This document shows, one piece after another, positions 1 to 64,000 of a DNA stretch of 64,000 nt. Source of the DNA: Janibacter cremeus (GTDB lineage: Bacteria > Actinomycetota > Actinomycetes > Actinomycetales > Dermatophilaceae); the NCBI RefSeq assembly GCF_029395675.1, contig NZ_CP115184.1:248001-312000 (forward strand), given 5' to 3'. A program made the translations under genes and the position numbers. The notes under the pieces were generated by a model that saw nothing but the letters and a program-made list of their open reading frames with translations, was not told where the DNA came from and did no database searches. How positions within the stretch are numbered: the stretch's first letter is position 1; the number at the start of each line of letters is the position of its first letter.

Positions 1-1004
1 TCGGCGGGGACGGGATCGGCCCGGAGGTGGTCGCCGAGGGGCTGAAGGTCCTGGGCGCGTCCGGGGTGACGGTCTCCACCACGGAGTACGACCTGGGCGC
101 CCAGCGCTGGCACCGCACGGGGGAGACCCTGCCGGACTCGGTCGTCGAGGAGATCCGCGGGCACGACGGGATCCTGCTCGGGGCCATCGGCGACCCGACC
201 GTCCCCTCCGGCGTCCTCGAGCGCGGGGTGCTGCTCCCCCTTCGCTTTGCGCTGGACCACTACGTCAACCTGCGCCCGGCCAAGCTCTTCCCGGGCGTGA
301 CCAGCCCGTTGTCGACCGAGGTGACCGACAAGGGACTCGACTTCGTCGTCGTGCGCGAGGGGACCGAGGGCCCGTACGTCGGCAACGGTGGCGCGCTGCG
401 CGTCGGCACCCCGCACGAGGTCGCGACCGAGGTCAGCGTCAACACCCGCTTCGGCATCGAGCGCGTGGTGCGGGACGCCTTCGCCCGCGCGCAGGCCCGC
501 CCGCGCAGGCACCTGACGCTCGTGCACAAGCACAACGTGCTCACCCACGCCGGCCACCTGTGGCGGCGCACGGTCGAGGAGGTCGGCGCGGAGTACCCCG
601 ACGTCGAGACCGCCTACCAGCACGTCGACGCGGCGACGATCTTCATGGCCACCGACCCGGCCCGCTTCGACGTCATCGTCACCGACAACCTCTTCGGCGA
701 CATCATCACCGACATCGCGGCCGCGATCGCCGGTGGCATCGGCCTGGCCGCCAGCGGCAACATCAACCCCTCCCGCGAGGCGCCGAGCATGTTCGAGCCG
801 GTCCACGGCTCCGCCCCGGACATCGCCGGGCAGGGCAAGGCCGACCCGACGGCGGCGATCCTCTCCGCGGCGATGCTGCTGGAGCACCTCGGTCGTCCCG
901 AGGACGCGCGGCGCGTCGAGGCCGCGGTCGCCGCGGACCTCGCCGAGCGGACCGGCGAGCGGTCCACCTCCGCGATCGGTGACGCCGTCGCTGCCCGTTT
1001 GTGA
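1..1004 (+). CDS. leuB: 3-isopropylmalate dehydrogenase, 5' end outside the window
   Basis: This enzyme oxidatively decarboxylates 3-isopropylmalate to 2-oxoisocaproate in leucine synthesis, using NAD+ in the cytoplasm. The frame is already open at base 3 and encodes [17 protein letters not shown], the family's nucleotide-binding N-terminal motif, so the true start lies just upstream of the window and the GTG at 27 is internal. The isocitrate/isopropylmalate dehydrogenase signature is clear near the C-terminal third ([18 protein letters not shown], then [20 protein letters not shown]). The gene is followed after 60 bp by ilvE, and leuC and leuD lie 16 kb further on. The family assignment is secure; only the N-terminal few residues are missing. 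Confidence 0.95.
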
Positions 1005-1064
1005 TGCGGTGCACAGGGAGGACTACCCTGCGAGGACCCGAACACCTGAGGAGTCGAGTCACCG

Positions 1065-2165
1065 ATGACCGCTGAGCTCACCTTCGCAACCACCCGCCGC
1101 GAGGACCCCCTGCCTGCTGCCGAGCGCGAGACGATCCTCGCCAACCCGGCCTTCGGCACCACCTTCACCGACCACATGGTCACCGCCACCTGGACGAAGG
1201 CGAAGGGCTGGCACGACGGTCAGGTCCGCCCCTTCGGGCCGCTCTCCATCTCGCCCGCCGCGGCCGTCCTGCACTACGCGCAGGAGGTCTTCGAGGGCAT
1301 GAAGGCCTACCGCCACGCGGACGGGTCCGTGTGGACCTTCCGGCCGGACCGCAATGCCGCCCGGATGGCCCGCAGCTGCGAGCGGCTCGCGCTGCCGGTG
1401 CTCTCCGAGGAGGACTTCATCGGCGCGATCCGCGCGCTCGTGGAGACCGACAAGGCGTGGGTGCCCGACTCCGGCACCGGTGAGTCCAGCCTCTACCTGC
1501 GCCCCTTCATGTTCGCCTCGGAGGCCTTCATCGGCGTCCGCCCGGCCAACGAGGTGACCTTCTCCGTCATCGCCAGCCCCGCCGGCGCGTACTTCCCCGG
1601 CGGCATGAAGCCGGTCCACCTCTGGCTCACGACGGACTACGCGCGCGCTGGCGAGGGCGGCACGGGTGCTGCCAAGTGCGGCGGCAACTACGCCTCGTCC
1701 CTGGCCGGTCAGCTGGAGGGCGCCGCGCACGGGTGCGACCAGGTGGTCTTCCTCGACTCCTCGACGCACACCTACATCGAGGAGCTCGGCGGGATGAACC
1801 TCTTCTTCGTCACCAGGGACGGCCGCCTGCGCACCCCCGAGCTCACCGGCTCGATCCTCGAGGGCGTCACCCGCGCCTCCATCCTGGAGATCGCGCCCCA
1901 CCTGGGGCTGCAGCCGGAGGAGGCCCGCATCGGCATCGACGAGTGGAAGGACGGCGTCGCATCCGGTGAGATCACCGAGATCTTCGCGTGCGGCACCGCC
2001 GCCGTCGTCACACCCGTCGGCGAGCTGCGCTGGGAGGGCGGGTCCGTCGCGTCCACCGCCGGCGCCGAAGGGGGAGAGGTCACCCGATCCATCCGCCAGG
2101 CCCTGCTGGACATCCAGTACGGCGTCGCCGAGGACACCCGCGGTTGGATGACCCGACTGGCCTGA
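1065..2165 (+). CDS. ilvE: branched-chain amino acid aminotransferase
   Basis: A 366-residue PLP-dependent class IV aminotransferase that interconverts leucine, isoleucine and valine with their 2-oxo acids. The PLP lysine is probably K204 in GAAKCGGNYASSL, and the class IV signature EELGGMNLFFV follows at about residues 234-244. Length is normal for type II (long) BCATs. The ATG at 1065 is preceded by a GAGGAG-like ribosome site 10-15 bases upstream. In the 60-bp gap after leuB, TACCCT at 1024-1029 could be a -10 element, so it may have its own promoter. It is the last common step for the products of leuB and cimA nearby, and the next gene overlaps its 3' end. Confidence 0.95.
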   Translation: MTAELTFATTRREDPLPAAERETILANPAFGTTFTDHMVTATWTKAKGWHDGQVRPFGPLSISPAAAVLHYAQEVFEGMKAYRHADGSVWTFRPDRNAARMARSCERLALPVLSEEDFIGAIRALVETDKAWVPDSGTGESSLYLRPFMFASEAFIGVRPANEVTFSVIASPAGAYFPGGMKPVHLWLTTDYARAGEGGTGAAKCGGNYASSLAGQLEGAAHGCDQVVFLDSSTHTYIEELGGMNLFFVTRDGRLRTPELTGSILEGVTRASILEIAPHLGLQPEEARIGIDEWKDGVASGEITEIFACGTAAVVTPVGELRWEGGSVASTAGAEGGEVTRSIRQALLDIQYGVAEDTRGWMTRLA

Positions 2166-2974
2166 GGCGCGGCACCCCGCGCCTGATCGCGACCGACCTC
2201 GACGGCACGCTGCTGCGCTCGGACGGGACCGTCTCCGGGCGGTCCGTCGCCGCCCTGCGCGGTGTCGCCGAGGTCGGTCTCGAGACGGTGCTCGTCACGG
2301 CCCGCCCACCGCGGTGGCTCGACGAGCTCGCGCACGTCGTCGGCGCCCGGGGCGTGGCGATCTGCGGCAACGGCGCCTTCCGTTACGACGTCGCGCGCCA
2401 GCGGGTCTTCCGCGAGCGGACGATGGCCCGGGACGTCGTCACCGAGATCGTGCGCGACCTGCGCGAGCAGGTGCCCGGTACCGGCTTCGCCGCGGAGCGC
2501 TCGACCGGGCTGGCTGCGGAGAGCATGTTCGCCGCGATCCACGACCATCCCGAGGACCTCGTGACGACCTCGGAGATCGAGCTGCTCCGGGACGCGGCGG
2601 TCGGCAAGCTGCTCGCCCGCAACCCGCACCTGACGGACGAGGAGTTCATCGAGGTCGCGACGCAGGTCGTGGGGGACCGGGCGATCGTCGCCTTCTCCGG
2701 GGCCGGCGGGCTCGCGGAGATCTCCGCGCTCGGCGTCACCAAGGCCGCGGCGCTGCGCGAGTGGAGCGACGAGCTCGGGATCGCGTCCGAAGAGGTGTGG
2801 GCCTTCGGGGACATGCCCAACGACCTGCCGATGCTGCAGTGGGCCGGGCGCTCCTTCGCCGTGGCCAATGCCCACCCGGACGTGCTGACTGCGGTCACCG
2901 ACCACTGCCCGGGCAACGACGAGGACGGTGTGGCCCGGACCCTCGAGATGCTCCTCGACGGTCTCGGTCCGTGA
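2144..2974 (+). CDS. HAD-superfamily phosphatase, Cof type
   Basis: About 276 residues with all four HAD motifs: nucleophile DLDGTLL near the N-terminus, VLVTARP (motif II), a lysine in VTKAAAL (motif III) and GDMPNDLPML (motif IV). The large cap between motifs II and III puts it in the Cof/IIB group, which dephosphorylates sugar phosphates or flavin-type cofactors; the substrate cannot be read from sequence. There is no ATG or GTG in the right place. TTG at 2144 has GAGGA at 2130-2134 with 9 bases spacing, so I chose it. This start overlaps the last 22 bases of ilvE and implies translational coupling. CTG at 2162 is an alternative. Confidence 0.8.
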   Translation: MDDPTGLRRGTPRLIATDLDGTLLRSDGTVSGRSVAALRGVAEVGLETVLVTARPPRWLDELAHVVGARGVAICGNGAFRYDVARQRVFRERTMARDVVTEIVRDLREQVPGTGFAAERSTGLAAESMFAAIHDHPEDLVTTSEIELLRDAAVGKLLARNPHLTDEEFIEVATQVVGDRAIVAFSGAGGLAEISALGVTKAAALREWSDELGIASEEVWAFGDMPNDLPMLQWAGRSFAVANAHPDVLTAVTDHCPGNDEDGVARTLEMLLDGLGP

Positions 2975-3039
2975 GCCGAGCCCGTCCACATGACGGACAC
3001 CGGCGAGGCGACAGCGGTGCGGAGTGCGAGAGTGACGGC

Positions 3040-3093
3040 GTGATGCCACCGATGATGCCCCGCGCCGCTACCGCGGCCGAGCTCATTATCTAG
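3040..3093 (+). CDS. candidate leader peptide of cimA ending in Leu-Ile-Ile
   Basis: A 17-codon frame (GTG at 3040 or ATG at 3043) encodes MMPPMMPRAATAAELII. It stops with TAG at 3091-3093, directly before a hairpin and a terminator-like structure. The last codons are CTC ATT ATC; ATT is rare in this genome. Actinobacterial branched-chain amino acid genes are known to carry such leader peptides for ribosome-mediated attenuation, and cimA opens the threonine-independent route to isoleucine. A weak purine-rich stretch (GAGAG) precedes the start by about 8 bases. The peptide is inferred from position and codon content only. Confidence 0.5.
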   Translation: MMPPMMPRAATAAELII

Positions 3094-3152
3094 GCGCGAC
3101 GAGCCACCTGCTCGTCGCGCAGACCTCCCGCACCCGGGGGGTCTTTGCTTTT
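3094..3152 (+). promoter_or_regulatory. candidate transcription attenuator before cimA
   Basis: Two adjacent hairpins follow the leader stop codon. The first pairs GCGCGACGAG (3094-3103) with CTCGTCGCGC (3111-3120), ten perfect pairs with a 7-nt loop. The second pairs 3121-3129 with 3136-3144 (nine pairs, one G-T) and runs into TTTGCTTTT at 3144-3152, which looks like an intrinsic terminator. The right arm of the first hairpin (3105-3120) is also perfectly complementary over 16 nt to 3224-3239, further down the leader. That offers an alternative fold that could disrupt the first hairpin. The order leader peptide, hairpin, terminator supports attenuation; which fold is the antiterminator is not clear. 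Confidence 0.55.
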
Positions 3153-3295
3153 GTCGAGGAGCAGCCACCCGGCCGGGAGTCGACGAAGCATCGGGTCCCG
3201 AGCATCACCCTCGCGAAGGACCGGCGCGACGAGCAGGTGTCACCCACCGACCTCGGCGAGACGCCCCCTTCGCCACCGTCCGACGGAGAGCACCG

Positions 3296-4879
3296 ATGAC
3301 CACCGGATTCCACGTCTACGACACGACCCTGCGCGATGGTGCCCAGCAGGAGGGCATCAACGTCTCGGTCGCGGACAAGCTGGCGATCAGCCGCCTGCTC
3401 GACGAGCTGGGCGTGACCCACATCGAAGGGGGTTGGCCCGGGGCCAACCCCAACGACACCGAGTTCTTCGCCCGGGCCGGGGACGAGCTGGACCTGCGCA
3501 ACGCCACGCTCGCCGCCTTCGGTGCGACCCGCAGGGCCGGCGTCGACGCCGCATCGGACCCGCAGGTGCAGGCGCTGCTCGACTCCGGCGCCGAGGTGAT
3601 CACCCTCGTGGCCAAGATGCACCCCGGACACGTCGAGCGGGCGCTGCGCACGAGCGTCGCGGAGAACCTCGAGATGATCCGGGACACCGTGGCCCACCTG
3701 CGCTCCCACGGACGCACGGTGATGGTCGACGGCGAGCACTTCTTCGACGGCTACCTCCTCGACCGCGACTACGCCCTGGCGTGCGTCACGGCCGCCCACG
3801 ATGCCGGTGCCGAGGTCGTCGCCGTGTGCGACACCAACGGGGGCATGCTGCCCGACCAGGTGCGCTCCGCGGTCGCCGACGTCATCGCGGTCACCGGAGC
3901 GCGTCTGGGCATCCACTGCCACAACGACACCGGGTGCGCGGTCGCCAACTCGATGGCCGCGGTCGAGGCGGGTGCCGACCACGTGCAGGGGACGATCAAC
4001 GCCTACGGCGAGCGCACCGGCAACGCCGACCTGATCACCGTCGTCGCCAACCTCCAGCTCAAGCTCGGCATGGACCTCGTCGAGCCGCACCGGCTGCAGG
4101 ACGCGACCCGCATCGCCCATGCGGTGAGCGAGGTGACGAACTTCCCGCCCTTCTCCCGTCAGCCGTACGTCGGCTCGGGGGCCTTCGCGCACAAGGCCGG
4201 TCTGCACGCGAGCGCGATCAAGGTCGACCCGGACCTCTACCAGCACATCGACCCCAAGTCGGTCGGCAACGACATGCGCATGCTCGTCTCGGACATGGCC
4301 GGCCGCGCGACCGTGGAGCTGAAGAGCCGCGAGTTCGGCGTCGACCTCGCCGGCGACGACGCGGCCCTGTCCCGCGTGCTGGCCAAGGTCAAGCAGCTGG
4401 AGCGGCAGGGGTACACCTTCGACGCGGCGGACGCGTCCTTCGAGCTGCTGCTGCGTCGCGAGCTCGACGAGGACGCACCCGAGTACGCCCGGGTCGAGTC
4501 CTGGCGGGTGATGATCGACGCCCGCGGTGGGGAGGACGCCCTGTCCGAGGCGACCGTCAAGGCCGTCGCGGGCGGGCAGCGCATCGTCGCGACGGGGGAG
4601 GGGAACGGGCCCGTCAACGCCCTCGACCACGGCCTGCGCCAGGCGCTCACGGTGGTCTACCCGGAGATCGAGGGGCTGGAGCTCATCGACTACAAGGTGC
4701 GCATCCTCGATGCCGCGCACGGCACCGACGCCACCACCCGCGTGCTCATCGAGACGAGCGACGCGCACACGTCGTGGACCACCGTGGGCGTCGCCGGCAA
4801 CATCGTCGAGGCCTCGTGGGAGGCCCTTCTCGACGGTGTCACCTACGGGCTGATGCGCGCGGGCGTGCCCGCCCGCTGA
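3296..4879 (+). CDS. cimA: (R)-citramalate synthase
   Basis: A 527-residue member of the isopropylmalate/homocitrate synthase family. It condenses pyruvate with acetyl-CoA to citramalate, giving 2-oxobutyrate for isoleucine without threonine. The N-terminus carries the family motif DTTLRDGAQQEGI (residues 9-21) and the TIM-barrel metal-site sequences (GIHCHNDTGCAVANS). A C-terminal LeuA-type allosteric domain is present from about residue 390. The sequence resembles the CimA branch (TVMVDGEHFFDGY, GANPNDTEFF) rather than LeuA. ATG at 3296 follows GGAGAG. It lies behind a 320-bp leader with a likely attenuator and downstream of leuB and ilvE, consistent with end-product control. It could be misnamed 2-isopropylmalate synthase in other annotations. 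Confidence 0.9.
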   Translation: MTTGFHVYDTTLRDGAQQEGINVSVADKLAISRLLDELGVTHIEGGWPGANPNDTEFFARAGDELDLRNATLAAFGATRRAGVDAASDPQVQALLDSGAEVITLVAKMHPGHVERALRTSVAENLEMIRDTVAHLRSHGRTVMVDGEHFFDGYLLDRDYALACVTAAHDAGAEVVAVCDTNGGMLPDQVRSAVADVIAVTGARLGIHCHNDTGCAVANSMAAVEAGADHVQGTINAYGERTGNADLITVVANLQLKLGMDLVEPHRLQDATRIAHAVSEVTNFPPFSRQPYVGSGAFAHKAGLHASAIKVDPDLYQHIDPKSVGNDMRMLVSDMAGRATVELKSREFGVDLAGDDAALSRVLAKVKQLERQGYTFDAADASFELLLRRELDEDAPEYARVESWRVMIDARGGEDALSEATVKAVAGGQRIVATGEGNGPVNALDHGLRQALTVVYPEIEGLELIDYKVRILDAAHGTDATTRVLIETSDAHTSWTTVGVAGNIVEASWEALLDGVTYGLMRAGVPAR

Positions 4880-4978
4880 CCCCATCCGTCGTGCCTGGTC
4901 CGCCGTCGAGGCCTACGGGCCCGGGTCTACGCTGAAAGCGGTACCCGGTGCCCGGGGCCACCGTGATGCGGAGGAACC

Positions 4979-5677
4979 ATGACCTACGACACCCTTCTTT
5001 CCGAAGCCCTCGTCGAGGCGTCCCGCGAGATCAACGCCCCCCAGGACCTCGAGGGCACCCTGGACGGCATCGTGGCCGCCGCCGCCCGGTCCCTCCCGAA
5101 CATCGACCACGTCGGCATCTCGATCGTCCACCGAAGGGGGGACATCGAGACCAAGGCCGGCACCGACCAGCTGGTGTGGGAGCTCGACGCGTTGCAGTAC
5201 TCCCTGGGTGAGGGGCCGTGCGTCCAGGCCGTCGAGTCCCAGCCGATCACCATCGCCAACCGGCTGCGGCACGAGACGCGGTGGCCCAAGTTCGTGCCAC
5301 GCGCCGTGGCCATGGGGGTGCAGGCACAGATGGGCGTGCGGCTGTACGTCGAGCGGGAGACGCTCGGCGTGCTCAACCTCTACGCCACCGAGAGCGACAC
5401 GATCGATGCCGACGTGGCCCACACCGCGGAGCTGTTCGCCGCCCACGCCGCCATCGCCCTGGGACGCGCCCGCCGTGAGGAGCAGCTCAGCGAGGCGATC
5501 GCCACCCGCAAGGCGATCGGTCAGGCGATCGGGCTGGTGATGGAGCGGTACCGGATCGACGAGGACCGTGCCTTCCAGTTCCTCGTCCGGGTCTCCACCA
5601 CGAGCAACATCAAAGTCCGGGACCTCGCCGAGGAGCTCATCGATACCGCCAACGAGAACTACCGGCCCGGATCGTAG
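4979..5677 (+). CDS. GAF and ANTAR domain regulator
   Basis: A 232-residue soluble protein with an N-terminal GAF sensor domain (about residues 20-160) and a C-terminal ANTAR domain (about 165-225, with REEQLSEAIATRKAIGQAIGLVMERYRI). ANTAR proteins bind paired RNA hairpins in nascent transcripts and cause antitermination. The GAF domain probably senses a small ligand or redox state, which cannot be named. ATG at 4979 is preceded by GGAGGA with good spacing, and TACGCT at 4928-4933 could be its -10 element. It is a single gene closed by a strong palindrome. Codons for residues near 5132 include the rare CGA AGG GGG, part of the repeated 9-mer. Targets are unknown. Confidence 0.85.
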   Translation: MTYDTLLSEALVEASREINAPQDLEGTLDGIVAAAARSLPNIDHVGISIVHRRGDIETKAGTDQLVWELDALQYSLGEGPCVQAVESQPITIANRLRHETRWPKFVPRAVAMGVQAQMGVRLYVERETLGVLNLYATESDTIDADVAHTAELFAAHAAIALGRARREEQLSEAIATRKAIGQAIGLVMERYRIDEDRAFQFLVRVSTTSNIKVRDLAEELIDTANENYRPGS

Positions 5678-5679
5678 GC

Positions 5680-5711
5680 CCCGGGACCATCGGGCCACCG
5701 ATGGTCCCGGG
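5680..5711. terminator. bidirectional terminator between GAF-ANTAR gene and putA
   Basis: A perfect 14-bp inverted repeat (CCCGGGACCATCGG at 5680-5693, its complement at 5698-5711) with a 4-nt loop lies between two convergent genes. There is no long T run on either side, as is usual for high-GC actinobacterial terminators. Confidence 0.7.
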
Positions 5712-5733
5712 CCACGGCGGGCAGGGTGCCCCC

Positions 5734-8700
5734 TCAGGACGTCGCGACGTGCCCGAAGCGGTGGCGCGTGGTGCTCACCGCCTGCTCGCGCAGGAAGGGC
5801 AGCAGCTCACGGCGACCGGTCGCGAGGACCGGGCCGGTGATGACGTCCACCCCTGCGGCGACGAGCCCGTCGACGAGTGCGGGGGCATCCGTCCCGACGA
5901 GGCGCACCCGGGCGTGCTCGACCTGTCCGGCGCGGGCCAGGAAGGCCGCCTCGTCCTCGGCCTCGACCTGGACGTGGCCGAGGCTCCCGGGGAGCTTCAG
6001 CGCCGGGTCTGCCGAGACGAGCACACCCGCACCGGTGAGGGTGGCGGCGGCGACGAGGCGCACCACCTCGGCGACGGTGGTGCCGGCCCCGGCGCGCACG
6101 AGCACGTTCGGGTGCGGGCGGTAGCGGAAGACATTGGTCTCCACGACGAGCGCGCTCTTGTCGTGCTCGACACCGAGCTCGAGCGCCCACGCGGCGGCGT
6201 CGCTGGCGATCGCCGCCTCGAGCCACGGGCGGTCCGCCTCGGGCACCGTCGAGCCGAGTGCTGCCAGCTGTGCGTCGACGGTGCGACGCACCGCGGAGGA
6301 GGGGGTGGTCCCGTGGGTCGGGAGCCCGTCGGCACGCCACGTGCCCAGCTGGGCCACGTAGTTCGGCCCACCGGCCTTGGCGCCCGGCCCGATCGAGGAG
6401 GACTTCCACCCGCCGAAGGACTGGCGCTGGACGATCGCGCCGGTGATGTGCCGGTTGACGTAACCGTTGCCGACCTCGACGGCATCGGTCCAGTACCGGA
6501 TCTCGGACTCGTCGAGGCTGTGCAGGCCACCGGTGAGGCCGAAGTCGGTGGCGTTCTGCAGCTCGATCGCCTGCTCCAGCGAGTCGGCCCGCATCAGGCC
6601 GAGGACCGGGCCGAAGACCTCGGTGAGGTGGAAGAAGGAACCGGGCGCCACCCCTTCCTTGACTCCCGGCGACCACAGCCGACCGGTGTCGTCGAGCTGC
6701 CGGGGCTCGACCAGCCAGCTCTCACCGGGCTCGAGGGTGGTCAGCGCGCGCAGCAGCTTGTCGCTCGGCGGCTCGATGACCGGCCCCATCCGGGTGCCCA
6801 GGTCGCTGGGCCAGCCCACGGCGATCGAGGTGACCGCGTCGACGAGCTGGCGGCGGAAACGTGGCGACGTGGCGATCGACCCGACGAGGATGCCGAGCGA
6901 GGCGGCCGAGCACTTCTGGCCCGCGTGCCCGAAGGCCGAGGAGACGAGGTCGGCGACGGCGAGGTCGATGTCGGCCGAGGGCGTGACGACGAGGGCGTTC
7001 TTGCCCGAGGTCTCACCGAGCACCCGGGCGCCCTCCTCGCGTCCGGCGCGCCACCCGGCGAAGAGCCGGGCCGTCTCGCTCGCCCCGGTGAGCACGACCG
7101 CGTCGACGTCCTCGTGGGAGACGAGCCGCTGGCCGACCTCGTTCTCCTCGGTGCGCACCACCTGCAGCACGTCGGTCGGGACACCGGCGGCGTGCAGCGC
7201 GGCGACGGCCTCCTCGACGCACCCGGGCGTCTGCGGCGCCGGCTTGATGATCACGGCGGACCCGGCCGCGAGCGAGGCGAGGACACCACCGATCGGGATG
7301 GCGACCGGGAAGTTCCACGGCGGGGTGATCAGCGTCAAGGCGAAGGGGGTGAACCGCGCCCCGTCGGTCATCGGCCCGTCCTCGAGCTCGAGGGCCCGGT
7401 CGGCGTAGTAGCGCGCGAAGTCGACGGCCTCGGAGACCTCGGGGTCGGACTCGGCGACGGTCTTGCCGGCCTCGGCGGCCATGACCGACACGAGGGCCTC
7501 CCGGCGGGCGTTGAGCTCGCGGGCGGCGTCACGCAGGATCGCGGCGCGCTCCTGCGCGGGACGCGCGGCCCAGCCCTCGTGCGCCGCACGCCCGGTGGCG
7601 ACGACCTCCTCGACGTCGGCGACGACGTCCAGGTGGCGCGAGGTCAGCTCGGGCATCGGCTGGGCGACCGCTCGGGCGGCCCACTCGCGGTGCTCGGCCA
7701 GGGCCGGGTCGGCGTCGGGGGTGTTGGCGAAGGTATCGCCGATCGGCGCGGGCTCGACGAGGCGGCGCGGGCCGGTCGGGGTCGCCCCGATGGCCTCGAC
7801 GCTCGCGCGGAAACGGGTCTCCTGATCGGGCATCGCGGCGGAGTCGTCCGAGAAGAACGCGTGCAGGTAGTTCTCCGGGGAGGCGTTCTCCTCGAGGCGG
7901 CGCACGAGGTAGGAGACCGCGGAGTCGAAGTCCTCCGGTGCGACGACCGGGGTGTAGAGGATGACCGTGCCCACGTCGTCGCGGACCGCGCGGGCCTGCG
8001 CCGGCGACATCCCCTGCAGCATCTCGATGTCGAGGGCGTCCTCGACGCCTCGGGACTGGGCGAGCAGGTGCGCGCTCGCGACGTCGTAGAGGTTGTGCGA
8101 GGCGACCCCGATGCGCACCCCGGCCGCGACGCTGTCAGCACGCAGCGCGCGCTCGACGCAGCGCAGGTAGTTCGCGTCGACGTCACCCTTGGTGGGGTAG
8201 GGGGCCTGCTCCCAGTCGTGCATGACGGCCTCGACCTTCTCCATGGCGAGGTTGGCGCCCTTGACCAGACGGATCTTCACACCCGCGCGGCCCTGGGCCC
8301 GGCGCTCGGCGGCGAAGGCGATGAGGCGCTCCATCGCGGGGAGCGCGTCGGGCAGGTAGGCCTGCAGGACGATGCCGGCCTCGAGGTCGTGGAAGTCCGG
8401 CTCGGAGAGGATCGCCATGAACAGCTCGAGCGTCATCTCGAGGTCGCGGTACTCCTCCATGTCGAGGTTGACGAAGGCGTGGGGGGTGGACGCCTTCGCC
8501 GCGGCGTACAGGGGGCGCAGCCGCTCGACGCAGCGCTCGACTGTGCCGGGGGTGTCCCACACGCTGATCTGGCTGACGAGTGAGGAGGCCTTGATCGAGA
8601 CGTAGTCGACGTCGCCGCGCTCGAGCAGCTCGCGGGTGCGCCGGGTGCGGGAGGCGGCCTCGTCCTCGCCGAGGACGGCCTCGCCCAAGAGGTTGATGTT

Positions 8701-9177
8701 CAGGCGGAACCCGTCCTCACGGGCGGCAGCGAGGTGCCGACCGAGCTTCGGGTCGTTGGCGTCGACGAGCAGGTGGCCGACCATCTGCTTCATCCGCGCA
8801 CGGGCGGCGGGGACGACGACCTTCGGCGCGATCCGGGCGACCGTCGCGCCGAGGCCGAGCAGACCGCGGTCGATCGGGCCGAGGAAGGAGGTGGCGTCCG
8901 CGGCGGTGATCTGGCTCAGGGCGTTGGCCGCGGCCTTGTCGTCCTCGGGGCGGGCGACGCGGTCGACGAAGAAGACGGCCAGGTCCAGGCCGCCACCGGC
9001 GTCGGAGAGCAGCGCGGCCAGCTGGCCGGTCGTCTGCGCCTCGCGCTTGGTCTGCCCGGCGTGGGCGGCAGCGGCCCAGCGCTCGGCGAGGGCGACGGCG
9101 TCCTCGACGAAGGGGGTCAGGGCTGCGGTGGCCGGGTGGGCGCCGGAGGCGGTTGCGGTCTCGGATGCCGTGGTCAT
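5734..9177 (-). CDS. putA: bifunctional proline dehydrogenase / glutamate-semialdehyde dehydrogenase
   Basis: About 1147 residues. The N-terminal half is a FAD-dependent proline dehydrogenase (TIM barrel, roughly residues 60-470). The next part is an NAD+-dependent aldehyde dehydrogenase (roughly 510-990) with LGETSGKNALVV and the catalytic cysteine near C756 in GQKCSAASLG. A C-terminal ALDH-like tail follows. Together they oxidise proline to glutamate. The ribbon-helix-helix DNA-binding segment of enterobacterial PutA is absent, so control probably rests with the divergent PucR-type gene. The ATG at 9177 has GGAGG directly abutting it, too close to act as a normal ribosome site. GTG at 9213 or TTG at 9219 are alternatives, or the mRNA may be leaderless. 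Confidence 0.92.
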   Translation of the reverse strand: MTTASETATASGAHPATAALTPFVEDAVALAERWAAAAHAGQTKREAQTTGQLAALLSDAGGGLDLAVFFVDRVARPEDDKAAANALSQITAADATSFLGPIDRGLLGLGATVARIAPKVVVPAARARMKQMVGHLLVDANDPKLGRHLAAAREDGFRLNINLLGEAVLGEDEAASRTRRTRELLERGDVDYVSIKASSLVSQISVWDTPGTVERCVERLRPLYAAAKASTPHAFVNLDMEEYRDLEMTLELFMAILSEPDFHDLEAGIVLQAYLPDALPAMERLIAFAAERRAQGRAGVKIRLVKGANLAMEKVEAVMHDWEQAPYPTKGDVDANYLRCVERALRADSVAAGVRIGVASHNLYDVASAHLLAQSRGVEDALDIEMLQGMSPAQARAVRDDVGTVILYTPVVAPEDFDSAVSYLVRRLEENASPENYLHAFFSDDSAAMPDQETRFRASVEAIGATPTGPRRLVEPAPIGDTFANTPDADPALAEHREWAARAVAQPMPELTSRHLDVVADVEEVVATGRAAHEGWAARPAQERAAILRDAARELNARREALVSVMAAEAGKTVAESDPEVSEAVDFARYYADRALELEDGPMTDGARFTPFALTLITPPWNFPVAIPIGGVLASLAAGSAVIIKPAPQTPGCVEEAVAALHAAGVPTDVLQVVRTEENEVGQRLVSHEDVDAVVLTGASETARLFAGWRAGREEGARVLGETSGKNALVVTPSADIDLAVADLVSSAFGHAGQKCSAASLGILVGSIATSPRFRRQLVDAVTSIAVGWPSDLGTRMGPVIEPPSDKLLRALTTLEPGESWLVEPRQLDDTGRLWSPGVKEGVAPGSFFHLTEVFGPVLGLMRADSLEQAIELQNATDFGLTGGLHSLDESEIRYWTDAVEVGNGYVNRHITGAIVQRQSFGGWKSSSIGPGAKAGGPNYVAQLGTWRADGLPTHGTTPSSAVRRTVDAQLAALGSTVPEADRPWLEAAIASDAAAWALELGVEHDKSALVVETNVFRYRPHPNVLVRAGAGTTVAEVVRLVAAATLTGAGVLVSADPALKLPGSLGHVQVEAEDEAAFLARAGQVEHARVRLVGTDAPALVDGLVAAGVDVITGPVLATGRRELLPFLREQAVSTTRHRFGHVATS

Positions 9178-9214
9178 CCTCCGACGGTAGGGCTGCCGGG
9201 TGTCGGGCACCACA

Positions 9215-9256
9215 GACAACTGCCACGTCTTGGACCGATCTCGTCATACAGTTGTC
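9215..9256. promoter_or_regulatory. inverted repeat in the putA/pucR divergent promoter region
   Basis: GACAACTG (9215-9222) and CAGTTGTC (9249-9256) form perfect 8-bp arms separated by 26 bp. The pair sits between the two divergent starts at 9177 and 9259. It is a natural operator candidate for the PucR-type regulator, whose relatives (PruR in mycobacteria, PutR in Streptomyces) control proline catabolism. No binding has been shown here. Confidence 0.5.
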
Positions 9257-9258
9257 CA

Positions 9259-10410
9259 ATGGACCTGCAGGAGCTCGTGGACGAGGCCTCGGCGATCCTC
9301 GAGGCCCCCGTGACGCTCGAGGACCGCGGGCTGCGCCTGCTCGCCTTCGCCGCCCACGACGCGGGCGCCGACCACGTCCGGGTCGAGACCGTCCTGGGTC
9401 GTGGTGCCGGGCCGCGGACGCGGGAGTGGTTCGAGTCCTTCGACATCGCCCGGGCGCGCGGGCCGGTCCACGTCCCCGCGCACCCGGAGCGCGAGATCGC
9501 CGCGCGCCTGTGCCTGCCGGCGCGCGCCCGTGGCGTCGTCCGCGGCTACCTGTGGGCGGTGGAGCCGCCGGAGGGACTGGCGCCCGAGCGCGTGCGGGCG
9601 GCCCAGGCCCTCGCGGCCCGTGCGGGCGAGGTCCTGGCCCGGGCCACCTCGCGCCGGAGGGAGACCGAGCGGCTGCTCCTCGACCTCCTCGAGACGGGTG
9701 CGGAGGGGCGCGGTGGCATCGCGCGCGAGCTCGCCGACGACCTCGCGATCGCGAGCACCGCGTCCGTCGTCTGCGCCGTCCTCGGCGGGGCGCCCGGTGT
9801 GCGGCTGCAGGCCGATCAGGTCCACGGGCCCGGGGGAGTGCCGCGCGACGTCGGGGTCGCCGAGCGCTCCGGGGACCTCGTCCTGCTCGTCCCGGCCGAG
9901 GGCCCCGGCTCGCCGGTGACGGACGTCGTCGAGTCCGCGATCGCCGCCCTGGCCCGTCTCGGCCTGCCCGGGGTCGTGGCCGGCGTCGGGGGCGAGGTTC
10001 CCCTGCGCGATGCGGTCGTCTCGGACCGGCGGGCGCGCGCCGCCCTGCGCGTCGTGCGTCCGAGGAGCCGGGCACAGCCGAGCGGCCCGGCCGCCACACG
10101 GGTGCACGCCTGGGACGCGCTCGGGGTGACGCGGCTGCTCGGCGGCCGCGCCGCGGACGAGCTCGTCGAGGCCGTGCGCACGCCCGCGGTCACGGCGCTC
10201 CTGGACGGTCCCGAGGAGCTCGTCGAGACGGCGTGGGTGTACCTCGAGGAGGCGGGGTCCGTGGCAGCGACGGCCTCCCGCCTCGGGCTGCACCGGCAGA
10301 GCGTGTACCACCGGATCCACCGCATCGAGGCGCTCACCGGGCTGGACCTCTCGCGTGGACGGGACCGCCTCGAGCTCCACCTCGCCCTCGTCGTCCTGCG
10401 CACGACATGA
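9259..10410 (+). CDS. PucR-family transcriptional regulator, probable proline-catabolism activator
   Basis: A 383-residue regulator with a variable N-terminal sensor region and a C-terminal PucR-type helix-turn-helix (GSVAATASRLGLHRQSVYHRIHRIEALTGLDL, about residues 330-365). It is transcribed divergently from putA with about 80 bp between starts. In actinobacteria this arrangement is associated with proline-responsive activators. ATG at 9259 lies within 3 bases of the right arm of the inverted repeat and has no Shine-Dalgarno sequence, so a leaderless mRNA and autoregulation are likely. The ligand is inferred from context only. Confidence 0.85.
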   Translation: MDLQELVDEASAILEAPVTLEDRGLRLLAFAAHDAGADHVRVETVLGRGAGPRTREWFESFDIARARGPVHVPAHPEREIAARLCLPARARGVVRGYLWAVEPPEGLAPERVRAAQALAARAGEVLARATSRRRETERLLLDLLETGAEGRGGIARELADDLAIASTASVVCAVLGGAPGVRLQADQVHGPGGVPRDVGVAERSGDLVLLVPAEGPGSPVTDVVESAIAALARLGLPGVVAGVGGEVPLRDAVVSDRRARAALRVVRPRSRAQPSGPAATRVHAWDALGVTRLLGGRAADELVEAVRTPAVTALLDGPEELVETAWVYLEEAGSVAATASRLGLHRQSVYHRIHRIEALTGLDLSRGRDRLELHLALVVLRTT

Positions 10411-10488
10411 GCCGGTCGCGGTGCAGCACCCCTTCAGGAAGGCGGCATAGACTCGGGCCGAATACCGCTCCCTGTCAAGGAGGTTGCC

Positions 10489-11214
10489 ATGGTCGATGCC
10501 GGATCGGGACCCGACCGGGTCGGCATCACGCGACGGGAGCGGATCCAGGAGCGTGCGCTGGGCGAGATCCTCGACGCCGCGCGTGACGAGCTGCGTCTGC
10601 ACGGCCCCAGCGGGGTGACCATGCGGGCCGTGGCGCGGGCGGTCGACATGACGCCGTCGGGTCTCTACCGGCACGTGTCCGGGCACGACGAGCTGCTCGG
10701 GCTGCTCGCCGCCGACGCCTACGAGGGGCTCGCCTCGGTGATGGCCCAGGCGCGCGCCAGCGCGCCGGAGACGGACCACGCCACCGCGTGGTACCGCGTG
10801 GCGATGGCGATGCGCCAGTGGCACTTCGCCCACCGGTCCGAGTACGAGCTCCTCGTCTCACCCCGGCTGATCACCGTCGTCCCGGACCGGCTGCAGGAGG
10901 CCGCCGGCGGGGCGCTCGAGATGCTCGCACGCATCGTCGCCGACGCGATCGAGTCCGGACAGCTCGACCCGCAGGCCTCGGCCTTCCCGGTGACGTCGGC
11001 GCGCGCGAGCGAGGACCTCCCGGCAGCCGCACGGTCGATCTCCCTGTCGGCGCTGGCCTCGCTCGCCGGGCACGTCGGCTTCGAGGCCAGGGGATTCCTC
11101 GGGGCGACGGACATGGACCCCCAGGAGTACTTCAGCGCCTACCTGCGCGGGCTGATGAAGCTCATGGGATTCGTCGTCGAGCCCGGTCCGCTCGTCATGC
11201 CCGACCTGCACTGA
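10489..11214 (+). CDS. TetR-family transcriptional regulator
   Basis: A 241-residue protein with an N-terminal TetR helix-turn-helix (residues about 18-65, GVTMRAVARAVDMTPSGLYRHVSG) and a C-terminal ligand domain of the WHG/TetR_C_33 kind. The start is well supported: AAGGAGG at 10477-10483, 5 bases before the ATG. TAGACT at 10448-10453 is a reasonable -10 element. It is a single gene, convergent with the DUF1353 gene, so no target is suggested by neighbours. Confidence 0.87.
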   Translation: MVDAGSGPDRVGITRRERIQERALGEILDAARDELRLHGPSGVTMRAVARAVDMTPSGLYRHVSGHDELLGLLAADAYEGLASVMAQARASAPETDHATAWYRVAMAMRQWHFAHRSEYELLVSPRLITVVPDRLQEAAGGALEMLARIVADAIESGQLDPQASAFPVTSARASEDLPAAARSISLSALASLAGHVGFEARGFLGATDMDPQEYFSAYLRGLMKLMGFVVEPGPLVMPDLH

Positions 11215-11230
11215 GGTCGGGCCGCAGCGC

Positions 11231-12109
11231 TCAGATCGCCCCGATCAGGACCCCGCCCGCGCCGAGCGCGATGATCGTCCCGATGGCGAGTGCCACCCCG
11301 GGGGACGTGGCGCAGAGCCACTCCAGCGCACGGTAGAGGCCGGTCAGTGCGGCCACGGCGATGGTGACGTGCAGCAGCAGCGCGAGCCCCGTGCCGGCGA
11401 TCATGCCCGCGATGCGGAAGCGTCCCCACAGCTGGGCGAGGAGGAGTGGTACGGCGACGGCGCCCGCCGCCCCCGTGAGCAGCCGCACCCACAGCGCACC
11501 CTCACCCATCCACGGCACACCGCCGACGACGTCCAGCAGGTCGGGCGTGGTCCACAGCCCGAGCACGGTGAGCACCAGCAGGGTGCCGACGGACGTCACC
11601 CGCCAGCGCCACTTCTCGATGCCCGACCAGGTCAGGTCGCCCAGGGCCATGACCGCCAGCGTCGTCGCCGTCCACATCAACCAGCGCCGGACGATGCCGG
11701 TGCCGGTGTCGGCCATGGCATCACGGAAGACCCGGTTGGCCTCCTCGAAGTCGACCTCCGCGCCCTCGGTGCTGATGTGGGTCGGCGCCTCCTCCGGTGG
11801 GTGGGGGACCAGTCCGTCGTGGAGCAGCGCGGCCGGCAGGTGGCGGCCGGTGCGCGGCACCAACCACGCGAAGACGGACGGTACGGACGCCAGGTCCGTG
11901 GTGAAGGTCCCCGGGTCCGCTGGGACGAGCAGCTCGCCGAGCCGACGGTCGAGGTAGGCGATGCGCCGCACCATCCGGAAGTCGTCGGGCTCCTCCATCC
12001 CCTCCGTGCGCTCCAGCGCGACGACCGGGGGCGCGCTCGGGTCGGGGGCCTCCTCGAGCGTCCCCCCGTCGTAGAAGCGTCGGACCTGTGGCGCCAGCTG
12101 CTGTGTCAC
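11231..12109 (-). CDS. DUF1353 protein with C-terminal membrane segments
   Basis: About 292 residues. The N-terminal 150 residues match DUF1353 (FTTDLASVPSVFAWLVPRTG, then AALLHDGLV). The C-terminal half has four to five hydrophobic stretches (for example LLVLTVLGLW, AGAVAVPLLLAQLW, LALLLHVTIAVAALTGL, VALAIGTIIALGAGGVLIG), so it is probably an integral membrane protein with a soluble N-terminal domain. GTG at 12109 overlaps the stop of the upstream gene in a GTGA junction, indicating translational coupling. DUF1353 domains also occur in phage proteins, but nothing else here looks phage-like. Function unknown. Confidence 0.75.
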   Translation of the reverse strand: MTQQLAPQVRRFYDGGTLEEAPDPSAPPVVALERTEGMEEPDDFRMVRRIAYLDRRLGELLVPADPGTFTTDLASVPSVFAWLVPRTGRHLPAALLHDGLVPHPPEEAPTHISTEGAEVDFEEANRVFRDAMADTGTGIVRRWLMWTATTLAVMALGDLTWSGIEKWRWRVTSVGTLLVLTVLGLWTTPDLLDVVGGVPWMGEGALWVRLLTGAAGAVAVPLLLAQLWGRFRIAGMIAGTGLALLLHVTIAVAALTGLYRALEWLCATSPGVALAIGTIIALGAGGVLIGAI

Positions 12110-13029
12110 GGGTCCAGAGTGGCAGCGGCCGGTGACGGTCGGGACCCGACGCGCTCCGTGAGGTCCTCGAGGACGTCGAGGAGGCGGCGGCGCAGGGCGT
12201 TGGAGCGCGCGGTGAACCCGCGCTGCCGCTCCACGTACTCGGCCTTGCCCGCCGACGTCTCGATCGCCACCGGCGCGATGCCGACGTCGGACAGGTCGTA
12301 CGGCGAGGCGGCCATGTCCAGCTCGCGGATCTCCCGGGCCAGCTCGAAGGCCGCGAGCGTCAGCCCGGACGGGACCGCGGGGGCGAGCTTGAAGCACCAC
12401 TTGTACAGGTCCATCCCCGCGTGCAGGCAGCCCGGCTGCTCGAAGGCCACCTGGTCCTCGCGGGTGGGGCGAAGGGAGTTGCGCCCCACCGCGTCCGGGG
12501 TGAAGAAGCGGTAGGCGTCGAAGTGACTGCACCTGATCCGGTTGTCCTCGACGACGGCATCCGTCTCGTCCTGCGACAGGCGGAGCGGGAGCTGCTCGTG
12601 GCGCTGCTCGCCCGGGGCGAGCCGGTAGACCATCGCCCACTCGTGCAGCCCGAAGCAGTCGTGCGCCGCCGGGCGCGACAGCGTCGCGCCGAGCAGGCCG
12701 TGCACGAAGCCGACGGTGCGCCCCCTTCGCTCCATGACGGAGTCGATGTCCAGGCGCGCGGTGCCCTCTGCGTCCACGACGTACCCGGGACGCTCGCCGT
12801 ACACGTCCGCTGCGTCGGCCAGGGCCGTGCCCGCACCGGGGTGCCACCGCCGCAGGTGCGTGGGGCGGTGGCGGTAGTACTCGAAGAGGAAGTCCTCGAC
12901 CGGGTGGCGCTCGCCGCGCTGCCGACGCTCCCGGTGGCCGGCGGTCAGGCGGTCGACGCCTGCCGCGTGCTCCTCGGCCAGCGTGAGCCACTGCGCCCGC
13001 GGAAGCGTCCTCTTGACCGGCGTGCCCAC
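12106..13029 (-). CDS. conserved actinobacterial protein of unknown function, often labelled 3-methyladenine DNA glycosylase
   Basis: About 307 residues, soluble, with conserved-looking stretches HPVEDFLFEYYRHRPTHLRRW, DCFGLHEWAMVYR, RCSHFDAYRFFTPDA and QPGCLHAGMDLYKWCFKL. I recall relatives being named 3-methyladenine DNA glycosylase in actinobacterial genomes. I see no helix-hairpin-helix or other glycosylase motif, so that name should be treated as unproven. The histidine, aspartate and cysteine content suggests a metal-binding or hydrolytic fold. Start GTG at 13029; the end is coupled to the DUF1353 gene through a 4-base overlap, so both are probably one operon. Confidence 0.7.
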   Translation of the reverse strand: MGTPVKRTLPRAQWLTLAEEHAAGVDRLTAGHRERRQRGERHPVEDFLFEYYRHRPTHLRRWHPGAGTALADAADVYGERPGYVVDAEGTARLDIDSVMERRGRTVGFVHGLLGATLSRPAAHDCFGLHEWAMVYRLAPGEQRHEQLPLRLSQDETDAVVEDNRIRCSHFDAYRFFTPDAVGRNSLRPTREDQVAFEQPGCLHAGMDLYKWCFKLAPAVPSGLTLAAFELAREIRELDMAASPYDLSDVGIAPVAIETSAGKAEYVERQRGFTARSNALRRRLLDVLEDLTERVGSRPSPAAATLDP

Positions 13030-13113
13030 CCCACCACCGTAGATCCACGATCTCGAGGCTCCGGCCGCGGGCGGCCTGCGCACCTCGATCACCTGGTTCT
13101 GACATGTCCCACG

Positions 13114-13158
13114 CTCCCTGAGGTGTGAGTCCGCGAAGCGGGCGAACCTCGAAGGGAG
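13114..13158. repeat. REP-like palindromic intergenic repeat, copy 1
   Basis: A 45-bp interrupted palindrome. The outer arms are CTCCC and GGGAG, the next GAGGT and ACCTC, and the inner CCGC and GCGG. It shares the layout T-GAGGTGYGA ... CCTC-GAA with the sites at 16320 and 32633. It lies between divergent genes, just upstream of the FAH gene promoter. Confidence 0.55.
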
Positions 13159-13182
13159 GAACCGATCGCCTAGTGTGGTGCT

Positions 13183-13956
13183 GTGCGCATCGCGAGGTAC
13201 ACGGAAGGTGACGAGCCGGTCTACGGGCTCGTCGACGGTGGCGGGACGAAGATCGCCGAGGTGAGCGGGGACCCGCTCTACCAACGGATCGAGCTGACCG
13301 GCAGGACGACGACGGTCGACGAGGTGCGTCTGCTCGCGCCGGTCATCCCGCGCAGCAAGATCATCGGCATCGGGCGCAACTACGCCGACCACGCGGCGGA
13401 GATGGGCACCGAGGTCCCCGAGGAACCGCTGATGTTCCTCATCCCCAACACCGCGGTCGTCGGGCCGAACGACCCCGTCGTCATCCCGCCGATCACCTCC
13501 CTGGTGCACTACGAGGGCGAGCTCGCCGTGATCATCGGGCGGATGTGCAAGGACATCTCGCCCGAGGAGGCGAAGAAGGTCGTCTTCGGCTACACGATCG
13601 CCAACGACGTCTCCGCCCGCGACCTGCAGCGTGGCGACGGCCAGTGGGCACGGGCGAAGGGCATGGACACCTTCTGCCCGCTCGGGCCGTGGATCGAGAC
13701 CGACCTCGACCCGCAGGACGTCTCCGTCGTCACCCGCCGTGACGGCGAGGTCGTCCAGGACGGGCACACCCGCGACATGGTGCACCAGGTCTTCGACCTG
13801 ATCAGCCACTGCTCCAAGGCCTTCACCCTGCTGCCCGGTGACATCATCCTCACCGGCACCCCCGCCGGGGTCGGGCCGGTCGAGGCGGGGCAGCGCGTCG
13901 AGATCGAGATCGAGAACATCGGGACGCTGTCCAACCCCTTCGTCGCCGCGGAGTGA
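13183..13956 (+). CDS. fumarylacetoacetate hydrolase family protein
   Basis: A 257-residue FAH-fold enzyme. It has a small N-terminal domain, then the metal-binding catalytic domain starting at IIGIGRNYADHAAEMG. Acidic metal ligands lie in HYEGELAVIIG and GYTIANDVSARDLQ. The C-terminal LTGTPAGVGPV motif is typical of acylpyruvate hydrolases and oxaloacetate decarboxylases. The exact substrate is undecided. The GTG at 13183 follows TAGTGT (13171-13176) by 6 bases, so the mRNA is probably leaderless. Neighbourhood next to gltX and leuCD is conserved in actinobacteria. The following ynfA gene starts 9 bp after the stop. Confidence 0.85.
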   Translation: MRIARYTEGDEPVYGLVDGGGTKIAEVSGDPLYQRIELTGRTTTVDEVRLLAPVIPRSKIIGIGRNYADHAAEMGTEVPEEPLMFLIPNTAVVGPNDPVVIPPITSLVHYEGELAVIIGRMCKDISPEEAKKVVFGYTIANDVSARDLQRGDGQWARAKGMDTFCPLGPWIETDLDPQDVSVVTRRDGEVVQDGHTRDMVHQVFDLISHCSKAFTLLPGDIILTGTPAGVGPVEAGQRVEIEIENIGTLSNPFVAAE

Positions 13957-13965
13957 GCGACTGAC

Positions 13966-14301
13966 GTGGACGTCGCCCGCTCGGTCCCGCTCTTCGTGCT
14001 CGCCGCGCTGCTCGAGATCGGCGGCGCGTGGCTGGTGTGGCAGGGGCTGCGCGAGCACCGCGGGTGGCTGTGGATCGGTGCGGGGGTCGTCGCCCTCGGG
14101 CTCTACGGCGTCGTGGCCACCTTCCAGCCCGATGCGCACTTCGGGCGAATCCTCGCCGCGTACGGCGGGGTCTTCGTCGCCGGGTCGCTGCTGTGGGGGA
14201 TGGCCGTCGACGGCTTCCGACCCGACCGCTGGGACGTCACCGGCGCCCTCGTCTGCCTCGCCGGCGTCGCCCTGATCATGTACGCGCCGCGCTCGGCCTG
14301 A
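13966..14301 (+). CDS. UPF0060 (YnfA) family membrane protein
   Basis: A 111-residue protein with four predicted membrane helices and the family pattern [22 protein letters not shown], followed by the C-terminal [20 protein letters not shown]. The fold is like small multidrug resistance transporters. Transport activity has been suggested for the family but the physiological substrate is not settled. Start GTG at 13966, 9 bp after the FAH gene, implies cotranscription. Confidence 0.85.
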
Positions 14302-14372
14302 GGAGGGAGGGGCGCCCCCCTTCGCCCTCCGACGCGGGCCCGCCACCGCGGCGGCGATACGATCGGCCCATC

Positions 14373-15914
14373 ATGAGCAGCTCCTCCGCAGACCCCACGT
14401 CCACCGCCCCGCGACTGCGTGTCGCTCCCTCGCCGACGGGGGACCCGCACGTCGGCACCGCCTACATGGCGCTGTTCAACCTCGCCTACGCGCGACAGCA
14501 GGGCGGCTCCTTCGTCCTGCGCATCGAGGACACCGACCGGGCGCGGTTCAACGAGACGAGCGAGCAGCAGCTCTACGACACCCTCGGGTGGCTCGGCCTG
14601 ACCTGGGACGAGGGCCCGGACGTGGGTGGCCCGTACGCGCCGTACCGGCAGAGCGAGCGGCTGGACACCTACCGCCCCTATGTCGAGAAGCTCATCGAGG
14701 ACGGGCACGCCTACCACTGCTGGTGCTCCAGCGAGCGGCTGCAGGCGATGCGCGAGAAGCAGCAGAAGCTGAAGCTGCCCACCGGCTACGACCGCATGTG
14801 CGTCGGGAAGACGAAGGAGGAGCGCGCGCAGCTCGAGGGCTTCAACGAGACCCCGGTCGTGCGGATGCTCGTGCCCGACGACGCGCCGACGACCTTCGAG
14901 GACGTCATCCGGGGGACCGTCTCGGCGCCGGTGCCCGACGACCAGGTCATCCTCAAGGGCGACGGCTTCCCGACCTACCACCTGGCCGTCGTCGTCGACG
15001 ACCACGAGATGGGCATCACCCATGTCGTGCGCGGCGAGGAGTGGATCTCCTCCACGCCCAAGCACGTGCTGCTGTACCGGTGGCTCGGGCTGGAGCCGCC
15101 GAAGTTCGCGCACATGCCGCTGCTGCGCAACCAGAACAAGTCGAAGATCTCCAAGCGCAAGAACCCGGAGGCCCGCCTGACCTGGTTCTCGGAGCAGGGG
15201 TACCTGCCCGAGGCCGTCGTCAACTTCCTCGGCCTGCTGGCCTACCCGCCGGCGAAGGGGGAGAGCGGCGAGGACGTCGAGAAGTTCACCATCGAGGAGT
15301 TCACCCGCGTCTTCGCGTGGGACAAGGTCAACACCGTCGGCCCGATCTTCGACCTGAAGAAGCTCGACTGGCTCAACGGCGCGTGGATCCGTGGGCTGGA
15401 CCTCGACGACTTCGCGGCGCGGTTGCTGCCCTTCCTGCAGGCCGACGGCGTCCTGGACGGGAACCCGGGCCAGGATGAGCTCGCCCGGCTGAAGAGCATC
15501 GCCGAGCAGATCCAGACGCGGATCAACCTGCTCACCGAGGCGACGCCGCTCGTGCGCCCGTTCTACGTCGCGGACGCGGACCTGGAGATCGCCGAGGACG
15601 CACGCCAGGGCCTCAAGGACACCGCGGGGGAGGTGCTCGACGCCGCGCTCGCCGCGCTCGAGCCGCTCACCCTGCCGGAGGGTGCGCTCGGGGAGAACCG
15701 CGAGGGCAACCAGTGGCACGCCGCCGAGATCGAGCGCGTGCTGCGCGAGGCGATCGTCGACGGGATGGGCATCAAGCCGCGCCTGGCCTTCGGCCCGCTG
15801 CGCACGGCCGTGTCGGGGCAGAAGGTCAGCCCGCCGCTCTTCGAGTCGATGGAGATCCTGGGCAAGGAATCCACGATCACCCGCCTGCGGAACCTGCGCG
15901 CGTCCCTGGCCTGA
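14373..15914 (+). CDS. gltX: glutamyl-tRNA synthetase
   Basis: A 513-residue class I aminoacyl-tRNA synthetase charging tRNA-Glu. In organisms without GlnRS it also charges tRNA-Gln for amidation. The HIGH-type motif is in APSPTGDPHVGTAYMALFN (near residue 20-35), and the KMSKS-type motif is KISKR at about residues 257-261. The C-terminal anticodon-binding helical domain is complete. ATG at 14373; GATACGAT at 14356-14363 may include the -10 element. Fittingly, tRNA-Gln and tRNA-Glu genes follow directly downstream on the same strand. Confidence 0.95.
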   Translation: MSSSSADPTSTAPRLRVAPSPTGDPHVGTAYMALFNLAYARQQGGSFVLRIEDTDRARFNETSEQQLYDTLGWLGLTWDEGPDVGGPYAPYRQSERLDTYRPYVEKLIEDGHAYHCWCSSERLQAMREKQQKLKLPTGYDRMCVGKTKEERAQLEGFNETPVVRMLVPDDAPTTFEDVIRGTVSAPVPDDQVILKGDGFPTYHLAVVVDDHEMGITHVVRGEEWISSTPKHVLLYRWLGLEPPKFAHMPLLRNQNKSKISKRKNPEARLTWFSEQGYLPEAVVNFLGLLAYPPAKGESGEDVEKFTIEEFTRVFAWDKVNTVGPIFDLKKLDWLNGAWIRGLDLDDFAARLLPFLQADGVLDGNPGQDELARLKSIAEQIQTRINLLTEATPLVRPFYVADADLEIAEDARQGLKDTAGEVLDAALAALEPLTLPEGALGENREGNQWHAAEIERVLREAIVDGMGIKPRLAFGPLRTAVSGQKVSPPLFESMEILGKESTITRLRNLRASLA

Positions 15915-15922
15915 GGCTCGAT

Positions 15923-15952
15923 TTGGGTGGGGCGTCTCGGGGCGGGTAGTAT
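15923..15952 (+). promoter_or_regulatory. candidate promoter for tRNA-Gln
   Basis: TTGGGT (15923-15928) and TAGTAT (15947-15952), spaced by 18 bp, lie 58 bp before the tRNA. The match to a housekeeping sigma promoter is fair. It could also serve the downstream tRNA-Glu. Confidence 0.45.
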
Positions 15953-16009
15953 CACCACTCGGTTCACAGGCCGCGCGGACTTCGGTCCGAAGGGTCGGTG
16001 ATACCCCCT

Positions 16010-16081
16010 TGGGGTATGGTGTAATTGGCAACACGGCTGATTCTGGTTCAGTTGTTCTAGGTTCGAGTCCTGGTACCCCAG
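16010..16081 (+). tRNA. tRNA-Gln (anticodon CTG)
   Basis: A 72-nt cloverleaf. The acceptor arms are TGGGGTA and TACCCCA with discriminator G. The D arm has GGTGTAATTGGCAACAC, the anticodon stem is GCTGA/TCAGT with loop TTCTGGT giving CTG, and the T arm has GGTTCGAGTCC. CCA is not encoded. The 5' acceptor strand also pairs with ATACCCC immediately upstream (16001-16007). Confidence 0.93.
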
Positions 16082-16180
16082 CGCTGAGAGTGGCTCTGTC
16101 ACTCGATTTCGGAGAAGAGCCCCCTTGTGGGTAAGGTTCTCTCCGTTGCCCAGCCGGTCGCCGGTCGGGAAACAGCAGAT

Positions 16181-16253
16181 GGCCCCGTTGTGTAGTGGCC
16201 TAGCACGCCGCCCTCTCAAGGCGGTAGCGCGGGTTCGAATCCCGTCGGGGCTA
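16181..16253 (+). tRNA. tRNA-Glu (anticodon CTC)
   Basis: A 73-nt cloverleaf. The acceptor arms are GGCCCCG and CGGGGCT (first pair G-T) with discriminator A. The anticodon stem GCCGC/GCGGT-like encloses loop CTCTCAA with anticodon CTC, and the T loop is GGTTCGAATCC. CCA is not encoded. It is followed by a strong terminator hairpin. Confidence 0.93.
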
Positions 16254-16261
16254 CATCGAGC

Positions 16262-16291
16262 AAGGCCCCCGTTCCTCGGAACGGGGGCCTT
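16262..16291 (+). terminator. terminator after tRNA-Glu
   Basis: AAGGCCCCCGTT (16262-16273) pairs perfectly with AACGGGGGCCTT (16280-16291) around a 6-nt loop, and TTTG follows. It is a good intrinsic terminator for the tRNA transcript. Confidence 0.85.
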
Positions 16292-16319
16292 TGTCGTGCC
16301 CGGGGCGGTTGTGTGCCCG

Positions 16320-16354
16320 TTGAGGTGTGACGAGCGGCAGCGGACCCCCGAAGC
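16320..16354. repeat. REP-like intergenic repeat, copy 2
   Basis: TTGAGGTGTGACGAGCGG at 16320-16337 followed by CGGACCCCCGAAGCG resembles the copies at 13114 and 32633 (T-GAGGTGYGA ... GAAG). The right arm is more diverged. It lies between the tRNA-Glu terminator and the nested palindrome. Confidence 0.4.
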
Positions 16355-16364
16355 GTGGTGGCGT

Positions 16365-16489
16365 CCCCCTTCGCCCTCTCGGCTCCAGCCTGACGTCGCT
16401 GTTCACGCTTGGCCCACGTCCTACCGTGGGCCAAGCGTGAATTTCGACGTCAGGCGGGCGGATCGACACGGGCCGATGGGCGAAGGGGG
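16365..16489. repeat. 125-bp nested inverted repeat between tRNA-Glu and ndgR
   Basis: Three nested pairs of arms. The outer is CCCCCTTCGCCC (16365-16376) with GGGCGAAGGGGG (16478-16489). The middle is GCCTGACGTCG (16388-16398) with its complement (16445-16455). The inner is a 17-bp arm (16402-16418, beginning TTCACGCTTGG) with its complement (16425-16441) around a 6-nt loop. Only a 3-base internal loop separates middle and inner arms. It could be a termination structure, a non-autonomous mobile element or a structured RNA; there is no coding frame in it. Confidence 0.6.
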
Positions 16490-16501
16490 CGCCCCCCTTC
16501 G
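16481..16501 (-). terminator. palindrome at the 3' end of ndgR
   Basis: CGAAGGGGG (16481-16489) and CCCCCTTCG (16493-16501) form 9-bp arms with a 3-nt loop directly after the ndgR stop codon (16504-16502). The arms are two opposed copies of the window's repeated 9-mer. The likely role is transcription termination for ndgR. Confidence 0.55.
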
Positions 16502-17251
16502 TCACTCGGTGTCGCGGTCGGCAGCCTCGGCAGCGCGGGCGTGCTTCTCCAGCACCTCGGTGAGCTTGTTGGCGCCGGCGATGACCGTCGCGGCGTGCAG
16601 GCGGCCCGGCTGGCGGGAGAGGCGCTCGATCGGCCCGGAGATGGACACGGCGGCGATCACGCGGCCGGAAGGGGAGCGCACCGGGGCGGAGACCGAGGCG
16701 ACACCGGCCTCGCGCTCGCCGACGCTCTGCGCCCAGCCGCGGCGGCGCACGCCGGAGAGCATGGTCGCGGTGAAGGCGGCCTCGACCAGACCGCGGTGCA
16801 GCCGATCGGGCTCCTCCCACGCGAGCAGCACCTGTGCGGCGGAGCCGGCGTGCATCGTCAGGGTCGCGCCGACCGGGATGGAGTCGCGCAGGCCGACCGG
16901 GCGCTCCGCGGCGGAGACGCAGACGCGGTGCTCGCCCTGGCGGCGGAAGAGCTGGGCGGACTCGTTGGTGTGGTCGCGCAGCGCGCCGAGGACGGGACCC
17001 GCGGCGACGAGGAGCTTGTCCTCGCCCGCGGAGGCGGCGAGCTCGCCCAGACGCGGGCCGAGGACGAAGCGTCCCTGCATGTCGCGTCCGACGAGCCGAT
17101 GGTGCTCCAGCGCGACGGCGAGCCGGTGCGCCGTCGGTCGGGCCAGTCCGGTGGCCGCGACCAGCTGCGCGAGGGTCGACGGGCCGGCCTCGAGGGCCCC
17201 GAGCACGACGGCGGCCTTGTCCAGGACGCCCACTCCACTTCCGTTGTCCAT
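16502..17251 (-). CDS. ndgR: IclR-family regulator of leucine biosynthesis, NdgR/LtbR type
   Basis: A 249-residue protein with an N-terminal IclR winged helix (residues about 8-65, STLAQLVAATGLARPTAHRL) and a C-terminal IclR effector domain (VGLRDSIPVGATLTMHAGSAAQVLLAW). Orthologues NdgR (Streptomyces) and LtbR (Corynebacterium) sit divergently to leuCD and repress it, and the same arrangement is seen here. ATG at 17251 has no Shine-Dalgarno. TTGCGT-N17-CAGTAT on the minus strand places transcription start at the initiation codon, so it is probably leaderless and shares its operator region with leuC. The effector ligand is unproven. Confidence 0.88.
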   Translation of the reverse strand: MDNGSGVGVLDKAAVVLGALEAGPSTLAQLVAATGLARPTAHRLAVALEHHRLVGRDMQGRFVLGPRLGELAASAGEDKLLVAAGPVLGALRDHTNESAQLFRRQGEHRVCVSAAERPVGLRDSIPVGATLTMHAGSAAQVLLAWEEPDRLHRGLVEAAFTATMLSGVRRRGWAQSVGEREAGVASVSAPVRSPSGRVIAAVSISGPIERLSRQPGRLHAATVIAGANKLTEVLEKHARAAEAADRDTE

Positions 17252-17257
17252 GGAGTG

Positions 17258-17290
17258 ATACTGACATCTCATTTCCTGAGACGCAAGATA
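17258..17290. promoter_or_regulatory. overlapping divergent promoters of ndgR and leuC with central palindrome
   Basis: On the minus strand, TTGCGT (17286-17281), 17 bp, then CAGTAT (17263-17258) fit ndgR. On the plus strand, CTGACA (17261-17266), 18 bp, then AAGATA (17285-17290) fit leuC. The palindrome TCTCA-N5-TGAGA (17267-17281) lies in the spacer of both. It is the best operator candidate for NdgR. Promoters are assigned by eye. Confidence 0.55.
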
Positions 17291-17372
17291 TCGTGGGTCC
17301 GACGGCATGCGAATGTCGGTCGACAGACACCGTGCACATCTGTGGCACACCGCATGGGATGAGGATGAGGAC

Positions 17373-18782
17373 ATGGCTGGAACGCTGGCCGAGAAGGTGT
17401 GGGACGCCCACGTCGTCCGTCGCAACGAGGGCGAGCCCGACCTGCTCTACATCGACCTGCACCTCCTGCACGAGGTGACGAGTCCGCAGGCCTTCGAGGG
17501 GCTGCGCCTCGCCGGTCGGCCCGTCCGCCGTCCCGATCTCACGCTCGCGACCGAGGACCACAACGTCCCGACGACGCCCGGCCCCATCACCGACCCGGTG
17601 AGCAAGATCCAGGTCGAGACGCTGCGCGACAACTGCGCCGAGTTCGGGGTGAAGCTCTACCCGATGGGCGATGCCGAGCAGGGCATCGTCCACGTCGTCG
17701 GTCCGCAGCTGGGGCTGACCCAGCCCGGCACGACCGTCGTCTGCGGCGACAGCCACACGAGCACCCACGGTGCCTTCGGTGCGCTCGCCTTCGGCATCGG
17801 CACCAGCGAGGTCGAGCACGTCCTGGCCACCCAGACGCTCTCGCTCAACCCCTTCAGGACGATGGCGATCAACGTCCACGGCGAGCTGCAGCCGGGCGTG
17901 ACGGCGAAGGACATCATCCTCGCGGTCATCGCGAAGATCGGCACCGGCGGCGGCCAGGGCTACGTCCTGGAGTACCGCGGCGAGGCCATCGAGGCCCTGT
18001 CGATGGAGGCCCGGATGACCGTGTGCAACATGTCGATCGAGGCCGGCGCCCGGGCCGGCATGATCGCCCCGGACGAGACGACCTTCGCCTACCTCGAGGG
18101 CCGCGACCACGCGCCGGCCGGCGTCGACTGGGACGCCGCCGTCGAGAGCTGGCGGCAGCTGCGCACCGACGACGACGCCGTCTTCGACGCCGAGGTCGAC
18201 ATCGACGCCTCGACGTTGACCCCCTTCGTCACCTGGGGGACCAACCCCGGTCAGGGGTCCCCGCTGTCCGAGGCCGTCCCGGACCCGGCGGCCATGGCCG
18301 ACGAGGACGCGCGCTTCGCTGCCACGAAGGCCCTGGAGTACATGGACCTGACCGCGGGCACGCCGCTGCGAGAGATCGCGATCGACACCGTCTTCGTCGG
18401 TTCGTGCACCAACGGCCGCATCGAGGACCTGCGCGCCGCGGCCGAGATCGTCAAGGGCCGCCACGTGGCCGACAGCGTGCGCATGCTCGTGGTGCCCGGG
18501 TCCGCCCGCGTGCGCCTGCAGGCGGAGGAGGAGGGCCTGGACACGGTCTTCACCGAGGCGGGCGCCGAGTGGCGTCTGCCCGGCTGCTCGATGTGCCTGG
18601 GCATGAACCCCGACATCCTCTCGCCGGGGGAGCGGTCCGCCTCGACGAGCAACCGCAACTTCGAGGGACGCCAGGGGAAGGGGGGTCGCACCCACCTCGT
18701 CTCCCCGCTGGTGGCCGCGGCCACCGCCGTGCGCGGCACCCTGTCGAGTCCCGCCGATCTCGACGACGTCGTCGGAGCCTGA
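17373..18782 (+). CDS. leuC: 3-isopropylmalate dehydratase large subunit
   Basis: A 469-residue aconitase-family subunit that isomerises 2- to 3-isopropylmalate together with LeuD. The 4Fe-4S cluster ligands are C345 ([12 protein letters not shown]) and C405/C408 ([11 protein letters not shown]). ATG at 17373 has GAGGA upstream. An in-frame ATG at 17307 would add 22 unlikely residues. leuD follows after 9 bp, so the two are one operon, probably repressed by the divergent IclR protein. leuB is 16 kb away, so the leu genes are split in this genome. Confidence 0.95.
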
Positions 18783-18791
18783 GGAGCAGCC

Positions 18792-19400
18792 ATGGAGAAG
18801 TTCACGACGCACACCGGCACCGGTGTCCCGCTGCGCCGCAGCAATGTCGACACCGACCAGATCATCCCGGCCGTCTACCTCAAGCGGGTCTCGCGCACCG
18901 GGTTCGAGGACGGCCTCTTCGCCGCGTGGCGAAATGACGAGACCTTCGTGCTCAACCAGCCCGCGTACCGCGACGGCTCGGTCCTCGTCGTCGGTCCCGA
19001 CTTCGGCACGGGCTCCTCGCGCGAGCACGCGGTGTGGGCGCTGAAGGACTACGGCTTCAGGGTCGTCATCTCCTCCCGCTTCGCCGACATCTTCAGGGGC
19101 AACTCCGGCAAGCAGGGCCTGCTCGCCGCGCAGGTCGCCCAGGACGACGTCGAGCTGCTGTGGAAGTACCTCGAGAACACCCCGGGCGCGGAGATCACCG
19201 TCGACCTGACGGCGAAGACCGTTGTCGCGGGCGACATCACCTGCGCCTTCCACGTCGACGACTACACCCGCTGGCGCCTGATCGAGGGGCTCGACGACAT
19301 CGGCCTGACGCTGCGCCACGAGCAGGACGTCACCGACTTCGAGGCATCGCGCCCCAGCTGGAAGCCGACGACCCAGCCCGCCCGAGTCGAGAGCTCCTGA
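18792..19400 (+). CDS. leuD: 3-isopropylmalate dehydratase small subunit
   Basis: A 202-residue swivel-domain partner of LeuC, with [16 protein letters not shown] at the N-terminus and the substrate-binding [17 protein letters not shown] motif. ATG at 18792 has GAGGAG 5-10 bases upstream. It ends the leuCD operon. A short GC hairpin (CCGGCG/CGCCGG) follows within about 60-80 bp. Confidence 0.95.
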
Positions 19401-19645
19401 CGAACCTCGTTGGGGCACAACAGCGCTCGTCGGTCGGCCCGCTCCCGCCGCCGGCGCCCGCCGGTCATGACGCCCTCGTGACCCGGGCACATGGTCACGA
19501 ATGCGCTTGTGCGCCAAGAAAAACTGGTCACCCCGAAATGCTCCACCGGGAGCGCCACCACCCCTACCGTCGTGTACAGGTCGGGTGAACGACTCGGCTG
19601 TCCGAGCCGGGGACTGCCCGGCGCCGAACCGCTACGGGAGTGACC

Positions 19646-20437
19646 GTGAACAAGGCAGAACTCGTCAAGGCTCTCGAGGAGAGGTTGGGCAGCCGGAAGG
19701 CGGCCCAGGAAGCACTGGAGGTCGTGCTCGACACGATCGTCCGTGAGGTCGCCAAGGGGGGACGCGTCGCCATCACGGGTTTCGGCACCTTCGAGAAGGC
19801 GGCCCGCGCCGCTCGCACCGGCCGCAACCCGCGCACCGGTGAGGTCGTGAAGATCAAGAAGACCACCGTCCCGCGGTTCAAGGCCGGGACGAGCTTCAAG
19901 ACCTACGTCGCCGATCCCAAGTCACTGCCGAAGGCCGCACCCGCCGCCGCGCGTGCCGCTGCCGGCACCGTCACCTCCGCTGCGGGAACCGCCCGGACCA
20001 TCGCCGGTAGCGCGATGCCCGGTGGGAAGAAGGCCAAGAAGGCCGCGTCGGAGGGCTCGTCCACCGCCGCGAAGAAGACGGGGGCAAAGAAGTCCACCGC
20101 GAAGAAGTCCACCGCGACGAAGACCTCGGCTGCGAAGAAGTCCTCGCCCGCCAAGAAGACGGCCTCGACGTCCTCGGCGGCGAAGAAGTCCACGGCCTCG
20201 TCGGCCAAGAAGTCGACCCCCGCCAAGAAGTCCGGCTCGTCGTCCTCGACCGCGAAGAAGTCGACCCCGGCGAAGAAGAGCACGGCGTCGAAGTCGTCGT
20301 CGGCGAAGAAGTCGACCCCGGCGAAGAAGAGCACGGCCTCGAAGTCGTCGTCGGCCAAGAAGTCGACCCCGGCGAAGAAGAGCACCGCGTCGAAGTCCAC
20401 GTCGAGCAGCTCGGACTCCGGCTCGGGCTCCAGCTGA
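19646..20437 (+). CDS. hup: HU-family nucleoid protein with long lysine-rich C-terminal tail
   Basis: A 263-residue protein. Residues 1-90 are a standard HU/IHF DNA-binding fold (VNKAELVKALEERLGSRKAAQEAL, then GFGTFEKAARAARTGRNPRTGE). The remaining 170 residues are Lys, Ala, Ser and Thr rich with KKST and PAKKS repeats, like mycobacterial HupB/HLP and Streptomyces HupS. The tail resembles histone H1 and is expected to compact DNA. GTG at 19646 is chosen because GGGAG (19636-19640) is spaced 5 bases from it. The GTG at 19640 overlaps that site. About 245 bp of upstream DNA presumably holds the promoter, which I could not define. Confidence 0.93.
   Translation: MNKAELVKALEERLGSRKAAQEALEVVLDTIVREVAKGGRVAITGFGTFEKAARAARTGRNPRTGEVVKIKKTTVPRFKAGTSFKTYVADPKSLPKAAPAAARAAAGTVTSAAGTARTIAGSAMPGGKKAKKAASEGSSTAAKKTGAKKSTAKKSTATKTSAAKKSSPAKKTASTSSAAKKSTASSAKKSTPAKKSGSSSSTAKKSTPAKKSTASKSSSAKKSTPAKKSTASKSSSAKKSTPAKKSTASKSTSSSSDSGSGSS
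20255..20407 (+). repeat. 51-bp tandem repeat in the HU tail, three copies
   Basis: Units at 20255-20305, 20306-20356 and 20357-20407 each encode KKSTPAKKSTASKSSSA or a close variant. Near-identity at DNA level indicates recent tandem duplication. The tail length is therefore likely to vary between strains. Confidence 0.85.
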
Positions 20438-20460
20438 GACCACGTCCTCACCGCACCGCG

Positions 20461-20519
20461 GTGGGACAGCGCCGAGGGGCCGCCACGGATCGCCGTGACG
20501 GCCCCTCGGCCGGTCCCAC
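20461..20519. terminator. terminator after hup
   Basis: Nested arms. GTGGGAC (20461-20467) pairs with GTCCCAC (20513-20519), GCCGAGGGGCCG (20471-20482) pairs with 20499-20510, and a small inner ACGG/CCGT pair closes it. It lies between the convergent hup and the small gene at 20543, so it probably works in both directions. Confidence 0.75.
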
Positions 20520-20542
20520 ACCCCCTTCGCCCCGGGGGTCGC

Positions 20543-20752
20543 TCAGGTGATCGTCTCGTCGTCGCCGATCCCGACGATCCACAGCCGGGTGATGACACCG
20601 TCGGTCTCGGTGATGCTCACCCGCTGCCCGGGGCGCAGGAACCGCAGGCCGCTGGCCGCGACGACCTCGGGGGCGACGTCGTGGGAGAGACCGGCATCGG
20701 TGACCACGACGGCGCCGGTGTCGGGAGACTGGGAGAAGACCGTGGCTTGCAC
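20543..20752 (-). CDS. small conserved protein of unknown function (69 aa)
   Basis: A 69-residue protein starting VQATVFSQSPDTGAVVVTDAG and including GLRFLRPGQRVSI. The alternating hydrophobic pattern and the early gly/asp turns suggest a small beta-barrel of the cold-shock or KOW-like kind. This is a structural guess, as no family signature is certain. GTG at 20752; TATGAC about 20 bases upstream on the minus strand could be a -10 element. It is convergent with hup and divergent from plsC. Small proteins of this sort next to hup are common in actinobacteria. Confidence 0.65.
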   Translation of the reverse strand: MQATVFSQSPDTGAVVVTDAGLSHDVAPEVVAASGLRFLRPGQRVSITETDGVITRLWIVGIGDDETIT

Positions 20753-20830
20753 GGGTCCGAGGGTAGTCGTGTCATAGGCTGAACCCTCCACCCGAGGCGC
20801 CGACGGCGCCGCCCCGGACCGAGAGGTGAC

Positions 20831-21586
20831 ATGACCGCAAACCGCCTGCCGACACCGGTCATGTACCGGGTCGTCGCCGGCATCCTGCGCCCGGTCCTGC
20901 GGTCGCTGATGCGCTACGAGGTGAGCGGGCTGGAGCACCTCCCGCGCTCGGGCGGCTTCATCGTGGCGCCGAACCACGTCTCGCACATCGACCCCTTCCC
21001 GTGGGCGCACGTGCTGTACAACCAGGGTCGCCCGCCGGTCTTCCTCGCCAAGAGCAGCCTCTTCGAGGCCCCCGTCGTCCGGTCGGTCATGCGGCACACC
21101 AACCAGGTGCGGGTCGACCGCGAGACGGTGACCGCGGCCCGGTCGATCGGGCCCGCCGTCCGGGCGATCGAGGCGGGCGCGTGCGTCGCGGTCTACCCCG
21201 AGGGCTCGCTCACCCGCGACCCCGACCTGTGGCCCATGCGCGGCAAGACCGGTGCGGCACGCCTGGCGCTGCACGCCGGCTGCCCGGTCATCCCGATCGC
21301 CCAGTGGGGGCCGCAGGACCTGCTGGCCCCGTACGCCAGGAGGCCGACGCCGACGCGGCGACGGACCCTGGTGCGCATCCGCTTCGGCCCACCGGTCGAG
21401 CTGGCGGACCTACGCTCGGACCCGGTGACCCGCGAGGCGATCCGGACGGGCACCGACCGGATCATGCAGGCGCTCACCCACGAGCTGGAGCAGCTGCGCG
21501 GGGAGAAGGCCCCGGCCGAGCGCTTCGACCCCAAGGCCCACGGACTGCGGTCCACGGGTGACTACCGATCAGGAGGAGAGTCGTGA
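20831..21586 (+). CDS. plsC: 1-acyl-sn-glycerol-3-phosphate acyltransferase
   Basis: A 251-residue membrane-associated acyltransferase that makes phosphatidic acid. It shows the catalytic NHxxxxD motif (NHVSHID, about residues 39-45) and the substrate-binding motif YPEGSLTRD. One hydrophobic segment precedes the catalytic motif. ATG at 20831 follows GAGAGGTG. The stop overlaps the start of gpsA by 4 bases (GTGA), so the two phospholipid genes are translationally coupled, which fits the pathway order glycerol-3-phosphate to phosphatidate. Confidence 0.9.
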   Translation: MTANRLPTPVMYRVVAGILRPVLRSLMRYEVSGLEHLPRSGGFIVAPNHVSHIDPFPWAHVLYNQGRPPVFLAKSSLFEAPVVRSVMRHTNQVRVDRETVTAARSIGPAVRAIEAGACVAVYPEGSLTRDPDLWPMRGKTGAARLALHAGCPVIPIAQWGPQDLLAPYARRPTPTRRRTLVRIRFGPPVELADLRSDPVTREAIRTGTDRIMQALTHELEQLRGEKAPAERFDPKAHGLRSTGDYRSGGES

Positions 21587-22581
21587 ACCACATCGCCGTC
21601 TTTGGTGCCGGGAGCTGGGGGACCGCCTTCGCCGCGATCCTCGCCGACGCGGGGAACGACGTGCGCGTGTGGGGCCGACGCCCCGAGCTGGTCGAGCAGC
21701 TCAACCGGGGCGTCAACGAGGACTACGCGCCCGGGATCGAGCTCTCCTCGCGCATCTCCGCCTCGAGCGACCCCGCACACGTCGTCGACGGCGCCGAGAT
21801 CGTCATCCTCTCGGTGCCCTCGCAGTCCCTGCGCGAGAACCTCACCGAGTGGGCCCCGCTCCTGACCGGGGACAAGATCATCGTCTCGCTGATGAAGGGG
21901 ATCGAGCTCGGCACGACGAAGCGGATGAGCGAGGTCATCCACGAGGTGGCCGGGGTCCCGTTCGAGCGGATCGTCGCCGTGAGCGGCCCGAACCTCTCCC
22001 GCGAGATCATCCAGCGCCAGCCGGCCGCCACCGTCGTCGCGTGCCCGGACGAGCGCTCCGCCGACACCGTCGCCGCCGCGTGCTCGACGAGCTACTTCCG
22101 GCCCTACACCTCGCCCGACCTCGTCGGCGCGGAGATCGGGGGAGCGGTCAAGAACGTCATCGCGCTCGCCGTGGGCATGGCCTCCGGCCTGGGGATGGGC
22201 GACAACACCAAGGCGACGATCATCACCCGGGGGCTCGCCGAGACGACCCGCCTGGCCACGGCACTGGGTGCGGACCCGCGGACGATGTCCGGCCTCGCCG
22301 GCGTCGGCGACCTCATCGCCACGTGCATGTCGCCCCTGTCGCGCAACCACTCCTTCGGGGTCAAGCTCGGTCAGGGGCTGACGCTGGAGGAGGTCACCGC
22401 GCAGGCCAAGCAGACGGCGGAGGGCGTGAAGTCCTGCTCCTCGATCCTCGAGCTCGCCCACGGCAACGGCGTCGACGTGCCGATCATCGAGCAGGTCAAC
22501 CGCGCGGTGCACGACGGCGTCCAGGTCACCGAGATCGGGCGCGAGCTGCTCGCCCGGGCCCGCAAGTCCGAGACGGACTGA
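21583..22581 (+). CDS. gpsA: glycerol-3-phosphate dehydrogenase (NAD(P)+)
   Basis: A 332-residue enzyme reducing dihydroxyacetone phosphate to sn-glycerol 3-phosphate for phospholipid synthesis. The N-terminal dinucleotide-binding motif is VFGAGSWGTAFA. The catalytic lysine lies in GAVKNVIALAVGMASGLGMGDNT, and the C-terminal domain contains GLAGVGDLIATC. GTG at 21583 is preceded by AGGAGAG. Coupled to plsC upstream. Confidence 0.95.
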   Translation: MNHIAVFGAGSWGTAFAAILADAGNDVRVWGRRPELVEQLNRGVNEDYAPGIELSSRISASSDPAHVVDGAEIVILSVPSQSLRENLTEWAPLLTGDKIIVSLMKGIELGTTKRMSEVIHEVAGVPFERIVAVSGPNLSREIIQRQPAATVVACPDERSADTVAAACSTSYFRPYTSPDLVGAEIGGAVKNVIALAVGMASGLGMGDNTKATIITRGLAETTRLATALGADPRTMSGLAGVGDLIATCMSPLSRNHSFGVKLGQGLTLEEVTAQAKQTAEGVKSCSSILELAHGNGVDVPIIEQVNRAVHDGVQVTEIGRELLARARKSETD

Positions 22582-22621
22582 CCTCCGCCGGACCGGGGTG
22601 GCCCTCCCGCGGCCCCGTAAC

Positions 22622-23743
22622 TCAGCCGAGCGCGTTCAGGGACTGCTCCAGGTCGCGCCACAGGTCGTCGACGTCCTCGACACCGACCGACAGCCGCACG
22701 AGGTTGACGGGGACGGCCTCGGGCTCGCCGGGCTGGCGCCGGCGGCGCTCGAGCTGCGACTCGACACCACCGAGGCTGGTCGAGTTGGACCAGATGCGCG
22801 TCCCGGCGGCGACGGCCTCGGCCTCCTCGACACCGTCGGTGGCGCCGACGACCTCGACGGACACGATCGCGCCCCACCCGGGGTAGCGCACCCGCGAGAT
22901 CCGCGGGTGGTCGGCCAGCCGTCGGGCGAGCTCGGCGGCGTTGTCGCAGGCCCGTTCCAGGCGAAGGGAGAGGGTGCGCAGCCCGCGCAGGGCGAGCCAG
23001 GCCTCCATCGGACCGGCGATGGCCCCACCGAGCGTGCGGTGGCGTGCCAGCCGCGCCCGCAGACCGCGGCCCCGGTCGTCGTCGGCGGTGACCGTCAGGC
23101 CGAGGATCACGTCGGAGTGGCCGGAGAGGTACTTCGTCGCCGAGTGCACGACGACGTCGGCCCCGTCCTCGAGGGGACGCTGCAGCAGTGGGGTGGCGAA
23201 GGTGTTGTCCACGGCGACCAGCGCGCCGACCTCGTGCGCCGCCGCGGTGAGCCCCGCCAGGTCGGCGACGTCGAGAAGGGGGTTGGTCGGGGACTCCAGC
23301 CAGAGCAGGTCGGCGCCGGGCAGGGCCGCACGGACCCCCGCGGCGTCGGCGACGTCGACCCAGCGCACCTCGAGCCGTCCGGCCTCGGCCGCCTCGGTGA
23401 GCGAGACGACGACACCGTTGTACGCGGCGGCGGGGGCGACGACGACCCCGCCGACGGGGACGAGGGCGAGGACGGCCGCGACCGCGGCCATGCCCGAGGA
23501 GTAGAGGAGCGCCTCGCCCCCTTCGAGCCCGCCGACGGCCTCCTCGAAGGGGGTCCACGTCGGGTTGCCGACGCGCGCGTAGTTGATCGGCCCGTCGGCG
23601 ACGTAGGTCGAGGTGAAGGTGACCGGGGGGTTGAGGGAGGCACCCGGCTCGCGCGGCGGGCGGCCTGCTGCGACGACCTGCGTCCGTGGGGACAGCTCGC
23701 TGGCGTGGGCGGGGGCGGGGGAGCTCGGGCGCTGGTCGGTCAT
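22622..23743 (-). CDS. cystathionine gamma-synthase/lyase family PLP enzyme
   Basis: A 373-residue Cys/Met metabolism PLP enzyme. The PLP lysine is in VVHSATKYLSGHSDV. Other family motifs are LYSSGMAAVAAVLAL and WLESPTNPLLDVAD. Whether it is a synthase (MetB), a lyase or another gamma-elimination enzyme cannot be settled from sequence. The location between gpsA and ddl is seen in other actinobacteria. Start ATG at 23743, divergent from ddl with only about 30 bp between start codons, so the promoters must overlap. Two copies of the repeated 9-mer fall at 23517 and 23545. Confidence 0.85.
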   Translation of the reverse strand: MTDQRPSSPAPAHASELSPRTQVVAAGRPPREPGASLNPPVTFTSTYVADGPINYARVGNPTWTPFEEAVGGLEGGEALLYSSGMAAVAAVLALVPVGGVVVAPAAAYNGVVVSLTEAAEAGRLEVRWVDVADAAGVRAALPGADLLWLESPTNPLLDVADLAGLTAAAHEVGALVAVDNTFATPLLQRPLEDGADVVVHSATKYLSGHSDVILGLTVTADDDRGRGLRARLARHRTLGGAIAGPMEAWLALRGLRTLSLRLERACDNAAELARRLADHPRISRVRYPGWGAIVSVEVVGATDGVEEAEAVAAGTRIWSNSTSLGGVESQLERRRRQPGEPEAVPVNLVRLSVGVEDVDDLWRDLEQSLNALG

Positions 23744-23773
23744 GGCCGAAGGTTAGAGGTTAGTCTTCCGTCG

Positions 23774-24901
23774 ATGAGCAGCCATCCGAATCGCAAGCCT
23801 CGCGTCGCCGTCGTCTTCGGTGGTCGGTCCTCGGAGCACGCCGTCTCGTGTGCCACCGCAGCCGGGGTGCTGCGGGCGATCGACCGCGACGCCTACGACG
23901 TCGTGCCCGTCGGCATCACCCGTGACGGTGCCTGGGTGCTGGCGCCCGACGACCCCGACCGGCTGGCGCTCACGGCCACGCAGACCCCGCAGGTGGAGGA
24001 CACCGGCACCGCGGTCATCCTCCCCACGCGCGTCGGCGAGAGCGCGCTGAGCGTGCACCGCACCGGAGAGGCGCTCGAGACCCTCGGCGAGGTCGACGTC
24101 GTCTTCCCGGTGCTGCACGGTCCCTACGGCGAGGACGGCACCCTCCAGGGGATGCTCGAGCTCACCGACGTGCGGTACGTCGGCTCCGGGGTGCTCGCCT
24201 CCGCCGCCGGCATGGACAAGCACTACATGAAGGTCGTCTTCGCCGGTGCCGGGCTCCCCGTGGGCCCGTACACCGTGATCACCGACCGGGAGTGGCGCCG
24301 CGACAAGGCTGCCGCGATGGACGCCGTCTCGGCGCTGAACTTCCCGGTCTTCGTCAAGCCCTGCCGCGCCGGCTCGTCGATGGGCGTGGCCAAGGTCGAC
24401 CACCCCGACCAGCTCGAGGGGGCGATCGAGGCCGCGCGCGAGCACGACCTGAAGGTCATCGTCGAGCAGGGCATCACCGGCCGCGAGATCGAGTGCTCCG
24501 TGCTGGAGGGACGGGGGCTCGACGCCCCGCGGACCTCCCTGCCCGGTGAGATCGTCGTCGAGTCCGGCCACGGCCACGACTTCTACGACTTCGAGGCCAA
24601 GTACCTCGACGACGCCTCCGTGCGCCTGTCCTGCCCGGCGGACCTGTCGGAGGCCGTGGCCACGGAGGTGCGTCGTCTCGCGGCGGCGGCCTTCGAGGCG
24701 CTGGCGTGCGAGGGGCCGGCCCGGGTCGACTGCTTCGTCACCGACCGGGGCAAGGTCCTGATCAACGAGATCAACACGATGCCCGGCTTCACCCCGACCT
24801 CGATGTACCCGCGGATGTGGCAGGAGAGTGGCCTGTCCTACCCACAGCTCGTCGACGAACTCATCCAGCTCGCCCTCGAGCGTCCCGTCGGCCTGCGCTA
24901 G
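23774..24901 (+). CDS. ddl: D-alanine--D-alanine ligase
   Basis: A 375-residue ATP-grasp ligase making D-Ala-D-Ala for peptidoglycan precursors. It shows VVFGGRSSEHAVSC at the N-terminus, VLHGPYGEDGTLQGMLE, FVKPCRAGSSMGVAKV, and the metal-site NEINTMPGFTPTSMYP. ATG at 23774 follows TAGTCT (23761-23766) by 7 bases, so the mRNA is probably leaderless. Confidence 0.96.
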   Translation: MSSHPNRKPRVAVVFGGRSSEHAVSCATAAGVLRAIDRDAYDVVPVGITRDGAWVLAPDDPDRLALTATQTPQVEDTGTAVILPTRVGESALSVHRTGEALETLGEVDVVFPVLHGPYGEDGTLQGMLELTDVRYVGSGVLASAAGMDKHYMKVVFAGAGLPVGPYTVITDREWRRDKAAAMDAVSALNFPVFVKPCRAGSSMGVAKVDHPDQLEGAIEAAREHDLKVIVEQGITGREIECSVLEGRGLDAPRTSLPGEIVVESGHGHDFYDFEAKYLDDASVRLSCPADLSEAVATEVRRLAAAAFEALACEGPARVDCFVTDRGKVLINEINTMPGFTPTSMYPRMWQESGLSYPQLVDELIQLALERPVGLR

Positions 24902-24903
24902 GG

Positions 24904-24957
24904 GTCAGCTGCAGGAGCCTAAGCAGTTGCGCAGGTCGGACCCGTCAGCTGCAGGAG
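24904..24957. repeat. 14-bp direct repeat at the end of the DUF3515 gene
   Basis: GTCAGCTGCAGGAG occurs at 24904-24917 and 24944-24957. The second copy contains the last codons and stop of the minus-strand lipoprotein gene. This suggests a small local duplication of the gene's 3' end between two convergent genes. Confidence 0.7.
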
Positions 24958-25412
24958 TAGTCGTTCGTCGGCAGCTGCTCCGCGGCCTCGGAGAACGCCG
25001 GGAGCAGGAGCGGGGCCGGCCCGTGCTCGTCGGGGACGAGGACCTCGATCGCCGGCTCCCGCCCGAAGGTGGTCAGCCTCGTCCCGTCACCGAGGTCCTC
25101 CGCGACCCAGTCGATGCCGTCGACGACGATGCACTGGTTCTCCGTCGGTCCGAGGGCGGGCATCCCGCACCGGGCGATGACGGCGGGGTCCGCCCAGGCG
25201 ATGACGGTCGGGTCGCTCGGCTCGGTCTCCGTGGGTGCCTCGCCGAGGATCTCCGCGGGCCAGCGCTCGCTGGCGGCGGCGCACGCCGGCGTTTCCGCCT
25301 GCACGGGGATCGCGACCTCCACGGGCCCGGCGCAGGCGCCCAGGGCCACCACGACGAGCAGTCCGGGGGCGACCGGGAGGGCGCGCGCGCGACGGCGGGG
25401 GGAAGAAGGCAC
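24945..25412 (-). CDS. DUF3515 lipoprotein
   Basis: A 155-residue exported protein. The N-terminus has positive residues, a hydrophobic stretch and a lipobox (VVVALGACAGP), so the mature protein should be lipidated on the cysteine near residue 26. DUF3515 follows (CAAASERWPAEILG, then CGMPALGPTENQC and the C-terminal DYSCS). Four or more cysteines suggest disulfides. It is almost always found between ddl and thiL in actinobacteria, as here. The function is not known. GTG at 25412. Confidence 0.85.
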   Translation of the reverse strand: MPSSPRRRARALPVAPGLLVVVALGACAGPVEVAIPVQAETPACAAASERWPAEILGEAPTETEPSDPTVIAWADPAVIARCGMPALGPTENQCIVVDGIDWVAEDLGDGTRLTTFGREPAIEVLVPDEHGPAPLLLPAFSEAAEQLPTNDYSCS

Positions 25413-25467
25413 GGCCGGGAGGCTACCGTGCCCTCCTGACCCCCTTCGCCCACCCGAGGAGAGACGG

Positions 25468-26481
25468 ATGACCCCGGCCCGCCTGCAGGACGTCTCCGAG
25501 GAGGAGCTGCTGCGCCGCCTCTTCCCGCTCTTCGGTGGGACCTCCGGGTCCGCGGAGGTGCTCGTCGGTCCCGGGGACGATGCCGCGGTGGTCGCCGCGC
25601 CGTCCGGATCGGTGGTGCTGACCACCGACTCCATGGTCCGCGGACGCGACTGGCACGACGACTGGTCCTCGCCGATGGACGTCGGACACAAGGTCGTCGC
25701 CCAGAACATCGCCGACATCGCCGCCATGGGTGCGGTGCCGACCGGGCTGCTCGTGGCCCTCGCCGCCGACCCGGCCACGGAGGTCGAGTGGGCGATCGCC
25801 CTCGCCGAGGGCATCGCCCGGGCCGCCCGTGAGGCCGGCGCCCCCGTGATCGGGGGAGACCTGTCCTCCGCGGGCGAAGGGAGCATCGTCGTGGGCATCA
25901 CCGCCGTCGGTGATCTCCGGGGAGGTCGCGTGGTGGGCCGTGACGGTGCCGGCGCAGGGGACGTCGTCGCGGTCCGCGGGAGCCTGGGACGCTCGGGTGG
26001 GGGACTGCAGCTGCTCCTGGCCGGTCGCGGCCGCACGCACCGCGACGCGCCCCTCGGCGACGTCGACGACCCGCTGGCGCGGGCGGTCGAGGTGCTGTGC
26101 CGGGTCCACCGCCGCACCGAGGACGTCCCGTGGCGCGCGGGACCCGAGGCCTCCGCCGCCGGCGCGACCGCGATGATCGACCTCTCCGACGGCCTCGTCC
26201 GCGACCTGGGGCGGGTCGCGCGGGCCAGCGGGGTGCGCATCGAGCTCGACGAACGTGCTCTGGCCGCCTTCGCCACGGGGCCACTCACCCTGGCCCTCGG
26301 CGCCGAGGAGGCGATGCGTCAGGTGCTCTCCGGAGGGGAGGAGCACTCGCTCGCCGCGACCTTCCCGCACGAGGTCCCCGACGGCTGGGAGGTCGTCGGG
26401 GTGTGCGCGGAGGGCGCTGGCGAGGTCGTCGTGGACGGCGAGGTTCCCCCGGTCAGCGGCTGGGACCACTTCTCCGGGTGA
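25468..26481 (+). CDS. thiL: thiamine-monophosphate kinase
   Basis: A 337-residue ATP-dependent kinase converting thiamine phosphate to the diphosphate. It shows the AIR-synthase-like motifs VGPGDDAAVV near residue 33, TTDSMVRGRDWH, NIADIAAMGAVPTGLLVAL and GGDLSSAGEGSIVVGITAVG. ATG at 25468 follows GAGGAGAG. TACCGT at 25424 is a possible -10 element. It ends in a bidirectional terminator shared with rpmB. Confidence 0.93.
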   Translation: MTPARLQDVSEEELLRRLFPLFGGTSGSAEVLVGPGDDAAVVAAPSGSVVLTTDSMVRGRDWHDDWSSPMDVGHKVVAQNIADIAAMGAVPTGLLVALAADPATEVEWAIALAEGIARAAREAGAPVIGGDLSSAGEGSIVVGITAVGDLRGGRVVGRDGAGAGDVVAVRGSLGRSGGGLQLLLAGRGRTHRDAPLGDVDDPLARAVEVLCRVHRRTEDVPWRAGPEASAAGATAMIDLSDGLVRDLGRVARASGVRIELDERALAAFATGPLTLALGAEEAMRQVLSGGEEHSLAATFPHEVPDGWEVVGVCAEGAGEVVVDGEVPPVSGWDHFSG

Positions 26482-26512
26482 GCACGAAGGGGGTGGCTCA
26501 CCCCCTTCGTGC
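26482..26512. terminator. 14-bp palindrome after thiL built from the repeated 9-mer
   Basis: GCACGAAGGGGGTG (26482-26495) pairs perfectly with 26499-26512 around a 3-nt loop, starting one base after the thiL stop. Each arm contains CGAAGGGGG. It is a convincing terminator for thiL and may also act on the rpmB side. Confidence 0.8.
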
Positions 26513-26525
26513 GGGTGCAGGCACG

Positions 26526-26555
26526 AAAAAGCCGCCGCCCCGGACGGGCGGCGGC
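26526..26555 (-). terminator. rho-independent terminator of rpmB
   Basis: GCCGCCGCCC (26531-26540) and GGGCGGCGGC (26546-26555) form a 10-bp stem with a 5-nt loop. Read on the minus strand it is followed by five T residues (26530-26526), a classical intrinsic terminator. Confidence 0.88.
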
Positions 26556-26573
26556 GTCTTCGTCGTCAGCAGG

Positions 26574-26768
26574 TCAGCGCTGGACCTTGCCGGCCTTGAG
26601 GCACGAAGTGCAGACATTGAGACGCTTCGGGGTCGCACCGGCGTCGCCCACCTTGGCCCGAACCCGCTGGATGTTCGGGTTCCAGCGACGCTTGGTGCGG
26701 CGGTGCGAGTGCGAGATGGAGTGTCCGAAGGACGGTCCCTTGCCGCAGACGTCGCAGTTGGCAGCCAC
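26574..26768 (-). CDS. rpmB: 50S ribosomal protein bL28, zinc-binding form
   Basis: A 64-residue ribosomal protein starting [19 protein letters not shown]. It has two CxxC pairs (CDVC near residue 5 and CTSC near residue 53), the zinc-binding C+ form. Actinobacteria often carry a second, zinc-free L28 elsewhere that is induced when zinc is scarce. A GGAGAT-type ribosome site precedes the ATG on the minus strand. Single gene with its own terminator, divergent from the fakA-like gene. Confidence 0.96.
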
Positions 26769-26978
26769 GGGTATCTCCTGTGTTCGTCAGTAACGTGAGT
26801 GATGCGCTCCGGCGCTCCACCACGAAGGGGGAGATGGTGCCGGGCAACCGGTACAGCGTAGCGGAGCGCGGCCCCCGGGGCCAAAACGGCCCGGCTGCGG
26901 TCCGCTGCAACGGCGCGGGAGCGCGACGAGCGGGGCGTCGTCCACCGTGCTGTCGCCCCCCTCGGATACCGTGACGAC

Positions 26979-28640
26979 GTGCTGGAGGTCATGGACGCCG
27001 AGTCGGTGCGGCGATGGGTCGTCGTGACCCGGGCTGCGCTCGCCGCGCGCCGCGCCGAGATCGACGCGCTCAACGTCTACCCGGTTCCCGACGGGGACAC
27101 CGGGACCAACATGTACCTCACCCTCGACCAGGCACTGCACGCCACCCGCACGGAGCAGGAGCGACTCGGGGAGGAGGGCCCGCCGCGCCTCGACGTCGAG
27201 GTCGCCGCGATGTCCCGGGCGGCCCTGATGTCCGCCCGGGGCAACTCCGGGGTGATCCTCAGCCAGCTCGTGCGCGGGGTGAGCGACGTCGTCGCGGGCG
27301 AGCACCTGACCGTCGTGGACACCCCGGCCGTGGCCCGGTCCATCGCCCAGGGCGCCCGTCGGGCGCGCGAGAGCGTCGTGCGTCCGCAGGAGGGCACGAT
27401 CCTCACCGTCGCCGACGCGACGGCAGCGGCTGCCGAGCAGGTCGCCCGCGAGGGCGGGAGCCTGGGCGAGCTGACGGTCGCCGCCGTCACCGCCGCCCGC
27501 GAGGCGCTGGCCCGCACGCCCGAGCAGCTGCAGGTCCTCGCCGACGCCGGGGTCGTCGACGCCGGCGGTGCGGGGTACCTGCTCTTCATCGAGGCACTCG
27601 ACCGGGTCGTGCACGACAAGGGACCGGCGCGGCACTTCGCCGTCGACGACTTCATCCTCAACACCACGCTGGAGCGGCGTGCCGACTGGTCGCACGACGG
27701 TGGCGACCGGGCGCCCGCGGCCGGGTACGACCACGACGGTCACGACGGGCCCGCGTACGAGGTGATGTACCTGCTGCGCGAGGTCCCGGAGGACGGTGTC
27801 GTCGCCCTGCGCCGGGAGCTCGACGGGCTCGGGGACTGCGTCGTCGTCTCCAGCGCCGAGGACCTCACGCACGTGCACGTGCACACCGACGACATCGGTG
27901 GCGCCCTCCAGGTCGGGCTGGCCCACGGCGCTCCCGACCGTGTGGTCGTCACCCCCCTGGAGACGACGGCCGGCACGCCGCAGCTCGGGGTCTCGCTCGT
28001 GGCCTGCGCGGCCGGGCCCGGGATCGCCGAGGTGATCACGCAGGCCGGGGCGGTCGCCGTGTCCTCCGGGCCGGGGCACCGGGCATCCGCGGGGGAGCTC
28101 CTGGCAGCCGTGCGCGAGGGCGGCACCGAGGAGGTCATCCTCCTGCCCAACGACCGGGACACGCGGATGGCGGCCGACGTCGCCGCCCGGGCCGCCGCGC
28201 AGGAGGGCCGGACCGTCCACGTCATCGGCTCGACCACCGCGGTCCAGGGGCTGGCCGCCCTCGCGGTCTTCGACCCGGGGCTGACCGTCACGCAGAACGT
28301 CCTGGCGATGACCCACACGGCTGCCGCGACCCGCCACGGGGGCGTGACGGTCGCGGTGAAGTCCGGTCTGACCAGCGGTGGTGCGTGCGAGATCGGCGAC
28401 GTCCTCGGTGTCGTCGCCGGTGACATCACGATCGTCGGGACCGACATGGACGAGGTCGCCCGCGAGGTCCTGGACACCATCACCGGCACCGGGGCGGAGC
28501 TGGTCACGGTCCTCGTCGGCGAGGACGCCCCGGAGGGGCTCGTCGAGCGCCTCACCGCGCGGGTGGAGTCCCAGCGCGTGGAGGTCGAGGTCATCGACGG
28601 GGGCCAGCCGCACTACCCGCTGCTCTTCGGGGTGGAGTAG
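26979..28640 (+). CDS. DAK2-domain protein, FakA/YloV family
   Basis: A 553-residue protein. The N-terminal DAK2 (dihydroxyacetone-kinase L-type, nucleotide-binding) domain has NVYPVPDGDTGTNMYLTL and MSARGNSGVILSQL. Middle and C-terminal FakA domains follow (VVVSSAEDLTHVHVHTDD, then ILLPNDRDTRMAA). In Firmicutes FakA phosphorylates FakB-bound fatty acids; no fakB is visible here, so the substrate is inferred. GTG at 26979 lies 8 bases after GATACC and is probably leaderless. ATG at 26991 is an alternative but its GGAGG is too close. It overlaps recG by one base, an arrangement common in actinobacteria. Confidence 0.82.
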   Translation: MLEVMDAESVRRWVVVTRAALAARRAEIDALNVYPVPDGDTGTNMYLTLDQALHATRTEQERLGEEGPPRLDVEVAAMSRAALMSARGNSGVILSQLVRGVSDVVAGEHLTVVDTPAVARSIAQGARRARESVVRPQEGTILTVADATAAAAEQVAREGGSLGELTVAAVTAAREALARTPEQLQVLADAGVVDAGGAGYLLFIEALDRVVHDKGPARHFAVDDFILNTTLERRADWSHDGGDRAPAAGYDHDGHDGPAYEVMYLLREVPEDGVVALRRELDGLGDCVVVSSAEDLTHVHVHTDDIGGALQVGLAHGAPDRVVVTPLETTAGTPQLGVSLVACAAGPGIAEVITQAGAVAVSSGPGHRASAGELLAAVREGGTEEVILLPNDRDTRMAADVAARAAAQEGRTVHVIGSTTAVQGLAALAVFDPGLTVTQNVLAMTHTAAATRHGGVTVAVKSGLTSGGACEIGDVLGVVAGDITIVGTDMDEVAREVLDTITGTGAELVTVLVGEDAPEGLVERLTARVESQRVEVEVIDGGQPHYPLLFGVE

Positions 28641-30865
28641 TGGCGGGGGAGGACACCCGGCTCAAGGGCCTCATCGGGGGACAGGCCGCGGGCAAGCTGG
28701 CCAAGCACCGGGGCATCGAGACCGTCGGCCAGCTCCTCGACTTCTGGCCCCGCCGCTACCGCACCGCCGAGGCCGACCTCGGCCAGCCGCGCATCGGCGA
28801 CTTCCTCGTCGCGGTCGCCCGCGTCGAGTCGGCGCAGACCCGCTCGATGAAGTCCCGCCGCGGGCGCATGCTCGAGGCCACGATCACCGACGGGCGCTCC
28901 CGGATGCGGGTGACCTTCTTCGATGCCCGTGGCCACGAGCGCAAGCTCGTCGCCGGGCAGGAGTTCCTCTTCGCCGGCTCGGTCACCGAGTACCGCGGCG
29001 TCCGGCAGCTGGCCCACCCCGGCTACGCCACGCTCGAGGAGGCCGCCGCCCTGGGCGAGCTCGGCGACGTCGACCACCGGGGCCTCATCCCGATCTACCG
29101 GCACGTCCCCGGGGTGCACCCGTGGACGATCACCCGCTGCGTCCGCCTCGTCCTGGGCCAGCTCGACGAGGTCACCGATGCGATCCCCGAGCCGGTCCGC
29201 AGCCGCCGCGACCTGCTCGACCGGGCCGCCGCCCTTCGCGCCGTGCACGCACCGCGGACCCACGACGACGTCGACGCCGGCCGCCGCCGACTGCGCTACG
29301 AGGAGGCCCTCGTCCTGCAGTGCCTGCTCGGGCAGCGACGCGTCGCCGCCTCCCGGGTCGCGACCGAGGGCCGGCAGCAGCGGGAGGGTGGCCTGCTCAG
29401 TGCCTTCGACGAGCGCCTGCCCTTCGAGCTGACCGAGGGCCAGCGGCGGGTCAGCGGCGAGATCCTCGACGAGCTGGCTCGTCCGACACCGATGCACCGA
29501 CTGCTGCAGGGCGAGGTCGGCTCCGGCAAGACGGTGGTCGCGCTGCGCGCGATGCTCGCCGCCGTCGATGCCGGCGGCCAGGCCGTCCTCCTCGCGCCGA
29601 CCGAGGTCCTCGCCGCCCAGCACGAGGCCTCCATCCGCCGGATGCTCGGCGACCTGGCCGAAGGGGGGATGCTCGGTGGCGACGAGCACGCCACCCGCGT
29701 CGCACTGCTCACCGGGTCGATGTCGACCGCCCGGCGCCGCGAGGCGCTGCTCGAGATCGCCTCCGGTGACGCCGGCATCGTCGTCGGCACCCACGCCCTG
29801 CTCGAGGACAGGGTCAGCTTCCGTGACCTGGCCCTCGTCGTCGTCGACGAGCAGCACCGCTTCGGCGTCGAGCAGCGGGACGCCCTGCGGGCCAAGGGCA
29901 CCACCCCGCCGCACCTGCTCGTGATGACCGCGACGCCGATCCCGCGGACCGTCGCGATGACCGTCTTCGGTGACATGGAGACGTCGACCCTGCGCGAGCT
30001 GCCCCGGGGCCGCGCACCGATCACCACGCACCTCGTGCCCACCGGGAGACCGGACTGGGTCGACCGCACCTGGCAGCGGGTCGCCGAGGAGGTCGCTGCC
30101 GGCCGCCAGGCGTACGTCGTCTGCCCACGCATCGGTGACGACGACGGCGAGGGGGATCTCGAGGAGGGCCTCGACCTCGTCGCCGAGGAGGGCGTCGTCG
30201 ACGACGAGCAGGACGACGGGGAGCGGGTCGAGGACGGCGGGGCGCACGAGCGCCCCCTCGCCGGCGTCGTCGGGACCATCGACGTCCTGCGCGAGCACCC
30301 GGCGCTGCAGGGGCTGCGGATCGAGATGCTGCACGGCCGGATGACCCCGGAGGACAAGGACGCCGTCATGGCGCGCTACACCGCCGGGGAGATCGACGTG
30401 CTCGTCTCCACCACGGTCATCGAGGTCGGTGTCGACGTCCCCAACGCCTCGACGATGGTCATCCTCGACGCCGACCGCTTCGGTGTCTCCCAGCTGCACC
30501 AGCTGCGCGGCCGCGTCGGCCGCGGCGGCGATCCCGGCATCTGCCTGCTCATGACCGCCACCGAGACGGAGTCGGCGCTCGAGCGCCTCGAGGCCGTCGC
30601 GGGGACCACCGACGGCTTCGAGCTGGCGCGCCTCGACCTGACCCAGCGTCGTGAGGGTGACGTCCTCGGCTCGGCGCAGCACGGGGCCCGCACGCACCTG
30701 CAGCACCTGTCCGTGCTGCGCGACGAGGACCTCATCGAGGCCGCACGCGAGGACGCCGGGGAGCTGCTCACCGAGGACCCGGACCTGGGTGCCCACCCGG
30801 CGCTGCGCGACCGGATCGCCGACTGGCTCGACGCGGAGCGGGCGGCCTACCTCGAGAAGGGGTGA
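28640..30865 (+). CDS. recG: ATP-dependent DNA helicase RecG
   Basis: A 741-residue helicase that remodels stalled forks and Holliday junctions. It has an N-terminal wedge OB domain (GDFLVAVARVESAQTR, about residues 45-160). A superfamily 2 helicase core follows with Walker A GEVGSGKT near residue 291, DEQH near 404, TATPIPRT, and motif VI QLRGRVGRGG. Between motifs, about residues 500-540 form a very acidic stretch (EEGVVDDEQDDGERVED) absent from E. coli RecG. GTG at 28640 shares its G with the TAG stop of the upstream gene. Confidence 0.94.
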   Translation: MAGEDTRLKGLIGGQAAGKLAKHRGIETVGQLLDFWPRRYRTAEADLGQPRIGDFLVAVARVESAQTRSMKSRRGRMLEATITDGRSRMRVTFFDARGHERKLVAGQEFLFAGSVTEYRGVRQLAHPGYATLEEAAALGELGDVDHRGLIPIYRHVPGVHPWTITRCVRLVLGQLDEVTDAIPEPVRSRRDLLDRAAALRAVHAPRTHDDVDAGRRRLRYEEALVLQCLLGQRRVAASRVATEGRQQREGGLLSAFDERLPFELTEGQRRVSGEILDELARPTPMHRLLQGEVGSGKTVVALRAMLAAVDAGGQAVLLAPTEVLAAQHEASIRRMLGDLAEGGMLGGDEHATRVALLTGSMSTARRREALLEIASGDAGIVVGTHALLEDRVSFRDLALVVVDEQHRFGVEQRDALRAKGTTPPHLLVMTATPIPRTVAMTVFGDMETSTLRELPRGRAPITTHLVPTGRPDWVDRTWQRVAEEVAAGRQAYVVCPRIGDDDGEGDLEEGLDLVAEEGVVDDEQDDGERVEDGGAHERPLAGVVGTIDVLREHPALQGLRIEMLHGRMTPEDKDAVMARYTAGEIDVLVSTTVIEVGVDVPNASTMVILDADRFGVSQLHQLRGRVGRGGDPGICLLMTATETESALERLEAVAGTTDGFELARLDLTQRREGDVLGSAQHGARTHLQHLSVLRDEDLIEAAREDAGELLTEDPDLGAHPALRDRIADWLDAERAAYLEKG

Positions 30866-30920
30866 GACCCCCTTCGTCCCGGTTGCGCCCCCTGCGTACG
30901 GATGCCGCATGATGGATCGC

Positions 30921-31496
30921 GTGACTCGGATCATCAGCGGCGAGGCCGGCGGACGGCGACTGCGCACCCCCGGTGGGGACCGCACGCGGCCCACCAGCGA
31001 CCGCGTGCGCGAAGCGCTCTTCTCCGCGCTGGAGGCACGCGACGCCATCGACGGCGCCCACGTGATGGACCTCTACGCCGGTTCCGGCGCGCTCGGGCTC
31101 GAGGCGGCCAGCCGCGGTGCCGCCAGCGTGCTGCTCGTCGAGTCCGACCGCGGCGCCTCGGCCACGATCCGCGCCAACATCTCCGACCTCGGCGTCGCCG
31201 GCGCCCGGCTGCAGTCGGGCACCGTGGAGCGGGCCCTGGACCGTCCCGCCTCGCTGCGCTACGACATCGTCCTCGCCGACCCGCCCTACGACGTCACCGA
31301 GGAGTCCCTCGCGGCGGTCCTCGAGATGCTGCTGGCCCACCAGTGGCTCGCGCAGGAGCCGATCATCGTCGTCGAGCGCTCCTCGCGCTCGCCCGAGCCG
31401 ACATGGCCCGACGGGATCATCTCGCAGGGGTCGAAGTCCTACGGCGAGACCGTCCTGTGGTTCGCCACCCAGGTAGAGCCCGACTACCAGATTTGA
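30921..31496 (+). CDS. rsmD: 16S rRNA (guanine966-N2)-methyltransferase
   Basis: A 191-residue SAM-dependent methyltransferase with RIISGEAGGRRLRTP at the N-terminus, SAM motif MDLYAGSGALGLEA, and the catalytic DPPY at about residues 120-123. GTG at 30921 gives the N-terminus usual for the family (VTRIISG). CATGAT 7 bases before it could make a leaderless start. ATGs at 30909 and 30912 are alternatives. Located between recG and coaD as in many bacteria. Confidence 0.92.
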   Translation: MTRIISGEAGGRRLRTPGGDRTRPTSDRVREALFSALEARDAIDGAHVMDLYAGSGALGLEAASRGAASVLLVESDRGASATIRANISDLGVAGARLQSGTVERALDRPASLRYDIVLADPPYDVTEESLAAVLEMLLAHQWLAQEPIIVVERSSRSPEPTWPDGIISQGSKSYGETVLWFATQVEPDYQI

Positions 31497-31523
31497 GCGC
31501 TGCGGACAGGGTAGAAAAGCCCC

Positions 31524-32081
31524 ATGAGCACCTACACGATCCCGCAACCCACGTCCGGTGACATCACCGACCTCATCGCCGATGATCACCGCCTCCTCGA
31601 GGACCTGATGCGCGACATGCGCGACAGCGAGGCCGACCGTGAGGCAGCGCGCGCCGCGTTCTCCGACCTGCTCGTCGCGCACAGCGAGGCGGAGGAGCAC
31701 GAGGTCTACCCCCACCTGAAGTCGAAGAAGGTCATCGACGGCGAGGAGCAGGAGCACGGCGACAAGGAGCACGCCGCGACCAACGAGGCGCTGCTGTCGT
31801 TGCTGCGGGTCGAGGACAGCCGGTCGCAGGAGTTCGAGGAGGCCCTCGAGGAGGTCGCCGAGGTCCTCAACCACCACATCGGGGAGGAGGAGCTGAGCAT
31901 CCTCAACCCGGCCAAGGAGGACGCCTCGCAGGAGCTGCGCGAGTCGCTGGCCGAGGCGTGGACGAGCAAGCGCAACTCGCTGCTGGACTCCGGCTGCGGG
32001 ACGCGGGAGTCGGTGGAGAAGATCGTCAAGAAGGCCTACGACGACGGACTCCTGCCCAACGACGAGCAGCCGGAGGGCTGA
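31524..32081 (+). CDS. hemerythrin HHE domain protein
   Basis: A 185-residue soluble, very acidic helical protein. HHE-type metal ligands are visible in LIADDHRLLEDLMRDM, LVAHSEAEEHEVYPHL, HGDKEHAATNEALL and LNHHIGEEELSILNP. These domains bind a di-iron centre and are linked to oxygen, nitric oxide or iron sensing and storage. The role here is unknown. The ATG at 31524 follows TAGAAA by 6 bases, consistent with a near-leaderless mRNA. The C-terminal 40 residues are charged and probably extended. Confidence 0.85.
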   Translation: MSTYTIPQPTSGDITDLIADDHRLLEDLMRDMRDSEADREAARAAFSDLLVAHSEAEEHEVYPHLKSKKVIDGEEQEHGDKEHAATNEALLSLLRVEDSRSQEFEEALEEVAEVLNHHIGEEELSILNPAKEDASQELRESLAEAWTSKRNSLLDSGCGTRESVEKIVKKAYDDGLLPNDEQPEG

Positions 32082-32128
32082 CGGGGTCGGACCGGGCGCG
32101 GGAGCCGGTCTCTGGCACGATCGCTGGC

Positions 32129-32623
32129 ATGACCTCCACGACCCGTCGCGCCGTCTGCCCCGGCTCCTACGACCCCGTGACCGTCGGTCACATCGACGTC
32201 TTCCGCCGCGCCTCGGCGCTCTTCGACGAGGTCGTGGTCGCGATCCTGCACAACCCGGCGAAGCAGGGGGCCTTCACCGTCGACGAGCGGGCGGCCTTCA
32301 TCCACCACCAGGTCGACGACCTGGGCAACGTGCGGGTCGAGGCCTTCGCCAACCGGCTGATCGTCGACGTCTGTGCCGAGCTCGAGGCCGGGGTGCTGCT
32401 GAAGGGCCTGCGCGGGGAGACCGACTTCTCCTACGAGTGGCCGATGGCGCTGATGAACCGTCACCTCACCGGCGTCGAGACGCTCTTCCTGCCCGGCGAC
32501 CCGCGCCACGAGCACGTCTCCTCCTCGCTGGTCAAGGAGGTCGCGCGCTTCGGCGGCGACGTCACCGGCCTCGTCACCGACGAGGTGCGCGACGCCCTCC
32601 GGGAGCGCCTGCCGCGGCCCTGA
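32129..32623 (+). CDS. coaD: phosphopantetheine adenylyltransferase
   Basis: A 164-residue nucleotidyltransferase of coenzyme A synthesis. It contains PGSYDPVTVGHIDVFRRA with the HxGH-type ATP site (TVGH), KGLRGETDFSYEWPMALMNR, and C-terminal SSSLVKEVARFGG. ATG at 32129 lies 7 bases after CACGAT, so it is probably leaderless. The usual neighbour rsmD is two genes upstream, separated by the hemerythrin gene. Confidence 0.95.
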   Translation: MTSTTRRAVCPGSYDPVTVGHIDVFRRASALFDEVVVAILHNPAKQGAFTVDERAAFIHHQVDDLGNVRVEAFANRLIVDVCAELEAGVLLKGLRGETDFSYEWPMALMNRHLTGVETLFLPGDPRHEHVSSSLVKEVARFGGDVTGLVTDEVRDALRERLPRP

Positions 32624-32632
32624 GCCCGTCCC

Positions 32633-32676
32633 GTGGTGGCTGAGGTGCGACGGAGGAGCCTCGAAGCCCCGCGAGT
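32633..32676. repeat. REP-like palindromic intergenic repeat, copy 3
   Basis: GTGGTGGCTGAGGTGCGACG followed by GAGGAGCCTCGAAGCCCC. GGCT/AGCC and GAGG/CCTC make the interrupted palindrome, and the layout T-GAGGTGYGA ... CCTC-GAA matches the site at 13114. It lies in the 139-bp gap between coaD and yceD. A copy of CGAAGGGGG follows at 32683 and a TACTCT -10-like element for yceD at 32701. Confidence 0.55.
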
Positions 32677-32762
32677 TTGGGGCGAAGGGGGTCACCCCGG
32701 TACTCTGGGACGTCGGTCTGCGTCGTCCAAGTCGCGGGCCGATTCTGACGGAGACTGGAGTC

Positions 32763-33359
32763 ATGGAACGCAACGCCCTCACCTCGCCCCTGGTGCTCGA
32801 CACCAAGGATGTCGGTCGTCGACCGGGTGCGATGCACGAAGTGGACCTCGAGGTCGGCGCGCCGGCCGACTTCGGCACGGACGTCCTTGCCGTTCCGCAG
32901 GACCAGCCCATGGACCTGCAGGTACGCATGGAGTCGGTGCACGAGGGCGTGCTGGTGACCGGGACGGTCTCCGCCACTGCCAGCGGTGCCTGCGTGCGGT
33001 GCCTGGACGAGATCGACCACCCGGTCGATGCCTCGTTCCAGGAGCTGTTCGTCTGGCCCGACCGGGCGAAGCACCACCGCGAGGTGGATGCCGAGTCCGA
33101 CCAGGATGAGGAGCACCTCATCGAGGACGAGATGATCGACCTCGAGCCGGTGCTCCGGGACGCAGTGCTTCCGAGCCTGCCGTTCCAGCCGGTGTGCCGG
33201 GACGACTGCCCGGGTCTGTGCTCCGAGTGCGGGGCACGGCTCGAGGACGACCCGGAGCACCATCACGAGCAGATCGACCCCCGGTGGGCGGCACTCGAGG
33301 CGCTGGCGCCTCTGGCCTCCGACACGGGGCCTACGGACAACGAAGAGAAGAGGAACTGA
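32763..33359 (+). CDS. YceD/DUF177 family protein
   Basis: A 198-residue protein found almost always upstream of rpmF. It has the family cysteine pattern ([15 protein letters not shown], then [18 protein letters not shown]), likely zinc-binding. The family is linked to 23S rRNA processing and L32 accumulation in plants and E. coli; no enzymatic activity is established. ATG at 32763 follows a GGAG site. The stop codon is one base from the rpmF start, so the genes are tightly coupled. Confidence 0.88.
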
Positions 33360-33360
33360 C

Positions 33361-33555
33361 GTGGCCGTCCCGAAGCGGAAGATGTCGCGCTCGAACACCC
33401 GTAGCCGCCGTGCGAACTGGAAGGCGACGCCGGTTGCGCTGTCGACCTGCCCCCAGTGCAAGTCCCCGGCGCCGGCCCACCAGGCCTGCCCGAGCTGCGG
33501 CACCTACAAGGGTCGCTACTACGCGACCGCGGACCGTACCGAGCACCAGGCCTGA
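33361..33555 (+). CDS. rpmF: 50S ribosomal protein bL32, zinc-binding form
   Basis: A 64-residue ribosomal protein starting [20 protein letters not shown]. It has a zinc ribbon made of CPQC (near residue 31) and CPSC (near residue 44). GTG at 33361 is one base after the yceD stop. It is the second gene of the yceD-rpmF-rnc-mutM cluster. Confidence 0.97.
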
Positions 33556-33568
33556 GCGTCCTGTCGCA

Positions 33569-34354
33569 GTGGGCGACAGGAACTCACGACCGCAGCAGCG
33601 GCCCGTCGAGGAGCTCTCCCGATACCTCACAGAGGTCACCGGGGAGCCCGTCGACGAGCCGCTGCTCACGCGTGCGCTGACGCACCGTTCGTACTCCTAC
33701 GAGCACGGTGGGCTGCCCCACAACGAGCGCCTGGAGTTCCTCGGCGACTCGGTGCTGGGGCTCGTGGTCACCGACCACCTGCACACCACGCACACCGACG
33801 TCACCGAGGGTGACCTGGCCAAGCTGCGCGCCGCGGTCGTCAACATGCGGGCCCTGGCCACCGTGGCGCGCGCCATCGACCTGGGCTCCTTCATCCACCT
33901 CGGCCGGGGCGAGATCAGCACCGGTGGGCGGGACAAGAACTCCATCCTCGCCGACACCGTCGAGGCGGTGATCGGGGCCGTCTACCTCTCGACGCCCCAG
34001 CCGCGGGGGCTCGACGCCGCCGCCAAGCTCGTCCACGAGCTGCTCGACTCCGTGATGACCTCGTCGGCGAAGCTCGGCGCCGGTCTGGACTGGAAGACCT
34101 CCCTGCAGGAGGTCGCGGCCGGCCAGGGACGCGGTGCGCCGAGCTACCGCACCAGCGACGAGGGCCCGGACCACGACAAGACCTTCACCGCCGAGGCGGT
34201 CATCGACGAGGAGGTCTTCGGCACCGGTGTCGGTGGGACGAAGAAGGACGCCGAGCAGCAGGCCGCGGAGCGCGCCTACGCGACGCTGACCGCTCAGACC
34301 GTCCGGGGGGCGGAGCCCCTCGAGTCGCCGGCGACGGACGCCGCCACCGGCTGA
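33569..34354 (+). CDS. rnc: ribonuclease III
   Basis: A 261-residue double-strand-specific endoribonuclease for rRNA and mRNA processing. The catalytic signature [16 protein letters not shown] lies at about residues 53-68. The second acidic site is in [19 protein letters not shown], and a C-terminal dsRNA-binding domain begins at [14 protein letters not shown]. The assigned GTG at 33569 has no obvious ribosome site and is 13 bp after the rpmF stop, so reinitiation is likely. mutM starts one base after the stop. Confidence 0.94.
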
Positions 34355-34355
34355 C

Positions 34356-35225
34356 GTGCCCGAGCTGCCCGAGGTCGAGGTCGTCCGCCGTGGTCTCGCC
34401 GGCCACGTGGCCGGACGCACCGTCGCCGACGCCGAGATCCGTGGTCACCGCGTCGCCCGCCGCCACGTCGCGGGCCCCCAAGACCTCGCCGACCGCCTGC
34501 GCGGCCGGGTGCTCACCGGGGCCCACCGCCGCGGCAAGTACCTCTGGCTCGCCCTGGCGGACCGGGAGGCGGTGCCCGACGAGGCGCTGATCGTCCACCT
34601 CGGGATGAGCGGCCAGATGCTCGTCGCCGGGCCCGGGACACCGGAGCCGAAGCACACCCACGCGCGCCTGGCGTTCACCGACGGCGGTGACGAGCTGCGC
34701 TTCGTCGACCAGCGCACGTTCGGTGGCTTCGCCCTCGCCGACCTCGTCGACGGGGTTCCCACGAGCATCGCCCACATCGCCCTCGACCCCTTCGACCCGG
34801 ACTACGACCGGTCCGCGGTCATCGCGGACATCAAGCGTCGCCGCAGCGGGATCAAGCGGGTCCTGCTCAACCAGACCGTCGTCTCCGGCATCGGCAACAT
34901 CTACGCCGACGAGGCATTGTGGCGCGCGGGCATCCACGGCGAGCGCCTGGCCAGCTCCCTGACCGGACCGGTCATCGGGCGGCTGCTCGACCACGCGAAG
35001 GACGTCATGTCCGATGCGCTCGAGCAGGGCGGCACGAGCTTCGACGCGCTGTACGTCAACGTCAACGGCGCCTCGGGGTACTTCGACCGCTCGCTGTCCG
35101 CCTACGGGCAGGAGGGCCGGCCGTGCCCCCGGTGCGGCACGACGATGCGCCGGGAGCAGTTCATGAATCGCAGCTCCACCAGCTGCCCGCGCTGCCAGGT
35201 CCGGCCGCGGAGGATCCCCGGCTGA
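34356..35225 (+). CDS. mutM: formamidopyrimidine-DNA glycosylase
   Basis: A 289-residue base-excision repair enzyme removing 8-oxoguanine and formamidopyrimidines. The N-terminus [13 protein letters not shown] supplies the catalytic proline and glutamate after removal of Met. The helix-two-turn-helix has [21 protein letters not shown], and the C-terminal zinc finger has CPRCGTT and [11 protein letters not shown] at 34356. It is convergent with the acyltransferase gene, leaving 8 bp between stops and no visible terminator. Confidence 0.95.
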
Positions 35226-35233
35226 TCCGTGCC

Positions 35234-37195
35234 TCAGGGGCGGGGGAGGTCCTTGAGCGTGACCTCCTTGCCGGTGTGCTGCTCGGACAGGTCCGCGAAG
35301 GCCTGCCGGATGGTCGCGGCGTAGGTGTGCGCCCCGCCGAGCGAGGGGTGGATGCCGTCGGACTGCAGGTCCTCGGCCTCGACGGCCGAGTCCCAGTCCG
35401 CGATCGCGACATTGGGGTGCTCGTCGGCGATCTCCTCCAGGGCCGCGTTGTCCCCGCCGATGCGCGAGAGGCGGTCGGCGTGCAGGTTGACCAGGACGAC
35501 CATCCGCTTCTCACCGATCTCGGCCAGGATCTCCTCCACGGTCTCCGGGTCGGTCCCGGCGTTCGTGCCGAAGGCGAGGACCACCGCCCGGCGGAGTGAG
35601 TCGTCCGCCGCGGCGACGGCGGACAGGCCGTCGGCCCACTGGCGGTTGGACTTGGCATCGATCCGCACGCCGGGGAAGTAGTACTCCAGGGCAGGAACGG
35701 CGCCGACCACCATGGAGTCGCCGAAGATCACCATCTCCTGGCCCGTGGGCATGGTGAAGTCCTTGCGGCGCTCCTTCGAGTCGCTCGGTGAGTCCTCCTG
35801 CGTGTCGGCCCCGCCGCTCGCCGCAGACGCCGGGGTGCTCGCGCCGGCCGTGGCGGGGGAGTCCTTCGTCTGCTGGGCGATCCGGGCCTGGTTGTCCTCG
35901 ATCATCTGCTGGGTGCGGCTGATCTCGGGCGCGGTGAGGACCACGAAGGCAAGTGCCGCAGCCAGGAGGACCACGGTGCCGGTGACGACCCGGCGGCCAC
36001 CGAGGGAGAAGGAGCGCACCGAGGTCGCGACGTGCCGCAGGCTCCCGCGGAAGCCCAGGCGTCGCACCGGGGTCTCGACGAAGCGGAAGGACAGGTCGGC
36101 CAGGGCGAGGGTGACCAGGACCGCCCAGATCCGCGTCCAGACGAACTCTTCCGTCCCGGCGTTGGTGGGGATGTCCTGACCGACGATGAGGATGACCGGC
36201 CAGTGCCAGAGGTAGATGCCGTAGGAGCGCCGGCCGACCCAGACCAGGGGGGCCAGGTCCAGGACGGAGCGAAGGGGGCCGGGCCGCTCGACGGCGGCGA
36301 GCAGCAGCAGGGCGGTCGCGACCGAGACCAGCGGGATGCCCAGGCGGAACGTCCAGGCGCTGCCCTCGCCGGCCAGCACCAGCAGGGCGGCGATCGTGAC
36401 GAGCGAGCCCCCGACCAGCCAGCTGCGGCGCTCCCGCCAGATCGCCGTGGTGGTCCAGGCGCGGGTCGGCCCGGTCCACGCGATCGCCAGCGCGGCCCCG
36501 AGCATCAGCCCGAAGAGGTGGGTGTCGGTGCCGTAGTAGGCCCGAGTGGGGTTGGCCGGGTCGTACGTCACGGCCATCATGACCGCCGAGGCCACGCCGA
36601 CACCGAGGACGAGCGCGGCGAGCGCGCCCTCCGTCACGGCGAGATACCTGTGCAGGGCGAGCAGGACGAGCGTCACCAGCGGCCAGAAGAGGTAGAACTG
36701 CTCCTCGACCGCCAGGCTCCAGAAGTTCATGAACAGCTGCGGCGAGGTCGCGGCGAAGTAGTTGCTGCCGTGGGCGATCTCGAGCCAGTTGGTCGAGAAG
36801 GTCAGGGCGCCGAGGGCCTGTCGGCGGATGCCGACGAGCAGGTCGGTCTCGACGGTGCGGGCGATGAGGATCGCGACCGGCACGACGACGACGAGCGCCG
36901 GCAGCAGCCGTCGGGCGCGCCGGGTCCAGAAGCCGATGAGGTCGACCCGGCCGGTGCTGCGCTTCTCCCGCACGAGCAGCGTCGTGATGAGGAAGCCGGA
37001 GATGACGAAGAAGATGTCGACGCCGAGGAACCCACCGGGCAACCAGTCGGGGTCGAGGTGGAAGACGATGACGGCCGCGATCGCGAGCGCACGCAGGCCG
37101 TCCAGACCGGCCAGGTGGCCGCGCGGGGTCCGCGTCGGTGCGGCGGACGCGGACGACGCCACCCTGGCGTCGTCGATGGTGGAGGTGGGAGCCAC
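35234..37195 (-). CDS. acyltransferase-3 / SGNH fusion, OatA-like cell-surface O-acyltransferase
   Basis: A 653-residue membrane protein. The N-terminal part (about residues 30-400) is an acyltransferase-3 domain with ten or so membrane helices, including LDGLRALAIAAVIVFHLDPDW, FFVISGFLITTLL and NFWSLAVEEQFYLFWPL. The C-terminal part is an extracellular SGNH domain with FGDSMVVG near residue 490 and SDGIHPS near the end. A Ser/Ala/Thr linker joins them. Such proteins O-acetylate peptidoglycan or other surface glycans; the substrate here is unknown. GTG at 37195 lies 7 bases after TAGCGT on the minus strand, supporting a leaderless start. GTG at 37213 is an alternative. Confidence 0.85.
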   Translation of the reverse strand: MAPTSTIDDARVASSASAAPTRTPRGHLAGLDGLRALAIAAVIVFHLDPDWLPGGFLGVDIFFVISGFLITTLLVREKRSTGRVDLIGFWTRRARRLLPALVVVVPVAILIARTVETDLLVGIRRQALGALTFSTNWLEIAHGSNYFAATSPQLFMNFWSLAVEEQFYLFWPLVTLVLLALHRYLAVTEGALAALVLGVGVASAVMMAVTYDPANPTRAYYGTDTHLFGLMLGAALAIAWTGPTRAWTTTAIWRERRSWLVGGSLVTIAALLVLAGEGSAWTFRLGIPLVSVATALLLLAAVERPGPLRSVLDLAPLVWVGRRSYGIYLWHWPVILIVGQDIPTNAGTEEFVWTRIWAVLVTLALADLSFRFVETPVRRLGFRGSLRHVATSVRSFSLGGRRVVTGTVVLLAAALAFVVLTAPEISRTQQMIEDNQARIAQQTKDSPATAGASTPASAASGGADTQEDSPSDSKERRKDFTMPTGQEMVIFGDSMVVGAVPALEYYFPGVRIDAKSNRQWADGLSAVAAADDSLRRAVVLAFGTNAGTDPETVEEILAEIGEKRMVVLVNLHADRLSRIGGDNAALEEIADEHPNVAIADWDSAVEAEDLQSDGIHPSLGGAHTYAATIRQAFADLSEQHTGKEVTLKDLPRP

Positions 37196-37265
37196 GTGTC
37201 CGACGCTAGGCACTGACTGCGCCCGGGTGGGGGAGGCGCACCGGTCAGAGCGGTAGTTTCGCCCC

Positions 37266-37568
37266 ATGAGTTCCGAGCAGACAGGGACCGTTCGCTCCAC
37301 GTGGTTCGTCCGCGGTCGCGTGCAAGGAGTCGGCTTCCGGTGGTGGACCCGGGCGCGTGCGCTCGAGATCGGGCTCGTCGGCCATGCCCGCAACATGGAC
37401 GACGGCCGCGTCGAGGTCGTCGCCGAGGGGACGCCCGAGGAGCTCGACCGGCTCGACGCGCTGCTGCGCGAGGAGCCCTCCGGGACGGCGCGGCCGGGGC
37501 GGGTCACCGCCGTCGGCCGGGTCGACCAGGATGCTCGGGGCGACATCCTCGGCTTCGTGGAGAAGTGA
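37266..37568 (+). CDS. acyP: acylphosphatase
   Basis: A 100-residue small enzyme hydrolysing carboxyl phosphates such as acetyl phosphate. The phosphate-binding loop with catalytic arginine is GRVQGVGFRWW (about residues 17-27). The catalytic asparagine is in GHARNMDDGRVEVVAEG. ATG at 37266 lies 6 bases after TAGTTT (37254-37259), so it is probably leaderless. It is divergent from the acyltransferase and often sits between mutM and smc in actinobacteria. Confidence 0.93.
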   Translation: MSSEQTGTVRSTWFVRGRVQGVGFRWWTRARALEIGLVGHARNMDDGRVEVVAEGTPEELDRLDALLREEPSGTARPGRVTAVGRVDQDARGDILGFVEK

Positions 37569-37620
37569 GGGCCCCCGGCCGGGCGAGTTCTCTGCGTGAG
37601 CGTGGCTTAGCCTTGGCCGG

Positions 37621-37926
37621 GTGAGTGAGACGCATCCCGATCTGCTGCAGCTGCGGCAGTCCATCGACAACATCGACGCCGCGCTGATCCACCTGCTCGC
37701 CGAGCGGTTCAAGGCTACCCAGAGCGTCGGTGAGCTCAAGGCCCGCATTCGGATGCCTCCGGCGGACCCGGCACGTGAGGAGCGCCAGATCACCCGGCTG
37801 AGGGACCTCGCCGACGAGTCCGGCCTCGACCCGGTCTTCGCGGAGAAGTTCCTCAACTTCGTCATCGCCGAGGTCATCCACCACCACGAGCGGATCGCCG
37901 GCGAGACCACGGGGACCGAGTCATGA
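37621..37926 (+). CDS. chorismate mutase, AroQ class
   Basis: A 101-residue all-helical chorismate mutase making prephenate for phenylalanine and tyrosine. It shows the AroQ pattern LRQSIDNIDAALIHLLAERF followed by VGELKARI. It lacks a signal peptide, so it is cytoplasmic. It may need a DAHP synthase partner for full activity, as known for short mycobacterial mutases. GTG at 37621; the stop overlaps the start of map in an ATGA junction. Confidence 0.88.
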   Translation: MSETHPDLLQLRQSIDNIDAALIHLLAERFKATQSVGELKARIRMPPADPAREERQITRLRDLADESGLDPVFAEKFLNFVIAEVIHHHERIAGETTGTES

Positions 37927-38687
37927 TCGAGCTGAAGACCCCCGAGGAGATCGAGGCGATGCGGCCCGCGGGTCGGCTCGTGCGCTCCGTGCTCGACGCG
38001 CTCGTCGAGGCCGCGGAGGTGGGGACGAACCTCCTCGAGCTCGATGCGCTCGCCCACGACATGATCCGTCGCGCCGGTGGGGTGTCCTGCTACATCGACT
38101 ACCACCCCTCCTTCGGGGCGATGCCCTTCGGCAAGGTGCTGTGCACCTCGGTCAACGACGCGGTGCTGCACGGCCTGCCGCACGACTACCGCCTGCGCGA
38201 CGGGGACCTGCTGTCCGTCGACTTCGCCGTCGAGGTCGACGGCTGGGTCGGCGACGCCGCGCGCTCCTTCGTCATCGGCACGCCCGACCCGCAGGACCTG
38301 CGTCTCATCGACACCACGGAGCGCGCCCTGGCGGCGGCCATCGACATCGCCCGCCCCGGCAGGAAGCTCGGGGACCTGGGCGCGGCGATCTCCGAGGTCG
38401 CCCGCGGCGAGGGCTACACCGTCAACACCCAGTTCGGCGGGCACGGCGTCGGCCGCACGATGCACGGCGACCCGCACGTGCCCAACGCCGGCCGTCCGGG
38501 TCGCGGGATGCCCCTCCGACCGGGCCTCGTCATCGCGATCGAGCCGTGGTTCATGGCCGGCACCGACGAGATCCGGACCGACCCCGACGGCTGGACCCTG
38601 CGCAGCAAGGACGGCTCGCGCGGCGCCCACAGCGAGCACACGATCGCCATCACCGACGGCGACCCCGTCATCCTCACCGCCGGCTGA
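37923..38687 (+). CDS. map: methionine aminopeptidase, type I
   Basis: A 254-residue metalloprotease removing initiator methionine. The five metal ligands are visible: Asp in LLSVDFAVEV, Asp in GWVGDAARSF, His in FGGHGVGRTMHG, Glu in VIAIEPWF and Glu in GAHSEHTIAI. There is no N-terminal extension. Translationally coupled to the chorismate mutase gene by a 4-base overlap. Actinobacteria usually have two map genes; this may be one of a pair. Confidence 0.93.
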   Translation: MIELKTPEEIEAMRPAGRLVRSVLDALVEAAEVGTNLLELDALAHDMIRRAGGVSCYIDYHPSFGAMPFGKVLCTSVNDAVLHGLPHDYRLRDGDLLSVDFAVEVDGWVGDAARSFVIGTPDPQDLRLIDTTERALAAAIDIARPGRKLGDLGAAISEVARGEGYTVNTQFGGHGVGRTMHGDPHVPNAGRPGRGMPLRPGLVIAIEPWFMAGTDEIRTDPDGWTLRSKDGSRGAHSEHTIAITDGDPVILTAG

Positions 38688-38797
38688 CCCGGGCCCGTTC
38701 CGCGACCGGGGGCGGGCTGACGCAAGGGCTCGAGTCGACGCTCGGGAAGTAGAGTGACCGGGATCGTCGTCCCCCGTCTGCCCGAGGAGTCCCGCTC

Positions 38798-41700
38798 GTG
38801 TACGTCAAGAGCCTCACCCTCAAGGGCTTCAAGTCGTTCGCCTCGTCGACGCACCTGCGCCTCGAGCCGGGCATCACGTGCATCGTCGGCCCCAACGGCT
38901 CGGGCAAGTCCAACGTCGTCGACGCGCTCGCGTGGGTGATGGGGGAGCAGGGGGCGAAGTCCCTGCGCGGCGGCAAGATGGAGGACGTCATCTTCGCCGG
39001 CACCACCGGTCGCGCGGCACTCGGCCGCGCCGAGGTGACGATGACGATCGACAACACCGACGGGGCGCTGCCGATCGACTACTCCGAGGTGACGATCAGC
39101 CGCACGATGTTCCGCAACGGCGGGTCGGAGTACGCCATCAACGGCACCTCCTGCCGACTGCTCGACATCCAGGAGCTGCTCTCCGACTCCGGCATCGGGC
39201 GGGAGATGCACGTCATCGTCGGGCAGGGCCAGCTCGACGCCGTCCTGCGGGCGACGGCCGAGGACCGCCGCGGCTTCATCGAGGAGGCCGCAGGCGTCCT
39301 CAAGCACCGCAAGCGCAAGGAGAAGGCGCTGCGCAAGCTCGACGGGATGGAGGCCAACCTCTCCCGGGTCGCCGACCTCACCTCCGAGATCCGCCGCCAG
39401 CTCGGCCCCCTCGGCCGCCAGGCGGAGACCGCGCGCAAGGCCGCCGTCATCCAGGCCGACGCCCGCGACGCGCGCCACCGTCTCCTGGCCGACGACCTCG
39501 TGCGGATGACCTCCGCCCTCGAGCAGGAGGTCGCCGACGAGGAGGCCATGCTCGCCCGTCGCAAGACCCTCGAGGAGGCCGTCGCCGCGGTCCGCGACCG
39601 GATCACCGCCCACGAGGAGGCCGGGGCCGCCGCCACCGCGCAGCTCGCCGCCGCCCGGGACCGGGCCGTGCGCCTGGCCTCCCTCACCGACAAGCTCACC
39701 GCGACCGCGGAGCTGGCTGCCGAGCGGGTCCGCCTGCTCGGGCAGGACGAGGAGGTCGAGACCACGAGTGGCCGCGACCCCGAGGCGCTCCGGGCGCAGG
39801 CCGCCCGGGCCCGCGAGGACGAGGACGCCCTGCGCGCCGAGATCGCGGAGGCCACCGACCAGCTCGCCGAGACCGTCGCCGCCCGGGAGGCCGCGGAGAA
39901 GGCCTTCGCCGAGGAGCAGCGGCGCATCACCGCCCTCGCGCAGCGCGCCGCGGACCGGCGGGAGGGCCTGGCCCGCCTCGCGGGGCAGGTGGGCGCCCGT
40001 CGCTCCCGGATCGAGGCAGCCGAGGCCGAGGTCGGCCGGCTCCGGGAGAGCGTGTCCACCGCACTGGCCCGAGCCGACGAGGCCGAGCGCGAGTTCACCC
40101 GGCTCGAGAGCACGATCGCCGACGAGGAGGGCAGCGAGGAGGGACTCGACGACGCCTACGAGAAGGCCGCCGGAGCCCTCGACGAGGCCGCCGCGCAGGT
40201 CGAGAAGATCACCGAGGCGGGACGCACCGCCGAGCGCGACCGCCAGTCGGCCCAGGCCCGGCTGGAGGCCCTCGAGCTCAGCCTGCGCCGCAAGGACGGC
40301 GTCGAGGCGCTGAAGGAGGCCTCCGCCGACGAGCACGAGATCCTCGGCTCCGTCGCCGAGCTCGTCGCGGTCAGCGGTGGCCACGAGGCCGCCGTCGCCG
40401 CGGCCCTCGACCAGGCCGGCAACGCCCTGGCCGTCGGCAGCGTCGACGCCGCCGCCCGCGCCGTCGAGCGGCTGCGCTCCGAGGACTCCGGCCGCGCGCA
40501 CCTCGTCGTCGGCGCCACCGCCCGCCCGCGCGGTCGCGACGGGTGGCCGTCCCTCCCTTCGCACGCGGTCTGGGCGCTCGACGTGGTCACCGCGCCCACC
40601 GAGGTGCGACCCGCCGTCGAGCAGGTCCTCGAGCGGGTGGCCATCGTCCCGGACACCCCGGACGCCCTCGCGCTGCTCTCGGAGACCGGCGACCTCACGG
40701 TCGTCACCGGGGACGGCGACGTCTACGGCCCCGGCTTCGTCCGCGGCGGGTCCAGCGCCGCCCCGAGCCTGCTCGAGCTGCAGGCCGCCGTCGACGAGAC
40801 CCGCGCCGTGCTCGAGGACGCCACCCGCCGCAGCGAGGAGTCGACCTTCGCCCTGACACGGGCCAGGGAGACCCTCGCCGAGCGCGCCGAGGCGCGCGAT
40901 GCCGCGATGGAGGCGCTCCACGAGTCGGACGCGCGGATGGCCGCCGTCGCCGAGCAGCTCGGGGCGCTGGGGACGACCGCCCGCACCGCCCGGGCCGAGG
41001 CGGAGCGCACCCAGTCCTCCATCGCGCAGGCGACGGACGCGCTCGAGTCCGACCGGGCCGAGCTGGCCGAGCTCGAGCAGCGCCTCGAGGACGCCTCCGC
41101 GGAGCCCGCCGAGGACGAGGGCGACGACGCCACGGACGACCGCGACCGCCTCGAGCTCGAGGCGGCCTCGGCCCGCACCGCCGAGACCGAGGTGCGGCTC
41201 GCCCTGCGCACCAAGGAGGAGCGGGCCCGCTCGCTGCACGGCCGCGCCGAGTCGCTCGAGGGGGCGGCGCGCAACGAGATCGCCGCCCGGGAGCGACTTC
41301 GGGAGCGAAGGGAGCGGCGCCGCCGGGAGGCCGAGGTCGCCGCTGCCGTCGAGACCGCCGCGCGCTGGTCCGCCGGACGCATCGCCGCCGCGGCCGAGAC
41401 GGCCGGCCGAGAGCGCGACGCGGGCGAGTCGGCGCGTGCCGAGCGCGACGAGGCCCTGCGGGGTCTGCGCACGGAGCTGACCGAGCAGCAGGACGCGCTG
41501 CGCGAGCTGACCGACGAGGTGCACCGTGACGAGGTCGCCCGGGCACAGCAGGTCGCCAGGATCGAGCAGCTGCAGACGCGGGCCGTCGAGGAGCTGGGTG
41601 TCGACCCGGACGTCCTCATGGAGGAGTTCGGCCCGCACCAGCTCGTGCCGCACGTGCCGGGACCCGACGAGGACCCCGAGTCCGCGGATTTCCCGCCACC

Positions 41701-42391
41701 GCAGCCCTACGAGCGCGCCGTCCAGGAGAAGCGCCTGCGCGCGGCCGAGCGGGGACTGAAGTCGCTGGGCAAGGTCAACCCGCTCGCGCTGGAGGAGTTC
41801 GCGGCGCTCGAGGAGCGGCACACCTTCCTCACCACGCAGCTGGAGGACCTGCGCCGCTCCAAGCAGGACCTGCTCGACATCGTCTCCGAGATCGACGAGC
41901 GGGTGGAGCAGGTCTTCGCCGAGGCCTTCGCCGACACGGCCGAGCAGTTCCGGGGCGTCTTCTCCCGGCTCTTCCCGGGGGGAGAGGGCAAGCTCGTCCT
42001 CACCGACCCCGGCAACATGCTCACCACGGGCATCGAGGTCGAGGCCCGCCCGCCCGGCAAGAAGGTCAAGCGGTTGTCGCTGCTCTCCGGCGGCGAGCGC
42101 TCGCTCGTCGCCGTCGCGCTGCTCGTGGCCATCTTCAAGGCCCGGCCCTCGCCCTTCTACATCATGGACGAGGTCGAGGCCGCCCTCGACGACACCAACC
42201 TCGGCCGACTGATCATGCTCTTCGAGGAGCTGCGCGACTCCAGTCAGCTGATCGTCATCACCCACCAGAAGAAGACGATGGAGGTGGCCGACGCGCTCTA
42301 CGGCGTCTCGATGCGCGGCGACGGCATCACCACCGTCGTCAGCCAGCGGCTGCGGGACGTCGCGCCCGAGGGCGAGCAGCAACCCGCCTGA
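38798..42391 (+). CDS. smc: chromosome partition protein SMC
   Basis: A 1197-residue SMC ATPase for chromosome organisation and segregation, acting with ScpA and ScpB. The N-terminal Walker A is GPNGSGKSNVVDA (residues about 30-42). Long coiled coils flank a hinge at about residues 510-660. The C-terminal ABC signature is LLSGGERSLVAVALL (about 1094-1108) and Walker B is FYIMDEVEAALDDTN. The Q-loop sequence GQGQLDAVL is present. GTG at 38798 follows GAGGAG. A 100-bp gap after map carries its promoter. Length is normal. Confidence 0.96.
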   Translation: MYVKSLTLKGFKSFASSTHLRLEPGITCIVGPNGSGKSNVVDALAWVMGEQGAKSLRGGKMEDVIFAGTTGRAALGRAEVTMTIDNTDGALPIDYSEVTISRTMFRNGGSEYAINGTSCRLLDIQELLSDSGIGREMHVIVGQGQLDAVLRATAEDRRGFIEEAAGVLKHRKRKEKALRKLDGMEANLSRVADLTSEIRRQLGPLGRQAETARKAAVIQADARDARHRLLADDLVRMTSALEQEVADEEAMLARRKTLEEAVAAVRDRITAHEEAGAAATAQLAAARDRAVRLASLTDKLTATAELAAERVRLLGQDEEVETTSGRDPEALRAQAARAREDEDALRAEIAEATDQLAETVAAREAAEKAFAEEQRRITALAQRAADRREGLARLAGQVGARRSRIEAAEAEVGRLRESVSTALARADEAEREFTRLESTIADEEGSEEGLDDAYEKAAGALDEAAAQVEKITEAGRTAERDRQSAQARLEALELSLRRKDGVEALKEASADEHEILGSVAELVAVSGGHEAAVAAALDQAGNALAVGSVDAAARAVERLRSEDSGRAHLVVGATARPRGRDGWPSLPSHAVWALDVVTAPTEVRPAVEQVLERVAIVPDTPDALALLSETGDLTVVTGDGDVYGPGFVRGGSSAAPSLLELQAAVDETRAVLEDATRRSEESTFALTRARETLAERAEARDAAMEALHESDARMAAVAEQLGALGTTARTARAEAERTQSSIAQATDALESDRAELAELEQRLEDASAEPAEDEGDDATDDRDRLELEAASARTAETEVRLALRTKEERARSLHGRAESLEGAARNEIAARERLRERRERRRREAEVAAAVETAARWSAGRIAAAAETAGRERDAGESARAERDEALRGLRTELTEQQDALRELTDEVHRDEVARAQQVARIEQLQTRAVEELGVDPDVLMEEFGPHQLVPHVPGPDEDPESADFPPPQPYERAVQEKRLRAAERGLKSLGKVNPLALEEFAALEERHTFLTTQLEDLRRSKQDLLDIVSEIDERVEQVFAEAFADTAEQFRGVFSRLFPGGEGKLVLTDPGNMLTTGIEVEARPPGKKVKRLSLLSGGERSLVAVALLVAIFKARPSPFYIMDEVEAALDDTNLGRLIMLFEELRDSSQLIVITHQKKTMEVADALYGVSMRGDGITTVVSQRLRDVAPEGEQQPA

Positions 42392-42457
42392 GGTCACGGC
42401 CGCGTCCCAGCGGCCTGTCGAGTTGAGTGGCGGCGGCCGGGAGGAGACTATTGCCCT

Positions 42458-42694
42458 ATGACCGCCGTAATCGTGGGGCTGCTGATCTGCCTCGTCCTCT
42501 CCGCCGTGGTGATGGCCCTCGTCGCGATCCCCGCCCGTCGCGACGGGCGCGAGATCCTGACCGCCCGCGGGGAGCGCGTGGTGGTCAAGGTCCGCGAGCG
42601 GACGGACAACGCCTCCACCCGCGCCTCCGAGGCCGTCGCCCAGGCCACCCCGACGCGACGGTCGACCCCGCCGAGCAACCGAAAGGCCTCATGA
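42458..42694 (+). CDS. small single-pass membrane protein, unknown function
   Basis: A 78-residue protein. Residues 3-25 are one hydrophobic helix (VIVGLLICLVLSAVVMALVAI). A basic cytoplasm-like region and a Ser/Thr/Arg-rich tail follow. No family is recognised. ATG at 42458 lies 6 bases after GACTAT, suggesting a leaderless mRNA. Its stop overlaps the start of the M13 peptidase gene in an ATGA junction, so the two are coupled and the small protein may anchor, regulate or simply lead translation of the peptidase. Confidence 0.65.
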   Translation: MTAVIVGLLICLVLSAVVMALVAIPARRDGREILTARGERVVVKVRERTDNASTRASEAVAQATPTRRSTPPSNRKAS

Positions 42695-44676
42695 CCGACA
42701 CCCACGCCGCCACCGCACCCGTGGGTTTCCGCGGCCCCGTGGACCCGGGGGTGCGTCCGCAGGACGACCTCTTCGGCCACGTCAACAACCACTGGCTGAA
42801 GACCGTCGAGATCCCCGCGGACCGTGGACGCTACGGCGTCTTCGACGTCCTGCGCGAGCGCGCCGAGGACGATGTGCGAGCCCTCATCGAGGAGGTCGGT
42901 GCCGACCCCGACAGCCCGAGCGACTCGATCGCGGGCAAGGTCGGGGCCCTCTACCGGTCCTTCCTCGACGAGGAGCGCGCCGACGAGCTCGGCGCCCGCC
43001 CGTTGGCCGAGCTGCTCGCCGCCGTGGACGAGGTCGCCTCCGTGGCCGATCTCGTCACGCTCACCGGTCGGCTGGCCCGGGACGGCGTCAGCGGTTTCGT
43101 CCAGCCCTTCGTCAACACCGACGACAGGGACTCCTCCCGCTACGTCGTCTACCTGGAGCAGGGCGGCCTCGGGCTGCCCGACGAGTCGTACTACCGCGAG
43201 TCCCAGCACGAGGCGACGGTCACCGCCTACCGCGGGCACGTCGCGCGACTGCTCGCCCTGGCGAGCGACATGGACGAGGCCGCCGCGACGGACGCCGCCG
43301 AGCGGGTCGTCGACCTGGAGACCCGGCTGGCCGAGGATCACTGGGACCGGGTCGCCAACCGTGACCCGATCCGCACCTACACCCTCATGACCGCCGACGA
43401 GCTCGCCGGCCTCACCCCCCAGGTCGACTGGGCCGGGTGGGCCGCGGCGCTCGGGGCGGCCACCCCCTTCGCCGAGGTCGTCGTGCGTCAGCCCGACTAC
43501 CTGCGCGGGTTGTCCTCCTTGCTCGCCTCGGTCGACCTGGCGACGTGGCGCGACTGGCTGCGCCTGCGCATCGTGCAGTCGCTGGCCGCCTACCTCGACA
43601 GCCGCATCGTGGAGGAGGAGTTCGACTTCGTCGGCCGCACCCTCTCCGGCATCCCCGAGCAGCGGGCCCGCTGGAAGCGCGGCGTCTCGCTCGTCGACGC
43701 CTCCCTCGGCGAGGCTGTCGGCAAGCTCTACGTCGAGCGGCACTTCCCGCCGGCCGCCCGTGAGCGGATGGTCGCGCTCGTCGACAACCTCGTCGAGGCC
43801 TTCCGCCGCTCCTTCGCCACGTCGACGTGGATGGGGGAGGAGACCAAGCAGGAGGCCCTGCGCAAGCTCGAGGCCTTCACCCCGAAGATCGGCCACCCCG
43901 TCCGGTGGCGCGACTACTCCGCCCTCGAGATCGTCGAGGGCGACCTCGTCGGCAACGTGCGCCGGGTCGCCGCCTTCGAGGTCGACCGCGCCCTGGCCAA
44001 GCTCGGTGGGCCGGTCGACCGGGACGAGTGGTTCCTCACCCCGCAGACCGTCAACGCCTACTACAACCCCGGTCTGAACGAGATCGTCTTCCCCGCCGCC
44101 ATCCTCCAGCCGCCCTTCTTCGACGCCGAGGGCGACGACGCGGACAACTACGGCGGCATCGGTGCGGTCATCGGCCACGAGATCGGGCACGGCTTCGACG
44201 ACGCCGGCTCGACCTTCGACGGGCAGGGCAACCTGCGCGACTGGTGGACCGAGTCCGACCGCGAGGCCTTCGAGGAGCGGCGCGATGCCCTCATCGAGCA
44301 GTTCGACGCCTACGAGACGCGCCACGCGCCGGGCCACACCATCAACGGCGCCCTGACGGTCGGGGAGAACATCGGCGACATCGGTGGTCTGGCCATCGGC
44401 CACGCCGCCTACCGGATCGCCGTGGGCGAGCGGGCCTCGCAGACCGACGACTCCGGGCTGACCGGGGACCAGCGGTTCTTCCACAACTGGGCCCGGGTCT
44501 GGTGTGGTGACGCCCGGACCGAGGAGGCGATCCGGCTGCTGTCGATCGACCCGCACAGTCCCCAGGACGTGCGCGGCAACGCCGTGCGCAACATCGACGC
44601 CTTCCACGAGGCCTTCGGCACCCGCGAGGGTGACGGGATGTGGCTCGACCCGGCAGAGCGCGTCAGCCTCTTCTGA
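42691..44676 (+). CDS. M13 (neprilysin/PepO) family zinc metallopeptidase
   Basis: A 661-residue oligopeptidase. The zinc motif HEIGH is at about residues 496-500 (VIGHEIGHGFDDAGS). The third ligand motif ENIGDIGG is near residue 560. The family's substrate-binding NAYYNPGLNEIVFPAAILQPPFF precedes the zinc site, and the C-terminus has NVDAFHEAFG-like NIDAFHEAFG. There is no signal peptide, so it is probably cytoplasmic, as for PepO. ATG at 42691 is coupled to the small membrane protein. Confidence 0.92.
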   Translation: MTDTHAATAPVGFRGPVDPGVRPQDDLFGHVNNHWLKTVEIPADRGRYGVFDVLRERAEDDVRALIEEVGADPDSPSDSIAGKVGALYRSFLDEERADELGARPLAELLAAVDEVASVADLVTLTGRLARDGVSGFVQPFVNTDDRDSSRYVVYLEQGGLGLPDESYYRESQHEATVTAYRGHVARLLALASDMDEAAATDAAERVVDLETRLAEDHWDRVANRDPIRTYTLMTADELAGLTPQVDWAGWAAALGAATPFAEVVVRQPDYLRGLSSLLASVDLATWRDWLRLRIVQSLAAYLDSRIVEEEFDFVGRTLSGIPEQRARWKRGVSLVDASLGEAVGKLYVERHFPPAARERMVALVDNLVEAFRRSFATSTWMGEETKQEALRKLEAFTPKIGHPVRWRDYSALEIVEGDLVGNVRRVAAFEVDRALAKLGGPVDRDEWFLTPQTVNAYYNPGLNEIVFPAAILQPPFFDAEGDDADNYGGIGAVIGHEIGHGFDDAGSTFDGQGNLRDWWTESDREAFEERRDALIEQFDAYETRHAPGHTINGALTVGENIGDIGGLAIGHAAYRIAVGERASQTDDSGLTGDQRFFHNWARVWCGDARTEEAIRLLSIDPHSPQDVRGNAVRNIDAFHEAFGTREGDGMWLDPAERVSLF

Positions 44677-44680
44677 CGCC

Positions 44681-45139
44681 GTGCCCTCCCGCGACCGCAA
44701 TGCCGCCGGCCGGGCGGAGAACGCCCGGCCGCGCGACGGGCTCGGCCGTCCGCTGCCGCACGGCAGCACCGGGGTCGAGCGCGTCGAGGAGGGTGAGCGC
44801 ACCCCGCGCGAGGCGCTGGCCCGGGCCCAGGACTACCTCGACCAGGAGATGCCCTTCCACGCCCACGAGGTCCTCGAGGAGCAGTGGAAGACCCTGCCCC
44901 GGGAGGCGCCCGAGCGCGCCCTGTGGCAGGGCCTGGCCCAGCTCGCCGTCGGGCTGACCCACCAGCGCCGGGGCAACCTGCGCGGAGCGCGCACGGTGAC
45001 CGCTCGCGGGGGCGAGGCGATCGCCCCCTTCGCCGCCGACCCGCCCCACGGCATCGACGTGAGCGGTCTCGTGGCCTGGGCGACGGCGCTCGTGGACGAC
45101 CCCGCGGCCGACGCACCGGTGCCACACCTGATGGCCTGA
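44681..45139 (+). CDS. DUF309 family protein
   Basis: A 152-residue protein with the DUF309 core from about residue 45: ALARAQDYLDQEMPFHAHEVLEEQWK, then ERALWQGLAQLAVGLTHQRRGN. The family is a small helical bundle of unknown function. The first 40 residues are charged and probably disordered. GTG at 44681 is 4 bp after the peptidase stop. The next gene, ftsY, starts about 26 bp downstream. Confidence 0.82.
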   Translation: MPSRDRNAAGRAENARPRDGLGRPLPHGSTGVERVEEGERTPREALARAQDYLDQEMPFHAHEVLEEQWKTLPREAPERALWQGLAQLAVGLTHQRRGNLRGARTVTARGGEAIAPFAADPPHGIDVSGLVAWATALVDDPAADAPVPHLMA

Positions 45140-45165
45140 CCGAGGCACTCGCAGACCCTGCGAAG

Positions 45166-46623
45166 ATGGTGCCCGTGATGGGTATCGACACGCTGACCGA
45201 GTACATCCTCGTGGCCCTCGGGCTGCTGCTCCTCCTCGGGGGGATGGCCGTCGGGCTGCTGCGCGGCCGGGGCGGGAAGTCCAAGGAGCTCCCCCCGGAG
45301 CACCGCCCGCCGGAGCGGCCGAAGGGCACCACCGACCACCGCAGCGGCACGATCGTCCTCGACCGGCCGAGCGACCACGCCAAGCCGCAGGCGCCACCCG
45401 AGGAGGCGAAGGGGGACCAGCCCCCGGCTCCCGAGGCGCCCGCCGAGAAGCCGGCCGAGCCGACGACCCCCACGCAGGAACCGGTTGACGAGGAGCCTGC
45501 AGCGGCCCCGACCGAGGCCCCGGTGGAGGAGCCGGCCGCCCGGGAGACCACCGACGAGGACTTCACCCCCGTCCGGCCCGACGCCGACGAGCGCGCCCGC
45601 ACCGCCGCCACCGCCCCGCCCGCGGAGCCGACGAGCGAGCCGGAGGTCCTGCCCGAGGCCGCACCCGAGGCTGTACCCGAGCCGGAGCTGGACACCCCGG
45701 CCCCGACACGGGACCGGATGCGCTCGCTGCGCTCCCGCCTGGCGCGCTCCAACGGCGCGATCGGCAAGGGTCTGCTCGCGCTCCTCTCCCAGGGCTCGTT
45801 GTCCGAGGAGGACTGGGAGGACGTCGAGGACACCCTCCTGGCAGCCGACCTGGGCATGGAGCCGACCACCGAGCTCGTCGACTCCCTGCGCGAGCGCGTG
45901 TCCGTGGACGGCACCACCGACCCCGAGGTCGCCAAGGACTGGCTCTACCACGACCTGCTGCGCCTGGTGGATCCGAGCATGGACCGTGGTCTCGCGGCCA
46001 GCCGCGTCGACGGCCGACCGGCGTGCATCCTCGTCGTCGGTGTCAACGGCACCGGCAAGACGACGACCGTGGGCAAGCTCGCCCGCGTCCTCGTCGCCAA
46101 CGACCGCGACGTCGTGCTCGGCGCGGCCGACACCTTCCGTGCCGCCGCGGCGGACCAGCTCGAGACCTGGGGCGCGCGCGTCGGTGTGCCGACCATCCGC
46201 AGCGACCGCGACGGGGCCGACCCGGCGTCCGTGGCCTTCGACGCGGTCCGGGCGGGCCACGAGATGGAGTCCGACGTGGTGATCATCGACACCGCGGGTC
46301 GCCTGCACAACAAGGTCGGGCTCATGGACGAGCTGGCCAAGGTCAAGCGCGTCATCGAGAAGCAGAACCCGATCGACGAGGTGCTCCTCGTCCTCGACGC
46401 GACGACCGGTCAGAACGGCCTGGCCCAGGCGAAGGTCTTCGCCGAGGCGGTCAACATCACCGGCGTCGTGCTGACCAAGCTCGACGGCACCGCGAAGGGC
46501 GGCATCGTCGTCGCGGTCCAGCGCACCCTCGGCGTGCCGGTCAAGCTGGTCGGGCTCGGAGAGGGCCGGGACGACCTGGCGCCCTTCGTCCCGGAGGCCT
46601 TCGTCGACGCGATCGTCGGCTGA
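45166..46623 (+). CDS. ftsY: signal recognition particle receptor FtsY
   Basis: A 485-residue SRP receptor GTPase that docks ribosome-nascent chain-SRP complexes at the membrane. It has an N-terminal membrane segment (residues about 12-30, YILVALGLLLLLGGMAVGLL), then a 150-residue Pro/Glu/Ala-rich acidic linker. The NG domain begins near residue 195, with G1 GVNGTGKTTTVGK at about 292, DTAGRLHNK and TKLDGTAKGG. ATG at 45166 is 6 bases after GACCCT; ATG at 45178 is possible. The membrane anchor is typical of actinobacterial FtsY. ffh, its partner, is 4 kb downstream. Confidence 0.95.
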   Translation: MVPVMGIDTLTEYILVALGLLLLLGGMAVGLLRGRGGKSKELPPEHRPPERPKGTTDHRSGTIVLDRPSDHAKPQAPPEEAKGDQPPAPEAPAEKPAEPTTPTQEPVDEEPAAAPTEAPVEEPAARETTDEDFTPVRPDADERARTAATAPPAEPTSEPEVLPEAAPEAVPEPELDTPAPTRDRMRSLRSRLARSNGAIGKGLLALLSQGSLSEEDWEDVEDTLLAADLGMEPTTELVDSLRERVSVDGTTDPEVAKDWLYHDLLRLVDPSMDRGLAASRVDGRPACILVVGVNGTGKTTTVGKLARVLVANDRDVVLGAADTFRAAAADQLETWGARVGVPTIRSDRDGADPASVAFDAVRAGHEMESDVVIIDTAGRLHNKVGLMDELAKVKRVIEKQNPIDEVLLVLDATTGQNGLAQAKVFAEAVNITGVVLTKLDGTAKGGIVVAVQRTLGVPVKLVGLGEGRDDLAPFVPEAFVDAIVG

Positions 46624-46639
46624 CGCGACCGCCGTGAGC

Positions 46640-46724
46640 GAGGTGTGGTGACGCCCCGACGAAGGGGAGATGCGGCGGCCCTTGGCCCTCGTTCCTCGGG
46701 CCTTGAGTCGGGCCACCACACCTC
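46640..46724. repeat. palindromic intergenic element between ftsY and amtB
   Basis: GAGGTGTGGTG (46640-46650) and CACCACACCTC (46714-46724) form perfect 11-bp outer arms, followed inward by CCCGAC/GTCGGG. The interior has further GGCCC/GGGCC pairing. CGAAGGGG and CCCTTCG variants of the window's 9-mer lie inside and at the right edge. Terminator for ftsY or a REP-type element are both possible. It starts with GAGGTGTG like the other intergenic repeats. Confidence 0.5.
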
Positions 46725-46769
46725 CCTTCGCCGCGGCTGACTCCCGAAGTTCACACAGCGGGCGCCCAC

Positions 46770-46807
46770 GAAACATCGCCGTAACGCCGGCGAACCGGGA
46801 GCGCAAC
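46770..46807 (+). promoter_or_regulatory. candidate GlnR box upstream of amtB
   Basis: GAAAC-N6-GTAAC-N6-GAACC-N6-GCAAC at 46770-46774, 46781-46785, 46792-46796 and 46803-46807. This is the alternating half-site pattern described for actinobacterial GlnR (gTnAc-n6-GaAAc). Matches are 5/5, 5/5, 4/5 and 4/5. It ends 22 bp before the amtB ATG, next to a GATGCT -10-like element. Confidence 0.6.
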
Positions 46808-46829
46808 CACACCGTCGGATGCTGCCGGT

Positions 46830-48508
<1,679 letters not shown>

Positions 48509-48521
48509 GCCTCCGTCGCCG

Positions 48522-50879
48522 ATGAGGAGCGACGGCGTGGGGATCAGGGCCGCGCGACTCGATCTGGCCGGTACCCGGGACTTCGCCACCCCGGGTGCCG
48601 GCCCGGCACGTCGGGCCGCGATCGCCGGCGTGACCCGTGACTGGCTCACCGGTTTGTACGCCGATGCGGTGGGGGAGCGTGAGGGAGTGGCGCTGGCCGC
48701 CGTCGGCTCCCTGGCCCGGGGGTGGTCGGGTCCGCTGAGCGACCTCGACCTCATCCTCCTCCACGACGGCCGCAGCATCCCCGCCGCCGAGCTGGGTGCG
48801 GCCGCGGAGCGGCTCTGGTACCCCGTGTGGGACTCGGGGCTCTCCTTGGACCACTCGGTGCGCTCGGTCGCCCAGTGCCGGTCGGTGGCCGGAGCGGACC
48901 TGTCGGCCGCCACCGGCCTGCTCGACCTGTCCCCGGTCGCCGGCGACCCCGGTCTGGTGGAGGCGGTCCGCGCCGGCGTCGGACGCGACTGGCGCGCCGG
49001 GGCGCGCACGCGGCTGCCGGCCTTCGCCGAGGCCGTGCGCGAGCGGCACCGCCGGCACGGTGAGCTGGCCCAGCAGGTGCAACCCGACCTGAAGGAGGCG
49101 GTCGGGGGACTGCGGGACGTCACGGTCCTGGGGGCGCTGACCCGCGCCTGGCTGGCCGACCAGCCGCACGGTCGCGTCGAGCCCGCCTTGGCGCAGCTGC
49201 TGGACGTGCGGGACGCGCTGCACGTCGTCACCGGTCGTGGTCGGGACCGGTTGGTCGCCGAGGAGCACGACGCCGTCACCGCCCTCCTCGGCCTCACCGA
49301 CCCCGACGACATGCTCGTCCGCGTCGCCACGGCCGCGCGGACCATCGCCTGGGCACTGGAGGCGACGATGCGCCGGGCGGAGCAGAGCCAGCGGGCCCGC
49401 ACCCTGCGCGTGGGGCCACGGCGGCCCCGGCTGGCCCCGCTCGGTCACGGCCTGCACGCCCACGACGGCGAGGTGGTCCTCGGGGACCCCCGGCGCGCCC
49501 GGACCGAGGCGACCCTCCCCCTTCGCGCCGCAGCCGTCGCCGCCCGCCACCGGCTCGCCCTGGCCCCGGCGACGGTCGCCAACCTCTCGCGGGCGCCGCG
49601 CCTGCCGACCCCGTGGCCGGCCGACGTGCTCGCACTCCTCACCGACCTGCTCTCGACCGGGAGCGGTCTGACCCCGGTGTGGGAGGCGCTGGACCAGGTG
49701 GGGATCGTCGAGCTGTGGCTGCCCGAGTGGGCCGGGGTGCGCTGCCGGCCCCAGCACAACCCCGTGCACCGGCACACGGTCGATCGGCACCTGCTGCAGA
49801 CGGTCGAGCAGGCCTGCGCGCTCTCCCGGGACGTCGCCCGGCCCGACCTGTTGCTGCTGGCCGCGCTGCTGCACGACATCGGCAAGGTCGCCGGGTCCCG
49901 TGACCACTCCGGGACCGGTGCCGGGCTGGCCGACATGGTCCTGCGCAGGTGGGGCCTGCCCCCTGCCGAGCGTGAGCTGGTCGTGCTCCTCGTGCGCGAG
50001 CACCTCACGCTCGTGCAGCTCGCCACCCGCCGCGACCTGGCCGACCCGGCGACGGCGGGCGCGGTCTGCGACCTCGTCGGCGGTGAGATCGAGACCTTCG
50101 AGCTGTTGCGCGCGCTGACCATCGCGGATGCCCGCGCAGCAGGGCCCGCCGCGTGGACCGACTGGCGGGCCACCCTCGTGGACACCCTCACCGGGCAGGT
50201 CCGCGCCCGGCTGACCGGCCGGGTCCCCAGCGCCGCGCTGCCGGTGGTGGCCGACCCCGTCGCCGACGACGAGGGGCGCCGTGCCGTGAGCGAGGGGCGG
50301 ACGCACGTGCGGGTGGAGGACGCTGGCTGCGGCTGGGCCGTGACCGTCCAGGCCCGGGACCGCCGAGGCCTGTTCGCCGACACCGCCGGGCTGCTCGCCG
50401 CGCAGGGACTCCGGGTGCGCCGCGCCAAGCTGGTCACCCTCGACGACCACGCGGTGGACGAATGGGTCGTGGAGTCACCCGGCCCGGACGCCCCGGACGC
50501 AGGACGCATCGCCGCGGGGCTGCACCGTCTCGCGGCGGGGGACCGGTCCGTGCTGGCCGGGCTGAAGCGTGCCCGGCGGCCCGGCACGGGGGAGAGCGGG
50601 GCGCCGGGCCCGTCGACGCCGGGGGCGCGGGCCTTCGTCGTGCCGGGCACGCAGGCAGCGACGCTGATCGAGGTGCGGGCGGGGGACCGCCCCGGGCTCC
50701 TCCATGACATCGGGTGCGCGCTGGGCTCGACCGACGTCGTCGTGCGCTCGGCGCACATCGCCACCGTCGCGGACCAGACCCTGGACACGTTCTGCCTGAC
50801 GGACCCGGAGGGGGCGCCCCTGCCTCCTGCCGCCGTCGCGCGAGCGATCTCGGCGATCCTCGGTGCCTGCGACGGGTAG
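48522..50879 (+). CDS. glnD: P-II nucleotidyltransferase / removing enzyme GlnD
   Basis: A 785-residue sensor enzyme that modifies and demodifies P-II. The nucleotidyltransferase motif is GSLARGWSGPLSDLDLILL (about residues 61-79). The HD hydrolase site is LLHDIGKVAGSRDHSGTGAG near residue 450. Two C-terminal ACT domains are at about 607 (QARDRRGLFADTAGLL) and 716 (EVRAGDRPGLLHDIGCAL), which bind glutamine in related enzymes. ATG at 48522, 13 bp after glnB. It completes the amtB-glnB-glnD operon found across actinobacteria. Confidence 0.93.
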   Translation: MRSDGVGIRAARLDLAGTRDFATPGAGPARRAAIAGVTRDWLTGLYADAVGEREGVALAAVGSLARGWSGPLSDLDLILLHDGRSIPAAELGAAAERLWYPVWDSGLSLDHSVRSVAQCRSVAGADLSAATGLLDLSPVAGDPGLVEAVRAGVGRDWRAGARTRLPAFAEAVRERHRRHGELAQQVQPDLKEAVGGLRDVTVLGALTRAWLADQPHGRVEPALAQLLDVRDALHVVTGRGRDRLVAEEHDAVTALLGLTDPDDMLVRVATAARTIAWALEATMRRAEQSQRARTLRVGPRRPRLAPLGHGLHAHDGEVVLGDPRRARTEATLPLRAAAVAARHRLALAPATVANLSRAPRLPTPWPADVLALLTDLLSTGSGLTPVWEALDQVGIVELWLPEWAGVRCRPQHNPVHRHTVDRHLLQTVEQACALSRDVARPDLLLLAALLHDIGKVAGSRDHSGTGAGLADMVLRRWGLPPAERELVVLLVREHLTLVQLATRRDLADPATAGAVCDLVGGEIETFELLRALTIADARAAGPAAWTDWRATLVDTLTGQVRARLTGRVPSAALPVVADPVADDEGRRAVSEGRTHVRVEDAGCGWAVTVQARDRRGLFADTAGLLAAQGLRVRRAKLVTLDDHAVDEWVVESPGPDAPDAGRIAAGLHRLAAGDRSVLAGLKRARRPGTGESGAPGPSTPGARAFVVPGTQAATLIEVRAGDRPGLLHDIGCALGSTDVVVRSAHIATVADQTLDTFCLTDPEGAPLPPAAVARAISAILGACDG

Positions 50880-50918
50880 GGGACGAAGGGGGTCGCGCGG
50901 GAAGATAGCCTAGGTCGG

Positions 50919-52544
50919 GTGTTCACCAGCCTGTCCGACCGCCTGACCGCGACGTTCAAGAACCTTCGCGGCAAGGGGCGGCTGTCCGAGTCCGATGTCA
51001 ACAAGACCGTCCGGGACATCCGGATGGCCCTGATCGACGCCGATGTGGCGCTGCCCGTGGTCAAGGACTTCACCCGCGCGGTGCGCGAGCGGGCCACCGG
51101 GGCCGAGGTCAGCGGGGCGCTCAACCCGGCGCAGCAGGTCATCAAGATCGTCAACGAGGAGCTCGTGACGATCCTCGGTGGCAACACCCGCTCGATCGAG
51201 TTCGCCAAGCGACCGCCGACGGTGATCATGCTCGCCGGCCTGCAGGGCTCCGGCAAGACGACCTTCGCCGGCAAGCTCGGTGCCTGGCTCAAGGAGCAGG
51301 GCCACACGCCCATCCTCGTCGCGGCCGACCTGCAGCGCCCCAATGCCGTCACCCAGCTCGAGGTGACCGGTGAGCGGGCCGGGGTCCCCGTCTTCGCGCC
51401 CGAGCGCGGCAACCTGGGCGGGCACGACGCTGTCCTCGACTCCGGGGAGGGCACCCGGTCCTTCGGTGACCCGGTCGCCGTCGGCCGCGCCGGGGTCGCG
51501 CACGCCGAGGCGCAGCACCACGACGTGGTCATCGTCGACACCGCCGGGCGGCTGGCGGTCGACGAGGCGCTGATGCAGCAGGCGGCCGACATCCGCGAGG
51601 CGGTCCGCCCCGACGAGGTCCTCTTCGTCATCGACGCGATGATCGGCCAGGCGGCGGTCGAGACGGCCCAGGCCTTCGCCGAGGGCGTCGACTTCACCGG
51701 TGTCGTCCTGTCGAAGCTCGACGGCGACGCCCGCGGTGGTGCCGCGCTGTCCGTCGCCGGGACCACCGGCCGACCGATCATGTTCGCCTCCGTGGGGGAG
51801 CAGACCCGCGACATCGAGGTCTTCCACCCCGACCGGATGGCCAGCCGCATCCTCGACATGGGTGACGTCCTCACCCTCATCGAGCAGGCCGAGCGTGCCT
51901 TCGAGCGCGGCCAGGCCGAGGAGATGCAGCGCAAGTTCCTCGCCGAGGAGGACTTCACCTTCGACGACTTCCTCCAGCAGATGTCGGCCATCAAGAAGAT
52001 GGGCTCGCTGAAGTCGATGCTCAAGATGATGCCGGGCATGGGCCAGATGTCCGCGCAGCTGGACAACCTCGACGAGCGGGAGTTCGACCGCATCGAGGCG
52101 ATGGTGCGCTCGATGACGCAGTTCGAGCGCACCCACCCCAAGCAGATCAACGGGTCGCGCCGCTCGCGCATCGCCAAGGGCTCCGGCGTCAGCGTCTCGG
52201 AGGTCAACCAGCTTCTCGAACGCTTCGGCCAGGCGCAGAAGATGATGAAGCAGATGGCCCGTGGCGGCGGCATCCCGGGGATGCCCGGTGCTCCCGGGGG
52301 CGGTGGCGGTGCCGCCAACCGCAAGAAGGGCAAGCAGCAGCAGCGCAAGAAGGGCAAGTCGGGCAACCCGGCCAAGCGTGCCCAGCAGGAGCGGGAGGCG
52401 GCCGAGAAGGCAGCCGGGCGCACCAGCGCTCCCGGCTCGGCCTTCGGTGGTGCGGCCGCGGGGGAGGGCTCCGACCAGCCCGGGCCCGCCGACCTCGACC
52501 CGAGCCAGCTGCCCAAGGGCTTCGAGAAGTTCCTGGGTCGGTAG
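50919..52544 (+). CDS. ffh: signal recognition particle protein
   Basis: A 541-residue SRP GTPase that binds 4.5S RNA and signal sequences. The NG domain has G1 GLQGSGKTTFAGKL near residue 108, DTAGRLAVD, and SKLDGDARGGAALS. The methionine-rich M domain starts near residue 330 (QMSAIKKMGSLKSMLKMMPG, with SRRSRIAKGSG for RNA binding). A 90-residue Lys/Gly/Gln-rich tail follows (KKGKQQQRKKGKSG). GTG at 50919 lies 7 bases after TAGCCT (50906-50911), so it is probably leaderless. The stop overlaps the hydrolase gene by one base. Confidence 0.96.
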   Translation: MFTSLSDRLTATFKNLRGKGRLSESDVNKTVRDIRMALIDADVALPVVKDFTRAVRERATGAEVSGALNPAQQVIKIVNEELVTILGGNTRSIEFAKRPPTVIMLAGLQGSGKTTFAGKLGAWLKEQGHTPILVAADLQRPNAVTQLEVTGERAGVPVFAPERGNLGGHDAVLDSGEGTRSFGDPVAVGRAGVAHAEAQHHDVVIVDTAGRLAVDEALMQQAADIREAVRPDEVLFVIDAMIGQAAVETAQAFAEGVDFTGVVLSKLDGDARGGAALSVAGTTGRPIMFASVGEQTRDIEVFHPDRMASRILDMGDVLTLIEQAERAFERGQAEEMQRKFLAEEDFTFDDFLQQMSAIKKMGSLKSMLKMMPGMGQMSAQLDNLDEREFDRIEAMVRSMTQFERTHPKQINGSRRSRIAKGSGVSVSEVNQLLERFGQAQKMMKQMARGGGIPGMPGAPGGGGGAANRKKGKQQQRKKGKSGNPAKRAQQEREAAEKAAGRTSAPGSAFGGAAAGEGSDQPGPADLDPSQLPKGFEKFLGR

Positions 52545-53347
52545 TGGGCGAGCCGGCGCTGCACACGGTCAGCTCGGGGGAGTCGGGGCCCCGGGTCGCC
52601 TTCTGCCACGGACTGCTGGGCCAGGGGCGCAACTGGAACCAGATCGCCAAGGGTCTCGCCGACATCAGTCGACCCACCCTGGTCGACATGCCCGACCACG
52701 GGCACTCCCCGTGGTCGGAGCGCATCGACTACTTCGACGCGGCCGCGGTGCTCGCCGACACCCTGCGGGCCATCGATCCCGAGGAGCCCTGGACGGTCGT
52801 CGGGCACTCGATGGGCGGCAAGACCGCCATGGTGCTGGCGCTGACCGAGCCGGAGCTCGTCGAGCGGCTCGCGGTCGTGGACATCTCGCCGGCGCCCACC
52901 GCCTCGTTCACCCAGTTCGAGACCTTCCTCGCCGGGATGCGCGGGGTGGACCTCGACGCGGTGAGCAGCCGCGCGGACGCCGACGAGGCGATGCGGGAGG
53001 CGGCCCCCGACCCGGCGATCCGCGGATTCCTCCTGCAGAACCTCCGGCGTGACGGCGACGGGTGGCGCTGGCTGCCCAACCTGGCGCTGCTCGAGCGCGA
53101 CATCGCCGCCATCGGCGGGTGGCCGGAGGAGCGCATCGCCGAGCTTCCCCCCTTCGACGGGCCGGTGCTGTGGCTCTCCGGCGCGAACTCCCCGTACGTC
53201 TCGCAGGAGAACGACGCCGAGATGCGGCGGCTCTTCCCCCGGGTGCGCCAGGTGACGGTCAAGGAGGCCGGCCACTGGGTCCACTCCGAGCAGCCGGAGG
53301 TGACCACGGCGGCCCTGCGCGCGCTGATCACCGGCGAGCGCGGCTGA
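52544..53347 (+). CDS. alpha/beta-fold hydrolase
   Basis: A 267-residue serine hydrolase. The nucleophile elbow is VVGHSMGGKTAMVLA (Ser near residue 88). The oxyanion region is FCHGLLGQGRNWNQI, an acid is near WLSGANSPYVSQENDAE, and the catalytic His is in EAGHWVHSEQPE. It resembles YbfF-type esterases, but the substrate is unknown. GTG at 52544 shares a base with the ffh stop, so it is coupled to ffh. Confidence 0.85.
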   Translation: MGEPALHTVSSGESGPRVAFCHGLLGQGRNWNQIAKGLADISRPTLVDMPDHGHSPWSERIDYFDAAAVLADTLRAIDPEEPWTVVGHSMGGKTAMVLALTEPELVERLAVVDISPAPTASFTQFETFLAGMRGVDLDAVSSRADADEAMREAAPDPAIRGFLLQNLRRDGDGWRWLPNLALLERDIAAIGGWPEERIAELPPFDGPVLWLSGANSPYVSQENDAEMRRLFPRVRQVTVKEAGHWVHSEQPEVTTAALRALITGERG

Positions 53348-53411
53348 GCAGACGTGTGATGGGGTGGAGGGGGTGCCCGTCCTTGGGCACTCCCGAGCAG
53401 AAGGAGACGTC

Positions 53412-54059
53412 ATGTCGCGCATCGCCATCATCGGTGGCCACGGAAAGGTCGCCCTCGAGCTCACGCCCCTCCTCTCCGAGGAGGACCACACGGTGACCTC
53501 CGTGATCCGCAACCGTGACCACGTCCGTGACGTCGAGGCCGCCGGCGGCACCCCGGTGCTCGCCGACGTCGCGGAGCTCGACGCGGACGGCATCGCCGAG
53601 GTCGTGGCCGACCACGACGTCGTCGTCTGGTCCGCCGGCGCCGGCGGCGGCAACCCGGACCGCACCTACGCGGTCGACCGTGACGCCGCGATCCGCTCGA
53701 TGGACGCCGCCGCCCGGGCGGGCGTGCGGCGCTACGTCATGGTCAGCTACTGCGGGGCCGGTCCCGACCACGGGGTCGAGCCGGACAACCCCTTCTTCCC
53801 CTACGCCGAGGCCAAGGCGGCAGCCGACGAGTACCTGCGCACCACCGACCTCGACTGGACCATCCTGGGCCCGAGCGCGCTCACCGACGGCCCGGCCACC
53901 GGCACCATCGACGTGGCCTCGCGGGCGGAGGGCAGCGGTGAGGTCTCCCGGGGGAACGTCGCCCGGGTCATCGCCGAGACGCTCGAGTCCAACGGCACCG
54001 TCCGGCGCACCATCGAGTTCCACGACGGGTCCACGCCAATCACCGACGCGCTGCGCTGA
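53412..54059 (+). CDS. NAD(P)-binding atypical SDR protein
   Basis: A 215-residue Rossmann-fold protein of the NAD(P)H-binding (YwnB/SDR_a5) kind. It shows IAIIGGHGKVALELTPLL at the N-terminus, VVVWSAGAGGGNPDRTYAVDRDAA, and YVMVSYCGAGPDHGVE. The last lacks the classical YxxxK order but keeps PYAEAKAAADEYL. It may be a reductase or a redox sensor. ATG at 53412 has an excellent AAGGAG site 7-8 bases upstream. Confidence 0.83.
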   Translation: MSRIAIIGGHGKVALELTPLLSEEDHTVTSVIRNRDHVRDVEAAGGTPVLADVAELDADGIAEVVADHDVVVWSAGAGGGNPDRTYAVDRDAAIRSMDAAARAGVRRYVMVSYCGAGPDHGVEPDNPFFPYAEAKAAADEYLRTTDLDWTILGPSALTDGPATGTIDVASRAEGSGEVSRGNVARVIAETLESNGTVRRTIEFHDGSTPITDALR

Positions 54060-54090
54060 CCCAGCACGCCTCGGAGGATAGCCTCGGGCC

Positions 54091-55179
54091 ATGACCGATG
54101 TGCTGCACGTCACGGGAGAGGTGCTCGTCTCCGAGCACGAGAGCGTCCCCGAGCTGTGGGTCGTCGACGGGAGGATCTCCTTCACGCCGCCCACGAGCGG
54201 CGACGTGGAGACCGTCCGGGGATTCGTCCTGCCGGGCTTCGTCGACGCCCACTGCCACGTCGGGCTCGATGCCCACGGCGCGGTGGACGACGCGACCAGC
54301 GAGCAGCAGGCGCTCACGGACCGGGATGCCGGGACGCTGCTGATCCGCGATGCCGGGTCACCCGCGGACACCCGGTGGGTCGACGAGCGCGACGACCTGC
54401 CCAAGATCATCCGCGCCGGCCGGCACATCGCGCGCACGCGCCGCTACATCCGCAACTTCGCGCACGAGATCGAGCCGGAGCAGCTCGTCTCCCGGGTGCG
54501 CGCCGAGGCGCGTGCCGGGGACGGCTGGGTCAAGCTCGTCGGCGACTGGATCGACCGTGCAGCCGGTGACCTCACCCCGTGCTGGCCGCGAGAAGTGCTC
54601 ACCGAGGCGATCGCCGCCGCCCACGAGGAGGGTGCGCGGGTGACCGCGCACTGCTTCGGCGAGGAGTCGCTCGCCGACTTCGCCGCCGCGGGGACGGACT
54701 GCATCGAGCACGCCACCGGGCTGGTGCCGGAGACCATCGACGCCTTCGCCCGGCAGGGCATCGCCATCGTCCCCACCCTGGTCAACATCGAGACCTTCCC
54801 GCAGATCGCGGCCCCAGCGGCCGAGAAGTTCCCCGACTACCACCGCCACATGCTCCAGCTGCACGAGCGGCGCTTCGAGACCATCGCCGCGGCCCGGGAC
54901 GCGGGCATCGACGTCTACGTGGGGACCGACGCCGGCGGTTCGCTGCCCCACGGCCTGGTCGCACAGGAGATGGAGCTGCTCACCCGCGCCGGCTTCTCGC
55001 AGACCGAGGCCCTTGCCGCCGGGACCTGGCGCTCGCGCGAGTGGCTGGGCCGACCCGCGATCGCCGAGGGCGAGGACGCCGACCTCGTCGTCGTGGCCGA
55101 GGACCCCCGCGAGGACGTGCGCACCTGCGGCACGCCCGAGCACGTGATCCTGCGCGGCCGGCGGGTCGCCGGGCGCTGA
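54091..55179 (+). CDS. amidohydrolase family protein
   Basis: A 362-residue metal-dependent hydrolase. The metal site HxH is in GFVDAHCHVGL (about residues 50-60). A lysine, probably carboxylated, lies in GWVKLVGDWIDR. Further His ligands are in VTAHCFGEESL and CIEHATGL, and the last Asp is in YVGTDAGGSLPHG. It resembles the imidazolonepropionase/prolidase-like amidohydrolase group; the substrate is unknown. ATG at 54091 lies 6 bases after TAGCCT, so it is probably leaderless. Confidence 0.85.
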   Translation: MTDVLHVTGEVLVSEHESVPELWVVDGRISFTPPTSGDVETVRGFVLPGFVDAHCHVGLDAHGAVDDATSEQQALTDRDAGTLLIRDAGSPADTRWVDERDDLPKIIRAGRHIARTRRYIRNFAHEIEPEQLVSRVRAEARAGDGWVKLVGDWIDRAAGDLTPCWPREVLTEAIAAAHEEGARVTAHCFGEESLADFAAAGTDCIEHATGLVPETIDAFARQGIAIVPTLVNIETFPQIAAPAAEKFPDYHRHMLQLHERRFETIAAARDAGIDVYVGTDAGGSLPHGLVAQEMELLTRAGFSQTEALAAGTWRSREWLGRPAIAEGEDADLVVVAEDPREDVRTCGTPEHVILRGRRVAGR

Positions 55180-55249
55180 CCATTTCCGTCCCGGCCCGGG
55201 CCCCGGCCGTGGCCGTCGACGACGCCGCGGCTGCGGGGATACTGGGGGC

Positions 55250-55708
55250 ATGCACATCTCCGCCCGGGCCGACTACGCAGTGCGTGCGATGCTCACGCTC
55301 GCCGACGCAGGCGACGGGGCGCCGGTCTCCGTCCAGCGGCTGGCCGAGGAGCAGGACCTGCCCCGCAAGTTCCTCGAGGCCATCCTCGGGGACCTGCGTC
55401 GGGCCTCGCTGGTGACCAGTCGCATGGGTGCCATGGGCGGTTACGTGCTCGCCCGGCCCGCCGCGGACATCTGCGTCGGTGAGGTCATCCGCGCGGTCGA
55501 CGGTCCGCTGGCGGAGGTGCGCGGCGAGCGGCCGCAGGCCACGAGCTACGAGGGGGCCGCGGCGAACCTGCGCACCCTGTGGGTGGCCGTGCGCGCCAGC
55601 GTGCGCTCGGTCCTCGACGAGACGACCCTGGCCGACGTGGTCTCCGGGGACCTGCCGCAGAGCGTCCGGCAGGCGCTCGAGCTGCCGGGGGCGTGGGAGA
55701 ACCGCTGA
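55250..55708 (+). CDS. Rrf2-family transcriptional regulator
   Basis: A 152-residue winged-helix regulator with the Rrf2 N-terminus MHISARADYAVRAMLTLADA and recognition-helix region LAEEQDLPRKFLEAILGDLRRASLV. Only one cysteine (DICVGEV) is present. It therefore lacks the three-cysteine iron-sulfur site of IscR or NsrR and must sense something else or pair with a protein partner. ATG at 55250 lies 6 bases after GATACT, so it is probably leaderless. No obvious target nearby. Confidence 0.85.
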   Translation: MHISARADYAVRAMLTLADAGDGAPVSVQRLAEEQDLPRKFLEAILGDLRRASLVTSRMGAMGGYVLARPAADICVGEVIRAVDGPLAEVRGERPQATSYEGAAANLRTLWVAVRASVRSVLDETTLADVVSGDLPQSVRQALELPGAWENR

Positions 55709-55712
55709 CCGA

Positions 55713-55752
55713 TGACGAAAGGGGCGGGAGCGACGGCTCCCACCCCCTTCGT
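55713..55752. terminator. bidirectional terminator between Rrf2 and PhoX-like genes
   Basis: Arms 55713-55730 (beginning GACGAAAGGGG) and 55735-55752 (ending CCCCCTTCGTC) make an 18-bp stem with two mismatches and a 4-nt loop. One arm holds an exact copy of the repeated 9-mer, the other a one-base variant. It lies between convergent genes. Confidence 0.7.
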
Positions 55753-55763
55753 CCTCTCGTGGC

Positions 55764-57125
55764 TCAGAGGGCGCCCTTGCGCCACGGACCCGTGATCGCG
55801 AACGTGATGCCCGGGCTCTGCGCGTTGGCGAAGAGCCAGTTGCCGTTCTTCGGCTCGAAGGTCGACCCGCACCACTCCGACCCGGTGTAGGTGCCGGCGG
55901 CGACGGTGCTGCCGGCGATGCCGCTCTCGGGCAGCACGACGGTGTTCTGGGCGAAGGGGAAGATCTCGCCCGTGGCGGTCAGGCCGTGGAGGAACTCGCT
56001 GCCGCTGCCGTCCTCGCACAGCACGATGCCGCCGCGCGGGGAGACGCAGATGTTGTCGGGGTTGTTCAGCGTCGCGGCGTCGGGCGAGGCGATGAGCACG
56101 GTCATCGTCTCCGTCCGCGGGTCGTACTCGAAGACCTGGCCCTGACCGGCCGGGCCGCCGCTCGTGGACACGATGTACGCGCGGTCGTTGCCCCACCACG
56201 CGCCCTCGAGGCGGGCGAACTGGGCACCCCCCTTCGCGATGCCCTGCTGCACGACGCTCGTCTCGCCCGCTCCGGGGTCGGGCTGGTCGATCGTCACCCA
56301 CGTCAGGTTGCGGTAGGTCGTGCCGGTACCGGCACCGTAGGTCTGGTGGGACGTGCTGCCGATGGCGAGCATCTGCAGCTCGCCACCGTCGGCGAGGCGC
56401 CCCGGCGTCCTGGGGACGTAGCGGTAGAGGCCCGACGGGGTCGCGTCCTCGGTGAGGTAGGTGATGCCGGTCGAGGGGTCGGTGCACGTGGCCTCGTGGA
56501 CGAAGCGACCCATCTGTCGGATCGGCTCGGCGTTGCTCTTGCCCGTGGGCGGCACCTCGAAGACGTAACCGTGGCGGGTGCCGTCGGCAGAGATGTGCGT
56601 CGTCTCCTCGCAGGAGAGCCAGGTGCCCCACGGGGTCGGCCCGCCGGCGCAGTTGCGCACGGTGCCCGAGAGGGAGGCGTAGGACTCGAGGAACTGTCCC
56701 GCGTCCGGGTCGAAGACGACCGTCGTCGTGCCGCCGGCGCCCTCGCGGGCGTCGTAGGCCGTGCTGTCGTAAGCGGGGCCCGTGCCGTTCTCGTGGTTGC
56801 GCACCAGGCGGACGAGGTCGCCGTCGCGGAAGGCGGCCATGCCGTCGTGCATGGCGGGGGTGCGCAGGCCGTCGGACATCATCGAGCCGGTCCAGCCGTA
56901 GGTGAGGTACTCGAAGCCCTTCGGGAGCGAGATGAGCTCGAGCCCGGTGGTCTGGTCCTTCACCGGGTGGAGCGGGCCGTAGTCGGGGCCGAAGGGGCGG
57001 CGGCTCATCGGGGCGGCCCCGGCGGTGCGGGCGCCGAGTGCTCCCAGCGGGCCGAGTGCGGCGAGGGAGGCGGCGCCCTGGATGAGGGTACGGCGCTGGA
57101 CGAAGGGGGACTGCTCGGTGGTCAT
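55764..57125 (-). CDS. Tat-exported PhoX-like (DUF839) protein
   Basis: A 453-residue protein with an N-terminal twin-arginine signal (VQRRTLIQGAASLAALG), so it is exported folded. The rest is a DUF839/PhoX-type beta-propeller with LSCEETTHISADGT, ICVSPRGGIVLCEDGSG and C-terminal NGNWLFANAQSPGITFAI. PhoX enzymes are calcium- and iron-dependent phosphatases. This one is shorter than classical PhoX, so phosphatase activity is likely but not certain. ATG at 57125 has AGGAGAG upstream on the minus strand. Confidence 0.82.
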   Translation of the reverse strand: MTTEQSPFVQRRTLIQGAASLAALGPLGALGARTAGAAPMSRRPFGPDYGPLHPVKDQTTGLELISLPKGFEYLTYGWTGSMMSDGLRTPAMHDGMAAFRDGDLVRLVRNHENGTGPAYDSTAYDAREGAGGTTTVVFDPDAGQFLESYASLSGTVRNCAGGPTPWGTWLSCEETTHISADGTRHGYVFEVPPTGKSNAEPIRQMGRFVHEATCTDPSTGITYLTEDATPSGLYRYVPRTPGRLADGGELQMLAIGSTSHQTYGAGTGTTYRNLTWVTIDQPDPGAGETSVVQQGIAKGGAQFARLEGAWWGNDRAYIVSTSGGPAGQGQVFEYDPRTETMTVLIASPDAATLNNPDNICVSPRGGIVLCEDGSGSEFLHGLTATGEIFPFAQNTVVLPESGIAGSTVAAGTYTGSEWCGSTFEPKNGNWLFANAQSPGITFAITGPWRKGAL

Positions 57126-57414
57126 GCGGCTCTCTCCTGCGATGTCGGTGACGGCCGCGCCGGTCGGCGTGCCCGTGGGACACGGCAATCCAAGGCCGGG
57201 CGTGAGAACACGGCGTGACGCACGGGCGAACTCCGGGTATGGGGAGGGTGGCCGTTGACCGGCTGCTTTTGGCCGGGCGCCACCGGTCGTGGAAGAATCC
57301 GGGCTGTACCCGTCCGCGCTGTCCGCGCGCCGGATGCCTACACCCCGAGCAGCGGTACCCCGTGCGACAGGCGCACGGTCTGGCCGTGCTCATGACATGA
57401 AGGAGACCACGCCA

Positions 57415-57903
57415 GTGGCCGTCAAGATTCGTCTCAAGCGCATGGGCAAGATCCGCGCCCCGTTCTACCGCGTCGTCGTCATGGACGCCCGTGCCAAGCG
57501 GGACGGCCGGGCGATCGAGGAGATCGGCCTGTACCACCCCACCGAGGAGCCCTCGGTCATCGACATCAACAGCGAGCGTGCGCAGTACTGGCTCTCCGAG
57601 GGCGCCCAGCCCACCGAGGCCGTCGCCGCACTGCTCAAGGTCACCGGTGACTGGCAGAAGTTCAAGGGCGAGCCCGGCGCCGAGGGCACCCTGAGGTCCA
57701 AGGAGCCGCGGACCTCGAAGAAGGAGCTCTACGAGGCCGCCCTCGCCTCCTCCGACAAGGAGGCCAGCGAGCACGAGGCGATCACGTCCAAGAAGAAGGC
57801 CGACAGGGAGGCAGCCAAGGCGCAGGCCGCCTCCGAGCCGACCGCCAAGGACGACGCCCCGAGCGCCCCCGCCGAGTCCCCCGCCGAGACCCCCGAGGCC
57901 TGA
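57415..57903 (+). CDS. rpsP: 30S ribosomal protein bS16 with C-terminal extension
   Basis: A 162-residue ribosomal protein. Residues 1-80 are the bS16 fold ([22 protein letters not shown], then [20 protein letters not shown]). The remaining 80 residues are Lys/Ala/Glu/Ser-rich and probably disordered, as in other actinobacteria. GTG at 57415 has AAGGAG about 9 bases upstream; ATG at 57397 is an alternative. The 289 bp upstream, back to the PhoX-like gene, hold no other gene. They contain TTGACC at 57255 but I found no well-spaced -10. khpA begins 1 base after the stop. Confidence 0.94.
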
Positions 57904-57904
57904 G

Positions 57905-58147
57905 ATGCTCGACGAGGCGCTCGAGCACCTGGTCATCGGCATCGTCGACCACAAGGACGACGTCGTCGTGCGGAGCAAGAACCTGCGTCGCGGGCAGATC
58001 CTCGAGGTGCGCGTGCACCCCGACGACCTCGGCCGCGTCATCGGTCGCTCCGGCCGCACCGCCTCGGCGCTGCGCACCGTCCTCGGTGCGCTCTCCGGTG
58101 GTGAGAACGTCCGGATCGACATCGTCGACACCGACCGCGAGCGCTGA
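57905..58147 (+). CDS. khpA: KH-domain RNA-binding protein
   Basis: An 80-residue single type II KH domain protein with the GxxG loop GRSGR (VIGRSGRTASALRTVLGAL). It binds RNA; relatives act with KhpB in cell elongation and small-RNA biology in other Gram-positives. ATG at 57905 is one base after the rpsP stop, so it is coupled. A strong hairpin follows it and separates it from rimM. Confidence 0.92.
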   Translation: MLDEALEHLVIGIVDHKDDVVVRSKNLRRGQILEVRVHPDDLGRVIGRSGRTASALRTVLGALSGGENVRIDIVDTDRER

Positions 58148-58160
58148 GCCGCCCGCGGGA

Positions 58161-58201
58161 GACGAGGGGCCGCCATCCATCACGGATGGCGGCCCCTCGT
58201 C
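58161..58201 (+). terminator. 18-bp terminator hairpin after khpA
   Basis: GACGAGGGGCCGCCATCC (58161-58178) pairs perfectly with 58184-58201 around a 5-nt loop. No T tract follows. It separates rpsP-khpA from rimM-trmD, each with its own promoter. Confidence 0.82.
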
Positions 58202-58241
58202 GTGTCACACGTGGTCTGCCGGGGCACGTATCTTGGCCCGC

Positions 58242-58790
58242 ATGGATGCTTCCGAGGGTCACGTCGTCGCCCGCATCGGCAAACCCCACGCCCTGCGCGG
58301 TGAGGTGACGGTCCAGCTGCACACGGACGACCCCGAGTCCCGTTTCGTGCCCGGGGTCGTCTTCGACACCCGCGCGGAGGCCGGATCGGGCGTCCCGCGC
58401 CAGCTGACCCTGGCGACGAGCCGGGTCCACCGGGGCATCTGGCTGCTGGGCTTCGAGGGGATCCCCGACCGCACCGGCGCGGAGTCGCTGCGCGGCACCC
58501 GCCTGCTCCTGGCCGACCCGGAGGCGATGGACGAGGCGGACGACGAGGGCTGGTACGAGGAGGACCTCGTCGGCCTGACGGCGCGCACCCCCGCCGGGGA
58601 GGTCATCGGCGAGGTGACCGCGCTCGAGATCGGTGGCGCGCAGGACCGCCTCGTGCTGCGCCGACCCGATGGCGAGGAGGCGCTCGTCCCCTTCGTCGAG
58701 GCGATCGTCACCGAGGTGGACCCGTCGGTCGGCCGGCTCGTCGTCGACCCGCCACCCGGCCTGCTCGACCTCGACGCGAAGGGGGAGTGA
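58242..58790 (+). CDS. rimM: ribosome maturation factor RimM
   Basis: A 182-residue 30S assembly factor that binds S19. The N-terminal RimM domain has VVARIGKPHALRGEVTVQLHTDDP, and the C-terminal PRC-barrel has WYEEDLVGLTARTPAGEVIGEV. ATG at 58242 lies 7 bases after TATCTT (58229-58234), so the mRNA is probably leaderless. A copy of CGAAGGGGG forms the last codons (GCG AAG GGG GAG TGA). trmD starts 3 bp after the stop. Confidence 0.95.
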   Translation: MDASEGHVVARIGKPHALRGEVTVQLHTDDPESRFVPGVVFDTRAEAGSGVPRQLTLATSRVHRGIWLLGFEGIPDRTGAESLRGTRLLLADPEAMDEADDEGWYEEDLVGLTARTPAGEVIGEVTALEIGGAQDRLVLRRPDGEEALVPFVEAIVTEVDPSVGRLVVDPPPGLLDLDAKGE

Positions 58791-58793
58791 GCC

Positions 58794-59993
58794 GTGCGCA
58801 TCGACGCCATCTCGATCTTCCCGGACTACCTGGCGCCCCTGGACCTCTCGCTCATCGGGAAGGCGCGTCGCGAGCAGATCCTCGACGTGCGGGTGCACGA
58901 CCTGCGCGACTTCACCCACGACCGCCACCGGACGGTGGACGACACGCCGTACGGGGGCGGGGCGGGGATGGTGATGAAGCCCCAGCCGTGGAGCGAGGCC
59001 CTCACCCACGTCCTGGACTCCGCCGACGAGGCGACGGGCCCGGCCCCCCTTCTCATCGTGCCCGGCCCCGGTGGCGAGCGCTTCACCCAGGCGATGGCGC
59101 ACGAGCTCGCCGCGGCCCCCTGGCTGGCCTTCGCGTGCGGCCGCTACGAGGGGATCGACGAGCGCACCTACGAGTGGGCCGCCGAACGCATGGAGGTCCG
59201 GGTCGTCTCCCTGGGTGACTACGTGCTCAACGGCGGCGAGGTCGCGGTGCTCGCGATGGTCGAGGCGATCGGACGCCTCCTGCCGGGGGTCGTCGGCAAC
59301 GCGGAGTCGCTCGTCGAGGAGTCGCACGAAGGGGGGCTGCTCGAGTACCCGATCTACACCAAGCCCGCGGTGTGGGACGGCGGCGACGGCGTCGAGCGCA
59401 CCGTGCCGGCCGTGCTGCTCGGCGGCAACCATGCCGCCATCTCCCGGTGGCGCCATGAGCAGCGCCTCGCGCGCACGGCAGCCCGACGCCCCGACCTGCT
59501 GCACACGGCGGCGACGACGGCGGACCTCGCCGACCTGGAGCACGCCGTCGCCTCACCTGCGGACGCCCCCGAGCTGGCCGTGCTGCAGAAGGCCTGCTGG
59601 ATCGAGCTGGTCGCCCAGCCGCAGCACTGGTGGGGCGCGCCGGCCGAGGACGCGGGCACGGTCGCCGAGAACCTCGGGCAGTGGACGACGCACCTCTTCC
59701 GCTCCGAGGGCCGCCTGGTCATGTCCGTGCGCGTGCGACGCGACCCGCACCAGCCGACGACCTGGCAGATCGGTCGGATCATGGTCGCGCCGGACCTGCA
59801 GCGGCAGGGACTCGGACGCGCGCTGCTCGCCCATGCCGAGGCGCTGGCTCCCGCCGACATCACGACGTTCTGGCTCAACACCGGCGCCGACCAGCCGCGC
59901 CTGCTGAAGATCTGCAAGAAGGCCGGGTACCGCGTCGTCGGCCCCGGGGTCGGGCCGGGCACCGTCGACCTCGTCCGTCGTGCCGACCGCTGA
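58794..59993 (+). CDS. trmD: tRNA (guanine37-N1)-methyltransferase TrmD fused to a GNAT acetyltransferase
   Basis: A 399-residue protein; ordinary TrmD is about 240-250. Residues 1-240 are a complete SPOUT methyltransferase: [29 protein letters not shown], the knot [15 protein letters not shown], and [16 protein letters not shown]. From about residue 250 there is a GNAT fold with [24 protein letters not shown] (acetyl-CoA loop RQGLGRA) and [14 protein letters not shown]. No stop or frameshift separates them. The role of the second domain is unknown. GTG at 58794 is 3 bp after rimM. Confidence 0.92.
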
Positions 59994-60030
59994 CGCCGAC
60001 CGGTGATCACCGGGAGCCCGGCCGCTCGAT

Positions 60031-60188
60031 TTCTGGTCACGCCCGTCCTCTGGCAGAATTGGCCATCGCGCTCATGACACCGCCCCTGCCACAGGGGGAG
60101 TGACGGGCCCGTAGCGACCCTCGGGTGGCCACGACCTGCACGCGGCGGTGAGCGCGACCTCCACTCCACTGACGAGGGCGGACGACCT
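60031..60188 (+). promoter_or_regulatory. promoter and leader region of rplS
   Basis: TTCTGG (60031-60036), 17 bp, then CAGAAT (60054-60059) make a fair promoter. It leaves a leader of about 120 nt before rplS. Inside, ATG at 60074 opens a short frame encoding MTPPLPQGE that stops at 60103. Ribosomal-protein leaders are often regulatory, but I see no recognised L19 leader structure. Confidence 0.45.
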
Positions 60189-60572
60189 GTGGCGTCCGCA
60201 GGAAGCGACAACGCCATGCAGCGTTTCGACGAGATCGACAAGGCCTCCATGCGGGACGACGTCCCCGAGTTCCGCGCCGGTGACACCGTCAAGGTGCACG
60301 TGAAGGTCATCGAGGGCAGCCGCTCCCGTATCCAGGTCTTCCAGGGCGTCGTGATCCGTCGCCACGGCGGCGGCGTCGGCGAGACCTTCACCGTCCGCAA
60401 GTCCTCCTTCGGCGTCGGCGTGGAGCGCACCTTCCCGGTGCACGCGCCGGTCATCGAGAAGATCGAGGTCGCCACCCGTGGTGACGTCCGTCGCGCGAAG
60501 CTCTACTACCTGCGTGACCGCAAGGGCAAGGCCGCTCGCATCCGCGAGAAGCGCGAGACCCCCTCGAACTGA
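60189..60572 (+). CDS. rplS: 50S ribosomal protein bL19
   Basis: A 127-residue ribosomal protein with [59 protein letters not shown] and the C-terminal [18 protein letters not shown] at 60189 is assigned, but ATG at 60216 matches the usual bL19 N-terminus (MQxxDxxD) and could be the true start. It follows trmD as in most bacteria and precedes lepB by 39 bp. Confidence 0.95.
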
Positions 60573-60611
60573 CGCATCCGCCCCTGCCGGCGGGACGTAG
60601 GCTGACGCCCG

Positions 60612-61418
60612 ATGTCGACCGACCCCGCCCAGGACGCGAACGCATCGACCCCCGCCGGTGACCCGGCGGGGGTCGACGCGCGTCCGGCCCGACGTCTGCT
60701 GCTCGAGCTCGGTGTGGGCGTCCTGCTCCTCCTCCTGCTGCGGGCCTTCGTCATCCAGTCCTTCCACGTCCCGAGCGGCTCGATGGAGCCGACGATCCGG
60801 CCGGGGGACCGGGTCGTGGTGACGAAGATCGGTGCGGGGACCGTCGAGCGCGGCGACGTGATCGTCTTCGACGGCACGACGACGTTCGCGTCCGAGGGCG
60901 ACACCGCGCCGACGGTCGACGGTCGCCTCGGTCGGGCGCTCGCGGCCACGGCCTCGACCTTCTCGATCGACCTGGGGGAGCGGGACTACCTCAAGCGGGT
61001 GGCCGGGGTCGGCGGCGACACCATCTCGTGCACGCCAGACGAGGGGCTGGTCGTGGACGGCGCGCCGGTCACCGAGCCGTGGCTCCCGCCCGAGGAGGCG
61101 CCGTGCGAGCACCCCTTCACCGTGGCCGTGCCGCCCGAGAAGCTCTTCGTCCTGGGCGACAACCGCTCGGAGTCGGCGGACTCGCGCAGCCACCTGGGCG
61201 ACCCGGGGGGCGGGATGGTCCCGCTCGACGACGTCATCGGGCACGTCGCGTGGCGGTACTGGCCCCTCGACCGCCTCGGTGGGCTCGGGGAGCGGGCCGA
61301 CCGACACGACGACATGGGCTCCGGTGCACACGTGCGCCGCACGAGCAGCGATACTGGACGGGACCGTACCCGGGACCCGGGGGCACTAGAGGAAGAGACC
61401 AGTGGCACACGACCCTGA
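60612..61418 (+). CDS. lepB: signal peptidase I, first of two
   Basis: A 268-residue membrane protease cleaving Sec and Tat signal peptides. It has a single N-terminal membrane helix (LLLELGVGVLLLLLLRAFVI, residues about 29-48). The catalytic serine is near residue 56 in PSGSMEPTI and the general-base lysine near 128 in YLKRVAGVGGD. Box E is GDNRSESADSR. A charged C-terminal tail of about 40 residues follows. It overlaps the second signal peptidase gene by 17 bases. Confidence 0.93.
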   Translation: MSTDPAQDANASTPAGDPAGVDARPARRLLLELGVGVLLLLLLRAFVIQSFHVPSGSMEPTIRPGDRVVVTKIGAGTVERGDVIVFDGTTTFASEGDTAPTVDGRLGRALAATASTFSIDLGERDYLKRVAGVGGDTISCTPDEGLVVDGAPVTEPWLPPEEAPCEHPFTVAVPPEKLFVLGDNRSESADSRSHLGDPGGGMVPLDDVIGHVAWRYWPLDRLGGLGERADRHDDMGSGAHVRRTSSDTGRDRTRDPGALEEETSGTRP

Positions 61419-62223
61419 CTCGGCACGCGCGGAGGCCGAAGACGCACGACGGGAGCGGGCCCGTGCCGAACGCACGCACCGCGATCGCGGCTTCGGCGCC
61501 AGACTCGGGTCCGCGGTGAAGGAGGTCTTCGTCGTCCTCGCGATGGCGCTGGTGCTCTCCTTCATCGTCAAGACCTTCCTCATCCAGGCCTTCTTCATCC
61601 CGAGCGAGTCGATGGAGGACACCCTGCTCGTCGGCGACCGCGTCGTCGTCTCGAAGCTCTCCCCGACGCTCGTGGACATCGACCGCGGCGACGTCATCGT
61701 CTTCGACGACCCCGGTGACTGGCTCGACCCGGCACCCGCGGCCGATCGCGGCGCGGCGCTGAACGCCCTGCGTGACGGCCTGATGTTCGTCGGTCTGCTG
61801 CCCGACACCTCCGAGGGGCACCTGATCAAGCGCGTCATCGGTCTGCCGGGCGACACGGTGCAGTGCTGCGACGCCGAGGGCCGCCTGCTCGTCAACGGCA
61901 CGGCGATCGACGAGCGGGCCTACCTCAAGCCCGGTCAGGGTGAGGACACCCAGGAGTTCAACATCACCGTCCCCGAGGGGCGACTGTGGGTCATGGGTGA
62001 CAACCGTGGCGACTCCTCCGACTCCCGCTTCCACGACCCGGGCGGGACCGGCGCCGAGGGGGCCGTGCCCATCGACCTCGTCGTCGGCAAGGCCGTCCTC
62101 AAGGTGTGGCCCCTAGACCGGGTGGGCCGGCTCTCCGACCACGACGACGTCTTCGCCGACGTGCCGGACCCGGGCAACCGGGCCTTCGGCCTGGCCGTCC
62201 GCGAGACCCCCGCGACACGATGA
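61402..62223 (+). CDS. lepB: signal peptidase I, second of two
   Basis: A 273-residue paralogue of the preceding gene. A charged N-terminal 30 residues is followed by one membrane helix ([20 protein letters not shown]). Catalytic serine is near residue 69 in PSESMEDTL and lysine near 143 in [22 protein letters not shown] is present. GTG at 61402 has AGAGGAAG upstream, inside the first gene. Tandem signal peptidases here are known in actinobacteria (Streptomyces has four). The two probably differ in substrate preference. The stop overlaps rnhB (ATGA). Confidence 0.93.
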
Positions 62224-62987
62224 CCCGCCCCGGTACCCCACGGTCCTCCCGCCCCAGCCTGCGCGTCGAGCGCGAGCTGCAGCGGGCCGGGCACCGGGTG
62301 CTCGCCGGCATGGACGAGGTCGGCCGGGGGGCGCTCGCCGGCCCGGTGAGCGTCGGGGTCGTCGTCATCGACGAGACGTGCCCGAGTGCGCCCACCGGTG
62401 TGAAGGACTCCAAGCTGCTGACGCCCGCCGCCCGCGAGGCGATGGTCCCGCGGCTGACCCGCTGGGCCCGCGGCCACGCCGTCGGTCACGCGATGCCCGC
62501 CGAGATCGACGAGGTCGGGATCATCGGGGCCCTTCGCCTGGCGGGGACGCGCGCGCTGGCCGCCCTGGACGTCGTACCGGACCTCGTGCTCCTGGACGGC
62601 AACCACGACTGGCTCACCGACCCCGAGCAGGTCGGTCTTCTCGCCGAGCTGGCGGGGACCTCCACCCCACCGGTGCGCACGCTGATCAAGGGCGACATGC
62701 GGTGCAGCTCGGTGGCTGCCGCGAGCGTGCTGGCCAAGGTGGAGCGCGACGGCATGATGGCCGAGCTCGACCACGAGTACCCGCACTACGGCTGGGCCGA
62801 CAACAAGGGCTACTCGGCGAGCGTGCACATGGATGCCCTGGCCGCCCACGGTCCCTGTGACCACCACCGCCGCTCCTGGTCCCTGCCCGGGGTGAGCTCC
62901 AATGTGCCGGTGGTCGTCGTGGATGATGGTGGGGACGTCGTCGCCCGACCCCTCGACGACATGGTGAGCGAAGGGAGGCCGCAGTGA
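62220..62987 (+). CDS. rnhB: ribonuclease HII
   Basis: A 255-residue enzyme removing ribonucleotides from DNA. The catalytic acidic residues are in [18 protein letters not shown], the next conserved Asp is in VLLDGNHDW, and the conserved block [21 protein letters not shown] follows. The C-terminus has [14 protein letters not shown] and a 45-residue extension beyond the usual end. ATG at 62220 overlaps the signal peptidase stop, and the stop overlaps the DUF2469 gene start (GTGA). Confidence 0.94.
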
Positions 62988-63313
62988 GCTCGGAGGACCT
63001 GGAGAGGTACGAGACCGAGATGGAGCTGGCGCTCTACCGGGAGTACCGGGACGTGGTCCACCTCTTCAGCCACGTCGTCGAGACCGAGCGGCGCTTCTAC
63101 CTCGCCAACAGCGTCGACGTGAAGGTCCGTGGCGAGGGCGCCGAGGTCTACTTCGAGGTGACGATGGAGGACGCGTGGGTGTGGGACATCTACCGTCCCG
63201 CGCGCTTCGCCCGCCAGGTGCGGGTGGTCACCTTCAAGGACGTCAACGTCGAGGAGCTGGCCAAGCACGAGCTCGAGGTCCCCGAGACCGGCTTCCGTCC
63301 CGGCGGTCGCTAG
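62984..63313 (+). CDS. DUF2469 family protein
   Basis: A 109-residue conserved actinobacterial protein, starting [20 protein letters not shown] and containing [13 protein letters not shown] and [20 protein letters not shown]. It is nearly always located between rnhB and yraN. Function unknown; the mostly charged and aromatic sequence suggests a small soluble alpha/beta protein. GTG at 62984 overlaps rnhB by 4 bases. Confidence 0.9.
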
Positions 63314-63417
63314 ACCGTCCACAAGCTCCTGACGGGTGGCGACCGGATCCACAGCGCCCCCCGGTGACCTCGCGGTCACGCCCCGACCGCCGTTGACTGG
63401 CGGCGGAGGTGGTCGAG

Positions 63418-63789
63418 ATGACCGAGCAAGCATCCGCACGATCCGCTCTCGGGGTGGCCGGCGAGGACATGGCGCAGCAGTACCTCACCGACCGGGGGAT
63501 GGTCCTGCTGGACCGCAACTGGCGCTGCCGAGAGGGCGAGATCGACCTCGTCCTGCGCGACGGCGGCACGGTGGTCGTGTGCGAGGTGAAGACCCGCCGC
63601 ACGACGACCTTCGGCGAGCCGATCCAGGCGATCACCCGGGCGAAGCTGGCCCGGCTGCGTCGCCTCGCCGGCTGCTGGCTCGCCGACCACCCGGTGCCCG
63701 CGCGCGGCGTGCGCCTGGACGTCGTCGCCCTGCTGCAGCACCCCGACGGCAGCTTCTCGGTCGACCACCGTCCCGGGGTGGGGCAGTGA
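63418..63789 (+). CDS. yraN: UPF0102 family (YraN) nuclease-like protein
   Basis: A 123-residue protein with the restriction-endonuclease-like core motif REGEIDLVLRDGGTVVVCEVK (Glu, Asp, ExK) and LGVAGEDMAQQYLTDRGM at the N-terminus. A Holliday-junction or DNA nuclease role is suspected from the fold but not established. ATG at 63418 has GGAGG (63405-63409) 8 bases upstream, better than GTG at 63409. The stop overlaps comM (GTGA). Confidence 0.9.
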   Translation: MTEQASARSALGVAGEDMAQQYLTDRGMVLLDRNWRCREGEIDLVLRDGGTVVVCEVKTRRTTTFGEPIQAITRAKLARLRRLAGCWLADHPVPARGVRLDVVALLQHPDGSFSVDHRPGVGQ

Positions 63790-64000
63790 GCATCGGGGTC
63801 ACCCGCGGGGTGGCCCTGCGCGGGATCACCGGCCGGGTCGTGGACGTCGAGTGCCACAGCGGGCAGGGGTTGCCCTCCTTCGAGATCGGTGGGTTGCCGG
63901 ACACCGCGCTGCGCCAGGCACCCCAACGGGTCCGTGCGGCGGCCATCGCCGCCGGGTACTCCCTGAACCAGCGGCAGCTGACGATCAACCTCTCACCGGC
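63786..64000 (+). CDS. comM: YifB/ComM-family Mg-chelatase-like ATPase, 3' end outside the window
   Basis: The first 71 residues are visible: MSIGVTRGVALRGITGRVVD, then HSGQGLPSFEIGGLPDTALRQ and LNQRQLTINLSPA. This is the Lon-like N-terminal domain of YifB/ComM proteins, hexameric helicases that extend branch migration during natural transformation. GTG at 63786 overlaps the yraN stop. In actinobacteria dprA usually follows, outside this window. Confidence 0.9.
   Translation, partial: MSIGVTRGVALRGITGRVVDVECHSGQGLPSFEIGGLPDTALRQAPQRVRAAAIAAGYSLNQRQLTINLSP

Follow-up and report, generated by a model that had tools for sequence, protein, structure and literature searches.

The 64-kb stretch of Janibacter DNA analysed here (the window) contains 36 exact copies of the 9-mer CGAAGGGGG (word A), 18 on each strand, and the word probably acts as a DNA uptake sequence in both Janibacter and its neighbour genus. 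Its over-representation, hairpin pairs and clade restriction, among other features, are, as far as sequence can tell, typical of DNA uptake sequences and of the dialects in which these occur, and the best reading is that such a system would have evolved independently in the Actinobacteria. The total of 36 had been reached by hand count in a first-pass annotation and is correct, as are 35 of its 36 coordinates; the reverse-strand site that it placed at 18230 is really at 18220 (Table 1).

Table 1. Exact copies of word A in the window and the hairpins formed by its inward pairs
Feature	Position	Strand	Remarks
CGAAGGGGG	236..244	-	inside gene 3-1004
CGAAGGGGG	2066..2074	+	inside gene 1065-2165, class IV aminotransferase
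CGAAGGGGG	3264..3272	-	intergenic
CGAAGGGGG	3424..3432	+	inside gene 3296-4879, HMGL-like and LeuA_dimer domains
CGAAGGGGG	5132..5140	+	inside gene 4979-5677
CGAAGGGGG	7341..7349	+	inside gene 5734-9177 (minus strand)
CGAAGGGGG	9108..9116	+	inside gene 5734-9177 (minus strand)
CGAAGGGGG	12721..12729	-	inside gene 12106-13092; exact in 3/3 aligned species
CGAAGGGGG	14316..14324	-	at gene start of uncertain position; exact in 0/3 aligned species
CGAAGGGGG	15253..15261	+	exact in 8/8 aligned Janibacter/Marihabitans
CGAAGGGGG	16365..16373	-	intergenic
CGAAGGGGG	16481..16489	+	hairpin pair, left arm
CGAAGGGGG	16493..16501	-	hairpin pair, right arm
CGAAGGGGG	18220..18228	-	18230 in first-pass annotation; exact in outgroup Phycicoccus too
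CGAAGGGGG	20521..20529	-	intergenic
CGAAGGGGG	23517..23525	-	inside Cys/Met metabolism PLP enzyme gene
CGAAGGGGG	23545..23553	+	inside same gene as 23517 copy, with which it forms an outward pair
CGAAGGGGG	25440..25448	-	close to uncertain gene start
CGAAGGGGG	26485..26493	+	hairpin pair, left arm; 3 bases after stop codon
CGAAGGGGG	26501..26509	-	hairpin pair, right arm
CGAAGGGGG	26823..26831	+	intergenic
CGAAGGGGG	29659..29667	+	
CGAAGGGGG	30868..30876	-	intergenic
CGAAGGGGG	32683..32691	+	intergenic
CGAAGGGGG	36270..36278	+	
CGAAGGGGG	43463..43471	-	
CGAAGGGGG	45024..45032	-	intergenic per second gene caller
CGAAGGGGG	45407..45415	+	
CGAAGGGGG	49517..49525	-	
CGAAGGGGG	50884..50892	+	intergenic
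CGAAGGGGG	53148..53156	-	
CGAAGGGGG	55743..55751	-	intergenic
CGAAGGGGG	56228..56236	-	
CGAAGGGGG	57101..57109	+	
CGAAGGGGG	58777..58785	+	
CGAAGGGGG	59327..59335	+	
Terminator-like hairpin, inward pair	16473..16512		RNA fold -26.9 kcal/mol, z -4.46; without T run
Hairpin, inward pair	26477..26520		RNA fold -29.0 kcal/mol, z -5.01; without T run

Among the 9-mers of the window word A is the most over-represented (36 copies against 2.0 and 2.8 expected under Markov models of order 2 and order 4), and 100 dinucleotide shuffles of the window gave 0.81 ± 0.92 copies with a maximum of 3. The excess is genome-wide and strand-symmetric, as the first-pass annotation had supposed, and is not confined to the window; the 3,495,359 bases of the genome hold 1,587 copies (818 and 769 on the two strands; about 450 per million bases or 0.45 per kb). 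In a 464-kb sample, consisting of the window and 20 other stretches of the genome, all 21 segments carry the word, which is again the top 9-mer with 208 copies against 15.3 expected (order 4). It might be asked whether codon usage, base composition or terminator hairpins could produce such numbers by ordinary means, given that some copies lie in hairpins and that the commonest reading frames of the coding copies are AKG, EGG and xPF. However, shuffling synonymous codons within genes leaves 22.8 ± 4.4 copies (maximum 34 in 100 shuffles) where the sample has 151 in coding DNA, the reversed word (the same letters backwards) occurs only 34 times in the genome (15 + 19), 167 of 186 family genomes have background numbers of word A (≤80 copies each), and inward pairs account for only 24 of the 208 sampled copies. 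The tests thus lend this origin no support, and it is scarcely credible. Neither of the outcomes that the first-pass annotation had named as refuting its claim, a frequency explained by codon use and composition or an excess limited to the window, was obtained.

The 27 one-mismatch forms of word A, when counted against the Markov model as had been proposed, sum to 314 in the 464 kb against 308.6 expected. The greatest excess is that of CGAAGGGAG (43 against 11.2), GGAAGGGGG (21 against 6.0) and CGAAGGGGT (20 against 9.7) are also in excess, and several forms are depleted, for example CGAAGGTGG (9 against 27.3). Molecular drive that is graded with similarity to the uptake word (PMC1939737) should raise such forms, so a sum at expectation counts against the uptake reading. 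The near-exactness of the word, with its limited tolerance for mismatches, speaks for the uptake reading; it is also what might be seen if the word were a chromosome-wide site for a nucleoid, segregation or regulatory protein, as are its presence in every sampled segment and the spacing of its copies, which is a little more even than chance would give (CV 0.89, with copies <60 bases apart merged and segments L088 and L090 excluded). On the other hand, we know of no such protein whose sites combine non-polar copies, inward pairing, absence from low-GC DNA and a change of word in sister genera; the 1,587 non-polar copies and these other features, including a wholly different sister-genus word, make this explanation improbable. 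The extended consensus is G-R-CGAAGGGGG-Y, and conservation in the flanks of 207 copies is slight outside positions -2, -1 and +9; a dispersed mobile repeat of the REP or MITE kind was rejected because the copies have little flanking sequence in common beyond these positions.

Copies lie in both coding and intergenic DNA, as had been noted earlier (23 and 13, respectively, of the 36 in the window, by gene calls made here), and in the sample the intergenic DNA, 12.5% of the 464 kb, carries 57 of the 208 (0.99 per kb against 0.37 in coding DNA, or 2.7-fold more). The leading-strand share is 45%–56% for any half-circle origin/terminus split of the 21 segments, which upholds the earlier argument against a polar motor-guiding sequence. 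Word A is short, G-rich, non-palindromic, abundant and clade-specific, and in these respects resembles Chi-like recombination and KOPS- or AIMS-like segregation signals. These signals are polar relative to replication, whereas the share above never exceeds 56% and the whole-genome strand counts are nearly balanced, so it is very unlikely that the word is one of them.

Pairs of copies that face inward at distances of 2–30 bases number 75 genome-wide against about 5.2 expected (about 14-fold), and all 16 genus genomes examined show such an enrichment (10.8- to 17.8-fold). Judging by predicted folds such as the two in Table 1, the second of which has a 14-pair stem directly 3' of a gene ending at 26481, these pairs could double as terminator hairpins. 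Word A is also unevenly distributed with respect to GC content (4-kb bins of the sample); there are no copies in 32 kb below 64%, 5 in 36 kb at 64–68% and 203 in the 396 kb above, and part of this deficit could be base composition, since the low-GC bins are compositionally odd. In this one genome, and with base composition as a confounder, the genes tested in or beside two of the three stretches with word-free low-GC bins include integrase-core, polysaccharide and defence genes; an integrase-core protein accompanies the polysaccharide genes, and DrmA/DrmB of DISARM accompany a methyl-directed nuclease. These bins are putatively of foreign origin.

Orthologous sites, which the first-pass annotation had suggested comparing, show that coding copies are well kept. 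Among Janibacter and Marihabitans the exact word A is present in 44 of the 57 coding site-species cells that align, against 23.6% for control 9-mers; in outgroups it is found in 1 of 13 cells, against 11.1% of control 9-mers. There is turnover among the intergenic copies, of which 15 out of 52 are retained. Third codon positions are identical at 163 of 186 places within the word and at 680 of 868 in the flanks (p 0.003), but identity is higher inside the word at all three codon positions, so its retention may partly be protein constraint.

A survey of 186 family genomes from 53 genera shows two words. Word A is abundant in 19 genomes (two genera, Janibacter and its neighbour), and 107 genomes, belonging to 30 other genera, are rich in a second word, GTATGCCG (word B); thus 32 of the 53 genera carry one or the other, no genome has both, and 60 genomes have neither at ≥390 copies. 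Neither word is palindromic (each differs from its own reverse complement), and comparison of the two revealed no obvious common core. Three genomes that lack word B but have congeners with it were searched for a replacement word, and none was clear. Inward pairs of word B are above chance in some genera (58 against 12.9 in G032) and show no excess in others (13 against 20.0 in G019, 21 against 18.5 in G026 and 2 against 3.4 in G033). The genomes with neither word, the lack of a common core, the uneven pairing of word B and the turnover of intergenic copies of word A count against the uptake reading.

The main rival to the uptake reading takes word A for a methylation or repair signal akin to HIP1, in which case a methyltransferase or methylation-dependent repair system would recognise it, biased repair would make and keep the copies, and sister genera would have another enzyme and another word. 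Mutually exclusive words and genomes with neither would fit, and, as word A does, HIP1 and the alternate HIPs of cyanobacteria are described as very abundant, clade-dependent and able to replace one another, HIP1 being nearly absent from some cyanobacteria or swapped there for another word, with a matching methyltransferase (PMC4390886). However, the HIPs of that paper are palindromic and denser (1,000–2,000 per million bases against about 450), and the 14-fold enrichment of inward pairs is not obviously predicted, so we regard this rival as rather unlikely. The first-pass annotation had offered a HIP1-like signal, a protein binding site or a repair/recombination signal, a list that was broad and is still partly open; DNA uptake sequences agree better than HIP1 or Chi with a word that is confined to two genera, forms hairpin pairs, is missing from low-GC bins and gives way to a different word in sister genera.

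If word A is an uptake sequence, a DNA receptor at the cell surface, part of the competence apparatus, would bind it in double-stranded DNA, and DNA of the same genus would therefore be taken up preferentially. We infer such binding and a resulting boost to uptake; the receptor, the drive mechanism and the terminator function are all putative. Recombination of imported fragments would spread copies, which would persist where harm is small (synonymous sites, intergenic DNA and paired copies), and DNA of outside origin would lack the word. Since many sister genera use word B, the two words would be dialects that keep gene pools apart. In Neisseria the specific receptor is ComP. Unlike the hosts of the neisserial sequences (DUS), Janibacter has Tad/Flp pilus genes rather than type IVa N-methyl pilins, the one family that we searched as a receptor source; it was found in 1 of 16 genus genomes and not in the other 15, and the search gave no candidate. 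The receptor would perhaps be a Tad/Flp minor pilin or some other factor acting ahead of ComEC. In the window's genome comEA adjoins comEC, and the Tad region encodes two T2SSE ATPases, two RcpC, TadE and Flp. TadE and ComEC are both present in 16 of 16 genus genomes, but ComEC is also in 38 of 39 relatives and TadE in 57 of 58 irrespective of word, so the machinery does not discriminate. A literature search that paired Janibacter with natural transformation returned no report.

The fuller proposal, with a third independent origin of sequence-specific uptake (in Gram-positive bacteria), two exclusive words in 32 of 53 genera, a receptor based on the Tad pilus and a barrier between Janibacter with its neighbour and the rest, has in our judgement slightly less than an even chance of being right. 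Uptake sequences have so far been described for Neisseriaceae and Pasteurellaceae (PMC12616744), and this would be a third case, with two unrelated words within one actinobacterial family. It would offer a way to ask how uptake words begin, how one replaces another and how they separate gene pools; it would also predict that more than a hundred species are naturally competent, would make recently acquired DNA recognisable by the missing word, and would link sequence-specific DNA binding to Tad pili. Should the uptake reading fail, it would still have to be explained why one family carries words that exclude each other and run to hundreds or thousands of copies.

Several known systems bear comparison. 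Transformation of Micrococcus luteus requires comEA, comEC and Tad/Flp pili (PMC4322843, PMC6370729), genes of the kinds present here; unlike our proposal, the main text of PMC4322843 does not use the terms "uptake sequence" or "sequence-specific". The USS of Pasteurellaceae, thought to have evolved independently for the same task as DUS (PMC12616744), is like word A a short, genome-wide word, although the word and the phylum are different. In Neisseriaceae the DUS number 943 to 5,918 copies and have clade-specific dialects, with a common CTG core, and terminator-associated inverted pairs (PMC3630211), and mobile elements stand out by an atypical DUS distribution (PMC7371117). Word A differs from DUS in its actinobacterial host, its unrelated sequence, the lack of a core common to words A and B and its lower density (about 0.45 per kb, where N. 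meningitidis has about 0.85 by our own arithmetic from 1,900 copies in 2.2–2.3 Mb), and, in comparison with both DUS and USS, its role in uptake is putative. Like DUS as described in PMC3630211, it is highly over-represented, has many copies, forms inverted pairs and is clade-specific, with some genomes of the family lacking the word.

The first-pass annotation had described CGAAGGGGG as a strongly over-represented, strand-symmetric word, and a recount verifies all 36 exact copies in the window, 18 on each strand; the only wrong coordinate of the 36 is a reverse-strand site given as 18230, whose true position is 18220. Dinucleotide shuffles give a mean of 0.81 copies and a maximum of 3, and the word ranks first in over-representation among all 9-mers of the window. 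The enrichment is genome-wide, as the annotation had suggested: the single-contig genome (G000; 3,495,359 bases) holds 818 + 769 copies, against only 15 + 19 of the same word read backwards, our control word. A 464-kb sample of this genome (the window and 20 evenly spread 20-kb stretches) contains 208 copies where 15.3 (order 4) or 12.0 (order 3) are expected, so that background composition accounts for only about 15 of the 208. A custom gene caller, whose starts are approximate, places 411 genes in the sample; 151 copies are coding (0.37 per kb), 57 are intergenic (0.99 per kb) and none straddles the two. The word occurs in all six reading contexts (72 sense, 79 antisense), the most frequent of which encode AKG, EGG or xPF. 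After synonymous codons are shuffled within genes, coding sequence has 22.8 +/- 4.4 copies, and the highest of 100 shuffles has 34. Codon usage, composition and terminators alone are not supported as causes by this codon shuffle, by the reversed-word control or by the comparison with relatives described below.

The one-base variants of CGAAGGGGG behave unevenly in the 464 kb of G000: the 27 forms sum to 314 against 308.6 expected (order 3), some being raised and others lowered. The most enriched is CGAAGGGAG (43 vs 11.2); GGAAGGGGG (21 vs 6.0), CGAAGGGGT (20 vs 9.7) and CGAAGAGGG (18 vs 9.5) are also raised, and CGAAGGTGG (9 vs 27.3) and CGAGGGGGG (7 vs 18.2) are lowered. The flanks of 207 copies favor G at -2 (152/207), A or G at -1 (177/207) and T or C at +9 (138/207), and beyond these positions they are poor in information, so CGAAGGGGG is no part of a longer repeat; a mobile repeat is excluded, since the flanks of the copies are unrelated. 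Symmetry with respect to origin and terminus holds as well: 109 copies are forward and 99 reverse in the 21 sampled segments, and every half-circle split implies a leading-strand share between 0.452 and 0.558. Chi and KOPS are polar signals, and both are disfavored by this lack of polarity in the 21 segments.

Inward-facing pairs of CGAAGGGGG, 2–30 bases apart, number 75 in the genome against about 5.2 expected from strand counts, and are enriched 10.8- to 17.8-fold in all 16 Janibacter genomes; these expectations presume even placement and, except for G000 and three other genomes (G001, G009 and G030), rounded genome sizes, and correcting for intergenic clustering lifts the 5.2 to roughly 6. 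Outward pairs number 10 in G000 and 4–26 across the genus. Inward and outward pairs can both fold into hairpins (for a coding outward pair see the table), and the inward preference is therefore one of orientation, not of folding alone. The 464 kb contain 12 inward pairs, 8 of them intergenic by the custom gene calls and 4 of those 8 between convergent genes; 184 of the 208 copies lie outside such pairs. In many of the listed inward pairs the complementarity outlasts the word, with extra sequence that differs among them. Folding energies of the window's two inward pairs are -26.9 kcal/mol (z -4.5) and -29.0 kcal/mol (z -5.0); the second pair begins 3 bases past a stop codon, and no T run follows either.

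The word is missing from the parts of the sample lowest in GC. The 4-kb bins below 64% GC (32 kb) have no copy where the mean rate predicts 14.3 (Poisson 6e-7), a deficit of which base composition could explain a part; bins at 64–68% GC (36 kb) have 5 copies and those above 68% (396 kb) have 203. The eight lowest-GC bins fall in three of the sampled stretches, L088, L089 and L090. Eight genes tested in or beside the low-GC bins of L088 and L090 comprise one with an integrase core, three genes of polysaccharide synthesis and four of restriction/helicase/DrmB type, and six genes of L090 compared with PADLOC models include those for DrmA, DrmB, a methyl-directed nuclease and a cytosine methyltransferase. 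In Neisseriaceae, mobile elements are marked by a deviating distribution of DNA uptake sequences (DUS), according to an excerpt of PMC7371117; the absence of CGAAGGGGG from possibly acquired DNA is only suggestive.

Among 58 relatives CGAAGGGGG is abundant in 16/16 Janibacter genomes, and the 42 others have at most 72 copies. Of 186 genomes of the family (53 genera), 19 carry 797–1,939 copies, namely the 16 of Janibacter and all three of a second genus (g64), and the remaining 167 do not exceed 80. In Marihabitans asiaticum, 21 kb contain 8 copies. An even sample of 394 genomes from the whole class contains only two outliers, from Janibacter and g64, the next highest count being 231 in 9.2 Mb, alongside 139 of the control word. 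There is variation within g64, where GCGAAGGGG beats CGAAGGGGG in genome G120 (62 vs 2.6 and 47 vs 2.4, respectively) and not in G122.

Other genera of the family carry a second, unrelated abundant word, GTATGCCG. k-mer counts in 40–60 kb of each of seven sister genera found it enriched in three (genomes G022, G019 and G018; table); in G022 essentially GTATGCCG alone is enriched, and in G019 and G018 GTATGNCG. No comparable word was found in sister genera G016, G017, G024, G025 and G029 or in the 20 kb of G021, and G023 has only a weak ATCGCCTTC (9 vs 0.6). Whole-genome counts of GTATGCCG range from 394 to 4,724 in 107 of the 186 genomes of the family (30 genera), and none of the 19 carriers of CGAAGGGGG has more than 41 copies; not one of the 186 carries both words. 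Neither reaches 390 copies, a threshold chosen after the counts were seen, in 60 genomes of 26 genera, 13 of them intermediate (153–361). Three genomes (G065, G139 and G114) lack GTATGCCG though their congeners carry it, and show no clear replacement word. Inward GTATGCCG pairs exceed chance in G032 (58 vs 12.9), G022 (74 vs 38.5), G018 (19 vs 10.0) and G027 (5 vs 2.1) and do not in G019, G026 and G033, so the pairing hallmark is uneven for this word; in G030, a single repeated element accounts for most of the 33 pairs. A HIP-like cause, by analogy with the HIP1-like words of cyanobacteria and tied to methyltransferases, likewise predicts that one word replaces another, but HIPs are palindromes roughly two to four times as dense as CGAAGGGGG (PMC4390886, excerpt), and such a cause seems to us unlikely.

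Several other repeated sequences are listed in the table. Of these, CGGATGCC and CGGATGCCG may represent a related word belonging to another family and genus.

Coordinates of features in the window and in sampled stretches (L numbers) of G000 and its relatives (other G numbers); counts are observed vs expected where two are given
Location	Sequence	Feature	Count or value
Window, 14316 and 25440	CGAAGGGGG	sites that may be intergenic, because gene starts are approximate	
Window, 23517/23545	CGAAGGGGG	outward pair, coding	-27.4 kcal/mol
L090 (G000), 4354-18210		DrmA/DrmB (DISARM-like) defense genes, AspBHI-like methyl-directed nuclease, cytosine methyltransferase	no CGAAGGGGG
L156-L157 (G022)	GTATGCCG	second word	52 vs 2.4 in 40 kb
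L147-L149 (G019)	GTATGCCG	second word	45 vs 2.8 in 60 kb
L144-L146 (G018)	GTATGCCG	second word	40 vs 5.8 in 60 kb
L210-L211 (G030)	GTATGCCGCTG (start)	largely uniform palindromic repeat, source of most inward GTATGCCG pairs there	
L230-L232 (G055)	CGGATGCC	over-represented word	47 vs 7.7 in 60 kb
L212-L213 (G031)	CGGATGCCG	over-represented word	13 vs 1.0 in 40 kb
L216-L217 (G035)	CGCTGGTACAC-type 9-/10-mers	dispersed repeat or another word	10-11 vs 0.07-0.4 in 40 kb
L168-L177 (G009)	ACCCTAGGGT	palindromic element, often with GCAAG/CTTGC at flanks	22 in 200 kb
L158-L167 (G001)	AACTGCCCGG	repeated element	29 in 200 kb
L156-L157 (G022)	TCTGCTAGCAGA	dispersed palindrome	8 in 40 kb
L144-L146 (G018)	GAGTGGCACG	repeat	15 in 60 kb
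L218-L220 (G036)	ATCATGCAATCCC	repeat containing this sequence	nine in 60 kb
L256, L264, L265 (G064)	GAAGCACTCCCGCGG	repeat units, possibly a CRISPR array	about 56-58 in 60 kb

Most copies of CGAAGGGGG are retained at orthologous coding sites within Janibacter and Marihabitans. The window is assigned to Janibacter by its 372-aa Cys/Met metabolism PLP enzyme, which has 81–84% amino-acid identity to those of eight Janibacter loci, 76% to that of M. asiaticum and 64–66% to those of other Dermatophilaceae/Intrasporangiaceae. For the window's aligned sites, the exact word is present in 44 of 57 coding site-species cells (the eight Janibacter loci and Marihabitans), against 23.6% identity of control coding 9-mers that are unmatched for composition or protein constraint, and in the four outgroup loci it is present in 1 of 13 cells against 11.1% for control 9-mers. 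Intergenic sites were retained in 15 of 52 cases. In a second alignment set, drawn from more loci and restricted to sites whose flanks align in full, so that its counts differ from those of the first, third codon positions are identical in 163/186 cases inside the word and 680/868 in the flanks (Fisher p 0.003). First and second positions rise too (179/186 and 177/186 inside, 744/868 and 736/868 in the flanks), so protein constraint contributes to retention. Where the orthologous word is lost, CGAAGGGAG is its most frequent form (5 cells, second set).

Machinery that could take up DNA is present. In G000 comEA (SLBB and helix-hairpin-helix domains) adjoins comEC, and a Tad region encodes two T2SSE ATPases, two ParA-like ATPases (which would be TadZ in our labeling), two RcpC, two TadE/G-like proteins, TadE and Flp. 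According to PMC4322843 and PMC6370729 (excerpts), comEA, comEC and Tad/Flp pili serve natural transformation in another actinobacterium, Micrococcus luteus. ComEC and TadE are each found in 16/16 Janibacter genomes, and N-methyl pilins in 1/16. Both proteins are nearly universal among the relatives examined, which makes their distribution neutral, neither for nor against uptake. Relatives that carry neither word share these genes, so the presence of the machinery only allows for uptake.

CGAAGGGGG displays the DUS hallmarks that could be examined in sequence, except that its absence from possibly acquired DNA is suggestive and that a gradual lift of one-mismatch forms is visible for some forms only. 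Because of these hallmarks, and because HIPs are palindromic and denser, we lean, with modest confidence, towards CGAAGGGGG being a receptor-bound DNA uptake word; the one-mismatch result and the rise in identity at all codon positions speak against it. The open-access literature, the only literature searched, yielded nothing on natural transformation in Janibacter, no uptake word in this family in titles and the opening lines of abstracts of the papers listed, and only unrelated matches, among those listed, to the letters of the word. For Haemophilus influenzae, PMC7811141 describes the sequencing of DNA that cells have taken up. The DUS of the Neisseriaceae number 943 to 5,918 copies, have clade-specific dialects with some genera lacking them, and form terminator-associated inverted pairs (PMC3630211, excerpt).
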